The position numbers were made by a program, and so were the translations under genes. Positions 1 to 64,000 of a stretch of DNA of 64,000 nucleotides are shown in pieces. Source of the stretch: Plotosus lineatus (taxonomy: Eukaryota; Chordata; Actinopteri; Siluriformes; Plotosidae). Each line of letters begins with the position of its first letter. Within the stretch, counting starts at the first letter, position 1. A model generated the notes under the pieces. The model was not told the DNA's origin, searched no databases, and saw only the letters and a program-made list of their open reading frames with translations. Where the stretch lies: contig CM045731.1 in the NCBI GenBank assembly GCA_024760905.1, forward strand, positions 54,015,001 to 54,079,000, in the 5' to 3' direction.

Positions 1-52
1 AATATTCTTATTCTTATTCTTATTCTTATTCTTATTATTGTTGTTGTTGTTT
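1..52. repeat. (TTATTC)n then (TTG)n microsatellite
   Basis: About five hexamer units of TTATTC are followed by TTG triplets at the very start of the window, so the array may continue to the left. Confidence 0.9.
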
Positions 53-176
53 TTATTATCATTATCATCCTTATGGTGTCTTGCTACAACTTTGACAGTT
101 GCTTATTATTGTTGTTGGTTTGTCATTTATTTGTTTGTCTTTTGGTGAGTGTTGTTACCCTTCTCCTTCTCAATAT

Positions 177-340
<164 letters not shown>

Positions 341-424
341 TTACTAATTCCTTCATTTATTCATTTACATGTATAACAATTTGTTTGTTTTAATTAATTT
401 TTTTCTTTGTGTGGAAGATTAATA

Positions 425-616
425 CGCACATACTTTTTTGTACCACCACCATCATCATAATCATCATCATTATTTTTAATTGTTGTTGTTGTTGTGTTGC
501 TGTTGTTGTTTCCTCCAGAGTTGGTATTTCTATTACTTTTCCCCATAAATGGGTTGCAGAATCTAGAATAAGACCCTCTGAATAACACCCCCCCACACAC
601 ACACACACACACACAC
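425..616. repeat. Patchy CAT, TTG and CA simple repeats
   Basis: A CAT-rich stretch lies near 443-470, TTG triplets at 481-511, and a C-run followed by (CA)n at 588-616. The segment between 512 and 587 shows nothing recognisable. Confidence 0.85.
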
Positions 617-689
617 CTGATTCCAGAACTCGATTTTGACAAGTTCAGCCAAGAGACGTAACCATGGTCCCATGTTCCCGCCTCTTAAC

Positions 690-963
690 AGCTGATCTGT
701 GTCCTGGTTGGTTCGTTCGAGCAGAGGCGTGCGCGTGAGAGACACGGTAGCCCGGCTCTGACTGGACGACGTTACGTCGCTCAAAATAACTGTTGCTATT
801 ATCTCTCCAGTCCGATGACAACTGCGCGTGAGGATTTCTGAAGTATGCAGCAGCAGTAAGAAGCAGGAGGATCAGGATCAGGAGGAGCGGTGGAGATGTG
901 CTGCTGTACTCCAGGCTGGAAAACTGAGCGCTCAGACATTCCTCTCGTTCCCCCGCATGATGA
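690..963 (+). promoter_or_regulatory. cdkl5: CpG-rich candidate promoter and non-coding exon 1 of cdkl5
   Basis: This block has about 18 CpG dinucleotides in 260 bp, while the flanks are AT-rich and CpG-poor. It contains a CRE-like GTTACGTCG near 770-780 and ends in a good splice donor, GA|GTGAGT at 964. It lies about 13 kb upstream of the cdkl5 start codon on the same strand, and human CDKL5 also starts with non-coding first exons. The assignment is inference: no transcript is visible here, the transcription start is not fixed, and another first exon could be used. If spliced to the acceptor at 14121, two tandem ATGs at 957-962 open a short upstream frame that runs into exon 2. Confidence 0.45.
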
Positions 964-965
964 GT

Positions 966-1925
966 GAGTATCGTTCCTCCGCCTTCAGCATGCATTTATC
1001 TGCTTTATTCTTTGCTGGGGATAAAATAATAACCCGCAGAATGATCAAAGACGCACAGAGGATGTGGGTGAAAACACAGCAACAGCGGGACGATTTATTA
1101 TTAATAGTGTTATCACGAATAAGATGATTCATTTTTATTTTTATTCCCTCCCCAATCTTTCAGACTGAGTAAGCTGTTGACGTACTTAACATCACTTTAT
1201 GTTGTGATAACATCAGAGCTATAAATTATAAACACACCTTATAATTTTCAAATCCTGCTCTGTATATTTATAAAATAATAATAAAAAAAAACATCACCGA
1301 ATAACAAAACCTGTATTAATTGTTAGGATCTACTGTATGTGTCTGATCGTTGCAGTGTGATACTGCTGTTCAGCACAGTCTCACACCTACGCACTTCCAG
1401 CCTATTGCGTCGCAAACCAAAACAGAGTTGCAACACTGAACCGACTCCCTGACTCGGTTTCAACTGACTTACAGTCTGACCCGTGGGGGGCCTCCCCCTT
1501 TCCCCACAACACCCCACCCTCTCCTACCCTGGGCCATAAGAAAAAAAAAAAAAAGGTGCAGCAAGTGAGTGATAAAGCTGCTGCTGGAGGTCAGGATAAC
1601 ATCATCTAGGTCAGTCGATGGAGCTGGTGGATGATGGTGGAGATCCAGACCTTGGATTCACTTTGGCACATGAAATCTACAATGCATAATCAGGCTGCTT
1701 GATGACTGCTGCAATGACTCACCTTCCAGTCATTAAGAAACAAACCGAAAAACTCCAAGACGTCAAACCTGAAGAGCAACATTTAGAAACATCTTTGAAT
1801 TCCAGAAGAACGTTCTGGGCGGGAAGAACATCTTGACGGATCATCTCTGGACTTACCTGTGCTGTTCTGGATCCTTAGAATGGTATCTACTATATAGATT
1901 TGACATACTATCTGTACATTTGTTC
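966..1925. other. Start of intron 1, no recognised feature
   Basis: Ordinary AT-rich intronic sequence with A-runs at about 1283 and 1542. Open frames here are short and show no protein family. Parts of 1560-1900 read like a decayed repeat, but I cannot name it. Confidence 0.5.
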
Positions 1926-2265
1926 ATTCATTCATTTTCTAAGCCGCCTTAATCCTAATTAGGGTAGCAGGGCGGCTGGTGCTCATCTTGGCCGACTCTG
2001 GACTTGGGCAGGGTACACCATGAACTGCTCCCCAGACCATTGCAGGGCCAACACACATAAAATCATACACAGTCTCACTCACATAACGGGGCAATTTGGA
2101 ACAGCCAGTATGCCACATGTGCATGTTTTTGGACTGTGGAAGGAAACCTAGAGAACCCGAAGGAGGCCGCAAGCACGAGGAGAACATGCAAACTCCAATT
2201 AGAACTGCCTGAGCCCATGAATCCAACTCAGGCCTTCTTGCTGTCAGTCAGATGTGCTGTGGACC
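1926..2265 (-). mobile_element. SINE-B copy, nearly full length, reverse
   Basis: Read on the minus strand it has the tRNA-like head (remnant of GCAAGAAGGCCTG at about 2230), the central GTTTCCTT...GGTTTCCTTCCACAGTCC block, and the 3' tail AATTAGGATTAAGGCGG near 1940. Divergence is moderate, and the reading frame over it is not a gene. Confidence 0.8.
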
Positions 2266-3080
2266 AACATGTCCTTCATCAATACAGGATACTTGACCAT
2301 CAAGCTAATGATAATGATATTTTGCATGACTCAGAAGCCGGAGTTCAAGAAATTCATGAATGGCTGGAGCGTATGGTGTTCCAGGATTCTGCAGGTTTCC
2401 ACCGTCGTCGTTTAGCTAACCTCCAGAAGTGTAAGGGAAATACGTGTAATGTTAGGTAGAAGCAAGAATCAAAGCTGAGGCTGATTTCTTTCCATCCTAG
2501 ATCGTATTATGTTCATTTATCATACCAGTGATAAAGTATCATGTCAGTTGGTTTTATAGGTGAGTGACCTTGATCCATTTGGACTGACTGGATAATTATC
2601 ATCTCGCATCAAAAAAATACATTGAAATTCACCAATAGATAAAGTGTTCCAAGTTTGCTGCCACTAGAAACATCATATGAATCCAGTAAAGTGTCACAAT
2701 TTTGGGGGGAAAAAAAATCACCAAATCACCTGATATGTGTATGGTGTGTGATTGTGACTCAGAGCATGTAGAAGATGCATCTACTTTTCTTTCCAATGTG
2801 GTGGATCAGCGCCGTTAGGGTGGTGTTGTGCACAATGAGGAACGATGCCAAGAATAATTTTTGAACCTATTTGTGCTTGTTCTGGCTCCTGTTATATAAG
2901 GTAGGAGGATGATTCATCGATTAGTCCTAAGTTAGTGAGGGTTTTTTCCCCTTCTTCATACTTCACCTTTGAATTTTTGAAGTTAAGTGTTAAGATGTGA
3001 ACACGTCCTTCCATTTTAGAAGCTGTTATTCAAATAAAGCAATTATCAGCCCATCTCCTGCACACTCAGACAGATTAGTA
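2266..3080. other. Intron 1, no recognised feature
   Basis: No repeat, RNA gene or conserved-looking block that I can name. The 62-codon frame ending at 2459 continues out of the SINE and shows no family. Confidence 0.5.
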
Positions 3081-3084
3081 GTGG

Positions 3085-3310
3085 TAGGGGTGCCAGGCTC
3101 ATGATCTGGATGTCATAGATTCAAATCTTTGTGAGACTCCCACTATGCTAAGACCCAAGGGCATGGTCTAGGCCACAAGTGAACCTCGGTCCACCCAGAA
3201 GTATAAATTTGTAGCAGTAAAATAATGCTGGGAGGGGAACCCGCATTGAACTACAGTAGCATCCGTAGCTTCATGAATAAGCTATGGCTATGATGGCAGA
3301 CTTAGGCGTC
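3085..3310 (+). mobile_element. SINE-C copy
   Basis: A tRNA-like head (GTCATAGATTCAAATCT resembles a B box) is followed by a body with CCCAGAAGTATAAAT and ATGCTGGGAGGGGAACC. These match the better preserved copy at 50920-51175. Confidence 0.6.
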
Positions 3311-3314
3311 GGGG

Positions 3315-3452
3315 TTAGCATGTCCAGCAAGATGGTAAGTCAGTTAGGGCGTTTCTGTGTGGAGTTCACCATGGATTTCCTCTAGGTACTCCGGTTTTAT
3401 CTGACTGTCCAAAGACATGCACTTTAAGGTAATTGTCCTTAGGTGTGAACGT

Positions 3453-3511
<59 letters not shown>

Positions 3512-3615
3512 TGCGATGGTCTGGTGAGTTGTTCATAGTGCACCCTGCTTTCGCTGAGTGTTGACCAGGACGGGTTCCAGCCTCCCCATAACCCTATTGA
3601 AGAATAAAGTGGTTA
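3315..3615 (+). mobile_element. SINE-B copy interrupted by a (TG)n array
   Basis: It has the GTTAGCATGTCC head, a GGATTTCCTCTAGGTACTCC core and a CCAGCCTCCCCATAACCCTA tail. A ~50-bp (TG)n run at 3455-3505 has grown out of the TG-rich middle of the SINE, as in several other copies here. Confidence 0.8.
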
Positions 3616-3945
3616 ATGGCATGATATCACATGAGGCTGCTCTAGGCAGGGCTTTTTAAATCAGTGCTTATGTTCAGGAGGTCCTTCTAATATCTCTGAA
3701 CCCATGTATCCTCTTAATCCACGTCTGCTGTTTTACCACTTAACAAACCTCTCTGAATCTTGGTACTGATGGATGTAACTCCTCTTTTGTTATAGTAATG
3801 AAAGTACTTCAACTTGAAATTATTTGGGAACAAAAGTGCTCTATTCCTCATCAAAGGAGGGGGATTTCTTCACGCCGTAGCCTGTTTCTGTAGCGTGAAT
3901 GATGATTTTATTACAAAGCTCTTCAAATTGAGTATCATAATTGGA
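3616..3945. other. Intron 1, no recognised feature
   Basis: Nothing nameable between two SINE-B copies. Confidence 0.5.
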
Positions 3946-4305
3946 ATGAGAGCACCAGGGTGGCATAGTGGTTAGCACGCCTGCCTCACAGCAAGAAGGC
4001 CTGGGTTCGAGTCCCAGCTCGGTCATTTCTGTATGGAGTTTGCATGCTTTCACTGTTCTTGCGTGGGTTTCCTCCGGGTTCTCCGGTTTCTTCCGACAGT
4101 CTAAAAACAGTAGGCTTATTGGTTGTTCCAAATTTCCCCTAGGTGTGTGAGTTGGGATAGTTGTGCCCTGCAATGGCCTGGTAAGCTATCCAGGGTGTAC
4201 CACACCCTTGCCTGGAGTCAGCTGAGATTGGTGCCAGCTTCGTCATGACTTCGTCGTGATTTAGAATTAAGCAGTTCAAAAATTAATCAGTGAATGGAAT
4301 AAAGA
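3946..4305 (+). mobile_element. SINE-B copy, full length
   Basis: One of the best copies. The A-box-like TGGCATAGTGGTTAGCACG and B-box GGGTTCGAGTCCC give the tRNA-derived head. Then come GTGGGTTTCCTCCGGGTTCT, TTGTTCCAAATTTCCCCTAGG and the tail ATTAAGCAGTTC. RNA polymerase III promoter boxes are recognisable, but the head does not fold into a working tRNA. Confidence 0.85.
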
Positions 4306-4374
4306 TGTTAATCTTTTTGGTAAACTCTTTATGATTTTTCAGTCACATTTGCAACTTTTTAAAAATTATTTATT

Positions 4375-4482
4375 CATATTTGCTGAACTGCTTAATGCTA
4401 CTTGGGTCACAGTGAGGCTGTCAGTTGGCACTGGGCAAAAGTGAGGTACCCGCTGAATAACAAGCCAGACCATTGCAAGGCC

Positions 4483-4518
<36 letters not shown>
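4375..4518 (-). mobile_element. SINE-B 3' fragment with (CA)n
   Basis: A reverse SINE-B tail (GAACTGCTTAATGCTACTTGG) runs into (CA)n at 4484-4518, where the SINE's TG-rich middle would be. The head is missing. Confidence 0.7.
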
Positions 4519-4522
<4 letters not shown>

Positions 4523-4955
4523 AAAACTGCTATTTAGTCATTTAAGTTGCCTGAGGTTTGGTTTTAATGGTGCGGATTTTATAATTGATCTTAGAATCGA
4601 TTTTTCAGTGTCAGATGTGAACAGAAATGACTCCTCCAACCGATCCCTCCAGATCTCAGTCGAACTAAATGTAGACATAACAAACCAAAGTGAATGACCA
4701 GAGACCTGGAATGATCAATATGGCCTACTTCATTCTAAACTGGGAACGTGGGTGTTATTTAGGAGTCCAGCAGGGCCAGCTCAGAATTTATTTGTTAATT
4801 TGTTTATTTATTTATTTGTTTTTTAGAAGCTCTTTTTTTTTTTAAACATCAACTCATGCACCATGCAGGCAGACCTCATTTGGGACACTGAACAATTTTT
4901 AGTGGTCAACACTATTTGAAGATCACCTTCGATGTACAGTATTAAGCATAATTGT
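4519..4955. other. Intron 1, no recognised feature
   Basis: AT-rich sequence with T-runs near 4830. No feature can be supported. Confidence 0.5.
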
Positions 4956-4959
4956 GGTG

Positions 4960-5300
4960 AAGAACTATTTTGAGTTTTTGAAGAAATACGGCTGGAGATG
5001 AATCAGTTTTGTATTCAACCGAACTAGGAAGTAGAATATTTTATTAACACATCATTCTTTTGGCTTCCTGTGTACAAATGTATATGTTTGGCATGAAAGA
5101 ATATATTTCAAGAATACGAATCAGCTAACACTGAATGCTAACAGTGATCTCGGGAAGAAATATGGTGGCTATTGAGGAAAATCCTCAGCCATTAGCACTG
5201 GAAATAGGTATATAAAAGTAGCACTGTCTTCAACAAGAAATTGCTGAGGTTTCACAAGTGTGTACATGGTTACCTTTAAAATTGATCTGTAGATAATTGT
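4960..5300 (+). repeat. Dispersed repeat, short copy of the element at 10170-11215
   Basis: It shares with the 10.2-kb copy TTTTGAGTTTT, a GTATYCAACYGAAYTAGGAAG block, CAATATGGYGGC, a TATATAA box followed by GCAGCACTG or its variant, and TTGCTGAGGTTTCACAAGTG. Here only about one unit of the 30-bp minisatellite is present. No coding capacity is seen and the class is unknown. The TATA-like box is suggestive of a promoter. Confidence 0.6.
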
Positions 5301-5329
5301 GAATTTAAAATAAATTAAAAAAACCTAGA

Positions 5330-6040
5330 ACGGCACTCATGGAGTGCAAGGTGCCTCCACTAGGTAAAAATTAATTATTTTAACTTGGCTTGGTTATAAG
5401 GAAATATTTTGCCCCGTGTTAAAAACATGGAGTGTTTTGTGATTTCAAGATTTTATTATTCAACATGATTCCATGCAACTATTACCTGCAAAGTTTAATG
5501 GGTTCTTTCCAGGCCCAGGCCCCACCCCCTTGACCAAGTATGATGAAAATTAGGTTAGTAGTTTTTGCATAATTCTGCCAACAGAAAAAAATCCTTTCAT
5601 AAATTCCTGGATCTGGATTGTGATCCAAAATGTTTTGTGCTTCAGTGAAAATCAGTTTCGTAGTTTTTGTATAATCCTGCTAAAAAAACAAATAAAAGGT
5701 ATATAAATACATAACTCTCTCTCCAGGTCACATAGATGACTAGAGGGACACTCATGAACTGTATGGTACCTTCACTTGGCAGAAATGGATTATTTTAACT
5801 TATCATAGTTATAATGAAATGTCTCCCCCAAGTGATCAAGATTTATAAAAACATCGAATAAAAAAAAATGGGAATTTTCAGAAATTGTAGATTTTTATTC
5901 ACACGTGGATCAGCCCCAAAATTTTATGGTTTGTTACTTGTAGCAAATCATACACTATAAAAAAAAATCTATACAAATCTGTGCGTAGTTTTTTTAGTTA
6001 TCTTACACACAATCAAACAGACAAACAGATAAACACTGGT
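5330..6040. repeat. Two tandem copies of an unclassified repeat
   Basis: The blocks at about 5330-5720 and 5740-6040 share CACTCATGGAGTG / CACTCATGAACTG, CCACTAGG / TTCACTTGG, a GATTATTTTAACTT block and AGTTTTTG or a variant near the end, followed by a tail of CAAACARACAAA type. The tail style is that of short non-autonomous retroelements in fish. The class is not settled. Confidence 0.5.
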
Positions 6041-6054
6041 TATCCTGAGTGTTT

Positions 6055-6320
6055 AAGTTTGATATTTTTGGGAGTTCTTCTATATTCCAGGTGTGTGATT
6101 TAGAGAAAGTGGTCCCACTCTTCACGCGCTGTTCTCTAAAACAACTACTATTCCCAACATCTCCCACGGCACTGTGAAAAGAATTGCTGACCTTGGGGGC
6201 ATCCACCTCCATAATCCACCTCCTATAAATAGCTGGGAAGGATGGAATCATGCTGTCTCGGGATGGAGGCGCTCCTTTAGAAAGCAACATGAGAGTTATG
6301 TCTCTGAAATAAACCCTCTT
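6055..6320. repeat. Possible decayed LTR-like fragment
   Basis: The motif ACTACTATTCCCAACATCTC and a TATA-like CCTATAAATAGC, followed by GAAATAAACCCTC, resemble the promoter and poly(A)-signal layout of fish Gypsy-type LTRs. No internal retroviral or retrotransposon genes are present. This call is inference from motif order only. Confidence 0.3.
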
Positions 6321-6790
6321 ATCAAATGGGATTAAACTTTAGCAAACCCCAGGACTTTGTAAATCATTGAAAGTGTGAAGTGATGACCGGCTAGTGACGG
6401 CTTTTAATTTGTCGTTATCAGTCTGCCAGGCTTGTTCAAAGAGAATATATCACAGAAAATGGATAATCAGTTTGTAAAACTTGCACTTCTTTAGATTAGC
6501 ACAGTGATCATCTTACATAAGGTGCTGGAGCACGTAGCACACACAGGAGACAAATATTGCTTCTGAAGTCTTATCGATTAACATGATCTCAATGTAATAT
6601 GCCATCTACCTATTTAGCATATGTCTAAGGACTATGTTAATAACCACTGGGAGGACGGAATGCACAGAGATAGTGAGAGTTGGTACATTAATGAATGGAA
6701 ATCATATCTGAAGTGTCGCACAGGTCTGTCCTGTTACCTTATCCGAGGTGGTGGGTCCTATGCATCATGGGTAATGGTAATTTACTGCAG
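6321..6790. other. Intron 1, no recognised feature
   Basis: No gene, RNA or repeat that I can name. Confidence 0.5.
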
Positions 6791-7086
6791 GATAGCACTG
6801 TGGTATAGTGTTTAGCATGTCCACCACGCAGTAAAAAGGTCCATGGTCGGGTGTGGGCTCGGTGAGAGTGTGGAATTAGCATCATGCTTGTGTGGGTTTC
6901 CTCCAGGCACTCCGGTTTCCTCTCACACTGCAAAACCAGCACTTTAGGCTAAAGTTGGATATCCTCAACTGCTCCTAGATGTGAATATGAGTGAGAATAA
7001 TAGGTGTATATTGGCCCTGTGATGGTCTAGCAAGCTGTTTAAGGTGTACCCCACTTCACCCCACAGTAAAGTGGTTTGGGAACTAA
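6791..7086 (+). mobile_element. SINE-B copy, forward half of an inverted pair
   Basis: The head GGTATAGTGTTTAGCATGTC, core GTGTGGGTTTCCTCCAGGCA and tail AGGTGTACCCCACTTCACCC are recognisable. A reverse copy follows immediately, so a transcript through both could fold back. Confidence 0.75.
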
Positions 7087-7372
7087 AATGATCCGTCCGT
7101 GCTGAACAAAGCGGTACATCCTGCGGCACTTGCCAATCCATTGCAGGGCCAACACACACACATGCATTTACACTCAATCACACACACACACCTAGTGATG
7201 ATTTGGAACAGCCTAATGTGCATATCGTTGGACTGTAGATGGAAACCGGAGTACCCAGAGGAAACCCATAGAAGCATAAGACGATTGTGCAAAGTCTATA
7301 CAGAAACACCCTCACCAAGCTCGAGACTCGAACCCAGGACCTTCTTGTTTGTGGGGTAGATGTGCTACACTG
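7087..7372 (-). mobile_element. SINE-B copy, reverse half of an inverted pair
   Basis: On the minus strand, the head is at 7330-7370 (CTTGTTTGTGGGG in + reading, with B-box-like CGAACCCAGG), and the core contains GGAAACCGGAGTACCCAGAG on the + strand. The tail abuts the tail of the forward copy at about 7086. Confidence 0.75.
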
Positions 7373-7885
7373 GTGATTTTTCTGGTTAACTCCAGTCGAA
7401 ACCGCTTTCATTCAGAAGGATGGCAATAAAGTAAACTTTCATCTTGTTTGTGGCAACCAGACGTCTGGTGGTTGGGATTTATTGCTTATTGCATCAGAAA
7501 CCGCTTGCAGTTCCCAGAGGAGTTTCGGTGATTTTCTGCATATGTTGTGAATTAGCCTTCAGGCTCCTTCAGGCTTCCCCTGTGTATAAACAGCTGGATG
7601 GTGTTCCACCGAGCCCACTGTCTTCCAGCGAATCCCATGTCATTTCAAGGACCTAACCATGTAAATGAACCCAAATTCTAGAAAAGTGGACTGATTACTT
7701 TCATCGCGTAGTGAAGCTTTGAAATCCTGGAGTGAGCTGCTCCAGGATCAAACCACCCATTTTCCCGGGGCAAAAGTGATATAGTTAGATTGGGTTGCTC
7801 ACATGTCATGGCCTTCATAATTGCAAGAAATTCACACAAATAAACACATAGGGAATATTTAGGAATTGTGTTTGATGGCATCCTC
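7373..7885. other. Intron 1, apparently unique sequence
   Basis: The stretch 7421-7660 looks non-repetitive and has balanced base composition, with a 70-codon open frame (7444-7656) of no known family. It could be a conserved intronic block, but nothing here proves it. Confidence 0.4.
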
Positions 7886-7887
7886 TG

Positions 7888-7953
7888 AAACCATCTTCAA
7901 AATGCCAAACAAGTGGGTCTTGGGTTTGAGTCCCCGGGGTCGGTGAGGGTGGT

Positions 7954-8016
<63 letters not shown>

Positions 8017-8240
8017 GAGTTTGCATGTTATTCTCAAGAGTGCCTGGTTTCCTCCTCCAGTCCAAAGATATGCACATTGGCCTGTAAACAATTGGCTGCT
8101 TCAGACTACCCCTAAGTGTACACGTGTGAATGGTTGTGTGATAGATTGGCACACTGTTGAAGGTGTACCCTGCACTCACCCCCTGTCGGCTGGGATAGGC
8201 TATAGCCTCCCCACGACAATGGTAGGATTAAGTGCTTTAG
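7888..8240 (+). mobile_element. SINE-B copy with long (TG)n expansion
   Basis: The B-box-like GGGTTTGAGTCCCCGG is followed by (TG)n at 7957-8012, then TTTCCTCCTCCAGTCCAAAG and the tail CTCCCCACGACAATGGTAGG. Confidence 0.75.
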
Positions 8241-8534
8241 CAAATGAGTCAGATTCTCCAGAAACAACCATCAGAGTTCACGTTCACTCTTGAGTCCATT
8301 TTGATGTTTTATTTCTATTTGTTCATTTATATTTGGTGAAAGGAAAGCTCTAGATGTGTACTGGAAGGCGGAAAATAGCATATGATGCAGATAATAAGAA
8401 TTTAAAAAAGCTTTCATGCTTCTTTTGTTCAGAAATCCTCGTACGAATCATACACAGACCTGCCGAATGCATTTATTTTATAAAATAAGAAAAATATACT
8501 GAATAATTATTATTATGAGGTTTCTGATTAAAGG

Positions 8535-8830
8535 CTGGAGCCACGGTGGCACAGTGGTTAGCACGTCCACCTCATAGAAAGAAAGCCCCTAGCTCGAGTT
8601 TCCAGGCTCGACGAGGGTATTTCTGTGTGGAGTTTGAATATATCCCCTGTACTTGCATGCGTGGGTACACCAGTTTCCTCTCGCAATCCAAATCACACAT
8701 CCATATTAATCTGTTCCAAATTTCACAAGTCTGAATAGTTGTGTATTTTTGTTGACCCTCCAATGGTCTGGCAAGTTGTTTGGGGAGTACCTGCCTTCGC
8801 CCAGTGTCTCCCCTAATTTTAGTCATATTA
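8535..8830 (+). mobile_element. SINE-B copy
   Basis: The head CCACGGTGGCACAGTGGTTA is well preserved and the 3' half more diverged, with ACCTGCCTTCGCCCAGTGTC near the end. Confidence 0.8.
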
Positions 8831-9055
8831 AATTGCCACCCATCAAGTCTTGCCTCCTTATTACAGACAGTCATCACCAGTTTGGGTGGAGGAGGGTGTG
8901 CACATGCCCCCGCCGTTCCATGGGATTCTACCACTTACCTTTTTACAAATTACACAATCGAAGGGAAAGTGCTCTCCGCCCCTTTTGTACGAATGACCTC
9001 ACATGTGCCCATGGATGAACACTGATAGTGACAGTTTAGCATCCATATGCCATTC

Positions 9056-9210
9056 CTCATATAAGAGCTCGACCAATTAGCTTTCGGTCTCGGATGGCTG
9101 CGGTATCAACCTGGATTTGAACTTGCCATCTCCACATTGATAGTCATGCACCTTGTCAATGCACCACTTGGGACCCCACAACCCTAACAGAATTAAGCAG
9201 TTCAGCAAAT
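9056..9210 (-). mobile_element. SINE-D copy
   Basis: Read in reverse it has GCATGACTATCAATGTGGAG and a B-box-like AAGTTCAAATCC. These match the forward copy at 33901-34080, and the tRNA-like head suggests a SINE. Confidence 0.5.
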
Positions 9211-9442
9211 GATTCAGTGAGTGATTAAAAATTGGTTGTGGTTAATATCTCTCTTTTTAAATGAACCCATTGTTTAGTACACCAAGACAACTGATGCCTC
9301 TGGACGATGCAAATGAGCAGCATGGAGTTCTTCTGCTTCAGCTCCAGCAACCCACATTGCCTGGCAAAGGCTGGATGCTGAAGTCTGTCCTCAAAGTGGC
9401 GCTCATCACAGAGACCTGTGTTGACTGCAAATTAAGATATTA
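9211..9442. other. Intron 1 spacer with an 87-codon open frame
   Basis: 9261-9524 is open for 87 codons, and its first part (to about 9440) lies outside recognised repeats. No protein family is recognisable and the frame runs into a transposon terminus, so I do not call it a gene. Confidence 0.35.
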
Positions 9443-9911
9443 CAGGGATTCCTCACTTTCCGCGATCAATTTGGACCACCGAATTCCGCGAAATAGGATC
9501 AACTCCCCAACCCCCCTCGACTGACGTATACATACATGTATATGTGTATATAATATCAATAAATACATATTCAATGCTATAAATGCTTATAATAACAATT
9601 ACAAAATTGTAATTCAAAAATAATGCATAAGATGTAAATAAAATATAAATACACACACATACAGACGCGCGTGCACGCATGCAGATGCACACCTCACATA
9701 AAAATGTTAGTAGTTTTGATGGGAGGTTTTGGGTTGTTTTTTGTTTGGTTTGTTTAGGGTTTTTTATTTTGCATAACTGGCCTTGTTTTTTGCAGCATTT
9801 TCCTTAACTTTTCCCCCCATTCTTCCTTAATTTCCTTATATTTTTCAATCGATGAATATTTATTTAAAAAAAGCCGCATGAATTGAAGCAAGAAGTAGTG
9901 AGGGATCCCTG
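9443..9911 (+). mobile_element. TA-flanked mariner-like MITE, family 1
   Basis: Terminal inverted repeats CAGGGATTCCTCACTTTCCG (left) and CAGGGATCCCTCACTACTTC (right, reverse complement) are flanked by TA on both sides, as expected for IS630/Tc1/mariner insertions. There is no transposase. A second copy lies in the opposite orientation at 47994-48450. Confidence 0.8.
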
Positions 9912-10200
9912 TATTATGACTTGATATTTTGAGAGCAATTAAGCTAATTTTGAGTCAAATGCTTATGTTTAGAATACATTGTGTGGGTGACTTCAAAGAC
10001 AATGATGTTCTTGCTCGTGGGTGTGATAACATGATCATTTTTTACGCACTATGACTAATTCTTGTAGGTCTTTTAAGAACTCACTTTACCTTTCCCTCTC
10101 TCATGACACAAATGTCACGGGATAAAAATCCAAACTCCACTTAGGTATATTCGGTGCCATCTTGGTGTAACACTGTTTTGAGTTTTCTCAGAAATGTCGC

Positions 10201-10218
10201 GGGGGGGGGGGGGGGGGG
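10201..10218. repeat. Homopolymer of 18 G
   Basis: An uninterrupted run of G on the + strand, likely length-variable and able to form G-quadruplexes. Confidence 0.95.
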
Positions 10219-10248
10219 CGTTTTTGTATCCAACTGAATTAGGAAGCA

Positions 10249-10469
10249 CAAACCAGATTCCAAAAAGATTTGAGATTTGTTGACATCATGAAATTTAAAA
10301 TCAACATATTTTCCCCTTAAAATGATACATTTTCTCAGTTTAAACTTTTGACCCTGTCATCAATGTTCTGTTCAGAATAAAATATTGAAAATTTGGCACT
10401 TCCACATCATTGCCTTCAGTTTTTATTCACAATTTGTATAGTGTCCCAACATTTTTGAAATCCGGCTTG
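10249..10469 (+). mobile_element. Tc1 deletion derivative (MITE)
   Basis: The ends CAAACCAGATTCCAAAAAG and ATTTTTGAAATCCGGCTTG match the termini of the 2-kb Tc1 element at 21702-23770. The interior retains only that element's 3' non-coding part, including AAATTTAAAATCAACATA and AAAATATTGAAA. The parent's transposase is deleted. TA is present at the right end. Confidence 0.85.
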
Positions 10470-10639
10470 TACTGCTCTTTTGACTTTCTGTGTGCACATG
10501 TAAATGTTTAGCCATAAACAAAACATTTGAAGATGAAAAGGAATCATGTTTTTGAGGTATCTTGATACTAAGTTAATTTATGAATTTATAAACAACTCTG
10601 ATCCTAAAAAGCAATATGGCGGCCACCCGAGAAGCCCTC

Positions 10640-11010
10640 ACTGATAGCAGAAACTGCTTTAAATACCCAACTGAGTAGCAGAAACAACTGGAAATAGCCT
10701 CCTGAAATAGCCAAGGAAGTAGCAGAAACTGCTGGAAAAGCCAAGGGAGAAGCAGAAACCAACCGAAATAACTGATGGAGTAGTGAAAACTGCTGGTAAT
10801 AGATGAGGTAGTGACAGAACCTGCCAGATGAGAGAGAACAAACTGCAGGAAATATTGGCTGGAGTAATAGGAAACCCTGGAAATAGCTGTGGTCGTTGCA
10901 GAACTCCTGGAAATAGCTGAGAGAGTAAAGGAAACTGTTGGAAATAACTCGTGGAGTCAGTGACACTGCCGGAAACAGCAGTAGTAGAAATCAAAACAAA
11001 TAGCCGCTGA
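10640..11010. repeat. Degenerate 30-31 bp minisatellite, about 12 units
   Basis: The unit resembles AGCAGAAACTGCTGGAAATA followed by about ten variable bases ending GGAGT. Consecutive units start near 10638, 10669, 10712, 10742 and onwards, with substitutions and small indels. Confidence 0.75.
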
Positions 11011-11215
11011 AAACTGTTGCTGTGACTTCTGTAAATGGCCAGGGATGTCCTCAATGTTCCCGCCCAGATAAATATGTATATAAGCAGCACTGACTCCAAC
11101 ATGGCAGCTCCACCACCCGATACATATTTCTGCAGATGATGCTGAGGTTTCCCAAGTGTGATAGAGATTTTTCAAACAGATCATTGACACATAGTAACAA
11201 TGCATTCTGGGACTC

Positions 11216-11631
11216 TGAGTTCAATCTTTGTCACTCAAGGTCTGTCTCTGGATTTCTCATTAACGTGACAACCGTCGGTTGCCTTCAGTAATATCGAATT
11301 GTGGCACGGAAGAACTTTTACCACAGTGTTGTGATTTTTCCTCAGTGGTTGTCTTGACATGATCAAGACTCACAGTGTCCGATATTTCAAAAGGTCGTAC
11401 TGTATTTAATCGCTAATGATTGTTTCAACGTGCCATCTCTGTTTTTCTTCTTCAACACTGAAATGCTGTTTGTGAAAATAAACAGCATTTTTCTACCCGC
11501 AGCCTTTTTTTGAACGCTAGCAAACAAATCACTCGTTCCGTCGTGTGCAAAGAACGAAGCCGGATTTCTGTATTTTTGCCGACTTTCTGCTCGTAACACG
11601 GCAGCTCAATCCTGACTTTCACTCCTGGTAG
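11216..11631. other. Intron 1, apparently unique sequence
   Basis: No recognised repeat. A 70-codon reverse frame here shows no family. The last bases give the target site of the hAT insertion. Confidence 0.45.
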
Positions 11632-11874
11632 TCATAGACCAGGGGTCGGCAACCCGCGGCTCCGGAGCCGCGTGCGGCTCTTTCACCTTTCTGGTGCGGC
11701 TCCATGGCTTTTCAAAATAAAGTTGTGCTTTACGGTGGCTGACTGGTGCACCACAAAGTGCTTAGTTACTCACACAGCAAAGGGCCGGTGTGGGTGCAGG
11801 TTTTCACTTCAACCAAACAATAGCCACACCTTCCACCTGTTCCCACCAATCACTGATCATCAAAAGAAAAGAAA

Positions 11875-12021
11875 AAAAACCTAGAGTGGACATTACTATT
11901 TCAATTCTGAATTGGAGCCATCTTCGTGAGCCACCTTGCTTTAAGTCTTAAACAGTCATGTGATCCCACCAAGATGGCCCCACTTCAGAATTGAAACAGT
12001 GATGTCCAATCTAGGTTTTTC
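11875..12021. repeat. Inverted repeat with ~56-bp arms inside the hAT element
   Basis: Left arm 11875-11930 (AACCTAGAGTGGACATTACT...) and right arm 11966-12021 (reverse complement AACCTAGATTGGACATCACT...) are about 85% identical around a ~35-nt spacer. It may be a separate MITE nested in the hAT element. Confidence 0.8.
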
Positions 12022-12106
12022 ACCTGAATGATCTGGGTACCCTTCCAATGCTCTTTTCGGGTTGAAAATTACATAGATGAAAATTAAGAGTCACAGATGT
12101 GGGCGG

Positions 12107-12198
12107 ATATTTATTTGGTGTGGGCGGGGTGATTTTGTGTGTGTCCACAAGAACACAAGAACACACACAAAATCACCCCGCCCACACCAAATAAATAT
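12107..12198. repeat. Perfect 38-bp inverted repeat with 16-nt loop
   Basis: The arms 12107-12144 and 12161-12198 are perfect reverse complements, with GGTGTGGGCGGGGTGATTTT at their centre, separated by 16 nt. Such a perfect arm pair must be recent or under gene conversion. Confidence 0.97.
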
Positions 12199-12659
12199 AA
12201 AAAAGCCCTAAAAGAGCTCATGGCAAGCAGCAGTGCGGTGAGAGAGAGATTTTTTTCTGCCACCGGGGTTTGTAATTCAGGAACAGAAATCACAGCTGAA
12301 GGAAGAGATGTGGATGAGATTTGTTTATACACAGCAATCTCCAGATTAAATAACTGTCCTCACTGTGGTTCAGTCTCCACTCTGAGAATGGGTCGGTCAG
12401 TGCAGCATTAAGCATTAATATTTATTTAAAAGAATGTTGAGCAGGCTCCTTCTTAAAATAAGTCTTCAAATACTTTTCCGTGTTGGTGTCATTTTTGTAA
12501 ATTAAAACTATGACAAAACAACATTAATATAACGAATAAAGAAAAGAAGATCCCACGAAGGGCGTGATTGGTGAGGTTGGCAACCCAACCCGTTACACAT
12601 CTGGCTGCAGCCCGTCCCGCGCTTCGTGGGATGGATATTCTTTTTCTTTATAAAAACAC

Positions 12660-12732
12660 AAGAAGCATTCGAACACATTCATTCATTTTCTGAACCGCTT
12701 AATTCTAATTCGGGTCGCGGGGAGGCTGGCGA
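12660..12732 (-). mobile_element. SINE-B 3' tail fragment in the hAT element
   Basis: On the + strand, TTCATTTTCTGAACCGCTTA and GGGTCGCGGGGAGGCTGG form the reversed terminal ~70 bp of SINE-B. The rest of the SINE is absent. Confidence 0.8.
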
Positions 12733-12984
12733 TTTTTTTTTTTAATGTAAATGTTTTTGTTGCAAACAGAATTGTAATGTAATGGTCTCTGCAGTCGTTT
12801 AAATCAATGTAACATATTGTTATTTTATATTAACATGAAGGAAAAAGGGGAAAAACATTATATGCAGTGTGATTTGATTTAAAATGTCAAAAAAGGATTT
12901 GTGGCTCCCAGTGTTTTCTTTAATGTGGAAAACGGGTCCAAATGGCTCTTTGAATGGCAAAGGTTGCCGACCCCTGTCATAGAC

Positions 12985-13440
12985 GTTTAGCAGATCCAGG
13001 TGTCTCTATAGAGATTGTACAGGCTGGAATAAAGTCAGCTGACACGTTCTCTGAGTCAGAGTTACGCAATCAATTTCATTCAGCAGTGACCTCAAATCTC
13101 TTGCACACACTCGCAATTCATGAAGAGACATGTTTACCTCCATGAGGAAGAAAAGGTGGAGGAGGATGGGATAGGGGGTGGAGGAGAGGGGTGGGGATGT
13201 GTTTCTGAATCTGTTTCCTCTACTTAGACCTTGAGTGATGACCGCAACAACGCCAGATCTGAAATTGAAACCCTTATTTCTCTGGTCGGGTGAGATGATG
13301 AGGAAGGATACGTGGGGAATATACACAAGTGTTGTTGTGTCATTTGTTTGTTTAGAGAAGATAAAGTTGTCTCCTAGATCTCAGGTGACACAGTTTTAGA
13401 AATGCAATGGCATGCTTTACAGGAAAATAATTAATCAGAA
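12985..13440. other. Intron 1, no recognised feature
   Basis: Mixed sequence with a G-rich purine stretch at 13140-13200. Short open frames show no family. Confidence 0.45.
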
Positions 13441-13444
13441 TGTG

Positions 13445-13685
13445 ATATGACGTGGGCAGCGTAGTAGTTAGCACGTCTGCCTCGTTGCAAGAAGGTCCTG
13501 GGTTCAAGTACTGGGGTTTGCATGTTATCTCTGTGCTTGCATGAGTTTCCTGCAGGCACTTTGGCTTCCTTCTACAGTTCAAAGATGAGCACATTAGGCT
13601 ATCTGGCTGTTCCAAATTTCTGTTCGATTTGAGTCTTAGTGTGAATGTGTGTTTGCCTGTGATGGTCTGGTTTTAGCAAAGGGAC
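13445..13685 (+). mobile_element. SINE-B copy, 3' truncated
   Basis: The head GGCAGCGTAGTAGTTAGCAC and core GGCTATCTGGCTGTTCCAAA are recognisable. It breaks off near 13680, where a second copy begins. Confidence 0.75.
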
Positions 13686-13945
13686 TTCCGGTGTGGAACT
13701 TGCCCAATGTTTTTTCAGAGTTTCCTTTGAGTTCCCCAGTTTCCTCCTACAGTCCCAAGACATGCACATTATAATTTTGCTTTCTCAAACTGACCCTAGG
13801 TGCAAGTGTGAATAGTTGTGTGGCTGAGGTCTGCCGAGCTGTTCAGGGGGTTCCTAAACTTTGCTCAGTGTCGGGTGAGATAGGCTCCAGTCTTCCTGTG
13901 CCAATAGTAGGAATAAGTGGGTTGGCAACGGACTGAGTGAGGGGG
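13686..13945 (+). mobile_element. SINE-B copy, headless, directly behind another
   Basis: It starts inside the body (TTTTTTCAGAGTTTCC...) and runs through CAAGACATGCACATTAT to a tail with GATAGGCTCCAG. Two same-strand SINE-B pieces lie head to tail. Confidence 0.7.
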
Positions 13946-14120
13946 GGTTTGGTCAGAACCATTTATAGCTGATGCCTACCAAATTCAGAGGTCATAAGAG
14001 AGCAAATATTGGGCCAAAAGTTTAAATTGATACAAATTTGATTCCATTTTATTGTTAAAAAACACATTGTTTGATATTTCTGTTTACTCAATAACAATCT
14101 CTTCAACGATCTGTCCACAG

Positions 14121-14270
14121 ATGCGAGTGTGTACTTGGATGGAGCATACAGAACAGTCTATTTTGACTGGACCACCTGATACTGGGCCATCCCATGCCTG
14201 CCTGTAACTCAGAAGACGACCTCGCACCCCCTCGAACTCCGCCTATCTCGGTCAACCACCATTAGTCTTG
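14121..14270 (+). promoter_or_regulatory. cdkl5: cdkl5 exon 2 5'UTR with upstream ORFs
   Basis: The acceptor CTGTCCACAG ends at 14120 behind a pyrimidine-rich tract, so the exon starts at 14121. An upstream ORF begins with the first three bases of the exon (ATG 14121) and stops at TAA 14205-14207 (28 residues). It is in frame with the cdkl5 start but separated by that stop. A second, overlapping frame would be opened by ATGATG at the end of candidate exon 1 and stop at TGA 14177-14179 (21 residues, containing DGAYRTVYFDW). Upstream ORFs usually lower translation of the main frame; that role is inferred here. Confidence 0.65.
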
Positions 14271-14334
14271 ATGAGGAACCCCGTCATCGGTGATGTGATG
14301 AACAAGTTTGAGGTGCTTGGGATCGTCGGAGAAG
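14271..14334 (+). CDS. cdkl5: cdkl5 coding exon 2 (start codon, kinase N-terminus)
   Basis: CDKL5 is a serine/threonine kinase of the CMGC group acting in neurons, cilia and nucleus; loss in humans causes an early epileptic encephalopathy. These 64 bases encode 21 residues plus one base, including NVMNKFE-like DVMNKFEVLGIVGE, which matches the human N-terminus (…NKFEILGVVGEG) at nearly every position. The ATG at 14271 aligns with the human start. The exon ends GAAG|GTGAGG at 14334, phase 1, the same place as human c.64 as I recall it. The downstream partner exon is at 38786, 24.45 kb away. The catalytic lysine and the rest of the kinase lie beyond the window. An orthologue or a fish duplicate are both possible. 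Confidence 0.93.
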
Positions 14335-14483
14335 GTGAGGGTTCTTCAGCTTTTGAACACCAACATTTTTCCAACTATTAAACTTAATTTTATTAAGATA
14401 AAATCATAATTTACTAAATATAATATTATTAAAATATTACATGTATATGATATACATGTAATTATGATATATTATATGATGTA

Positions 14484-14726
14484 CAGTAGGCCCTCGATAT
14501 ACGAATGAAGATAATCCGTGAGTTCTGTACCCGGAAGTAAAACCCCATGTATCATATTACATGTGCGAATGAAAATATGCTTCTTAAACACATTCTATAG
14601 GCAGCCTTACTCATTAATACAGTATTAATGTAGTAAAATATAGTAATAATTAAGAAAAAAAAATTTTGTACTGTGATATTTATTAATAAAATATATAAAG
14701 ATTATACAGCATACTTTCTATATCTA

Positions 14727-14757
<31 letters not shown>

Positions 14758-15463
14758 GCCTGTGAAGTCCCTGAAGATAATCATCTGAACTGTTGTAAAG
14801 CTGTAGTATTAAAGTCTTTTTCAATTATTATTCCAGTACAGCGACTAAATTAATGTTCAGAAGCCACGGAGCAGCTCAGCCACGCCCCTCGGCCAGAGTA
14901 GACAGTTAGTTAGAGAACACAGCCGTCAAAATCAAAGTCCCCCCCAAAACACAGTTCATAACAAAAAGAACATAAAAGAACATGAAATGTAATAAATTGG
15001 ATAAACAAAACGATAAACGTGCTACACTACAGTACATAAAATCACACACACCCAAATTCTAAACATAAATTTAGGTACTGTACTGGAATAATGATTGAAA
15101 AAGACTTTAATACTAGAGTGCTTTCAGATGATTATTTCTCTTCAGGCACTTCAGAGGAAACTGTCGTTTCTTTGGGAGAAAGTCTTATTTCTTCAGAAGA
15201 GACAGCCAATGTCATTACCTTTTCTAGCGCTTAGCCAGAGAAGAAAAGCCAGAGAAGACGCACAGCGTTTGAGTGGCATCATACAGCTTAACTGGTAATT
15301 AAAACACACTTAAAAAAAGAGGCTCACTGAAAACTTGTGTGCGAATGAGGAAAAAGGGGCATTACATCATCTCAACCAATCAGCAGGAAGGAGGACAGTT
15401 GCTTGGCAGTCCGCAAATACTCAAACCGTGAGTGCAAAACCGCGAATAGTCAAGGGCTTACTG
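14484..15463. mobile_element. TA-flanked mariner/Tigger-like MITE, family 2
   Basis: Ends CAGTAGGCCCTCGATATACG (left) and CAGTAAGCCCTTGACTATTC (right, reversed) are flanked by TA. The interior has a (CTGT)n array (14722-14758) and an inner inverted repeat: TCTGAACTGTTGTAAAG with TAAAGTCTTTTTCAATTATT at 14766-14840 reappears reversed at 15078-15148. No transposase. It is the same family as 39391-41243. Confidence 0.85.
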
Positions 15464-15474
15464 TATTTATATAT

Positions 15475-15601
15475 TTACACACTCACTCATTTGCCAACCT
15501 GCTTATTGTATCAGGGTCACTGGGAGGCTTCTGGCTATCTCAGCTCAAACCTAAAGCAAAGGAAGGCACACCCTGAACAGTGTGTTAGACCATTACAGGG
15601 C

Positions 15602-15635
<34 letters not shown>

Positions 15636-15638
15636 CTC

Positions 15639-15680
<42 letters not shown>

Positions 15681-15852
15681 CCATCCACATCTAGGTGCAA
15701 TTTAGGACATCCAGTTATCCTAATGTTGTTTTTGGAGGGGGGGGGGGGGGGGGGTGACAGGAGTGCCATGAGAAAGCCCACGCAAGCATGGGGAGAAAAT
15801 ACAAACTCCTCACAGAAACGGCGGAGCTGGGAATCAAACAAAAAATTGTAAC
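15475..15852 (-). mobile_element. SINE-B copy with CA and G arrays
   Basis: A reverse SINE-B: its tail lies at 15480-15540 and its head near 15830-15850 (GGGAATCAAAC). It is expanded by (CA)n at 15603-15677, containing a CT block, and by 18 G at 15737-15754. Confidence 0.75.
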
Positions 15853-15861
15853 AGTAAGTAC

Positions 15862-16190
15862 AAGGCTCGCACAGTGGCGTAGTGGTTAGCATATCAGTCT
15901 CATAGCAAGAAGTTTCTGGGTTCGATTCCCAGCTCGGGCATTTCTGTGTGGAGTGTTTACATATTCTCCCCATGATTGCGTGGGTGTCCTCCGCGTACTC
16001 CAGTTTTCCCCCACAGTCCAAAAATATGCACAGTAGGTTAATTAGTTGTTCCAAATCACTCCCAGGAACGCTTGTGAATGGTCATGTGAGTGTCAGCCAT
16101 ACAATGGCCCAGAGTCGGCTGAAATGGGCACCAGCCTCCCCGTGACCCAAATTAGGATTAAGCAGTTCAGAAAATGAATGACATTAATTA
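15862..16190 (+). mobile_element. SINE-B copy, nearly full length
   Basis: A-box CAGTGGCGTAGTGGTTAGCA, B-box GGGTTCGATTCCC, and a clean 3' tail AATTAGGATTAAGCAGTTCA then GAAAATGAATGAC. It is tail-distal to the reverse copy just before it, giving a head-to-head pair. Confidence 0.85.
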
Positions 16191-16545
16191 CAATATAAAT
16201 CCAGACTGTGGAAATCATTTGATTCCCTGAAAGATCAATTAATTCCATATAAATCTTGTACGTATTCATATGGAATTGACACAAGCTGTAATAAACCGCT
16301 ATAATGAATCAGCTGATTGAACTGCAGTGTATATCAGACACTTTATTCTTATTTTTATAAATGGCATCTCTTGAAGAGCTGAAATGACATTTATGTAAGT
16401 GGTATACATGCAAAATGTTGAACTCCTCTTACTGCTCATCTCCTTTTACCTTCTAATCAACCAGCATAAACAAAGCTGAAGTGGGTCATGACAAAAACAG
16501 AACACCTTCTCCACGTTAACACTTAGGTACACTCAAACCTTTTTT
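16191..16545. other. Intron 2, no recognised feature
   Basis: AT-rich. A short hairpin (AATTCCATAT / ATATGGAATT) lies at about 16242-16278. Confidence 0.5.
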
Positions 16546-16980
16546 ACCTAGTTCCCTTCACCTCGTCCTTTTCACCTCCTTTCCTCCGTCCTCTTCAACT
16601 CACCTCCTTCCCCTCACCTCCTTCTGTTTACCTCCTTCTCTTCCCCCACCTCGTTCTCCTCCTTTCCTTCATTCTCTTCACCTCACCTGGTTCCCTTAAC
16701 ACTCTTCCCTTTACATCCTTTTTTACCTTCTTTTCTTCACATCCTTCTCTTCACCTCCTTCTCTTCACTTCCTTTCCTTCACCCCAGTTCCTTCACCCTC
16801 TTCACCTCAACTTCTTCCCTTCAATATCTTCATTTAACCTCCTTCTCTTCACCCTTTTCCACTTCACCTTCTTTCCTTCACCTCCTTCCCTTCACACTCT
16901 TCCCTTTAGCTCCTTTTCCTCATCTCCTTGCTTTCTTCTTTACCTTCCTTCCTCTCACTTCCTTCCCATGACTTTTCCCT
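16546..16980. repeat. Polypyrimidine minisatellite (CCTCCTTCYCTTCA-like)
   Basis: About 435 bp are almost purely C/T with regular single A residues. Units resemble TTCACCTCCTTCCC, with lengths near 10-18 bp. It is a degenerate tandem array and a strong purine/pyrimidine strand asymmetry. Confidence 0.85.
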
Positions 16981-17100
16981 TTTTATTTTTATTTTAAATT
17001 TACTGGTTACAGGTTTATAACTGTTACACAAACACAAAAATATACAGTCATACACAGAGTGTACGAGGGATACATTTTCTCTTCCAGTCAGACAGACACA

Positions 17101-17252
17101 GATGAATGGATGGATAGATGGATGGATGGATGGATGGATGGATGAATGGTAAGATTATATTAGATTCAACCTTATTGTCATTACACATGTATAAATACAG
17201 TGTAACAAAATTCAGTTTAGCATCCAATCAGAAGTGCAGAGAGCAGCAAGTG

Positions 17253-17316
<64 letters not shown>
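17101..17316. repeat. (TGGA)n, (CT)n and (AT)n microsatellites
   Basis: (TGGA)n occupies 17101-17149, and (CT)n at 17252-17280 runs straight into (AT)n at 17281-17316. The ~100 bp between hold no recognised feature. Confidence 0.9.
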
Positions 17317-17320
<4 letters not shown>

Positions 17321-17559
17321 TATGAGCATGTACAGTTAGAAGCAGTTATGTACAGATAAGTGCATTAAAGGTGAGAATGAATAAGCATTAATTTACATAC
17401 GAGCAATATACACATGTTCTATATTACTATACCGAACAATAAAATATGCAGAGGTAGTGTTCAAATATACAGATATGGTATGAATGTAGAACAGTAGTGG
17501 AAGAATAGCACTGTGAATATACCATAACCGTAGATACAGAAATGAACATAGAGGCAGAT

Positions 17560-17705
17560 ATATTGACAGATGAACAGATGGACAAATGGATATAGAGACA
17601 AATGGGAGTACGGACAAATGAATGGATGAAAGGATAGATAGGCAGACAGAAAATTGGACACAGAGACAGATATATCGATAGATAAACAGACAGACGGCAG
17701 GATGG
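17560..17705. repeat. Degenerate GACA/GATA/GATG array
   Basis: Loose tetranucleotide repeats such as CAGATATA, GACAGATG and GATAGATAGGCAGACAG. The same type resumes at 18775-18820, so the element at 17724 landed in this array. Confidence 0.7.
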
Positions 17706-18024
17706 ACGAATGAATATACTGTACAGTGGAGCCTCGGTACTCGAACTTAATCCGTTCCAGATGGCTGTTCGGATTCCGATTCTGCTTTACCCATTACAAA
17801 TAATGTAAATGGTCTTAATCCGTTCCATCGTCTTTTGAACAGAAGTTAACAGTACCGTCACTCATACCATAGGTCCGCAAATGAAGTGAAAAAATTATTG
17901 AATACAGTACACTATGTTATGGTTTATGTTGTGAGAGACTCTTTAACTGCACTGTGTTTTTTAATTTAGTGTGTTATGGTCTCTCACAAAAGAGTTGGGC
18001 ATTGAAATGTGTGTTGAAGAGCGG

Positions 18025-18735
18025 CATGGCTGTCACCTGCGGGGTGGAGTGCTAAACAAACACACCTGATTCCATTTAATCACGGGCTATAAAGACTACC
18101 AGCACTCTTCCGGGCGCTAGAAGATTGTCCCTCTTCCCCGTGATCTCTCTGGCTCTCAGCTCCGTGCTCCACCCATTCCCGCTTTAGTTTGATTTCCGTG
18201 TTTCTCTGCATCACTAGTACAGTGACTACGATTTCCCAGTTTCATCCCCAATGCAGCTGACTGGGTTATCAAAGGTGGGCCATGTCTCTCACCGTCTATG
18301 GTGTGAGGCATGTAAAAGAACCATTGCTGACTTTCGTAAAGAGTAGGCTGCAAAGCCGTCAGCGTGTTTCTGTCCATTGCTAAAGGATTGTGTTAGGAAG
18401 GGCATCCGACGTAAAAACCTATGCCAAATCAAATGTGCGATTCATTCACTGTGGCGACCCCTGATAAAGGGAAAAAGCCAAAAGGAAATCTCTATCTCAT
18501 CTTTGAAAATGGCTGTGCTTTATTGTTCACAGAGAAGGCACTAGAGCACGGGCACTCGAGCACTAGAAACACGGAAATCAAACTAAAGCGGGAACTGGTG
18601 GAGCACGGAGCTGAGAGATCACAGGGAAGAGGGACAATCTTCTAGCACCGGAAAGAGCGCTGGTAGTCTTTATAGCCCGTGATTAAATGGAATCAGGTGT
18701 GTTTTTTTAGTACTCCACCGCGCGTGTGACAGCCA
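18025..18735. repeat. Foldback: two ~200-bp inverted copies of an LTR-like module
   Basis: The left arm (about 18025-18235) and right arm (about 18550-18735) are reverse complements at roughly 90%. Each contains a TATA-like GGGCTATAAAGAC, AAGATTGTCCCTCTTC and CGCTTTAGTTTGATTTCCGT. The same module occurs once, unduplicated, at 46880-47245. Confidence 0.8.
18241..18495 (+). mobile_element. SINE-A, 5' truncated, in the foldback loop
   Basis: It starts near CAGCTGACTGGGTTATCAAA and runs to the RTE-like end GTGGCGACCCCTGATAAAGG. The tRNA head is missing. Confidence 0.85.
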
Positions 18736-18775
18736 CACCCCTCTCCAAAGTGCATTTCAAAGTGTACCTCTTTTG

Positions 18776-19253
18776 TACACAGACAGACAAATGGAGGAAT
18801 GAAAAGATAGGCAGGTGTTATAACTGCAGTACTTTACAGCTTATGACAACAGTGCTTGTCATTCTATTTTTTAATCTTTCCTAGTTTTCACCTTTAGTGC
18901 TCATATTCACATTGTCACTAGCCATAGTATAACATAACACTCTTGCATTTGAATCACTGAGTCACTGAATCACTGACTCTTTTATCCCTGTTGAATTTTT
19001 AAAAATTGTGCGGGTATTCCTTTACCTCAAACCTTCTGGTATCAAAGGTCCTGTGGTTGTAGAAGTCATCTTCTGGTTGATATATACATGTAGAAGTGGA
19101 AGTGATATGATGAAGGGGTGTTGATTTTTTCTGGTTTAATTGTTGTGCTCGGTGACGGCTGCAGAAAAGCACAAACGAGACTCATGTAATTATCGTTGTG
19201 TGGTTGAGTAGAGGAACTCAGATGGGGTGATTTTTGACTGGTTGATGTATTGA
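18776..19253. other. Intron 2, no recognised feature
   Basis: The first ~45 bp are the resumed GACA array. The rest shows nothing nameable. Confidence 0.45.
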
Positions 19254-19258
19254 AGTGT

Positions 19259-19328
<70 letters not shown>

Positions 19329-19458
19329 CAGCACTCCTTTGTCATCATGCAGAATGATTTTTAATTATGGCCATGGGGCGCTTTCAGCACTCAAGGTGCA
19401 GGTAGATGATAAAGAAAGGGCTCACAGTGGAACCGACTCTCTGCTACAGTACTACAGG

Positions 19459-19529
<71 letters not shown>
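19254..19529. repeat. Two long (TG)n arrays
   Basis: (TG)n at 19254-19327 and 19461-19529, about 130 bp apart. Cysteine/valine-repeat frames over them are artefacts. Confidence 0.95.
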
Positions 19530-19531
<2 letters not shown>

Positions 19532-19986
19532 ATTAATCCATGTTTTGGTGGTGATTATAGCCTGCTGTGTGTTCAGCTGTGGAAATTGTGGATTTCATTC
19601 TGTTTTTGGACATTAGCCCAATTTATTAGCATTGAGACTGTCCATAAAGTATGTATGCATGGGCCAGGTCAGGAGGGGTGTGACTGATTTGCGTATATGA
19701 TGCATATGAACAGGAGAGGGGGTTGCGGCAAATTTGTATGCACGTATTATAAACAGTGGTAATAAATAAATTTTAAAATAACATTGTTTTTCCAGGTCAA
19801 AGTCAATTGTTTATTAGTGTAAGTCATTAATTAGCAACAGCTCTAGTCAGAACACAATACAAAGAATTCATTAAAGTCTATCTTAAATGTTACCTAAATA
19901 AAAGTAATGGAGTTGCCCACTTGGAGACAGTGGAGCTGTGGAACAGTGTTAAAGAATCGAATTATGAATCTATCAAGAAAAAAAAA
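19530..19986. other. Intron 2, no recognised feature
   Basis: AT-rich sequence. The last 14 bases are the target duplication of the SINE that follows. Confidence 0.45.
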
Positions 19987-20000
19987 TACAAGAATTAAAT

Positions 20001-20340
20001 CACTTCATTTTCTGTAACCACTTAATCCTAATTAGGGTCGCGGGGAGACTGGTGCCCATCCCAGCTAACTCCGGGCGAGGGCAGCGTACACCCTGGACAG
20101 CTCGCCAGGCCATCGCAGGGCGGAAACAAGCTGACGGCTTTGCAGCTAACTCTTGTCGAAAGTCAGCAATGGTTCTTTTACATGAACCTCACATCATGGA
20201 CAGTGAGAGACATGGCCGGCCTTTGTTAACCCAATTAGCTGCACTGGGTGAGATAGTGACAACCTGTTGTGAGTGGGGCCTGAACCCCCAACCTTAGGAT
20301 CAGTGATCCAGCACCTATACCACCAGGCCACCACTACCCT
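20001..20340 (-). mobile_element. Chimeric SINE: SINE-A head joined to SINE-B tail
   Basis: The 14-bp target duplication TACAAGAATTAAAT stands at 19987-20000 and 20341-20354, so the unit moved as one. In sense orientation (minus strand) it starts with the SINE-A tRNA head (about 20340 down to 20125, incl. GGATCACTGATCC-like and AAAGAACCATTGCTGACTTT). It then switches near 20123 to the SINE-B tail (GGCCTGGCGAGCTGTCCAGG ... AATTAGGATTAAGTGGTTAC). The SINE-A RTE-like 3' end is absent. Confidence 0.85.
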
Positions 20341-20354
20341 TACAAGAATTAAAT

Positions 20355-20709
20355 AATAAATCAAAACGCAAACATGCGTCTCTGGACAGTTGGCTGTCGT
20401 CCACCCCAAACTATGTCCCTGCCAGACAGTATGATTCATTATGTTTTTTCCGTGGAAGTGACTGGAACAGCGTTAACATAGACTATCGATCAACAAATGA
20501 ACAAGTAAACATTGTGATACCGAAAACAAGTTTTTTCATCTGTTTTGAAAGCACATTTCTTTAATTTATACATACGTATGCTCCAGCTGCTATCGCTAAT
20601 GCGTATTATTTGTGTACATAAGTTGGGTAGGAGTAAATTGTGCCAGGTTTTTTGCATACATACTTTACAGACGGTCCCATAGCACAAATATAAATTGGTT
20701 TTTGTTAGT
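20355..20709. other. Intron 2, no recognised feature
   Basis: No gene, RNA or named repeat. Confidence 0.5.
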
Positions 20710-20905
20710 TTTATGTGGTTCGGGTGTTTCTCTGTGGAATTTGTGTTTTCATTGTGCGTATGTGGGTTTCTTCTGAGCACGCCGGTTTCCTCCTACAGTC
20801 CGAAGACATGCAAATTAGGTTAATTGGCTGTTCCAAATTGCCCCTAGGTGTAGATGTGAGAAAGTTTGCTGTGAAGGTTGTACCCCACCCTCACCCAGTG
20901 TGGGG
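20710..20905 (+). mobile_element. SINE-B, central part
   Basis: GTTTCTCTGTGGAATTTGTG, GTGGGTTTCTTCTGAGCACG and TTCCAAATTGCCCCTAGGTG are clear. Head and tail are missing. Confidence 0.75.
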
Positions 20906-21325
20906 GTTACTATTAACATTTTCCTTTTTTTTTTAACTTTAATTCTTGAGCATTTTTTTACATTTAAAAGTGTTGTCTTTCTCTCTTTTTAAAACAGAGA
21001 GAAAAAAAAACAAATGCAGCGTGTCAAAACATGTAACATTAATTTCAAGAGGTAACAGCACAACGAGAGAATCTTCTCGAACCCGTCACACTTGTCAATG
21101 ATTGTTTTGCCAACACATGTAACCAAACCGGTCTATAAATGCGATTTTAGTTTTCTTTTTTTATTTACCTGCTCTCTTCTCGAAACAATATCATCTTTAT
21201 AGAGACATACAGTACATTCTACTTTCAGGTTATATACTAAATGCTACAGAAGCTAAATATTATTTTAAAGCATATAGGATATCTTAACTGCAGTTGTAAG
21301 AAAGTTGCTTATGTGTAATTAGCAT
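20906..21325. other. Intron 2, no recognised feature
   Basis: T-rich start, then ordinary AT-rich sequence. No supported feature. Confidence 0.5.
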
Positions 21326-21685
21326 CCCTTCATACATTTTCTGAACCGCTTAATCCTAATTGGGGTCACGGGGAGGCTGGCTCCCATCTCAGCCGACTCT
21401 GGGTGAGGGCGCAGTACACCCTGGACAGCTTACCAGGCCACTGCAGAGCCAACACTCACACAGACATTCATACTCACACCTAGGGCTGATTTGAAACAGC
21501 CAATTAATCTACTGTGTGCATGTTTTTGGATGGTGGGAGAAAACCGAAGGAGCTGGAGGAAAAACCCACACAAACACAGGGAGAACATGCATACAATACA
21601 CAGGGAAATGCCCAAAATGGGATTTGAACCCAGGGCCTTCTTGCTGTGAGGCAGGCATCCTAACCACTACGCCACTGTAGGTGGA
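21326..21685 (-). mobile_element. SINE-B copy, full length, reverse
   Basis: All parts are present on the minus strand: the head (CCTAACCACTACGCCACTGT on +), B box (GGGATTTGAACCCAG on +), core and tail (TTTCTGAACCGCTTAATCCT on +). Confidence 0.88.
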
Positions 21686-22077
21686 TCAAATGCAGTAAAT
21701 ACAAACCGGATTCCAAAAAAGTTGGCACACGATACAAATTGTGAATAAAAACTAAATGCAATGATGTGGAAGTGCCAAATTTCAATATTTTATTATGAAT
21801 AGAACATAGATGACACGGTCAAAAGTTTAAACTGAGAAAATGTATCATTTTAAGGGGAAAATATGTTGATTTTAAATTTCATGGTGTCAACAAATCTCAA
21901 AAAAAGCTGGGACAGGTAGCAATAAGAGACTGGAAAAGTCAATTGCACTTATAACAAACAGCTGGAAGACCAAGTACCACTAATGAGGTCCATTGGCAAC
22001 ATGACTGAGTATAAAAAGAGCTTCTCAGAGTGGCAGTGTCTCTCAGAAGCAAAGATGGATAGAGTATCCACCAATTA

Positions 22078-22530
22078 TTATTTTATGGATGCTTGTATAG
22101 CGCATTATTCATACAAGCATATGCTCCATGCGCATGAGAGTATTGCATAGAATATTGCGTAAACAGGAGTATCCAGAGGAAACCACACAAGCATGGGGAG
22201 AACATGGAAACTCCACACACATCCAAATACACACCAATCCTAAAGCGAGTAGTTCAGAAGGAGACAAAATCTCACAACCAATCACATGTCAAAACTTACC
22301 TTCATGGCTGAAAACTTAACTTTTTCAGCAGTACTTGGATGCATCATGCTACACACACACACACAAACCCCACACAGCACCTATCAACTGAGTTTGATTG
22401 ATGCTGAGCACCAAGCAGGAAGCAACAACTCCCAAATTTTAACGTCTTATGGTATAAAGCGGCCGGATTCAAACTCCGACCTTCCAGAGGATAAAGCGGA
22501 CGCTCTACCAACTGAGCTAAATCCCCGGTA
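22078..22530 (-). mobile_element. tRNA-headed SINE-like insertion in the Tc1 element
   Basis: On the minus strand from about 22525 down there is TTTAGCTCAGTTGGTAGAGC (a perfect A box), a B-box-like GAGTTTGAATCC and plausible D and T arms. The acceptor stem does not pair, so this is a SINE head and not a tRNA gene. The rest contains a TATAGCGCA hairpin near 22090-22120, a reversed SINE-B core (22150-22215) and a short (CA)n. It interrupts the Tc1 leader between CCACCAATT and GCCCCCAATG. I could not define a target duplication. Confidence 0.65.
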
Positions 22531-22539
22531 TAATGCCCC

Positions 22540-23560
22540 CAATGTTTCACAGAAAGATTGTGGATCAATATCAGAAAGGTGTTTCCCAGCAAAAAAATTG
22601 CAGACTTTGACGTTATCATCATCTACAGTGCATAACACCATTCAAAGATTCAGAAAATCTGGAACAATCTCCGTGCGTAACGGTCAAGGCCGAAAAACCA
22701 TACTGGATGCCCATGATCTTCAGGCCTTTAAACAGCACTGCAGCACAAACAGGAATGCTACTGTAAGGGAAATCACAGAATGGGCTCAGCAATACCTCCA
22801 GAAACCATTGTCGGTGAACACAATCCACCGTGCCATCCGACGTTGCCGGCTGAAACTCTACAGTATAAAGAAGAAGCCATTTCTAAACAGGACCCAGAAG
22901 CACAGGCGTTTTCTCTGTGCTGGAGGTCATTTAAAATGGAGTGTGGCAAAGTGGAAAACTGTTCTGTGGTCAGACGAATCACAATTCAAAGTTCTTTATG
23001 GAAAACTGGGACGCCATGTCATCTGGACTAAAGAGGACAAGGACAACCCAAGTTGTTATCAGCACTCAGTTTAGAAGCCTGCATCTATCATGGTATGGGG
23101 TTGCATGAGTGTGTGTGGCATGGGCAGCTTGCACATCTGAACATCTGAAAAGGCACCATCACTGCAGAAAGGTATGCAGTATTTGGGTTCTAGAACAACA
23201 TATACTCCCATCCAAACGTCGTCTCTTTCAGAGAAGACCTTGCATTTTTCAACATGATAATGCCAGACCACATGCAGCATTAATTGCAGCCTTATGGCTG
23301 CGTAGGAAAAGATCCGGGAATTGAAATGGCCAGCCTGCAGTCCAGATCTTTCACCTCATAGAGAACATTTGGCACATCATAAAGAGGAAGGTGCATCAAA
23401 GAAGGCTCAAGACAGTTGAACGCTTAGAGGCCTGTATTAGACAAGAATGGGACAGCATTCCTATTTTTAAACTTGAGAAACTTGTCTCCTCGGTCCCCAG
23501 ACATTTGCAGACTGTTGGAAGAAGTAGAGGGGACGCCTCACAGTGGTGAAAATGGCCTTC
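22540..23560 (+). pseudogene. Tc1-family transposase, inactivated
   Basis: A DDE transposase for cut-and-paste movement. N-terminal helix-turn-helix region TVHNTIQRFRKSGTISV, then the GRKTI linker, and the catalytic first Asp in WSDESQF (about 22970). The second Asp is in IFQHDNARPHAALIAALW (about 23245). The frame is broken by a CAG-to-TAG stop at 23072-23074 (after NPSCYQHSV) and by further frameshifts; the third acidic motif region (SPDLSP, about 23340) is out of frame with altered following residues. The upstream part of the 262-codon open frame (22286-22535) is the inserted SINE and not transposase. Confidence 0.9.
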
Positions 23561-23779
23561 TCCCAACTTTTTTGAGATTTGTTGACACCATGAAATTTAA
23601 AATCAACATAATTTTCTCTTTAAATGCTACATTTTCTCAATTTAAACATTTGACCCTGTCATCTATGTTCTATTTGGAATAAAATATTGAAATTTGGCAC
23701 TTTCACATCATTGCACTCAGTTTTTATTTACAATTTGTTTGGTGTGCAAACTTTTTTGGAATTGGATTTGTAAAAATAA

Positions 23780-24003
23780 ATGGCTCAGATGCAGTGTCTT
23801 TATATCTCGGCTCAAGTCAGTAATAGAGGTGTAGCGATGTATTAATTTTTCTTATTGTTACGTGGTACTTTCAGCAACAGATGAACATCTCAGCTTTATG
23901 TAAACAAGATGCAAACATGAGCAGGTGGTGATATTAAGGCTTTGATATGATGTGGAAACGAGTTCTTGTCAGGTGTGAGGCTGCAGCACTGTTTTAAAAT
24001 GTT
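23780..24003. other. Intron 2 spacer
   Basis: Short unrecognised spacer between the Tc1 element and a SINE-A copy. Confidence 0.5.
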
Positions 24004-24020
24004 ATTGTTTCTGTGGTAAT

Positions 24021-24362
24021 TAGAGCAGCGGTGGCCTGCTGGTAAAGGGCGCTGGATCGCTGAACCTAAGGTTGGGGGTTCCACAAGGTCGTCATTGTCT
24101 CTCTTGGGATATCAAAGTCTCTTAACTGGGATATCAAAGATCTGCTATGTCTCTCACTGTCTATGATGAGAGGTTCATGTAAAAGAACCATTGCTGACTT
24201 TCATAAAGAGGAGCTGCATAGCCGTCAGCATGTTTCTGCCCCTTGTTAAAGGGTTGTGTCAGGAAGGGCATCCAACGTAAAAACCTATGCCAAATCAAAC
24301 ATGTGAATCAGATGATTCACTGTGGTGATCCCTGAAAAAGGGAACAAGCCGAAAGGAAAAGA
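24021..24362 (+). mobile_element. SINE-A copy, full length
   Basis: Head AGCGGTGGCCTGCTGGTAAA with GGATCGCTGAACC, then ATGTAAAAGAACCATTGCTG and AGGAAGGGCATCCAACGTAA. The end is RTE-like: GATGATTCACTGTGGTGATC, then CCGAAAGGAAAAG. Target duplications ATTGTTTCTGTGGTAAT (24004-24020) and ATTGTTTGTGTGGTAAT (24363-24379) differ by one base. Confidence 0.92.
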
Positions 24363-24379
24363 ATTGTTTGTGTGGTAAT

Positions 24380-24710
24380 GCAGCGACTTAAAAAAATAAA
24401 ATCTCATTATCGGAGAGGAAAGGATAACTTAATAATGGGTTAAGAATTACTTCTTTTGATCCATTCTCTTCATTAAATATGGGTCAGAAATTGGCCTGTG
24501 GTGTCCCAGAATGTCTCTGGATGGAGAGCTGGTGGCATGATGATAACATCCTGATAGCCATTCATGTGTCATGCAGCATGAAGTCACTGGAGGTGCGCTC
24601 AAGCAAAGTAACCATGTCTCTCAAACACTCTACATGCACCCGCTTTGTGTATGTGTGTGTCTATACACTAGAACCAGCTAGATATTGAGGAGCCAGAACA
24701 CATTTTTAAT
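24380..24710. other. Intron 2, no recognised feature
   Basis: No supported feature. A 69-codon frame has no family. Confidence 0.45.
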
Positions 24711-24711
24711 C

Positions 24712-24933
24712 AATCCAGTGAGGACATTTTTGAAAAGTGCGGACATTTGAGATATTCCATTTCAAATGGCTCTTTAAAGGTCAAGATTTTTTAAGGATCA
24801 GATAATAATTAGTTTTAGGTTAGGGTTAGGCTAAAGGTTGGGACTTGGTATTTAGTTGTAATGGTGAAGATAGGGTAAAGTGGAAAGAACTGTATTATGC
24901 AAATGAGAGTCTTGACAAGAACAGAGGTGAAGG

Positions 24934-25030
<97 letters not shown>

Positions 25031-25660
25031 TTGTATTTGCTACATATTGAGAACCATAACATTTTCTTAACAACCCAGGGGAAAAAAAGGACATTTGATC
25101 TGGTCTTGACTTTTTCGAATCACTCTAGAAGGGTTACATCTTTCTTTTAGGGCTCAGGTTAGAATTTGGTTTATCTTACTGTTAGGGTAAAGGTTTTAAA
25201 TTTGTATTTAGCTATAATAGTCAAGGTTAAGATAAAGTGGAAGGGACGACATGATATCGGTGAAAGTCCCCACAGAGATAGAAGTAAAAGTGTGTGTCTA
25301 TAAACTTGAATTTGATACATATTGAGGACGTTGATACATATTGAGAACAATGAGCATATTTGAGACATATTTGACATATATATATACATACATATACATA
25401 TAATGAGCATATTTGATAAATATTGAGGACAATGAGCATGTTTTTAACCAACTGAGTCAGGACATTTTTATTTATTTATTTATTTACTTGTTTATTCATT
25501 TAAAGAAAGGACATTTTGGTTGGTCCTGACTTTTGCAAATGGCTCTATAAGGATCAAGGCTCCCGTTTAGAGTTCAGGTGATAATTATGGTTAGGGTTTC
25601 AGTTATAATGCATTATATTAGTGAATGTCTTCAAATGTTAGAAATATACGAGCGTGTGTT
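24712..25660 (+). repeat. Three diverged tandem units with telomere-like motifs
   Basis: Units begin near 24720, 25070 and 25445, each with GGACATTTT or similar, a CTGACTTTT-type block, AATGGCTCTWTAAGG or variant, then TTAGGGTTAGG or similar and TTTAGTTGTAATGGT. (TG)n at 24937-24980 joins (AT)n at 24981-25027 at the end of unit 1. I have seen this repeat type in other teleost introns, but cannot name it. Confidence 0.65.
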
Positions 25661-25862
25661 TTCATGATAGTAAACTGGTTATTTATTGGCTATAAAAATG
25701 TCAAGATAATCACATGGTCACAGAAAAGGTGGTCCTTCGCAGACTAGCTCACCATTACTCGTGAAAACACACCACATTCGTGACAATGCTCATGAACCCT
25801 GCTGTAGTATTATTTCTTGTGCACTGGGACTTTTGGATTTAATTGCAGAACAAAGACAAGTG

Positions 25863-26290
25863 CAGTGATACCTCACCTCACGAAAGACCCAACAAACAAA
25901 AAAATCCAGGTTATGAAACACATTTACCTAAAATATACGTCTCTGGATATGTAACAAATTCACGTTACGAAACGCGCCATCTCAAAAATTCAAACAATGG
26001 CTTTGGTGACGAGTTGCTCTCCCATTGGCTATCTCCCAAAATCCCACCCCGCTGGCCTCCCAGTGGCTAGGAGGGAGCTGCATCTCCATAATACCCATGA
26101 TGCTTTTCGTGTGCCTTCAACCCATTGTTCGTCATGGAATTCTAACACGCATAAAGGACAGAGTTACTGTTGTTTCAAGAGTTTTTTGAGTGTGCTAATG
26201 GCAACTTTATTTTTTGGCTCAGGCTTTTAACCATGCATAAACATTTGTAAGATTATAACTCTGCTAAGAAGACATGGTCAACACACGCAT

Positions 26291-26351
<61 letters not shown>

Positions 26352-26677
26352 CTCACACACACACACGCGTGCGCGCGTGTGATTCCCGGTTAAAGTAGGA
26401 ATAGTGCAAGTGAAAAGAAGAAGCGATCTCTTTGCATGCGGTTGAGTGCTATCGCACAGAAATATGCCTGAAACCCGTCTACCATCAGTACGATATTGAA
26501 GCAGAAGGAGGCCTTAAAAGGTATACTTTTATAGTTTTTAAATGGTTTAGGTGGTAGTCTGGAGGGCCTTGGAATGAATCAGGCCTTTTACATGTAAAAT
26601 GCGGCTCAACTTACGAAAAAATCAGGTTATGAAACCACTTCTGGAACGGATTCATTTCGTAAGTTGAGGTACCACTG
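25863..26677. mobile_element. TA-flanked mariner-like MITE, family 4
   Basis: Ends CAGTGATACCTCACCTCACG and CAGTGGTACCTCAACTTACG (right reversed). TA follows the right end; the left flank is TG. The inner parts are inverted over longer distance (TATGAAACCACTTCTGGAAC). (CA)n at 26291-26349 is followed by an ACACGCGTGCGCGCGTGTG block. No transposase. Confidence 0.8.
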
Positions 26678-27032
26678 TACTGTAGTGTGAAGCCTCCCAG
26701 TACTGTAAATATAACACTACTTGGAACACCACTGGTCCAATCAAATCACTGGGCCAGAGCTCACTGTTTTATTTAAAAATCTCTCTATACTTCCATACTG
26801 CACCCCTGTGATAATAGTTTGGACCAGGCGTGGACAACGTGCCACTCTTCAGCCCCATAGATTTTTGTCTTTGGCCTTGACCAAAAAATCATGAAAATGA
26901 ATAACGGTTATTTCTTCATTTAATTTTATTTATATAGTTTTACTTTGTTGTTGAACACTTATCTTGGAGTTCGAGGTGATACTTTAACATCTAATTTTAA
27001 AAAGCTTTTTTTTTTTTTTTTTTTTAAACAAT

Positions 27033-27811
27033 TTGTCAATTAAAATATATCACATAACGTCAATAGCCCTCGCCTTTACCTGCAGGCTGGTTCTTCAGTG
27101 TACGACCCCTGCACTAACCATAAGTAAATCCCACAAAAGGAAAGTACCAGAAGAAAATAGAGAGTTTAATTCTGCATCGACAGATTTATTTGCCAATGGA
27201 TTAAAGGGCCAAACGTGGGGGCAGGACATTTGTGAGGCTGTTTTGAATTGTCTAAAAGCCAAAGGAATAAACACCACTTACCTGGTGTCTGTGTCTAGTG
27301 ATGGGGCACCCAGTATGAGAGCAGCACAGAAGGGCTTTGTGAATTTACTTCAAAAGTCATTGGATCGAGAGCTGATGAAGTTTCACTGCACCCTCCACCA
27401 AGAAGCACTGTGCGCTCAAACATTCCCTCTGAGTCTTAAACTCTTAGTCATAAAGGTTCCCGACCCCTGGGATAAAGATTTACGAGTGTCCAAGTTCAAA
27501 TGCCTGACAGTGGATCTTGAAGATGTTGCCTGTCAGAAGGCCATTCTCACTAAAGAGCACAAATGGAGTGATATTGATAACCTCCCAAAACCTGACAACT
27601 TGTTTTTGAAACATGGAGTACCATTCCTGACACGTATATGAACATGAAAAATTATGCAGTTGGAGTCCTGTCCATCTTTGGCTCAGCATACTTATGCGAG
27701 AATGTTTTCTCAAGCATGAACTTCATAAAGTCCAAATATCGCTCCCGCCTCACAAATGAGAGCCTACAGTCCTGTGTGAAAATCAAAGTACATCTTATAG
27801 CCCCGACATAG
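27033..27811 (+). pseudogene. hAT transposase remnant (GTF2IRD2/ZBED-like)
   Basis: A 202-codon open frame (27033-27641) carries KRKVPEENREFN (typical of the start of these transposases) and GQDICEAVLNCLKAKG. It also has VSSDGAPSMRAAQKGF with a catalytic-type Asp, and FHCTLHQEALCAQTF. After a break, 27664-27811 encodes the hAT dimerisation region, SIFGSAYLCENVFSSMNF then SKYRSRLTNESLQSCVKI. The zinc finger and much of the middle are deleted. The family is the one domesticated in GTF2IRD2, but this copy is truncated and within transposon ends, so it is a pseudogene. Confidence 0.85.
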
Positions 27812-28076
27812 GGAAAATCTGCAGCGAACTTCAGAAACAGAAATTGCATTAAACAGGTGAGAACAATAGCATTATGCTATTACAGACGCTCCCCGACTTA
27901 TGTTTTTAATTGGTTCCGGACGGCCGAACGTAAGTTGAATGTGAACCTAAGTTGTTACAGTGACGTATGACGTGTGATGTATGATGCTCATACTGTACTA
28001 TGCATCCGTAAATACCATTACCATATCTCATAAAACACCCCCAAATCAATTATTATAAACATAACATTGTAAAATT

Positions 28077-29628
28077 GTATGGAAGTGTCTAGGGGAGGTA
28101 GCAGTAGATTTTCTGACAAGAATATTCAACAAGGTCTTAGAAAGTGAGCAGATGCCGGAGGAATGGAGAAGTGTGCTTGTGCCCATTTTTAAGAACAAGG
28201 GAGATGTACAGAGTTGTGGCAACTACAGAGGGATAAAGTTGATGAGCCATACAATGAAGTTATGGGAAAGAATAGTGGAAGCTAGACTAAGGGCAGAGGT
28301 CAGCATTTGTGAACAACAGTTTGGTTTCATGCCAAGAAAGAGTATCACAGATGCAGTGTTTGCTTTGAGGATGTTAATAGAGAAGTACTCTCTATTAGGA
28401 GGACATGAAGGTCGTTGGTGTAAGAGAAGAAGATGCAAAGGATAGGGTGAGATGGAGGCAGATGATTCGCTGTGGCGACCCCTGAAGGGAAAAGCCGAAA
28501 GGAAAAGAAGAAGAAGAAAGAAGAATAGAGAAGTACTGAGAAGGTCAGAAGGAGCTGCATTGTGCCTTTGTGGATCTGGAGAAAGCATATGACAGAGTGC
28601 CGAGAGAAGAACTGTGGTATTGTATGAGGAAGTCTGGAGTGGCAGAGAAGTATGTTAGAGTGGTGCAGGACATGTATAAGAGATGTAAGACAGTGGTGAG
28701 GTGTGCTGTCGGTGTGACAGAAGAGTTCAAGGTGGAGGTGGGACTGCATCAAGGGTCAGCTCTCAGCCCGTTCTTGTTTGCTATGGTGATGGACAGGTTG
28801 ACAGACGAGGTTAGACAAGAATCTCCATGGACTATGATGTTTGCAGATGTTTGACATCATGATCTGCAGTGAGAGCAGAGAACAAGTGGAGGAAAATCTA
28901 GAGAGGTGGAGGTATGGCCTGGAAAGGAGGGGAATGAAGGTTAGTCTCAGTAAGACAGAATACATGTGTGTGTGAACGACAAGGACCCAAGGGGAACGGT
29001 GAGGTTACAGGGGGCAGAGATAAAGAAGGTGGAGGATTTTAAGTACTTAGGCTCAACAATCCGGAGCAATGGAGAGTGTGGAAAAGAGGTGAAGAAGCGC
29101 GTGCAGGCAGGTTGGAATGGATGGAGAAAAGTGTCCGGTGTGATAGGAGAGTATCAGCAAGAATGAAGGGAAAAGTGTACAAGACGGTGATGAGGCCAGC
29201 GATGTTGTATGGTTTAGAGACAGTGGCCCTGGGGAAAAGACAGGAGTCAGAGTTGGAGGTAGCAGAGATGAAAATGTTGAGGTTCTCTTTGGGAGTAACG
29301 AGGATGGATAGGATCAGAAATGAGTACATCAGAGGGACAGCACATGTTAGATGTTTTGGAGACAAAGTCAGAGAGGCTAGATTGAGATGGTTTGGACATG
29401 TACAAAGGAGGGATAGTGAGTATATTGGTAGTAGGATGCTGAGGTTGGAACTACCAGGCAGAAGGCCCAGAGGAAGACCAAAGAGAAGATTTATGGATGT
29501 GGTGAAGGCGGACATGAAGGTCGTTGGAGTAAGAGTAGAAGATGCAGAGGATAGGGAGAGCTGGAGGCAGATCATTTGCTGTGGCGACCCCTGAAGGGAA
29601 CAGCCGAAAGAAAAAGAAGAAGAAGAAG
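28077..29628 (+). mobile_element. RTE-clade LINE, 5' truncated
   Basis: It starts inside the reverse transcriptase (VWKCLGE) and ends with the 3' signature GTGGCGACCCCTGAAGGGAA, then AGAAG repeats. RT motifs FVDLEKAYDRVP (as a displaced frame) and GLHQGSALSPFLFAMV are present. The FADD box is destroyed by a small insertion giving GCAGATGTTTGACATC near 28845-28860. The C-terminal region LRWFGHVQRRDSEYIG (29385-29432) is open. Several frameshifts make it inactive. Confidence 0.93.
28390..28523 (+). mobile_element. Very short RTE 3' end nested in another RTE copy
   Basis: 134 bp of the LINE's last bases (GGACATGAAGGTCGTTGGTG to AAGAAGAAG) sit within the RT region of the host copy. The 14-bp duplication AATAGAGAAGTACT flanks it at 28376-28389 and 28524-28537. 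Confidence 0.93.
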
Positions 29629-30217
29629 AACTTAAAATAATATCAAATATATCAAATTATATCAACATTAATTTCAAATAAATTAAATTCAAGCAAAATA
29701 ATTTCAAATTGATAAATTTTAATCAAATTCACTCATCAAATATCAAATACAGTATCAAATATAACCTTTAACATTCTCTATGAGGCGATCTTTCTGCTTG
29801 TAAATGGTTCCGATGGTCGACGGATGGTCACATAACATGAAGTTGAGCTGAATCACATTCCATGAAGCTGAGCCGACTCACTTTACATGAAGCTTAAAAC
29901 AGCCAATAAACGCGGCTTTGTTTAGTACTCAGCCTGCACTGATGTGAATCACCAGCAGAGCAGAGAGTTGTCTCTTTCCTGGATTTGGGTTTTCATTCAT
30001 TTTACAACTCTCTTTGCTTAACTGAGTATGCATGGTAGATTGCGCCAATCAGAGCAGATAGTTAATTCATCTCTGTGTATGAGACTTGCACCCATGCTAG
30101 TCGGCTTACGCTTCTGACCAACCATATTTGCTTCGGGTTACAAAAGTCCGCAAAACAGTATAAACACAAAGATCACAGAGACGATGTCTTAACCCAAGAG
30201 TAACACGCTGTATAACT

Positions 30218-30308
<91 letters not shown>

Positions 30309-30993
30309 AACTGAACTGGAAAGAAGGAGGGGCATGTTCAGTCTGTCGTTTGTAAGCAATGAACACAGCGTCATTGCGTCATTGCGTCATTACATCAGCG
30401 TACTACGTAGATACGTCGAAAATCTAAATTTGACTTTTTTTTGGGAAAAAAAAAACGTAACAGCGAAAAAACATAAAAACTGATGAACATAAGTCGGGGA
30501 ACATCTGTATTTTTCAGAAAAAAATTAAATATTTCAGCTGATGTGGTTTTTTTTGTATACTCAGGTGCTTCGAATGATTGCTGGCTGTGAAAGAAACCCG
30601 AAGATGTTGAGAGCACATTAAAATGGACTTGTTAAAAACCTTCATAATTTTATGTTTAATTTTTAAAGCGACAACTCAATTTTTTATTTATATTAAAGTG
30701 GGCAAGTTTTCATTTTAGTTTTGCACAAGTACGTATAGGAAGGTTTCAAATAGGCCTGCATGGCTCACTGTTTAATTTATTTAAAAGTAGGCCTACAAAT
30801 GCAGACTGCAATTCTATTTATTGTATTCCATGACTGTAACAAGTAAATTAAAAATAAATAAATAAATAAAATAAAAAAGATTAAAACTTTTAAAAATTAT
30901 GAGCACTGTTATTTTTTGCGGCTCTAGACTATTTTTCTCTTGCGGAAGAGGGGCAAAATGGCGCTTTAGATAATAAAGGTAACCAATGGTCTG

Positions 30994-31479
30994 GACAATG
31001 ATGTAAATCTGTCTGTGGGTCATCCTGTCAGTTTGATTCAAACATTTCTACACTAGGGTAAAGTCTTTCAGCCAGTGTCCACATGGTTAAGTGCTTCCTG
31101 TATGTGGTTCTGCTGAAAAAAAAGTAGCATTAAGGGAGCTTCGCTGCCACTTTCTCAGCTGGCTTTCCCCTGGAGTATGACTTTAATCAGTTTAATTAGG
31201 CCTTCGCTGCTCAAGTGCTAATGGAGTTTTAGGCTGAGCCGCCAGCATGAGAGATGTGTTTTCCACGCTGGATGAAACTGTGCGATTAAATTGAAAAGTG
31301 AAAATGTGTCTGACTCCTGGCGTGAACATGGTATGTAACCTTCATAAAAGAACATCAAAAAGAACGTCTTCAATTCCATATTGAATGAAACCTGATGCAA
31401 ATTTATTCATCAGCAAGTTATATTTACCAATACTTTAGAGATTGGTGTGTGTTATGGGCAAGAACTGTGGGATTTCATC
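30994..31479. other. Intron 2, apparently unique, conserved-looking block
   Basis: 31110-31390 is non-repetitive with homeodomain-like cores (TTTAATCAGTTTAATTAGG). It could be a conserved non-coding element. This needs comparison with other fish and cannot be proven here. Confidence 0.35.
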
Positions 31480-31640
31480 CTCACATCACTTGTGAAATGT
31501 TTTATAGGATTTTTTGCATGGGGGCTTTTATTGCATGGGTTCTCTGCGAGCACCCCAATTTCCTCCCACAGTCCGAGGACATGAGGCTACTCTAAACTGC
31601 CCAAAGATGTGCAAATGAGTGTTAATGTTTTTGTGGGATG
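31480..31640 (+). mobile_element. SINE-B fragment
   Basis: GCATGGGTTCTCTGCGAGCA and TTTCCTCCCACAGTCCGAGG mark the core. Head and tail are lost. Confidence 0.6.
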
Positions 31641-31694
31641 TGACATTCATGCCAGTTGTCACATGAAATATACACGCTGTGATGATGTCACAGA

Positions 31695-31985
31695 TGAACA
31701 GACGGATGGATGGATGGATGGATGGATGGATGGATGGATGTGTGTTGAATGGATGGATGGCTGGATAGTTGGTTGGCTAAATGGATGGATGGATGTTTGG
31801 TTGAATAAATGGAAGGATTGAGGGATGGATGTATGGATGGATGGATGGGTTGATGGTTGGTTGAATGGATGAATGGATAGATGGTTGGTTGAATTGATTA
31901 ATGGATGGATGTTTGGTTGAATAGATAAATGGATGCATGGTTCTTTGAATGGCTGGATGGTTAGATGATGGGATGAATGGATGGT
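31695..31985. repeat. (GGAT)n array with GGTTGAAT-type variants
   Basis: About 290 bp begin as pure GGAT/ATGG units and continue as a higher-order mix with TGGTTGGTTGAAT. The frames over it are repeat translation. Confidence 0.92.
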
Positions 31986-31989
31986 TGGC

Positions 31990-32690
31990 ACCTCTCCTTT
32001 CCAATATTATTTGATAACGGTGATGTAATGGATTGTGCTCGCTGGAGAGATATAGTATGTATATGACTATAATTCATTTTGCTCATGATTACTTGCATTC
32101 CCCCATGCCTGCATGTTCTTGAATCTGGAAAGCTGCTTCATTGACACTACATAATTAATTGTTGAACTTTGACTATAAAGGTAATATCCCACAAATGGAA
32201 TTTCCTTGTCCCGGGAATCAAGGCTTCTTTGTTTTGTTTGTTGATGTCCCTGTATGGTAAATTCGGTACAGCTTACAGTACCTGCCTTACACTGAGTTAA
32301 AGAAGACCATGAAAATTTTCATATATCTTCAACTAAAATGCCACCATTTGTGATCCACAGTCTATAAGATTTCCATTATTGCACTTTTAAATCAAGAGAG
32401 CTACATCCTTTCAGTCCTCTGAAATGCTGAAAGCCCTCTATTGTATACACAGTGCTTACAGACGCCCACAATTGGCCAGCATCGCTCTAATTGACAGGGG
32501 AGAGAGTAATGGTCTCCTTCTGACCTAGAGAGCATGGCCAATTATGTTCTCTTGGACTCAGAGGTTACATAAAAATCTATGCCATATCTTTAACTGCATT
32601 TCTCATGTTGCATGAGTTGCAGGGCAGATAATGAGCAAGATTTCAGACTTGCATCTGTAATTGGCAAAACTACAGTACAGATACCTTCTA
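31990..32690. other. Intron 2, apparently unique, conserved-looking block
   Basis: 32380-32690 has even base composition, no repeat signature and many homeodomain-like cores (CTCTAATTGACAG, GGCCAATTATG, CTGTAATTGGC). It is a candidate enhancer or conserved element, interrupted by the SINE-A insertion that follows. Confidence 0.4.
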
Positions 32691-33036
32691 GGGGCAGTGG
32701 TGGTCTAGTGGTATAGGGTGCTGGATCGCTGATCCAAAGGTTGGGGGTCCAAGTCCCACTCTCCACAAGGTTGTCACTGTCCCCCCCAGTGCGGCTAACT
32801 GGGTTATCAAAGGCGGGCCATGTCTCTCACTGTCAATGGTGAGAGGCATGTAAAAGAACCATTGCTGACTTTCGTAAAGAGTAGCTGCAAAGCCGTCAGC
32901 GTGTTTGTCCCTTGCTAAAAGGGTTGTGACAGGAAGGGCATCCGACGTAAAAATCTCTGCCAAATCAAACGTGCGAATCACATGATTCGCTGTGGCGACT
33001 CCCGAGTAAAAGGGAAAAAAGCCGAAAGGAAGACAG
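32691..33036 (+). mobile_element. SINE-A copy, full length with target duplication
   Basis: The 19-bp duplication ACAGTACAGATACCTTCTA stands at 32672-32690 and 33037-33055, perfect. A-box GTGGTCTAGTGGTATAGGG, B-box GGGGGTCCAAGTCCC, body and RTE-like end GATTCGCTGTGGCGACTCCC are complete. A young insertion. Confidence 0.95.
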
Positions 33037-33084
33037 ACAGTACAGATACCTTCTACAGAGTGAGGTTTTTAATTGTTGTTAGTG

Positions 33085-33900
33085 TTGTTTGTACATTTAC
33101 ATTTACAGCATTTAGCAGAAGCTCTTATCCAGAGTGGCTTACAGAAGTGCTTTAGAGTCTCTATCAGTGAATATAGTCTTGTACGTGTTTGTTTAGAACA
33201 CACACTAAGTATACCATTAGTCAAACTCAGTCAGGAAGTGTTGTGTCAGTGTGGGGATTTTTGTGTGTGTGTGTCTGGGTGTATACAACATAGTGCTAAT
33301 ATAGATACTGCCAAAAAGGTAAGTTTTCAGCCGTTGTTTGAAGATACCCAGTGATTCAACTGTCCGGACACCCAGGGGAAGTTCATTCCACCACCTTGGA
33401 GCTAGAACAGATAAGAGTTTCAGATAAAGTTTTTCCTTGTCCCTTGGTAGACGATGGCACCAGTCTAGAAGTGCTAGAGGATCTGAGAGAACGCTGTGCA
33501 GTGCGTGGTGCGATAAGTACGTTGCGTTAGAAAGGTACAGGCCATTTTTGTTTCGTACTCAAGCATTGGTGTTTTAAATCTAATGCACGCAGCTTCAAGA
33601 AGCCAATTTAGAGATCATAGTAGTGTTGCGTTGTATGACAATTTGGGAAGTTTGAAAAGAAGTCATGCAGCTGAATTCTGGATCGGCTGCAGAGGTTGAA
33701 TAGTGCTCAAAGGTAGACCTGCCAAGAGTGAGTTTCAGTAATCCACCCTTGAGACGAGGTACAGTAAACTCATTGAGATATTAATCCAGGCTTGGGGTCA
33801 CCATCTTTTGCAGATGATTTGGGTGATATCCCGGTCAAGGTCAGAGTTTATTCCAGTAAGCAGGTCAGGGTAAAGGGATCTCGAGTAGGACATCAACAAG
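33085..33900. repeat. Long non-coding teleost repeat
   Basis: It starts TTTACATTTACAGCATTTAG and CAGAAGCTCTTATCCAGAGT, then GGAAGTTCATTCCACCACCT, GTGCTAGAGGATCTGAGAG and GAATTCTGGATCGGCTGCAG. I recognise these blocks from many fish genomes as a dispersed repeat. Its class is not certain to me and no protein is encoded. Confidence 0.65.
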
Positions 33901-34080
33901 ATGCATGACTTTCAATCTGGAGATCGCAGGTTCCCAGGTTGGTGGTGCAGCCATCTGTGACTGGGAGTCTATAGAATCTGATTCAGGAGGGTGAACTCTA
34001 ACAGGAGGAAGGGTACCTCCCTGTCACTCAAAGCGAGCACCAGGCAATCATGCAAGTCCATGAACTCATTTGTATAACTG
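33901..34080 (+). mobile_element. SINE-D copy
   Basis: GATGCATGACTTTCAATCTG, GGAGATCGCAGGTTCCC (B-box-like) and GGAGGAAGGGTACCTCCCTG. The tRNA-like head matches the reverse copy near 9056-9210. Confidence 0.5.
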
Positions 34081-34284
34081 GGAATATGTTAGGACATTTC
34101 TGTGTACACTTGATTATATGAAGCACTTCTTAAGAATTAAGAGGACAGCATCAGCGGTCATAAAAGGGTAATGTTTATGCTTACACATTTACGGGTGCTA
34201 TGCACTAGGGGAAAAAAAAACATTTGAAAAGTTAACCTGTAGAATTTTTGTAACCTCAACAACTCACTGCAGCCTCCATTTCCT

Positions 34285-34420
34285 GTTTTTGGCTTACAGG
34301 AATGCAGCCCCACACAGTCTTCTTCTATTGAAACCCGTCTGGTCTATTCAGACCAGTCAGGCTATTCTCCTCTGATAGGGTGTTACCTGCAGATTGGTCA
34401 CTCACTGAATGAAACCTTTT
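34285..34420. repeat. Fragment of a widespread fish repeat
   Basis: GCTTACAGGAATGCAGCCCC, CAGTCAGGCTATTCTCCTCT and GATTGGTCACTCACTG fit a repeat I recall as common in vertebrates, especially fish. The flanks 34080-34284 and 34421-34530 show nothing recognisable. Confidence 0.45.
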
Positions 34421-35131
34421 CACTAGATATGCTGTTTCGTTTTACTAGTTTGTATTTCCTGTCAGCTCCATTTATAGTACATGACATAGTATTGTTTCTA
34501 AAATCTTTTGATTTACCCTTAAAATACTGCAGCTTTTAGTACACAATCTTCTTTTCCTTTCGACTGTTCCCGTCAGGGGTCGCCACAGCGAACCATCTGC
34601 CTCCATCTCACCCTATCCTCTGCATCTTCTTCTCTTACACCTACTGCCTTCATTTCCTCGTTCACCACATCCATTAATCTTCTCTTTGGTCTTCCTCTAG
34701 GCCTTCTGCCCGATAGTTCCAACCTCAGCATCCTACTACCAATATACTCACTATCCCTCCTTTGTACATGTCCAATCCATCTCAATCTAGCCTCTCTGAC
34801 TTCGTCTCCAAAATGTCTTACATGTGCTGTCCCTCTGATGTGCTCATTCCTGATCCTATCCATCCTTGTTACTCCCAAAGAGAACCTCACCATTTTCATC
34901 TCTGCTGCCTCCAGCTCTGCCTCCTGTCTTTTCCCCCGGGCCACTCTTTCTAAACCATACAACATCGCTGGCCTCAACACTGTCTTGTACACTTTTCCTT
35001 TCATTCTTGCAGATACCCTCCTATCACACATCACACCGGACACTTTTCTCCAACCATTCCAATCAGCCTGCACACGTTTCTTCACCTCTTTTCCACACTC
35101 TTCACTGCTCTGGATTGTTGAGCCTGAGTAC

Positions 35132-36079
35132 TTAAAATCCTCTATCTTCCTTATCTCTGCACCGTTCCTCTTGGGTCCTTGTCATTAATACAGTGTATTC
35201 TGTCTTACTGAGGCTAACCTTCATTCCCCTCCTTTCCAGGGCATACCTCCACCTCTCTAGATTTTCCTGCACTTGTTCTCTGCTCTCACTACAGATCACA
35301 ATGTCATCTGCAATCATCATACTCCATGGGGAATCTTGTCTAACCTCGTCTGTCAGCCTGTCCATCACCATAGCAAACAAGAAGGGGCTCAGAGCTGACC
35401 CTTTATGCAGTCCTACCTCCACCTTGAACTCTTCTGTCACACCGACAGCACACCTCACCACTGTTTTACATCTCTTATACATGTCCTGCACCACTTTAAC
35501 ATACTTCTCTGCCACTCCAGTCTTCCTCATGCAATACCACAGTTCCTCTCTCGGCACCCTGTCATATGCTTTCTCCAGATCCACAAAGGCACAATGCAGC
35601 TCCGTCTGACCTTCTCTGTACTTTTCTATTAACATCCTCAAGGCAAATACTGCATCTGTGGTGCTCTTTCTTGGCATGAAACCAAACTGTTGTTCACAAA
35701 TGCTGACATCTGCCCTTAGTCTAGCTTCCACTATTCTTTCCAATAACTTCATCATATGGTTTATCAATTTTATCCCTCTGTAGTTGCCAGAACTCTGCAC
35801 ATCGCCCTTGTTTTTAAAAATGGGCACCATCACACTTCTCCTCCATTCCTCCGGCATCCTCTCATTCTCTAAGACCTTGTTGAATGTTCTTGTCAGAAAA
35901 TCTACTGCTACCTCTCCTAGACACTTCCATACCTCCACCGGTATGTCATCAGGACCAACTGCCTTTCCATTCTTCATCTTCTTCAATGCCCTCCTCACTT
36001 CACCCTTACTAATCTTTGCTACTTCCTGGTCCTCAACGGTCACCTCTTCTAATCTTTTTTTCTCTCTCATTTTCCTCAT
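35132..36079 (-). pseudogene. RTE reverse transcriptase region (broken frame)
   Basis: A 315-codon open piece covers most of the RT domain: PDDIPVEVWK, SSGNYRGIKL, FGFMPRKSTTDAVF, CAFVDLEKAYDRVP, GLHKGSALSPFLFAM, and IADDIVICSES where the + strand copy has FADD. It would copy LINE RNA at nicked DNA. The C-terminal part continues in another frame at 34573-35085 (GYLGS-like region lost, then LRWIGHVQRRDSEYIG). The catalytic DD pair is intact, yet frameshifts on both sides make the copy inactive. Confidence 0.9.
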
Positions 36080-36172
36080 TTATCAGCTCTTCAATGCACT
36101 CTTTCCATCTTCCCAGCACACATCTGTCATCAGGCAATACATTTCCTCTCTGTCCTTAATCACTCTAACTTG

Positions 36173-37167
36173 CTACACGTTCTTCCCATCTCTATTTCTC
36201 TGCTGTGCCAACCTGTATAAATTATTTTCTCCCTCTTTACTTTCCAACCGAGTATACAAGTCATCATACACTCTCTGTTTGGCCTTTGACACCGCTACCT
36301 TCGCCTTACGCTGTGTCTCCCTGTACTCCTGTTTACTCTCTTCAGTCCTCTCAATGTCCCACTTCTTCTTAGCTAACCTCTTCCTTTGTACACACTTTTG
36401 CACTTCCTTATTCCACCACCAAGTCTCCTTATCTACTCTCCTTCCAGATGACACACCAAGTACTCTCCTACCTGTCTCCCTGATCACATTAGCTGTAGTT
36501 GTCCAGTCATCTGGAAGCACTTCCTGACAACCAGAGCCAGTTTCAACTCCTCCTTGAAGACAACCCGACACTCTTCCTTTTTCAGCTTCCACTACTTTGT
36601 CTTCTGCTCTGCCTTTGCCTTCTTCACCTTTCTCACCATCAGCATCATCCTGCACACCACCATCCTATGCTGTTTGGCAACACTCTCACCCAGTACTACT
36701 TTGCAGTCACTGACTTCCTTCAAATTACATCGCCTACACAAAATGTAGTATACCTGTGTTCTCCTACCTCCGCTTTTAAAAGTCACCCTATGCTCCTCTC
36801 TCTTCGGGAAGAAATTATTTACCACAGCCATTTCCATCCTTTTTGCAAAATCTACCAACATCTGTCCTTCTCTGTTCCTGTCCTGGATACCAAACCTTCC
36901 CATTACTTCCTCGTCCCCTCTGTTTCCTGCACCAACATGTCGATTGATGTCTGCTCCAATGACCACTCTTTCACCTCTGGGGGTACTCTGCATCATTTCA
37001 TCGAACTCACTCCGTAATCTCTCCTTCTCTTCTCGCTCACATCCTGCCTGTGGGGCACAAGCACTAACAACATTGAACATCACGCCTTCAATTTCTAACT
37101 TGAGACTCATCACTCTGTCTGACACTCTTTTCACTTCTAGAACATTCCTGACAAACTCCTCCTTCAA
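36173..37167 (-). pseudogene. RTE endonuclease region (broken frame)
   Basis: Two overlapping open pieces (36592-37167 and 36173-36655) correspond to the C-terminal part of the apurinic-type endonuclease and the linker. The first includes VIGADINRHVGAGN (the + copy has VIGADFNGHVG) and KQHRMVVC; the N-terminal QET segment is not in an open frame here. The second piece holds EVLPDDWTTTANVIRETG and the lysine-rich linker. Confidence 0.85.
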
Positions 37168-37542
37168 GATGACTCTTACTTCATTTCTCTTCCCAGCTCT
37201 CTACCTTTTCCTGTCATAGTTCCAACTTTCAAAGTTCTAGACTCATGCCTTTCCTCTTCTCTCTCTGCATACGGACACGCCTCCCGCCTCTCCTTCTTCG
37301 ACTTCTTCGATGTCTTTGACCAACAGTAGTCCAATTTCCACCAGCACCCTATTGGATGGCGGTCGTTGTTAACCCGGGCCTCGACCGATCCGGTATGAAA
37401 TTCTTTGTTTTGATTCGCAAATTTTATTTGGCATTGGTTTTACGCCGGATGCCCTTCCTGACACAACCCTCTGCATTTATCCGAGCTTGGGACCAGCTTG
37501 CCCCCCCCACACACACAGCTGCATTAGCTTTTAGTACACAAT

Positions 37543-38734
37543 GACATTGCTTATAATTTTATTCACAAGGTTTCAATACTTGTCAAAATACATTTCTGGT
37601 AAAATTACTATACTGTATACCACAGCAGAAGCAAAATAAAGGTGTGTACTCTAATATTTTGTTGTAACGCATTTATTTTTTATCACAGCATGTAGTCTCC
37701 ATGGCATTGTGGCTCCAGTTGTTCAGGTCGAGGCTCAGAAACATTATTGTGGTAATTAAGCAGCTGATGATTTGAATGTACTGAATGGGCAGGTTATCAA
37801 ATCCATGCACTTTTTCTTCCCTGATGGCAAAAATATCAAATGAGGACTCGAATATTGAAAGAGTGGTTCATGAAGCATGAGGAATCATTCTTACATATGC
37901 ATTGGCACCGAGGATGTGTTGAAGAAGAATTTATGGAGCTGTTTAGTTTTCTTATCGTTAATACAAGACGTCAGTGAAGGAATGAACCCAACTCATTTCG
38001 GATGGAAATAAATGGTGTAATGCTGCTTTAGTTTGTCAAAACAATGCCATGGCGATTATGTGCCTTAATCCTGATTAAAGCGGAACCAACAAAATTAGAT
38101 TTAGAATGTGGGCCTCCAGGTTTTGCCCTATATGGTTTATTGTCTAATTCAATTTTCAGGTTATCGCTGGCATTTTTAGTGCCAGCATTGATAGTATTGG
38201 ATGCAGTCTCGAGGAGCTCAGAGCACTCAAAGCTCTCTTCTCCACAGGAAGTTTTGATTTATACCTCAGATAATGCCGATAGCATCTCCCAACTCTGTCA
38301 ATACCTTCCATGCCCCATTTACACACACATGCACACTCATACACAGATTCTGATCTTATCCACGCAGTACTCGCGATCCAACATGACAAGCTTCATCAAT
38401 TATATCCATATCAATTATAACCAATGCCCACTCATATCACTCAGATTTTTGTTTTGGCTCACAGAATACTGCAAAGAACTCAGGTGGTCAGTGCCCTCAA
38501 GTGGGTCCCTAAGTGCCTTTGCACTATTTACCTGTGTGATGCATTTGCTCGCCGAAAGTGACCCCATGTAAATGAACTCATCGGCTGTTCCTCAGTGAAA
38601 AGAAAACAATCAATTGATTTGTTCACCAAACCCTTCCAAATCCTTACAGTTTATTCATTGCAGAGTTTGTGTGTTTGCTGGCATACATGATGTTTTAGAT
38701 GATGGCTGTGAACTGATACTATCTGTTTACCGTT

Positions 38735-38735
<1 letters not shown>
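37543..38735. other. End of intron 2 upstream of the microexon, mostly unique
   Basis: No transposon signature is visible for nearly 1.2 kb. 38044-38571 is open for 175 codons on the + strand, with a (ACAC/CAT)-type patch inside, but has no recognisable domain and no codon pattern that convinces me. Sequences near 38080-38200 look conserved-like (AATTAGATTTAG, TCTAATTCAATTTTCAGG). An alternative exon or splicing-control region is possible. Confidence 0.4.

Positions 38736-38738
<3 letters not shown>

Positions 38739-38765
<27 letters not shown>
38739..38765. repeat. (CT)n microsatellite in the exon 3 polypyrimidine tract
   Basis: About 13 CT units end 20 bp before the exon and are followed by CCCACCCTCCCTCCAATACAG. 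The array is therefore part of the splice acceptor signal. Confidence 0.9.
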
Positions 38766-38785
38766 CCACCCTCCCTCCAATACAG

Positions 38786-38820
38786 GAGCATATGGAGTCG
38801 TGCTCAAATGCAGACATAAG
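38786..38820 (+). CDS. cdkl5: cdkl5 microexon 3 (glycine-rich loop)
   Basis: Acceptor CCAATACAG (38777-38785) and donor AAG|GTAAGACC (38821) bound a 35-nt exon. Joined to the phase-1 end of exon 2 it completes GEG and encodes AYGVVLKCRHK, identical to human CDKL5 residues 23-33 as I recall. It supplies the ATP-clamping loop and the first valines of the kinase N-lobe. Thirty-five nt also equals the human exon (c.65-99). The next exon should begin with a residue like E34 and carry the catalytic lysine; I searched to 64000 by eye and did not find it. Skipping this exon would shift the reading frame. Confidence 0.94.
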
Positions 38821-38824
38821 GTAA

Positions 38825-39388
38825 GACCTGAGAACTCTTTCTTTCAGAACTCAAATTTGGCTTTTTTGTATCCCAAATACCTAATTTTAAACTTACTAGT
38901 GCAAACTAAAGCAGCATTCATAAGATACGTCTGTCATGTAGCCGGTGTGATTTTTCCGGGAACTGGTTTAAAATACACGTGTTCATCTTATTACATGTTT
39001 TATAGTACATGGATGTGAGCAGATTGACTCTTGTTTGAAGGATTTAAGGGATGGCTGGGAGTTTGACTTTTCAAGGTCACTTAAGGTTAAATGTGATTGT
39101 GTGATTTGAAAGAGCTTATAGATTTCTATTAGGTTCCATTTAATAGCATCTGCCCTCATTTTGAAGTTTGAAGCCCTCAAAATGCTGTGATCTTGATTTT
39201 GACCTCTCAAGGTCTCTCAAGTCCTAAGAGAAAGCGTATACATGGTTTCCTATCCATTGCATCTACGGGTTTATATCTTTTTGTTTCTGAGATGTAGCGA
39301 TTTCAATTTTAGAATGGGAAATGCCTATGTAAAATATTGTGACTTTGTTCTGACATTGATTTTTTTACCTTGACATTCCAAAATCAAA
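38825..39388. other. Start of intron 3, no named feature
   Basis: Loosely repeated phrases (TTTGACTTTTCAAGGTCACT, TTTTGACCTCTCAAGGTCTC) suggest a decayed local duplication. Otherwise nothing. Confidence 0.4.
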
Positions 39389-39708
39389 TACAGTAGGCCC
39401 TCGTTATTCGCGGGGGTTCAGTTCTGGCACCTCCCACGAATGAAGATAATCCGCGAGTTCTGTACCTGGAAGTAAAACCCCATGTATCATATTACATGCG
39501 CGAATGATCAGCCGAAAGTAAAATACTATGTATCTATTACATGTGCTAAATTATGCTTCTTAAACACATTCTATAGACAGTCTTACTCATTAATACAGTA
39601 TTAATGTAGTAAAATGCAGTAATTATTCAGAAAAACTTTTAAATTTTTACTGTGATATTTATTGATGATAAAATATAAACATTATATAGCATATATATGT
39701 ATATATAT

Positions 39709-40740
39709 TCGAGTGAGCTCTCTTGAGCACGACTTTGCAGAGTTCTTGGAGGCATGTTGTTTCTTTGTTTGTTTTGATTTGTTTTATTTGTTGTTTTGTA
39801 TGTTGTTTTGTTTTGCACTATGCTCATCTATGACCGTGCGACCCTACTACAGAGAGCGCAGTGCTTTCGGACATTTAGAACTGAGCACGCTCAACTCCTA
39901 TCCTAAGCTAACATACTACGGCAGCTCAAGGCTAGCTGCACCCTGGATAACAATAAGCCCAGGCAGAGACTTGGCAGGCGAAGAGGGGCTGAACGACGAC
40001 TGCTTGGTTAGCAGTGGAAGGTTTAGCACTCCTGGTCATACTGCTTGGAAATGTTCAGTCTCTGCGAAACAATATGGACCAGCTTCATTCTCGGATTGCA
40101 ACGCAGAGGGGTCTACAGGTCTGCTCCATTCGGTGTTTATGTGAAACATGGCTTGAGGAGAGTACACCCAATGAGGCGACTACACCAGCCGGCGACATGG
40201 CCTTCAGGGAGGACCTGAGCGCAGCGGATAGCAACAAGGCCCACGGCAGATAGCAACAAGGCCCTTTATTTGGAAAAAGCAAAATGAACAATTCTCTGGG
40301 TAAACAAAATGGCCGCAACTTCAAACTTAGATGTTCCACATTCTCAGACAAGATTTAGAGATAATCTACAGTCACCAGGTTTATTTAACGAAATTCACCA
40401 TTCTTCCGCCACGGGCCATGTTGCTATTCGCTGTGCTCTGGCCCTCCCTGAAGGCCGTGTAGCTGGCTGGTCTTATTGTTATCCGGGGTGTGGCTAGCAT
40501 TGAGCTACCATAGCGTATTAGCTCAGGATAGGAGTTGAGCGTGCTCAGTTCTAAATGTCCAAAAGGACTGCGCTCTCATAGCTGTAGTAGGGTTGCTCGG
40601 TCATAGATGAGCATAGTGCAAAAAACAAAGAACAACGTACAAACCAAATTAAAACAAACAATGAAACAATTTGACTCTGAGAACTCTGCCACGTTGCCCT
40701 CTAGGGAGCGCCATCTTGAAGAGCTCACGTTCAATGTAAT
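39709..40740. repeat. Foldback with ~250-bp inverted arms
   Basis: The left arm (39709 to about 39962) and right arm (about 40455-40740) are reverse complements: GCACTATGCTCATCTATGAC, ACATTTAGAACTGAGCACGC and GGATAACAATAAG occur in both. A further inverted match pairs 40192-40255 with 40405-40460. It looks like two opposed copies of one 5' LINE segment, one with an internal deletion. Confidence 0.8.
40014..40250 (+). pseudogene. LINE endonuclease N-terminal fragment (non-RTE)
   Basis: The frame gives LLGNVQSLRNNMDQLHSRI then CETWLEESTPNEA. This is the conserved start of the AP endonuclease of L2/Rex1/CR1-like fish LINEs (N in GNVQSL, E in ETWL). Nothing of the reverse transcriptase is present. 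The exact clade is uncertain. Confidence 0.75.
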
Positions 40741-41249
40741 AGGACATGAAGCGTAATTATTTAAGTTTATCCTTTTGGTAATGTTTGTTAAACATGCTAC
40801 AGAACATAAAATCTCACACACAAACATTCTAAACATTAACTTACGTACTGTACTGGAATAATAATTGAAAAAGACTTTAATACTAGTGCTTTACAACAGT
40901 TCAGATGATTATTCCTCTTCAGGCACTTCAGAGGAAACTGTCGTTTCTTCAGGAGAAAGTCTTATTTCTTCCGAAGAGACATCCAACTTCATTACCTTAT
41001 TCTAATGCTTAGCCAGAGAAGACGCACAGCGTTGGAGTGGCATCATAGAGTTAACTGGTAATTAAAACACACTAAAAAAGCTCATTGACAACTTGTGCGC
41101 AAAAGGGGCGTATACATCATCTCAACCAATCAGCTGGAAGGAGCACAGCCATTGGCTGAATTTGAATCACGTGACAGTTGCTCGGCAGTCCGCAAATATG
41201 CGCATGCGTGAGTGCGAAACTACGGATAGTCAAGGGCCTACTGTAATAT

Positions 41250-42830
41250 CTTCGAGTCGGGTTGAGTAATGTCCCCATCAAGTTTGGTGAAGATCCTTGC
41301 ATGGATGTGGTCAGGGTTTTGTTTGCAGACAAATGGACACGCCAACAAAATGGGGTATTTTCTATATCTTCGCTAATACACTGATCGTGGATCATTTGGA
41401 CTAAAACATGGCTTAGTTTAGTAACAGTGTAGTCAAGTCTCAGACCATCCATTGAAGAGCAGAATCACCTCTCAGGGAGTTTAACTCTATAAATAACTTT
41501 ATTGAAGCTACGAGCACCGTGTTCATCATGCTCAGTCTCAGCGTCCCATGGCTCTTCTCCGCCGGATGCAGCAGATGGCCTAAGCTAAATCTGCTCCAGA
41601 TCCATTCTGTTAACGTTGGACTGGGATCCAACCTTAGCCCCATGCTGTATGGACCTGCTGGCTGTATACTGTATTTCGGCCATCTGGCTGGGTTAGTATT
41701 TTAGATGTTACTGTCAACATCAGACCATTTAATTCTCTTATGAATACGGTTGCTTGTCAGCCAAAGCGATTGCAAGATTAAAAAGTGGAATGACAATTGA
41801 AAGGTTGTAAGTTTACCTCGTATTTTCTCGAATTTGGCAGAAATGAGCTTTTATATTCCTGTCCCAGAGGTGGACAAATCATAAATATCTTAGCTACCTC
41901 ACCAAGCAAGTCAAAACATGTGCTTTGGTTGCCCTGATAGCAGCATGAAGCTAAAAAATGGTAGTGAAGATAATGCATGAAAATATGTAATGACAGTTTC
42001 ATCATTAAGTGCATTAATACAGTATACAGGAAGTTTAGTATGCAATCAGGTGCCTATTGCATTTGTGATTCCCCCAAAAAAGCCACTGGCCACCAAATTT
42101 CAAACTAAGTTTGGTTAGTTTCTTACTGCTTCTGACTCGTGAATGATTGCCTAACGTCATCCATTATCTTGTCTTGATCTTAAACATAAACTGAAAATAG
42201 CCAATGTGAAAAGGAGAGAAACTTGTGGTAGAACAGACAATTGCATAGTAAGAATCAATACAGTAATGCTCTGGGGTATTGATCACAGAGTTGGAGACTT
42301 GAGCCCCAGTATAGCCAAGCTGTCACTGTTGGACCCTTTCACAGGGACATAAGCATTTTTAACCCAAGCTAAAACCATAGACATTAGGAAAAGATGTAAG
42401 ATAAAGGTCCTTCATCTTCATCCTTTATCTTCTTTATCACTCATGACTGGCAGGGGTTGATGACCTTTGTTTGGCCTGTATTATTAATTTGGTTTCATTT
42501 AGTCTGAAAATATGGAAGTCAGATCAAATTAAAAAGAGATTAGACAACTTTGGGAATGTATTATTGGCCTGAGATGCTGGTGTCCTGTTTTATTTGCTAG
42601 TTTCACTGAAGGTAATGTAGTCTGTGGTGCTCGGAGGAAAAATGAACAGTAGCAGAACAATGTTAGCTCGACCTAAATTAAATGCCACCTTCTCGAAACA
42701 AAGGGACAGAAATAACATCGCTGTGTATATGTATGAGAAGAAGCGAGAGTGTATATAGCCCAGTGTCCATGTCACATCGGTAAATACGTCATTAGCAAAA
42801 TGTTACTATTTGCCTCTCTCGCTGCATGTG
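41250..42830. other. Intron 3, no recognised feature
   Basis: 1.6 kb without a transposon signature that I can name. 41250-41400 has phrases such as TCAAGTTTGGTGAAGATCCT typical of short fish repeats. The open frames are short. Confidence 0.4.

Positions 42831-42831
<1 letters not shown>

Positions 42832-42894
<63 letters not shown>
42832..42894. repeat. (TG)n microsatellite
   Basis: About 30 TG units. Confidence 0.95.
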
Positions 42895-42895
<1 letters not shown>

Positions 42896-43176
42896 TGTGA
42901 ATCCAGCAGAAATAGACTCAAGAGGTTGCTGCCCGTATAGAGAGCCTCAGTGCATCCGAGCCTGTAATTACCGAGCTTTATAATTCACACACTGACTGAT
43001 CCGAAGCCAACAGAGCTCAAACAGATGCACACAACAGCCTCTTTATCCCCACCTAATACTAACAGGAGCCTTGTTCAGCCACAGAAAATCACGGCACACG
43101 CTGCAGTGCATGGGGAACACATGCACACAGGTTGAGATAATGTCACTGCAATCGGATCCCTGCAAGCCAGCCCATT

Positions 43177-43560
43177 CTTTCATCCATCCACTCACCTACT
43201 CATCCATCCAGCTATCCATCCAGCCAGACAGCCAGCTATCAATCCACTTACCCACCCACCCATCCAGCCATCATCGCGCCCATCTATCCACTCACCCACT
43301 CATCCATCCACCTACCCATCCATCCTTCAATAAATCAGTCCATTCATGCAGCCAGCCAGCCATCCACCACTTACCCACCCACCCATCCACTCATCCATCC
43401 ATCCATTTATTTATTCATCCACCCATTCATCTAATCATCCATCCATCCATCTATTGATTCCATCACTCCACCTACCCACCCTCACATCCTCTGATTCATC
43501 TACCCACCCATCTGTCTTTTTAATACAACCATCTTACCCATCCACCCATCCACTACTACT
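43177..43560. repeat. (CCAT)n-type degenerate array
   Basis: About 380 bp of CATC/CATCCATC/CACCCACC units. It is complementary in type to the (GGAT)n array at 31695-31985, on the other side of the microexon. Confidence 0.92.
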
Positions 43561-43784
43561 TACCACTAAATTTGAAGGTTTTCTTTGTTTATGTATTAAA
43601 ATCTTTCACCACACTTTGGTATGTCCAGCTTTGGCTGTTTTAACCAGAAGAACATCTTAATAATAAAAAAAAAAAAATAGAACAGAAACTAAATAAAAAT
43701 ATTAATGAATAATACAGTATGAACCACCGGCACCCTCTTATTGGCAAGAAAAGGCCTTTTGTTTCTGCACCACTTTGAATCTTA

Positions 43785-44060
43785 AGATGAGATAGTAATG
43801 GACTTACCTCACAGCAAAAAGGTCCTGGGTTCAATTCCAAGGCTTGAGTGTTTCTATTTGGAGTTTGCTTGTCCTGTGTGTACATGCATTTCCTCCAGGT
43901 CCTCCCACAGTCAAAAAACAGACTGTGAACGACTGTGTGTGTATGCATATTGGTCTGGGGAACTGTTCAGGGTGTACCCCGCTTTTTGCCAAGTGTTGGC
44001 TGACATAGAGTTCAGCCTCCCCACATCCCTAATAGAATTACGCTGCTTGCAAATGAGTGA
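43785..44060 (+). mobile_element. SINE-B copy
   Basis: B-box GGGTTCAATTCC, TTTCCTCCAGGTCCTCCCAC and tail CAGCCTCCCCACATCCCTAA. Diverged. Confidence 0.75.
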
Positions 44061-44064
44061 GAGA

Positions 44065-45095
44065 TGAGTGAGAGTGTAATATAGACTTTTACTAATCCGT
44101 CTAAATAACGAGTGTACCAGTTTTTGTCCAAGGGAAATAAGGAAGCCAAAAAAGCCTGGGAAAAAAAAAGCTAAAAAAAAAATGAACAGAGGTGTACAGA
44201 TTTTATAAAGTGGTTCCTCTGAATGCTTCGGTTACTCTGGGAAAAGATTGAACAGTTTCACATCCTACACATTCTCCTGTCTTCCCAGAATGCTCATATA
44301 AATTTGGCCTTAAAGACCCATCACACCACAGAGTGTAACAGCCAGGAAACTAGTATTCACATTACAGATATTTGTACTGGTACCCAACACCCAGCAGTGT
44401 CCTTGAACCAGGTCACTCCTCCATTACCTCCACTGTTTAAATTGCTTCAAGCTGCAAAAATGTTTGCAGATTTTTTTGGTGCCATTAAAGTAATGCAGGA
44501 TTTGGAAGGATTTTTCAACATTATATCAACAACCAGACGTGTTTAAGCATCATACTGGCAGTCTTGGATAAGAGAGCAGAAGTCTTGGCGATGACTCAGG
44601 GTATTGTGAGCCGCGAGACAGGGTGTTTTTTAGCCAAGGTAATTTGCTCAAGTGTGAAAACATAAAATGAACTATTAGACCAAAGTCTCTTCTTGACTGC
44701 GCTAACCTTCCATGATTAAGGCTGAAGAAACTGCGACCTTGAAAATTACCCAATTCCAAAATGAGCTATGTTCAGTTCTGTGGCATCAAAACGTGCTTAT
44801 GAGGTGGATAACGCTAAATAGTCCCTAAGATCTGACGTCAAGCCTACGGCGCATAATTGAACAAAATAAACACATTAAAATAAGATCTTGTTTTTGTTTT
44901 ATTATTTTTTCCACATTTTTAAAAATCATGACAGATGCAGATAAGCTCCATCTATATAGTTGTGTCTCTTTAAACCCCCAATAAAATTTCAAGTATATAC
45001 TACAAAGTGTCATAATTAAAAGTAAACTAAAACAAGATTTTTAAAGTTTATATTTACATATCTACACATATTTACATATTTTAGACATGACACAT
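44065..45095. other. Intron 3, no recognised feature
   Basis: A-rich stretch at 44160-44190. A 107-codon frame (44223-44546) has no family. 44223-44760 looks unique. Confidence 0.4.
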
Positions 45096-45097
45096 GT

Positions 45098-45375
45098 ATG
45101 GTGTCATCATAGTTAGCATGTCTACCTCACAACAGGAAAAGAGCTTCTGTGTTCGAGTCCCAGGCTTGTTGAGACTGTTTTTGTGTGGAGTTAGCCTAGT
45201 CCCCCATGCTTGGATAGGTTTTCTTTGGGTATTTTGGTTTTCTTCCACAGTCTAAAGATATGCACATTAAGTTTACTGGCTGCTCCAAATTTCCCCAAGG
45301 TGGATGTGAGTATGAATAGGTGGTGTGCCCTAGCTTTGCCCAGTGTTAGCTAAGGTAGGCTTCAGTTTTGAATTT
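45098..45375 (+). mobile_element. SINE-B copy, diverged
   Basis: TTAGCATGTCTACCTCACAA, B-box TGTTCGAGTCCCAGG and TTTTCTTCCACAGTCTAAAG are visible. Confidence 0.75.
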
Positions 45376-46264
45376 AGTGCATACGACATGAAAAAAGTGT
45401 ATTTTTAACACTGATTTAAAGTTTTATTGCTTCAAAAGACAAGAAAAACAAATTCCAACAAGATTTTATGGCTTCTTTTCAATTTTAAAGCCAGACAGTA
45501 ATGATTCTGTTTGCTCAATGCGACCCGAACAAACTGTGAGTGTCTGTGATTTTAATTCAAGCATTATCCACTCAGAATAATGTTTTTAATTCTGGGATAG
45601 AGATCCAGTCAGATCGTGTAATAGGTTTTATGTGTGTTGAGAGTACAATGATCAAACTGGGATTGATGGAGTTGGGAGAAATTTCTACATGAGGTTCATG
45701 AGTAGCAAGTACTGTATATACGTCACACCTCCAAATCAAGGTTTTATTTTCTACAGCTATGGCCCGTGTTTTGACTTGATGATTCAGTAAGAAAGTGATT
45801 ATCAGTGGCATCCTTGACTTTCTTGCAGAGTGTGACCCAGACAAGGCAGCAAAATTCACTTTTGTTCTGGATTACTCAAACTGTCACGGGTAACTGGGTG
45901 GTGCATCACGGACCAGGACTTGGCAGCTCTCTGTGTGGGACAAGGTCTGGTAGAGTGGCAATTGTTTTGCACAAAGACTTCTGTGTGTCGTGGAATAAAG
46001 GGGATGACGAGATCCGGAATGCAGCTTGGTTTTTTGACTTGGTTTGCAAAGTGCAAGAGTTTATACAAATAAGGAAAATAAAATACACAAACATGAATAT
46101 ATTATACAATTCGACAATATTAATCCCCAGTTACTTCTTAACAGAATGTATTAGCATTGTCTTATTTTAATGGCCAATGGATATACTCAATATGCAGGTT
46201 TTTTAAATAATCCAAAAGGAACCGATGCTCTATAAAAGCTCCGTCCACTTCACCCCTTTTACTA
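45376..46264. other. Intron 3, no recognised feature
   Basis: Mostly unique-looking. The 121-codon frame 45805-46170 has no domain I know and no splice context that fits cdkl5. Confidence 0.4.
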
Positions 46265-46474
46265 TACAGTGGAGCCTCGGTACTTGAACGGTTTAGAGGT
46301 CGAACAAATCGGAATTCGACCAAAAAACCTGGGATTTTTTTGTCCCGAAAGACGACCAAAATCTAGAAGTCAAATGCTAAAAAAGCACGAGAAAAAAACG
46401 AGACTGAGAGGGAGGGGAAATGCACACTTTCCAGAAGTCTGGAAGTTGTTGATACTATGTATGTATCACCCCGA

Positions 46475-46553
46475 TAAAGCTAAAGCTAGTGCTAAAGCTA
46501 AGCTAAAGCGCTAAAGCTAAGCTAAAGTGTTAAAGCTAAGCTAAAGCACTAGC
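46475..46553. repeat. GCTAAA-type short tandem array
   Basis: Units GCTAAAGCTAA are repeated with small variants for about 80 bp. Confidence 0.85.
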
Positions 46554-46879
46554 AGCACTGTGGACACCTTTAACGATGAGGTCATGAGCCACTTCCGTCA
46601 GGTTTTGAAAAGAAGGTAGAAAGAAGCCACATGAGAAATGAAATTAGAAATGATCTTCACATTAGAAATGTTCTTCAAGAAAAGAAAGGAACATCCTGAA
46701 GAAGAGTCATCCATGCAAAGCAAGTAACAAGAGAAAAAAACACCTTTGACTGATTTATCTGAAGCTGTCATGGAAGGGAATCTTCCTCATCTCTTCCTCT
46801 CCAATATTTACGTATGCCAACTGCTCACCACCACTAAGGTAAAAATTCTTAGCTATATTGTTGTTATGCTTTAACTGCA

Positions 46880-47245
46880 CTGGCGTTTTTATTTTAGTGT
46901 ATTATGGTCTCTTCTGTGAGACTCTGGTTTTTGGTTCTGTCTCCGTCTGCACGCTGGGGAGGGGCGTGGCTGTCATACGGTAGAGTGCTAAACACACACA
47001 CCTGATTCCACTTAATCACGGGCTATAAAGACAAGCAGAGCGCTCCTCCCAGTGCTCGAAGATTGTCCCTCTTCCTCGTGATCTCTCTGGCTCTCAGCTC
47101 CGTACTCCACCAGTTCTCGCTTTAGTTTGATTTCCGTGTTTCTCCGCATATCTAACAGTGACTACTATTTCCCCATGCTGTTGTGCCTTCCCTGTGAACA
47201 ATAAAACTCACCCGTTTCCATTTCCACTCTGTGTCCTGCATTTTT
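46880..47245 (+). repeat. LTR-like module (TATA and AATAAA)
   Basis: It starts near TTTAGTGTATTATGGTCTC, has GGGCTATAAAGACAAG (TATA box), GAAGATTGTCCCTCTTCC, GTTTGATTTCCGTGTTTCTC, then CAATAAAACTCACC (poly(A) signal) and CTGCATTTTTGGGTCC. The order TATA, then AATAAA, within 400 bp resembles a solo LTR. Its inverted duplicate forms the foldback at 18025-18735. It could equally be part of the host element. Confidence 0.45.
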
Positions 47246-47320
47246 GGGTCCAACTGAATGTTCCTGGTGTCACAGAATCTTCTAGCCCTTCTCTGACGCC
47301 AGTACCAAGGCTCCACTGTA

Positions 47321-47990
47321 CTAATATTTTGACCGGTGATCACGGTGATTGAAATGTACAGCAATGTAGCATCCCTGCATTCTGCCAAAGGTAATGGAGA
47401 ATTATAAGTTCACCAAAAAGAAAAACAGGATCCATACATCGCTTCATCGATCCACTATCTATACCATGTGTTCGTCAGTGTCACCAGGAGACTGGAGCAA
47501 ATCTTGGGATTATTTCTTTCCAGCCCAGGATGTAGATTTGTACAATAATACTAATGTCCCAAAATCCATCTCCATTTGGGCTGATTTAATGCAGAATTGG
47601 CTGAAATTAATGTTCTGTGTTCAATCTACTGATAAGTGAGACTTTTTTGTCTTACCACGCAAGCCCATGTCTTGTTTCCAGAGTTCACTTCTTTTCCCTC
47701 TGACTTGTCATTCAGTTTATGTGTGTGGATTTTCCTTGTTTATTGCAACATTTCTCCTTGTTGACCTGCGCTTTGGAGTACGATGGCATTTCTTTAACTT
47801 CCGACAACATGGGTCTACGTACAATAAAAATAATGTGTTTATTGTTTATATGAGCTGTTTCCCTTACTAGACAAATGGCCTAAGGAATAAATTATTTTAC
47901 ACTGGCTGTTGCTTCACAAAGGCAGGTGATGACTGTGAACATGAAAATGAGACTTGTCTTTCCGTCAGTCGATTTCTTATATACAGTGAC
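47321..47990. other. Intron 3, contains one copy of a local duplication
   Basis: 47507-47620 resembles 49614-49775 (see there). The rest, including a 67-codon frame at 47667-47870, is unrecognised. Confidence 0.4.
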
Positions 47991-47993
47991 CCC

Positions 47994-48450
47994 TCCCTAC
48001 TTCATGCTTCAGTTTCTGTGGCTTCAGTGCATTGCGGGTTTTTCAAAAATATTCATAAAAGATTAAGGGAAAATAGGGGGCAAGTTAAGGAAAATGCTGA
48101 AAAACAAGGGCAATTAGGCAAAAAATCCCCCCCCCCAAAAAAACAACCCAGAACACCCCAATAAAACTACTTCCATTTTTATGAGGTGTGTAATTGATTG
48201 TGTGCGCGCGTGCACGTCTGCATGAGTCTATTTATATTTTATTTACATCTTATGCATTATTTTTGAATGTCTAATTATTATTATTATAAGCACTTATAGC
48301 ATTGAATATGTATTTATTGATATTATATACACATATACATGTACATATACATCAGTCATGGGGGTCAACCCTACTTCACGGAAATCGGCGGGTGCAGGCG
48401 GGGGGCGGGGGGTTAGGTCACCATTAACCGCAGAAAGTGAGCGATCCCTG
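47994..48450 (-). mobile_element. TA-flanked mariner-like MITE, family 1, reverse copy
   Basis: Ends CAGTGACCCCTCCCTACTTC and CAGGGATCGCTCACTTTCTG (right reversed), with TA on both sides. The interior is the reverse of 9443-9911 (for example AAGGAAAATGCTGAAAAACA, reversed there). Confidence 0.82.
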
Positions 48451-48452
48451 TA

Positions 48453-49855
48453 ATGAGCTGTGCTTCTGAGGGCTGCTCCCATTATTTTAAATGTGCACCA
48501 GAGCCGGAATGTGGTTTCTGTTTAGAAGCAAAACGGCATAAGTGTCAGATATTTTCAACAGTTTATAAAATAGATACGAAGCTTTCTATAGAAACCTTTC
48601 CGGTGGCGTCATCTTTTTCTTTTTTTTCTTTTTTCTGTACGCTGTTCAGACTTCAATGTGTTATCTAAATGCTCGTACCAATCCATGACTTCCATGAATG
48701 TGGCCCCAGGGACCTTTTTTTCCTGAAATCAATCACCATCTCCAACACAGATCTGTCGGCTCAATCTATCTATAGAGTAGGTTCATGTTCCTGAGCAAAA
48801 AATACACTTGTAATCAATTATACTGTGTATCTATTGATAATAGTAACAATTTGCACTAAAGATGCTTTATTAAGCATTAAAACATATCTTCTCTAGTTCC
48901 TAGTGTTTTAAAGGTTAAAAAACAACATTATATGATTAGACTTCACAGAAACTGCACAATATGATTGGTTCACTATGTAACGATAAGAAGCGAGTATTGA
49001 ATGAGGCAAGCTATAATACAGTATAGAGAATTATTCGGTCCAGGGGTTGGCCTCAGTGGAGGGAAATACCCCCGAGACTGAATAACTCTCTATTATACGA
49101 AAGATAAATTCTATAATCCTTTCATTCAGAATATTTTTAGAGTAGACGGTCATGTTACTATGTTGCGTGTGCCAGTTAATCATTTAGCTTGAGTGATGGC
49201 AGTTTTGAAGAATTATTTGATGGCTTTCCACCAGTGAAAAACAAGAAAATCTTGAGAATGGATAATTATTTTAACTCAAATAAAAACAGCAGGCAAAACT
49301 CATGGTTTGTCACAGCCATCGATCTGAAATCCAAAAAAATTCCATACCCAAAAATATGACTCTTCATTATATGGCCTTGCTTTTTTAACGTAAAAAAAAA
49401 TAAAATTTTGAATTTTAAATATGTTGAAAAGAAGCTCAAAATAAAGTGTGTGACTACGGTGACACTATAAAATAAACTGTAATATATATATATATATATT
49501 TTTTTTGCCTTACTTATTTGCAGTTATTTTCAATGTTTTTATGTAAATTGATCCCAAGAGTGCCACCTGAGGTCATGTGCAGAATTGCATAAATAAGTGA
49601 GAAATGATACTAAGGATAATTTCTTTCTAACCCATGCTGTAAATTCATACAATGATAATCCTGTCCCAAGAGCTCAAATTGATTTTCATTTGGGCTGATT
49701 CTTTTATTTGTTTTATACTTTTGATGCTACATATATGGATCCACAGTAAATAATGCAGAAGTTGACTATTTCTGCTGCGATTTCGTTCTTTGTTTTGCTC
49801 AGCATGTACTTTGAGAGTAAACTAAAACTAGACAGATTAAATAGGGATAAATCAC
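48453..49855. other. Intron 3, contains second copy of a local duplication
   Basis: 49614-49775 matches 47507-47620: GATAATTTCTTTCTAACCCA versus GATTATTTCTTTCCAGCCCA, ACAATGATAATCCTGTCCCA versus ACAATAATACTAATGTCCCA, and CATTTGGGCTGATT in both. (AT)n lies at 49483-49499. Otherwise unique AT-rich sequence. Confidence 0.45.
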
Positions 49856-50700
49856 CATCCAGATAGCTTTGCTATCTGTAGCATCCTCTTCTTATCCAAG
49901 CTGCATCTGTGCTTCCTTCCCAATGATTTTTGATACGAACAGCTGTGGAGTAAAAACAGGTCACATCAGACTAAGAGTGCTGATCCAGAAACAGCCCTGT
50001 GTCACCATCACCGGGGTGCAAAAGGCTAAATTCAGCCCTGATCAGAAGCATCGGGAGCCTTAAGTAGGCTCTCGAGCCGCAGCTGTTTGCACTGTAGCAG
50101 TGTTGCGAACCAAACCGTGTTAATTATAGATCCGTGCGATGAAATGACAGGCTTTTTTCACAAATATTAATGGCACATATTTAAACCGTCTTTTCTGTGG
50201 CTCCCAAAAGCAAAATTATGTCACACTTCTCTTCTGTGTATGCAGATGAAAGAAATTGTCAATTGGCGCACTTTAATTTTCAGTCTCGTGTCTGCAACTC
50301 AGAGAACGAGAGCAAGCTGATTGATGATTACGTTTGTTCAACATGGCGGGATGTCACTCAGGGTTTTTATCAGCCTGTGTTTTCACACTTGCAAACAAAT
50401 CAATTAAATGGATCCTGCCTGTCTTGTTTGGCCGGCTCATTTCTTTGTGCTACAGAATAACTTCACTCACCCGTCTGGATGAACACAAGAGCTTAAGATA
50501 ATATTTCAGTGCAACAGCAGGCTTGTGCTGCGATTAGAGGACAAGGCTGTGATCTGTAAAAAGCGATAGGAGGGTGGCTGCAGGAGCAGACTTCAGGATA
50601 ACTCCCTGATAAGTTAGGGGATTTACCGCCAACAGAAGTTGGTAATGAACAGAGAGTTTCAATCTATTTGCCCTTAGCAGTGTACCTAATCCTCAAATAG
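49856..50700. other. Intron 3, unique conserved-looking block
   Basis: Repeat-free 840 bp with even base composition. 50197-50460 is open for 87 codons but has no domain. Motifs such as AGCTGATTGATGATTACG and AATCAATTAAATGGATCC look like homeodomain/PBX-type binding clusters. Candidate enhancer; conservation is untested. Confidence 0.4.
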
Positions 50701-50919
50701 GTGTCTGAATGTGACTAGAGGGTCATTCTAAGTCAACTCAACCAGTGGCTGCATACTGACATATCTCAGAAATTGCTGGAAAACTTCCAATTTAGACATG
50801 TGAATTTCAGGTGAAAATTCCAAGTGGTTCGAAAGTATTGGTGCTTTCCAACTTTTGGACTTCTTGGATGACAATATTGATTTGGACTATAGCTTTAAAT
50901 CTGGGTTCCAAGTTTCAGA

Positions 50920-51175
50920 AGGTCCGTTGGCGTAGCGGTTAGGGTGCTGCACTCATGGGCAAGGTCCTAACCACAATTGTTCCTCTGTTGACCCAGCAGT
51001 ATAAATGGGCACCGGTAAAAATATACTGGGAAGGTAACCTGCGATGGACTAGTGTCCCATCCAGGAGGAGTTCAACTCCTAGTTGCTTCACGCTACGGAA
51101 ACCGGGGATAAGCACCGGCCTGATGAGCCACTATGGCTTGGGTGAAAAAAAAGCCCAACAGACTTTACTTTTACC
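50920..51175 (+). mobile_element. SINE-C copy, well preserved
   Basis: A-box-like TTGGCGTAGCGGTTAGGGTG, then CCCAGCAGTATAAATGGGCA, AATATACTGGGAAGGTAACC, CGATGGACTAGTGTCCCATC and a 3' part with GATGAGCCACTATGG. tRNA-derived head, no coding. Confidence 0.75.
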
Positions 51176-51179
51176 AAGT

Positions 51180-51570
51180 TTCAGACTTCTATGTTGCAAA
51201 TAGACATTTCATAATTCACTTTGCACGGAATGTAGGATTTCCCTGTGTTGATGAATAATGTAATCCATAATCCATCAACAAATGCTAATAGCCTATATAA
51301 TAAGATTCAAGTGAAAAGCTACGTTTCTACACATCTATCCAAATATGGAAAATTATTTAGTGTAATTGAAAAAAACAAATTAAAAAAGTGATTCTGAATG
51401 ACTGTAACCTTATTGTGATGTATCTGAAGTAATGTTTTTTTTAATCTAAGGTCCATTTTAACAGCAGGTAGAAAGTTTAGAGCAAAAATTACCCGGGTAC
51501 CAAATTTGAAAGGAGCATAACCCTGGAGCCACATGAAATGTTGATCTGAAAATTCCAAATGGCACATTAT

Positions 51571-51574
<4 letters not shown>
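51180..51574. other. Intron 3, no recognised feature
   Basis: AT-rich, nothing nameable. Confidence 0.5.

Positions 51575-51636
<62 letters not shown>
51575..51636. repeat. (TG)n microsatellite
   Basis: About 31 TG units. Confidence 0.95.
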
Positions 51637-51638
<2 letters not shown>

Positions 51639-51720
51639 GGAATTTTCCTGTAAAATTCTAATATGGTTAATATGGAAATTGTATTATTATTATTATTAAG
51701 TGGCAGAGAATGACCTCAAA

Positions 51721-52072
51721 GGGGTCAGTGGTGGCCTGGTGGTAAGGGGTGTTGGATCGCTGATCCTAAGGCTGAGGGTTAAGGTCCCACTCTCCACAAG
51801 GTTGCCTCCTGCCCCGCAGTGCAGCAAACTGGATTATCAAAGGCTCGCCATGTCTCTCACTGTCTATGGTGAGAGGTTCATGTAAAAGACCCATTGTTGT
51901 CTTTCGTAAAGAGTAGCCACATAGCCGTCAGCGTGTTTATGTCCCTTGCTAAAGGGTTGTGTCAGGAAGGGCATCCGACATAAAAACCTATGCCAAATCA
52001 AACATGCGAATCAGATGATTCACTGTGGCGACCCCTGAAAAAGGGAAAAAGACGAAAGGAAAAGAAGAAGAT
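51721..52072 (+). mobile_element. SINE-A copy, full length with target duplication
   Basis: Perfect 14-bp duplication AGAATGACCTCAAA at 51707-51720 and 52073-52086. Head AGTGGTGGCCTGGTGGTAAG, body, the LINE-5'-like block TCAGGAAGGGCATCCGACAT, and the LINE-3'-like end GTGGCGACCCCTGAAAAAGG, then AAAGAAGAAG. Confidence 0.95.
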
Positions 52073-52689
52073 AGAATGACCTCAAACAGATTTTAGCCTG
52101 TGTGTTCATCCCAAAACTGTTATCTACCATTTTCTTACTCCTGATCCTTGTTTGAACCGGATGTTCTTCTGGTCCGCCATCTTTACCAGCCATCCCGATT
52201 CTCTTATTTATATTTACCGGAACAAAAAATGAGGATCAAGGAGTATAGCGAAGACACATGAGAGAGGCCTTGCTGGAAGGGTATATACTAGTCCTTCTCA
52301 AAAAATTAGCATATTGTGATAAGGTTCATTATTTTCTGTAATGTACTGATAAAAATTAAACTTTCATAGACTTTAGATTCATTGCACACCAACTGAAATA
52401 TTTCAGGTCTTTTATTGTTTTAATACTGATGATTTTGGCATACAGCTCATGAAACCCCAAAATTCCTATATCAAAAAATTAGCATATTTCATCCGACCAA
52501 TAAAAAAAAGTGTTTTTAATACAAAAAAGTCAACCTTCAAATAATTATGTTCAGTTATGCACTCAATACTTGGTCGGGAATCCTTTTGCAGAAATGGCTA
52601 CTTCAATGCGGCGTGGCATGGAGGCAATCAGCCTGTGGCACTGCTGAGGTGTTATGGAGGCCCAGGATGCTTCGATAGCGGCCTTAAGC

Positions 52690-53511
52690 TCATCCACAGT
52701 GTTGGGTCTGGTGTCTCAACTTTCTCTTCACAATATCCCACAGATTCTCTATGGGGTTCAGGTCAGGAGAGTTGGCAGGCCAATTGAACACAGTAATACC
52801 ATGGTCAGTAAACCATTTAGCAGTGGTTTTGGCACTGTGAGCAGGTGCCAGGTCGTGCTGAAAAATGAAATCTTCATCTCCATAAAGCTTTTCAGCAGAT
52901 GGAAGCATGAAGTTCTCCAAAATCTCCTGATAGATAGCTGCATTGACTCTGACCTTGATAAAACACAGTGGACCAACACCAGCAGCTGACATGGCACCCC
53001 AGACCATCACTGACTGTGGGTACTTGACACTGGACTTCAGGCATTTTGGCATTTCCTTCTCCCCAGTCTTCCTCCAGACTCTGGTACCTTGATTTCCGAA
53101 TGACATGCAAAATTTGCTTTCATCCGAAAAAGTACTTTGGACCACTGAGCAACAGTCCAGTGCTGCCTCTCTGTAGCCCAGGTCAGGCGCTTCTGCCGCT
53201 GTTTCTGGTTCAAAAGTGGCTTGACCTGGGGAATGCGGCAGCTGTAGCCCAGTCCACTGCTTCCACAGGTCCCCCAAGGTCTGGAATCGGCCCTTCTCCA
53301 CAATCTTCCTCAGGGTCCGGTCACCTCTTCTGGTTGTGCAGCGTTTTCTGCCACACTTTTTCCTTCCCACAGACGTCCCACTGAGGTGGCTTGATAGAGC
53401 ACTCTGGGAACAGCCTATTCGCTCAGAGATTTCTTTCTGTATCTTACCCTCTTGCTTGAGGGTGTCAATGATGGCCTTCTGGACAGCAGTCAGGTCGGCA
53501 GTCTTATACAT
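52690..53511 (-). pseudogene. Tc1-family transposase, frameshifted
   Basis: The minus-strand open frame of 273 codons starts MYKTADLTAVQKAIID and has a helix-turn-helix (EISERIGCSQSALSSHLS), a GRKKCGRKR basic stretch and DDE motifs FSDESKF, FQHDLAPAHSAK and SPDLNPIENLW. Two compensating indels put the segment before FSDES (about 53140-53220) out of frame; its true reading ATERQHWTVAQWSKVLF lies in another frame. A further frameshift near 52715 replaces the C-terminus after RHQTQH. So all catalytic motifs survive, yet the protein is broken. It is longer-lived in sequence than the 22.5-kb Tc1 copy. Confidence 0.92.
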
Positions 53512-53816
53512 GATTGCGGTTTTGAGTAATGAACCAGGCTGGGAGTTTTTAAAAGCCTCAGGAATCTTTTGCAGGTGTTTAGAGTTAATTGGTTGATTCA
53601 GATGATTAGGTTAATAGCTTGTTTCGAGTACCTGAACATGATATGCTAATTTTTTTGAGATAAGGATTTTTGGTTTTCATGAGCTGTATGCCAAAATGCA
53701 GCCGTGAGGGGGGGGCACAAACCAGTGTCTCTCCCTCACGCCGGTCCCAAGCCCGGATAAATGCAGAGGGTTGCGTCAGGAAGGGCATCCGGCGTAAAAC
53801 AAATGCCAAATAAACT

Positions 53817-55322
53817 ATGCGAATCACAAGAAAGAACCACATACCGGATCGGTCGAGGCCCGGGTTAACAACGACCGCCATCAGTGCCGTCAACCAACAG
53901 GGTGCTGATGGAAATTGGACTACTGTTGGTCGAAGACGTCGAAGAAGGAGAGGCGGGAGGCGTGTCCGTTGCCAGAGAGAGAAGAGGAGAGGCATGAGTC
54001 TAGGACTGAAAGTAGGGACTTTGAATGTTGGAACTATGACAGGAAAAGGTAGAGAGCTGGCTGACATGATGCAGAGGAGGAAGGTGGACATACTGTGCGT
54101 TCAGGAGACCAGGTGGAAAGGTCGCAAGGCTAGAAGCATAGGAGCAGGGTTTAAACTGTTTTATCACGGTGTGGATGGGAAGAGAAATGGAGTCGGAGTC
54201 ATCTTGAAGGAGGAGTTTGCCAGGAATGTTCTAGAAGTGAAAAGAGTGTCAGACAGAGTGATGAGTCTCAAGTTAGAAATTAAAGGCGTGATGGTCAATG
54301 TTGTTAGTGCTTATGCCCCACAGACAGGATGTGAGCGAGAAGAGAAGGAGAGATTCTGGAGGGAGTTAGATGAAGTGATGCAGAATACCCCCAGAGGTGA
54401 AAGGGTGGTCATTGGGGCAGATTTCAATGGACATGTTGGTGCAGGAAACAGAGGGGACGAGGAAGTGATGGGTAGGTTTGGTATCCAGGACAGGAATGCA
54501 GAAGGACAGATGTTGGTAGATTTTGCAAAAAGGATGGAAATGGCTGTGGTGAATACTTTCTTCCAGAAGAGAGAGGAGCATAGGGTGACTTATAAAAGTG
54601 GAGGTAGGAGCACACAGGTAGACTACATTTTGTGCAGGCGATGTAATTTAAAGGAAGTCAGTGACTGCAAAGTAGTAGCGGGTGAGAGTGTTGCCAAACA
54701 GCATAGGATGGTGGTGTGCAGGATGATGCTGATGGTGAGGAAGGTGAAGAAGGCAAAGGCAGAGCAGAAGACAAAGTGGTGGAAGTTGAAAAAGGAAGAG
54801 TGTCAGGTTGTCTTCAAGGAGGAGTTGAAACAGGCTTTGGGTGGTCAGGAAGTGCTTCCAGATGACTGGACAACTTCAGCTAATGTGATCAGGGAGACCG
54901 GTAGGAGAATACTTGGTGTGTCATCTGGAAGGAAAGTAGATAAGGAGACTTGGTGGTGGAATGAGGAAGTGCAGGAGTGTGTACAAAGGAAGAGATTAGC
55001 TAAGAAGAAGTGGGACATTGAGAAAACCGAAGAGAGTAAACAGGAGTACAGGGAGACACAGCGTAAGGCAAAGGTAGCAGTGTCAAAGGCCAAACAAAGC
55101 GCGTTTGATGACTTGTATGCTCGGTTGGAAAGTAAGGAGGGAGAAAATGATTTATATAGGTTGGCACAGCAGAGAAATAGAGATGGGAAGGACGTGCAGC
55201 AAGTTAGATTGATAAAGGACAGAGAGGGAAATGTATTGACTGATGACAGAAGTGTGCTGGGAAGATGGAAAGAGTACTTTGAAGAGCTGATGAATGAGGA
55301 AAATGAGAGAGAAAAAGAGTAG
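53817..55322 (+). CDS. RTE LINE endonuclease frame (5' half of the single ORF)
   Basis: 501 codons, starting MRITRKNHIPDRSRP, with a basic stretch GRRRRRRRGGRRV at about 38-50. The APE-type endonuclease nicks target DNA: KVGTLNVGTMTG (Asn about 70), CVQETRWKG (Glu about 97), SAYAPQTGC, VIGADFNGHVG, STQVDYILC and KQHRMVV (His) are in the right order. A lysine-rich linker follows. The frame stops at TAG 55320-55322, where a short A-run has lost about two bases relative to the minus-strand copy, so the RT continues in another frame. The start chosen is the first ATG; RTE ORFs often begin at about this point. Confidence 0.93.
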   Translation: MRITRKNHIPDRSRPGLTTTAISAVNQQGADGNWTTVGRRRRRRRGGRRVRCQREKRRGMSLGLKVGTLNVGTMTGKGRELADMMQRRKVDILCVQETRWKGRKARSIGAGFKLFYHGVDGKRNGVGVILKEEFARNVLEVKRVSDRVMSLKLEIKGVMVNVVSAYAPQTGCEREEKERFWRELDEVMQNTPRGERVVIGADFNGHVGAGNRGDEEVMGRFGIQDRNAEGQMLVDFAKRMEMAVVNTFFQKREEHRVTYKSGGRSTQVDYILCRRCNLKEVSDCKVVAGESVAKQHRMVVCRMMLMVRKVKKAKAEQKTKWWKLKKEECQVVFKEELKQALGGQEVLPDDWTTSANVIRETGRRILGVSSGRKVDKETWWWNEEVQECVQRKRLAKKKWDIEKTEESKQEYRETQRKAKVAVSKAKQSAFDDLYARLESKEGENDLYRLAQQRNRDGKDVQQVRLIKDREGNVLTDDRSVLGRWKEYFEELMNEENEREKE

Positions 55323-55327
55323 AAGAG

Positions 55328-56782
55328 GTGACTGTTGAGGACCAGGAAGTAGCAAAGATTAGTAAGGGTGAAGTGAGGAGGGCATTGAAGAGGATGAAGA
55401 ATGGAAAGGCAGTTGGTCCTGATGACATACCGGTGGAGGTATGGAAGTGTCTAGGAGAGGTAGCAGTAGATTTTCTGACAAGAACATTTAACAAGGTCTT
55501 AGAGAGTGAGAGGATGCCAGAGGAATGGAGGAGAAGTGTGCTGGTGCCCATTTTTAAGAACAAGGGAGACGTGCAGAGTTGTGGCAACTACAGAGGGATA
55601 AAGTTGATGAGCCATACGATGAAGTTATGGGAAAGAATAGTGGAAGCTAGACTAAGGGCAGAAGTCAGCATTTGTGAACAACAGTTTGGTTTCATGCCAA
55701 GAAAGAGCACCACAGATGCAGTGTTTGCCTTGAGGATGTTAATGGAGAAGTACAGAGAAGGTCAGAGGGAGCTGCATTGTGCCTTTGTGGATCTGGAGAA
55801 AGCATATGACAGGGTGCCGAGAGAAGAACTGTGGTATTGCATGAGGAAGTCTGGAGTGGCAGAGAAGTATGTTAGAGTGGTGCAGGACATGTATGAGAGA
55901 TGTAAGACAGTGGTGAGGTGTGCTGTCGGTGTGACAGAAGAGTTCAAGGTGGAGGTGGGACTGCATCAAGGGTCAGCTCTCAGCCCCTTCTTGTTTGCTA
56001 TGGTGATGGACAGGCTGACAGACGAGGTTAGACAAGATTCCCCATGGACTATGATGTTTGCAGATGACATTGTGATCTGTAGTGAGAGCAGAGAACAAGT
56101 GCAGGAAAATCTAGAGAGGTGGAGGTATGCCCTGGAAAGGAGAGGAATGAAGATTAGCCTCAGTAAGACAGAATACATGTGCATGAATGACAAGGACCAA
56201 AGAGGAAAGGTGAAATTACAGGGAGCAGACATAAGGAAGGTGGAGGATTTTAAGTACTTAGGCTCAACAATCCAGAGCAATGGAGAGTGTGGAAAAGAGG
56301 TCAAGAAGCGTGTGCAGGCAGGTTGGAATGGTTGGAGAAAAGTGTCTGGTGTGATGTGTGATAGGAGGGTATCGGCAAGAATGAAAGGAAAAGTGTACAA
56401 GACGGTGTTGAGGCCAACGATGTTGTATGGTTTAGAAACAGTGGCCCTGGGGAAAAGACAGGAGGCAGAGTTGGAGGTAGCAGAGATGAAAATGTTGAGG
56501 TTCTCTTTGGGAGTAACGAGGATAGATAGGATTAGGAATGAGCACATCAGAGGGACAGCACATGTAAGACGTTTTGGAGACAAAGTCAGAGAGGCTAGAT
56601 TGAGATGGTTTGGACATGTACAGAGGAGGGATAGTGAGTATATTGGTAATAGGATGCTGAGGCTGGAACTACCAGGCAAAAGGCCTAGAGGAAGACCAAA
56701 GAGACGATTCATGGATGTGGTGAAGGAGGACATGAAGGTCGTTGGTGTAAGAGAAGAAGATGCAAAGGATAGGGTGAGATGA
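55328..56782 (+). CDS. RTE LINE reverse transcriptase frame (3' half)
   Basis: 484 codons open from TVEDQEVAK; the ATG is simply the first after the frameshift. RT blocks in order: PDDIPVEVWK, CGNYRGIKL (about 86-93), FGFMPRKSTTDAVF (about 120), FVDLEKAYDRVP (about 153), GLHQGSALSPFLF (about 211) and the catalytic FADDIVIC (about 244). Then come GYLG-equivalent FKYLGSTIQ, the C-terminal RLRWFGHVQRRDS and GRPKRRFMDV. It would synthesise cDNA at the nick. A base change gives TGA at 56780-56782 in place of the Trp of RVRWRQM in sister copies, losing about ten residues. Confidence 0.94.
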   Translation: MTVEDQEVAKISKGEVRRALKRMKNGKAVGPDDIPVEVWKCLGEVAVDFLTRTFNKVLESERMPEEWRRSVLVPIFKNKGDVQSCGNYRGIKLMSHTMKLWERIVEARLRAEVSICEQQFGFMPRKSTTDAVFALRMLMEKYREGQRELHCAFVDLEKAYDRVPREELWYCMRKSGVAEKYVRVVQDMYERCKTVVRCAVGVTEEFKVEVGLHQGSALSPFLFAMVMDRLTDEVRQDSPWTMMFADDIVICSESREQVQENLERWRYALERRGMKISLSKTEYMCMNDKDQRGKVKLQGADIRKVEDFKYLGSTIQSNGECGKEVKKRVQAGWNGWRKVSGVMCDRRVSARMKGKVYKTVLRPTMLYGLETVALGKRQEAELEVAEMKMLRFSLGVTRIDRIRNEHIRGTAHVRRFGDKVREARLRWFGHVQRRDSEYIGNRMLRLELPGKRPRGRPKRRFMDVVKEDMKVVGVREEDAKDRVR

Positions 56783-57288
56783 TGGCAGATGATTCGCTGT
56801 GGCGACCCCTGAAGGGAAAAGCCGAAAGGAAAAGAAGAAGATGAGCTGTATGCCAAAATCATCAGTATTAAAACAATAAAAGACCTGAAATATTTCAGTT
56901 GGGGTGCAATGAATCTAAAATATATGAAAGTTTAATTTTTATCAGTACATTACTGAAAATAATGAACTTTATCACAATATGCTAATTCTTTGAGAAGGAC
57001 TAGTATATATATATATTCGACCTGCCCTGGCATGACATGTGCTGCTGTCCTCAGAACAGTACGTTTCACAACATGACAGTTCAAAGGAAACTATGTCTAA
57101 CTATGCATCTTTGGTGGAAGGGACTAAGATGCAAGTGAGTGACATTAGGATGCAAGGATGTTCGGAAGCGCCACATATCAAATTACAGTTCGTAAAATAC
57201 AAATCAGTTGTATTGGTGTTGTGTACTGATTCACATGGTGTGGAGGCAACATGTTTTGATTTTTCAGCAGAATTACAGGAAGGATCTT

Positions 57289-57497
57289 CTTTCTTCTTTT
57301 CTTTTCGAATTTTTCCCGTTCTCGAGAGTCGCCACAGCGAATCATCTGATTCGCACATTTGATTTGGCATAGGTTTTTACGTCGGATGCCCTTCCTGTCA
57401 CAACCCTTTAGCAAGGGACAGAAACACGCTGACGGCAGCTTTGCAGCTACTCGTTACGAAAGTCAGCAATGGTTCTTTTACATGAACCTCTCACCGA
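57289..57497 (-). mobile_element. SINE-A, 5' truncated, reverse
   Basis: The RTE-like end lies at 57289-57345 (GTCGCCACAGCGAATCATCT on +), then the GGATGCCCTTCCTGTCACAA block and the body down to CATGAACCTCTCACC. The tRNA head is missing. Confidence 0.88.
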
Positions 57498-57540
57498 TAT
57501 GTTTTGTAATTTGAAATCATATCAGCTTCAAATGTTGCCT

Positions 57541-57672
57541 TTGTGCCCTGTAATGGCCTGGCAAGTTGTCCAGGGTGTAGCCCACCCTCGCTCACCGTCG
57601 GCTGAGATAGGCGCCAGCCTCCCTGCGACTCTAATTGGGATTAAGCTGTTTAGAAAAAGAATGAATGCATGA
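57541..57672 (+). mobile_element. SINE-B 3' half
   Basis: GCCCTGTAATGGCCTGGCAA, GTTGTCCAGGGTGTAGCCCA and GGGATTAAGCTGTTTAG. 5' truncated. Confidence 0.8.
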
Positions 57673-57826
57673 CTGTTCCCTTTTTATGTCGTTTTGTAGA
57701 CAAAGCAAACACAAAAGGTTTGATTGAGTCATTACAGCATTTGCATGTTGAACAATGGCTTGTTTTGTGAATATGACAGAACCAAACAAACCCTTTTTTT
57801 CCAGATCTCATAAGTTATTAATTGTT

Positions 57827-58263
57827 GTGTCCGGTGTGATGTGTGATAGGAGGGTATTGGCAAGAATGAAAGGAAAAGTGTACAAGACGGTGTTGAGGCC
57901 AGCGATGTTGTATGGTTTAGAAACAGTGGTGCTGAGGAAAAGACAGGAGGCAGAGCTGGAGGTAGCAGAGATGAAAATGTTGAGGTTCTCTTTGGGAGTA
58001 ACGAGGATGGATAGGATCAAGAATGAGCACATCAGAGGGACAGCAGATGTTCGATGTTTTGGAGACAAAGTCAGAGAGGCTAGATTGAGATGGTTTGGAC
58101 ATGTACAGAGGAGGGATAGTGAATATATTGGTAGTAGGATGCTGAGGTTGGAACTACCAGGCAGAAGATGCAGAGGACAGGGTGAGATGGAGGCTGATGG
58201 TTCGCTGTGGCGACCCCTGAAGGGAAAAGCTGAAAGGAAAAGAAGAAGAAGAAGAAGAAGAAG
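57827..58263 (+). mobile_element. RTE LINE, 3' part with internal deletion
   Basis: It starts at GTGTCCGGTGTGATGTGTGA, covers VSARMKGKVYKTVLRP-type through SEYIGSRMLRLELPGR, then jumps from GGCAGAAG to GATGCAGAGG. About 85 bp are lost between two short AGAAG-like repeats. It ends GTGGCGACCCCTGAAGGGAA and an (AAG)n tail. No clear target duplication. Confidence 0.92.
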
Positions 58264-58295
58264 GGGTGTAAAGACCATTTTACCCAATATAATAG

Positions 58296-58490
58296 TTTAT
58301 ATTTACATTTACAGCATTTGGCAGATGCTCTTATCCGGAGCGACTTAGAAAAAAAATCATTTTTAGACAAATGAGCAATCGATGATTAAGGGCCTCACTC
58401 AAGGGCCCAATAGTGGTGACAGTGGGGATTGAACCACTGACTTTCAGATTAGTAACCCATCACATTAACCACTAAGGCATCACTTCCCAT
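58296..58490 (-). mobile_element. tRNA-type fish SINE, reverse
   Basis: ATTTACAGCATTTGGCAGAT, GCTCTTATCCGGAGCGACTT, GGATTGAACCACTGACTTTC and ACATTAACCACTAAGGCATC match a SINE type I know from many teleosts. Its tRNA-like head reads on the minus strand at the right end. The first block is shared with the repeat at 33085. Confidence 0.7.
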
Positions 58491-58564
58491 AAATACTTTT
58501 TATAAACAGCTAAGCATTTAACAAACCTCAGCAATAAACGAGGTTTCATGTCAGTTCAATTAAT

Positions 58565-58916
58565 AAATGTTGAGGTTCTCTTTGGGAGTAACGAGGATGG
58601 ATAGGATCAGGAATGAGTACATCAGAGGGACAGCACATGTAAGATGTTTTGGAGACAAAGTCAGAGAGGCTAGATTGAGATGGTTTGGACATGTACAGAG
58701 GAGGGATAGTGAGTATATTGGTAGTAGGATGCTGAGGTTGGAGCTACCAGGCAGAAGGCCTAGAGGAAGACCAAAGAGGAGATTTATGGATGTGGTGAAG
58801 GAGGACATGAAGGTCGTTGGCGTTAGAGAAGAAGATGCAGAGGACAAGCTGAGATGGGCGGTAGATGATTCGCTGTGGCGACCCCTGAAGGGAAAAGTCG
58901 AAAGGAAAAGAAGATG
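58565..58916 (+). mobile_element. RTE LINE 3' end with target duplication
   Basis: 352 bp, from the segment encoding MLRFSLGVTRMDRIRN to the 3' end. The perfect 17-bp duplication ATGTCAGTTCAATTAAT is at 58548-58564 and 58917-58933. The frame to WAVDDSLWRP is open but shifted at the end. Confidence 0.95.
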
Positions 58917-58944
58917 ATGTCAGTTCAATTAATTTTCCCATCAT

Positions 58945-59145
58945 AGCATTTCAGAGCCAACACACAACCATTCACTTTCACACCCACAACTATGAGCAAT
59001 CTGGAACAGAAAATTAGCCAAATATGTACGTTATTGGACTGTGGGAGGAAACCGAAGTACTCGGAGGAAACTCTGGGATGAAAACGCAAACGCCACACTG
59101 AAACGCCTGAGCCTGGGACTCGAACTGAGGACCTTCATTCTAACC
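58945..59145 (-). mobile_element. SINE-B copy, 3' truncated
   Basis: On + it shows GGGAGGAAACCGAAGTACTC and GGGACTCGAACTGAGGACCT (B box reversed). The head is at the right. Confidence 0.75.
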
Positions 59146-59149
59146 TTAT

Positions 59150-60980
59150 GCAACTGTTACGCTCTACATACATACATAATTTTTTTTTTTTTTTTACATG
59201 AAAGGACCCCCTTCACTAGTGAATACTTTTTAATTAAAGGTTTCTTGGTGAAACTGGTACAGCGCTTATTCACCTGGTTTACATCTTGTTTTGGTTCTGA
59301 GTCTGTTTACGATGATAATATGAAGACCGTGCGACCGGAGGAACGATTTTGCGCACATGCAAAAACTTGACAGTGCAACACAGGCTAAAAGTAAAAAAGA
59401 AAAGAACAGTCTTGGATCAAATAGTAGAAAAGAGAAGAAGGGATACGATTTCAAGGCAAATTTAAAATCACGGTGATGCCGACTAATATCATGGCGCACA
59501 TGCAGGGTTCGTTGGTTTCAGAAAGACATTGCAGCTGATTCCAGTTTATTTCCAACACAGTGTTTGATGCTTATTTATTGTCATTGAGAAGCAAATGAGT
59601 CCCTTTAAAGTTTAAACCATTTTCCAGGAAGCCATCAGCTCATTTTCTGAATGTTTCCACCTCTCATTAGTTTACCTCGTGCCTTGACGCACTCTTAGTA
59701 TTTCATAAGTATTCCTGGGTTCGGGATAATAATATCCTCATTTATTTAAAAAAAAACAACCCGTACTAACCCATATTTTTTTGTTTTGCTGAGTTTGTGT
59801 CTGCTGTTGTTCCTAATCATTCATATTATTTGAATCGGTATCAGGACTGTGAGACCTGAGTGCTGATTTAGCATAATCGGATTTTCTCTGGGAAAAAAAA
59901 AAAAAAAGACAAATTAGAGAGAAAGTGGAGAAACGAGCCAGCGGACTGCATCGCTACATAATCAGTCGGTTCTCCACTCCACTGGAAAAACAGGATGAAT
60001 ATGATTAGCTTGTGAATCTGCGGAAGAGGTTTTTCTAATTAGCTTTTGAGCATTTCATCGTGGTGCGTGAAAGAAATAGCTATTTATTATCAGTTAAAGA
60101 TTGTGTAAGTTTTAAAGCGTAGCTTTGCGCTCATGAATAATTCAAATGCAGATATTAAAGAATTGTTGGACAACCCACACGGGCTGGTGTGTTCAGTTTG
60201 TTCAGAATAGAGATGCAAATTTGAAGCGATTTGTTTTTGCACGGAGGTAAAGATATCTAGGTCATCATGTGTTTGTCATGATTTTAACATAAGAGCTATT
60301 TATATACACGCCAGATTCCCCTTGTGCTTCGGACCGATGCAGGTCGGGAGCTGAGAAGAGGAAGGTAGCGATAACTATCCTGGTTAGCAGCACACGTCGC
60401 TTGGACAATACTGTACCACTGAATTGATCCTCCCTGGGCTTTGCTGATGGTCCTTTGACGTCGACCGTAACAATGGACGCCAAAGTGCTTCGCTCCACTT
60501 TAGCGCCCCCACCCCCATCTCCTTTAGCAGCCCGCTTTTAGTGGTCATCTGGGCTTCCATTATCTGAGTCACATTACAAAAACATCACAGAAAAAAAAAG
60601 AGGCCTGTCAGGGTTGTTGGGCGGCCAACAAAAGTGTGTGATATCAGCCTCCTACATCTCATCCTTCATTCAATCACAAAAACAGATTACGTACTCATCA
60701 TTCATAGGACTCGTGGAGGGACATAGAGGGGCTACGTGTCCATGGCCCTTATGACTAGATCCGGGCAAGTGTAATGTCGCATAAATAAATCTGCATCCTC
60801 ACCGCTTTAAAGTGTTAAACGCGAGCTAGGATGCCGTTTTATATCTGCGGTGAAAAAAGTGGGAAATTCCAAGGGAATCTGGACTGATATAACCCCGCCC
60901 ACCTTAACAAAAGAAAAAAAAATCTAAACCGAAGAAAGTAATTCATTTCGCAGATAAATGTTTTAAATATTATAACAAAT
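59150..60980. other. Intron 3, long unique block with conserved-looking core
   Basis: 1.8 kb with no transposon signature apart from T- and A-runs. 59880-60260 has clustered homeodomain and POU-type motifs (TTTTTCTAATTAGC, GAGATGCAAATTTG). 60300-60560 is GC-richer with a CpG-containing stretch (GACGTCGACCGT) and could be another promoter-like segment. Reverse open frames of 77 and 62 codons there have no domain. Conservation is untested. Confidence 0.4.
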
Positions 60981-60984
60981 TGAG

Positions 60985-61325
60985 GCATGGAGTGATCACG
61001 GTTGGCACAGCCACCTCACAGCGATAAGGTTCGGGGTTCGAATCCCATGCTCGGCGAGGGTGTATGTGTGTGATGCGTGCATGGAGTCTCTCCATGCTTG
61101 TGTGGGTTTCCTCTGTGTACACTGGTTTCCTCCTGCAGTTAAAAGACATGCACATTAGGCTAGCTGGTTGTTCCAAATTGCCCCTAGGTGTGAGTGTGAG
61201 TGTCAATGGTTGTGTGTCGGCCCTGTAATGGATTGGTGAGTTGTTCAAGCTGCATTGCGCCTTCACAGGAGTTGGCTGAAATAGGCTTCCCCCTCCCCTT
61301 GGCCCGAATGAATAATCACAAAATA
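60985..61325 (+). mobile_element. SINE-B copy
   Basis: GGTTGGCACAGCCACCTCAC, B-box GGGGTTCGAATCCCATG, TTCCAAATTGCCCCTAGGTG and a tail with TTGGCCCGAATG. Confidence 0.85.
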
Positions 61326-61354
61326 ATACTACTACTATGAACAATAATAATATC

Positions 61355-61516
61355 TTTGGGCTGCACAGTGGTGCAGTCGTCACGTCCGCCTCACAGCAAG
61401 AATTTCTCAGTTTCGATTTTGTGGTGTTTCTGTATGGAGTCTGTGGGTGAGTGGGTTTCCTCTGGGTACTCCAGTTTCCTCCAATAGTTCAGAAACATGC
61501 ACACGATGCTAGTTGG

Positions 61517-61565
<49 letters not shown>

Positions 61566-61655
61566 GTTGTATGTGCACTTCCCTTCGATGCCCTGGTGAG
61601 CTGTCCAGAGTGTACCCCGCCCTCGCCCGGAGTCGGATGAAATAGCCGACTCAGG

Positions 61656-61688
<33 letters not shown>

Positions 61689-61745
61689 GCTCTCTCCAGT
61701 CTCCCCGTGACCTTAATTAAGATTAAGCGGTTTAGAAAATGAACT
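61355..61745 (+). mobile_element. SINE-B copy with TG and CT arrays
   Basis: Head GCACAGTGGTGCAGTCGTCA, (TG)n at 61519-61560, ACCCCGCCCTCGCCCGGAGT, (CT)n at 61655-61697, and tail TTAAGATTAAGCGGTTTAGA. Confidence 0.85.
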
Positions 61746-61953
61746 GACGGAGGATATATTTTATATATTTTCCTCACATTCTTTTTTTGAACATCGCTGC
61801 CCTTGAGATGCACACAGCCTATTTTTTTCCCGTCAGTTTCCCCCCCACAGGCGTTTTTTTAGCTGTTTTGCACAAATAGCACTTCATGTCTTAAAAAAAT
61901 GCTGACAGCGTGAGATGAGAAATGTGTTACAGTAGGCTGAAAGCATGTGCGTG

Positions 61954-61955
61954 TA

Positions 61956-62051
<96 letters not shown>

Positions 62052-62206
62052 CCCATTCTCATCCCTTTCCCTGGTCCTTTAAACCTGTTTACCGCATGGA
62101 TGTTCCCTCGTTCAGAACAACGGCAAGTCAGGTTGTCTCCATTAGGCGTTCTGTTTGATTAGAATCCTTGACGTCTACTCACAGAAAGGCGGTAATTAAA
62201 TAATAC

Positions 62207-62266
<60 letters not shown>
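61954..62266. repeat. Two long (TG)n arrays
   Basis: (TG)n at 61954-62050 and 62211-62266. The ~160 bp between are unrecognised. Confidence 0.95.
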
Positions 62267-62268
<2 letters not shown>

Positions 62269-62675
62269 GTTTGTAGGGTTCTGGGCGATGAAGTATGCAT
62301 TACAGCTCCATTTTATTTCAGCAGAATTGAGACTCTGACATATTTTATACTTTTCTTTTACAAACAAGTTTGCATCTCGTGTAAATTTTGTCAACGGAGC
62401 TGATAATTTTGTCACGTACACCTGCTTAACCTTGTCCTCCATCCGTATTGTCCCACCCAGCCAGGAAATCTAGCTACAGCTGCTGTACATGGTTTTAAGG
62501 GTGTGTTTAGCCTATTTAAGAAATTACAAACTGTTTCAGAGTCTGAACACGTCCGTGTAAATCCTCCGTCTGGGTGAGCCATGAAGGACGAGAAAGGACA
62601 CAAGGAAGGTCTCGGATAACAAAAAGGTTTGGTGTGACACAGAAAGGAAATCAGTGATCAAATCAGGACGATAAT
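62267..62675. other. Intron 3, no recognised feature
   Basis: Unrecognised sequence. Short reverse open frames have no family. Confidence 0.5.
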
Positions 62676-62824
62676 AACTACATCCAAAAGTTTGTGCACC
62701 CCCAATCATTACAGGACACCAGTATGTCTTTGTGGAACATCCCATTGCAGATGTTGGAGCACGGCTGTGTGGATTTGTATTCATTCATTTACAAACATAT
62801 TAGAAGAAGATGATGATGACAATA

Positions 62825-62858
<34 letters not shown>

Positions 62859-63138
62859 CAACAATAATGACGACACTGGGTTACAGCCAGTGTTCCCATT
62901 CATCCCAAAGCTGATCAATGGGATTTAGTTTGAGGTGAAGGATACAGGATCCCTCAGTTCTTCTTCTTCTTCTACTTCCACGTTCTCGAATCATGAAGTT
63001 TGCTTTATGTGTGGGGCATTTGTTGTGCTCGAATGGGCTCTGACCTTTTGAGAGCTTCTGTGAGAGTAATTTGAAGACAAGACGTGAGGGTGTGTAACAG
63101 TGTGAATGTGTGTCCATATAATTTTGGACCAATAGTGT
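62676..63138. mobile_element. Probable Tc1-type MITE with (GAT)n
   Basis: Left ATCCAAAAGTTTGTGCACCC with GAACATCCCATTGCAGATG, right GTCCATATAATTTTGGACCA then ATAGTGTATTA. This fits a common fish MITE whose ends read TATGGCCAAAAGT-like. (GAT)n is at 62808-62859. The ends are too diverged to pair base by base. Confidence 0.55.
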
Positions 63139-63144
63139 ATTAAT

Positions 63145-63415
63145 CACTCACTCAGTCATTTGCCGACCACTGAAACGTATTATTAGGGTCACAGGGAGGA
63201 TGAAGCCTATCTCAGCCAAAACTGGGTGAATGTACACCCTGAACAGCTCACCAGACCATTGCAGAGCAACACGTACACAGCCATTCACACTCACATTCAC
63301 GCCTTAGGACACTTTGGAGCCAATAAGGCTGATGTGAATATATTTTGGACTGTGGAAGGAAACCAGAGTACCCGGAGAAATCCCACACAAACACACCAAC
63401 CCCGTTGAAGTGAAA
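63145..63415 (-). mobile_element. SINE-B copy, reverse
   Basis: Tail at 63150-63200 (TTTGCCGACC..., AGGGTCACAGGGAGG), ACACCCTGAACAGCTCACCA, and core GGAAACCAGAGTACCCGGAG on the + strand. The head is lost. Confidence 0.75.
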
Positions 63416-63890
63416 TGCCTAGATTGCTATTTTTTCAAAAGGAAACATGGTCACATGATCTTCAAATTCGATTCAAATCCACAAGACGGTTTTAATTCCT
63501 GGATTAGAACCTTAGACCGGCGGTGTCTGTGCATGGGACAGATTGCAGTTATGGATCAAGTCAGTGATATAAATTATCTAAGAGTTTTAGAATTACTAAA
63601 TAAAAGAAAAAAAGGTGCCAAGAATATGGCCACTTGTTTCATTGTTCGGAAGTGTTGGAAATAGCCGCTCGCCCTATTTCTGTGGGAGCAGGGAGGGGAG
63701 GGACATTCTCCCTAATGATGGAAAAGTGGGACAGAAGAGAGTGAGCAGGATGGAGAAGCATTTACATGGCAGGAGGAAAAATAGGTCATTTTGTGTGGGA
63801 TACTCCACGGCATAGCAGTTAGCAAGAAAGGCTAAAAGCGTGAGTAATTGAATACATATTAATATAAGAATGAGGCAAATCACAAGGCTG
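63416..63890. other. Intron 3, no recognised feature
   Basis: Two open frames (84 and 66 codons) have no domain. No splice context matching cdkl5. Confidence 0.45.
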
Positions 63891-63892
63891 AC

Positions 63893-63960
63893 TGACAGAG
63901 AGAGAGAGAGACAGAGAGAGAGAGAGTGACAGAAAGCAACAGGAAACAGAGAGAGGGTGA
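63893..63960. repeat. (GA)n-rich purine array
   Basis: GAGAGA units with CAGA and AGTGACAGA interruptions run toward the window end. Confidence 0.85.
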
Positions 63961-64000
63961 GAGAGAAAAACAAAGAGACAAACAGAAAAACAGTGAGAGA

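Follow-up and report, generated by a model that had tools for sequence, protein, structure and literature searches.

Do two very short stretches of coding sequence, some 24 kb apart and surrounded by repeats, make up the beginning of a single gene, and if so, of which gene? The question is raised by a 64 kb window (the whole stretch of DNA that was analysed), in which the initial annotation had read two such stretches as the 5′ exons of a teleost cdkl5. Two results support that reading: the ranking of the matches in a search of solved structures, and complete identity over 33 residues with four annotated teleost CDKL5 proteins. Judging from sequence, we put the probability at about 0.97 that the two stretches are exons 2 and 3 of cdkl5 in a teleost, the start codon lying in exon 2.

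Two short exons in matching phase

The coding part of exon 2 occupies positions 14271 to 14334 of the forward strand. It starts with the ATG at 14271, comprises 64 coding bases, which we take to be the number in human CDKL5 exon 2 as well, and is translated as MRNPVIGDVMNKFEVLGIVGEG, with its last codon split after the first base. Exon 3 (38786–38820, forward strand) is just 35 bases long; it supplies the last two bases of the split codon G|GA, thereby completing G22, and codes for AYGVVLKCRHK. When 14271–14334 and 38786–38820 are joined in phase they give the 33 residues MRNPVIGDVMNKFEVLGIVGEGAYGVVLKCRHK. Intron 2 lies between them (14335–38785, forward strand; 24,451 bases, phase 1).

The splice signals can be ranked against the rest of the window. 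The donor after 14334 is GTGAGG and that of exon 3 is GTAAGA; each agrees with the consensus at eight of nine positions, GT included, and a score of 8 or more is reached by 41 of the 7,526 GT sites on both strands. The acceptor CAG of exon 3 ends at 38785 and is preceded by 16 pyrimidines in 20 bases, a count equalled or exceeded at 130 of 3,748 YAG sites. Phase, splice signals and sequence identity are shown, and on re-reading, the bases of both exons, their positions, their phase and the splice dinucleotides proved to be as annotated initially. The splicing of exon 2 to exon 3 is what we infer from these sequence features.

Could peptides this short match by chance? The matches at exons 2 and 3 are far above that level. 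We compared the window with 100 simulated first-order Markov sequences of 64 kb each, with human peptides as queries. The exon-2 peptide of human reaches a best ungapped BLOSUM62 score of 87 in the window, versus a maximum of 34 in the simulations, and the exon-3 peptide reaches 61 versus a maximum of 40. Once both exons are masked, the best scores in the window fall to 25 and 26, respectively.

Identity and integrity of the gene

The joined peptide was then searched against proteins, extended by human residues as a carrier and scored over residues 1–40; this found 532 proteins, 120 of which are listed. All 33 residues are present in at least four of the 120 matches listed, all named CDKL5 (P0121 to P0124); these annotated orthologues, from Trichomycterus rosablanca, Silurus meridionalis, Brachyhypopomus gauderio and Electrophorus electricus, carry the same 33 residues as the window. 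One of the 120 listed matches is without the anchor NKFE and was left unscored in this count. By taxonomy look-up, Trichomycterus is a siluriform and Brachyhypopomus a gymnotiform; Silurus is a catfish (siluriform) as well, and Electrophorus is a knifefish (gymnotiform). Not all catfishes are identical over these residues, as Pangasianodon hypophthalmus shares 32 of 33 and Ictalurus furcatus 31 of 33. The peptide points to a fish within, or close to, the Siluriformes or Gymnotiformes. The gene had been described initially as hidden, which is overstated, given that many of the 120 matches listed are already annotated as CDKL5.

These matches also bear on whether the gene is intact. The visible coding sequence amounts to 99 bases only and the surroundings are repeat-rich, as might be found if this were a damaged or incomplete duplicate and the working cdkl5 lay elsewhere. 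However, the layout is preserved, with intron, donor and acceptor signals intact, the 33 residues are unchanged with respect to four relatives, and cdkl5 is described as single-copy in zebrafish in an excerpt of PMC8922025. We regard such a duplicate as extremely improbable, and a cdkl5 that is in working state as a whole is the reading that we prefer.

The search of solved structures yielded 104 different sequences with an E value no higher than 1. Among the best 60 of the 104, the joined peptide has its top match in CDKL5 (4bgq; E 2.7e-13, 50.9 bits), followed within the family by CDKL2 (28.1 bits, E 1.1e-5), CDKL3 (24.6 bits) and CDKL1 (24.1 bits), with CDKL4 not represented. The alignment with CDKL5 starts at the first residue of the peptide, whereas those with CDKL2, CDKL3 and CDKL1 start at residue 9 or 10; CDKL5 is the best CDKL match among these 60, and the match includes the residues before the shared kinase start. 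A better match elsewhere in the CDKL family was the test that the initial annotation had set for its own claim, and none is better among these 60. It is practically out of the question that the exons come from another member (CDKL1, 2, 3 or 4), a candidate we rejected on the structure-search scores: CDKL2, 3 and 1 are the next matches and have the glycine-loop motif in common, but the lead of CDKL5 exceeds 22 bits, it alone of the CDKL rows among the best 60 of 104 aligns residues 1–8, the 33/33 identity is found in proteins named CDKL5, and CDKL4 is lost in most ray-finned fish according to an excerpt of PMC12075339. A point against the reading is the Pfam kinase match of the 33 residues, which is below threshold (11.8 bits against a cut-off of 31.7; 0.15).

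For cdkl5, then, the predicted course of expression is as follows. Transcription would start at a non-coding first exon farther upstream and proceed rightwards; splicing would join exon 2 (about 14121–14334) to exon 3, with its 35 bases, across 24.45 kb of intron, and would then continue to exon 4. The joined product would form the N terminus of CDKL5, a well-known Ser/Thr kinase of the brain, together with its glycine-rich loop for ATP binding.

The leader and the neighbouring exons

Where does exon 2 begin? Its probable 5′ untranslated part spans 14121–14270 on the forward strand (150 bases), behind a putative acceptor CAG that ends at 14120. Among the CAG candidates in 13951–14275, those at 14120 and 14212 tie for the most pyrimidines, with 14 in 20 bases; the acceptor at 14120 is an ordinary one, with 489 of 3,748 YAG sites having as many pyrimidines or more. 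Two points favour 14120. The match to the leader of the Silurus model P0122 extends to the left of 14212, with 13 of 19 residues shared at 14192–14248, and exon 2 would then measure 214 bp, versus 226 bp in human. Exon 2 thus probably begins at 14121 and totals 214 bp.

The Silurus model starts 50 residues earlier than the ATG of the window. An in-frame TAA is found at 14205, upstream of the ATG at 14271, and translation should therefore start at 14271 or, failing that, at 14298, where the next ATG in frame lies. The T at −3 of the ATG at 14271 is a point against the model. Along the P0122 leader the matching frame of the window switches near 14247, and this frame change suggests untranslated DNA with an indel rather than conserved protein. 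If 14121 is indeed the first base of the exon, the TAA and the frame change lead us to reject, for this fish, an upstream protein start like that of the Silurus model.

The presumed leader (14121–14265) also hosts short upstream open frames: those opening with the ATG at 14121 or at 14139 close at the 14205 stop, and that opening with the ATG at 14194 closes at 14263. Such frames could lower translation. Exon 1 was not located by a CpG scan, in which the top 15 stretches listed all have a G+C content of 0.30 to 0.48.

On the other side of exon 3, intron 3 starts at 38821 and would run on, on the forward strand, to the window end at 64000: tblastn found neither exon 4 nor exon 5 in these remaining 25,180 bp. 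The queries were a human kinase domain with an exon 4 piece, the whole of P0121, P0122 and P0125, and the two peptides that exons 4 and 5 encode in P0121; all of them gave matches at chance level only. The best values for the two exon peptides are 0.45 and 0.60, versus 6e-06 for the exon 3 peptide of just 12 residues. The absence of exon 4 from this stretch fits a long intron 3, which probably exceeds 25 kb, with exon 4 beyond the window.

Repeats, intron length and comparison with human CDKL5

Two LINE copies lie in intron 2, at about 28077–29620 (forward strand; no match in the one frame tested) and about 34547–37500 (reverse strand; matching reverse transcriptase and, below threshold, endonuclease). 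A third, in the intron 3 region at about 53817–56840 (forward strand), matches both endonuclease and reverse transcriptase, the matches being spread over two frames. Long stretches of DNA in the three copies agree at more than 90%, e.g. 2,666 aligned bases at 93.5% between 53817–56840 and 34547–37500, and the copies are therefore probably young. Intron 2 also holds a remnant at about 22286–23405 (forward strand) that we take to be Tc1-like; its Tc3-type helix-turn-helix matches are below the Pfam cut-off. It differs from the DDE transposase frame at 52690–53511 (reverse strand), which has a DDE_3 match above the cut-off. The recognised transposon copies in intron 2 (two LINE and the Tc1-like remnant) cover about 5.6 kb of 24.45 kb, further repeats are present besides, and we infer that insertions account for the length of the intron.

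For the LINE endonuclease frame 2,662 matches were found, and 111 of the 120 listed are from the siluriform Hemibagrus guttatus (counted by eye). We set the LINE aside as a pointer to catfish, as the highest identities among the matches listed are to non-catfish proteins: 83–85% for Acanthochromis polyacanthus and 83% for Channa argus, versus 72–80% for most Hemibagrus rows.

A dispersed repeat of about 200–350 bases occurs in at least six places (18246–18488, 20124–20346, 24123–24363, 32690–33031, 51720–52066 and 57285–57499), its copies being 82–91% alike in the pairs listed. Ten open frames in the window were checked. One of them, of 202 aa at 27033–27641 (forward strand), has no Pfam match at 0.01 and presumably resembles hAT-derived zinc-finger BED proteins. 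A search against Rfam gave no family at gathering score.

A (CT)13 run at 38739–38764 (forward strand) sits inside the pyrimidine tract of exon 3 and ends 21 bases before the exon. Its length could vary and affect splicing. It is a long shot, and very unlikely, that an enlarged, repeat-rich intron 2 together with this run before the frame-shifting 35-base exon causes exon 3 inclusion, and hence the dose of Cdkl5, to differ from one individual or related fish to another.

This is a known gene in a known arrangement and nothing new in kind. The biological weight is small, cdkl5 being already annotated in many vertebrates; the example shows that a gene start of two exons across 24 kb can be picked out without tools, and it is of use in assigning the window to a fish genome.

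The peptide is identical to human CDKL5 (structure 4bgq) at 27 of 33 residues. The likeness extends to gene layout as described in PMC4912119: Table 1 prints a size of 35 bp for human exon 3, the size first annotated here, the exon 2 ATG is predicted to serve every 5′ end, the start codon lying in exon 2 in the window too, and the coordinates give a long intron 3 (53,622 bp), followed by an exon 4 of 46 bp. Two differences emerge from the figures of that paper: exon 2 is 226 bp in human compared with a probable 214 bp here, and intron 2, by the coordinates, is 3,659 bp in human compared with 24,451 bp here.
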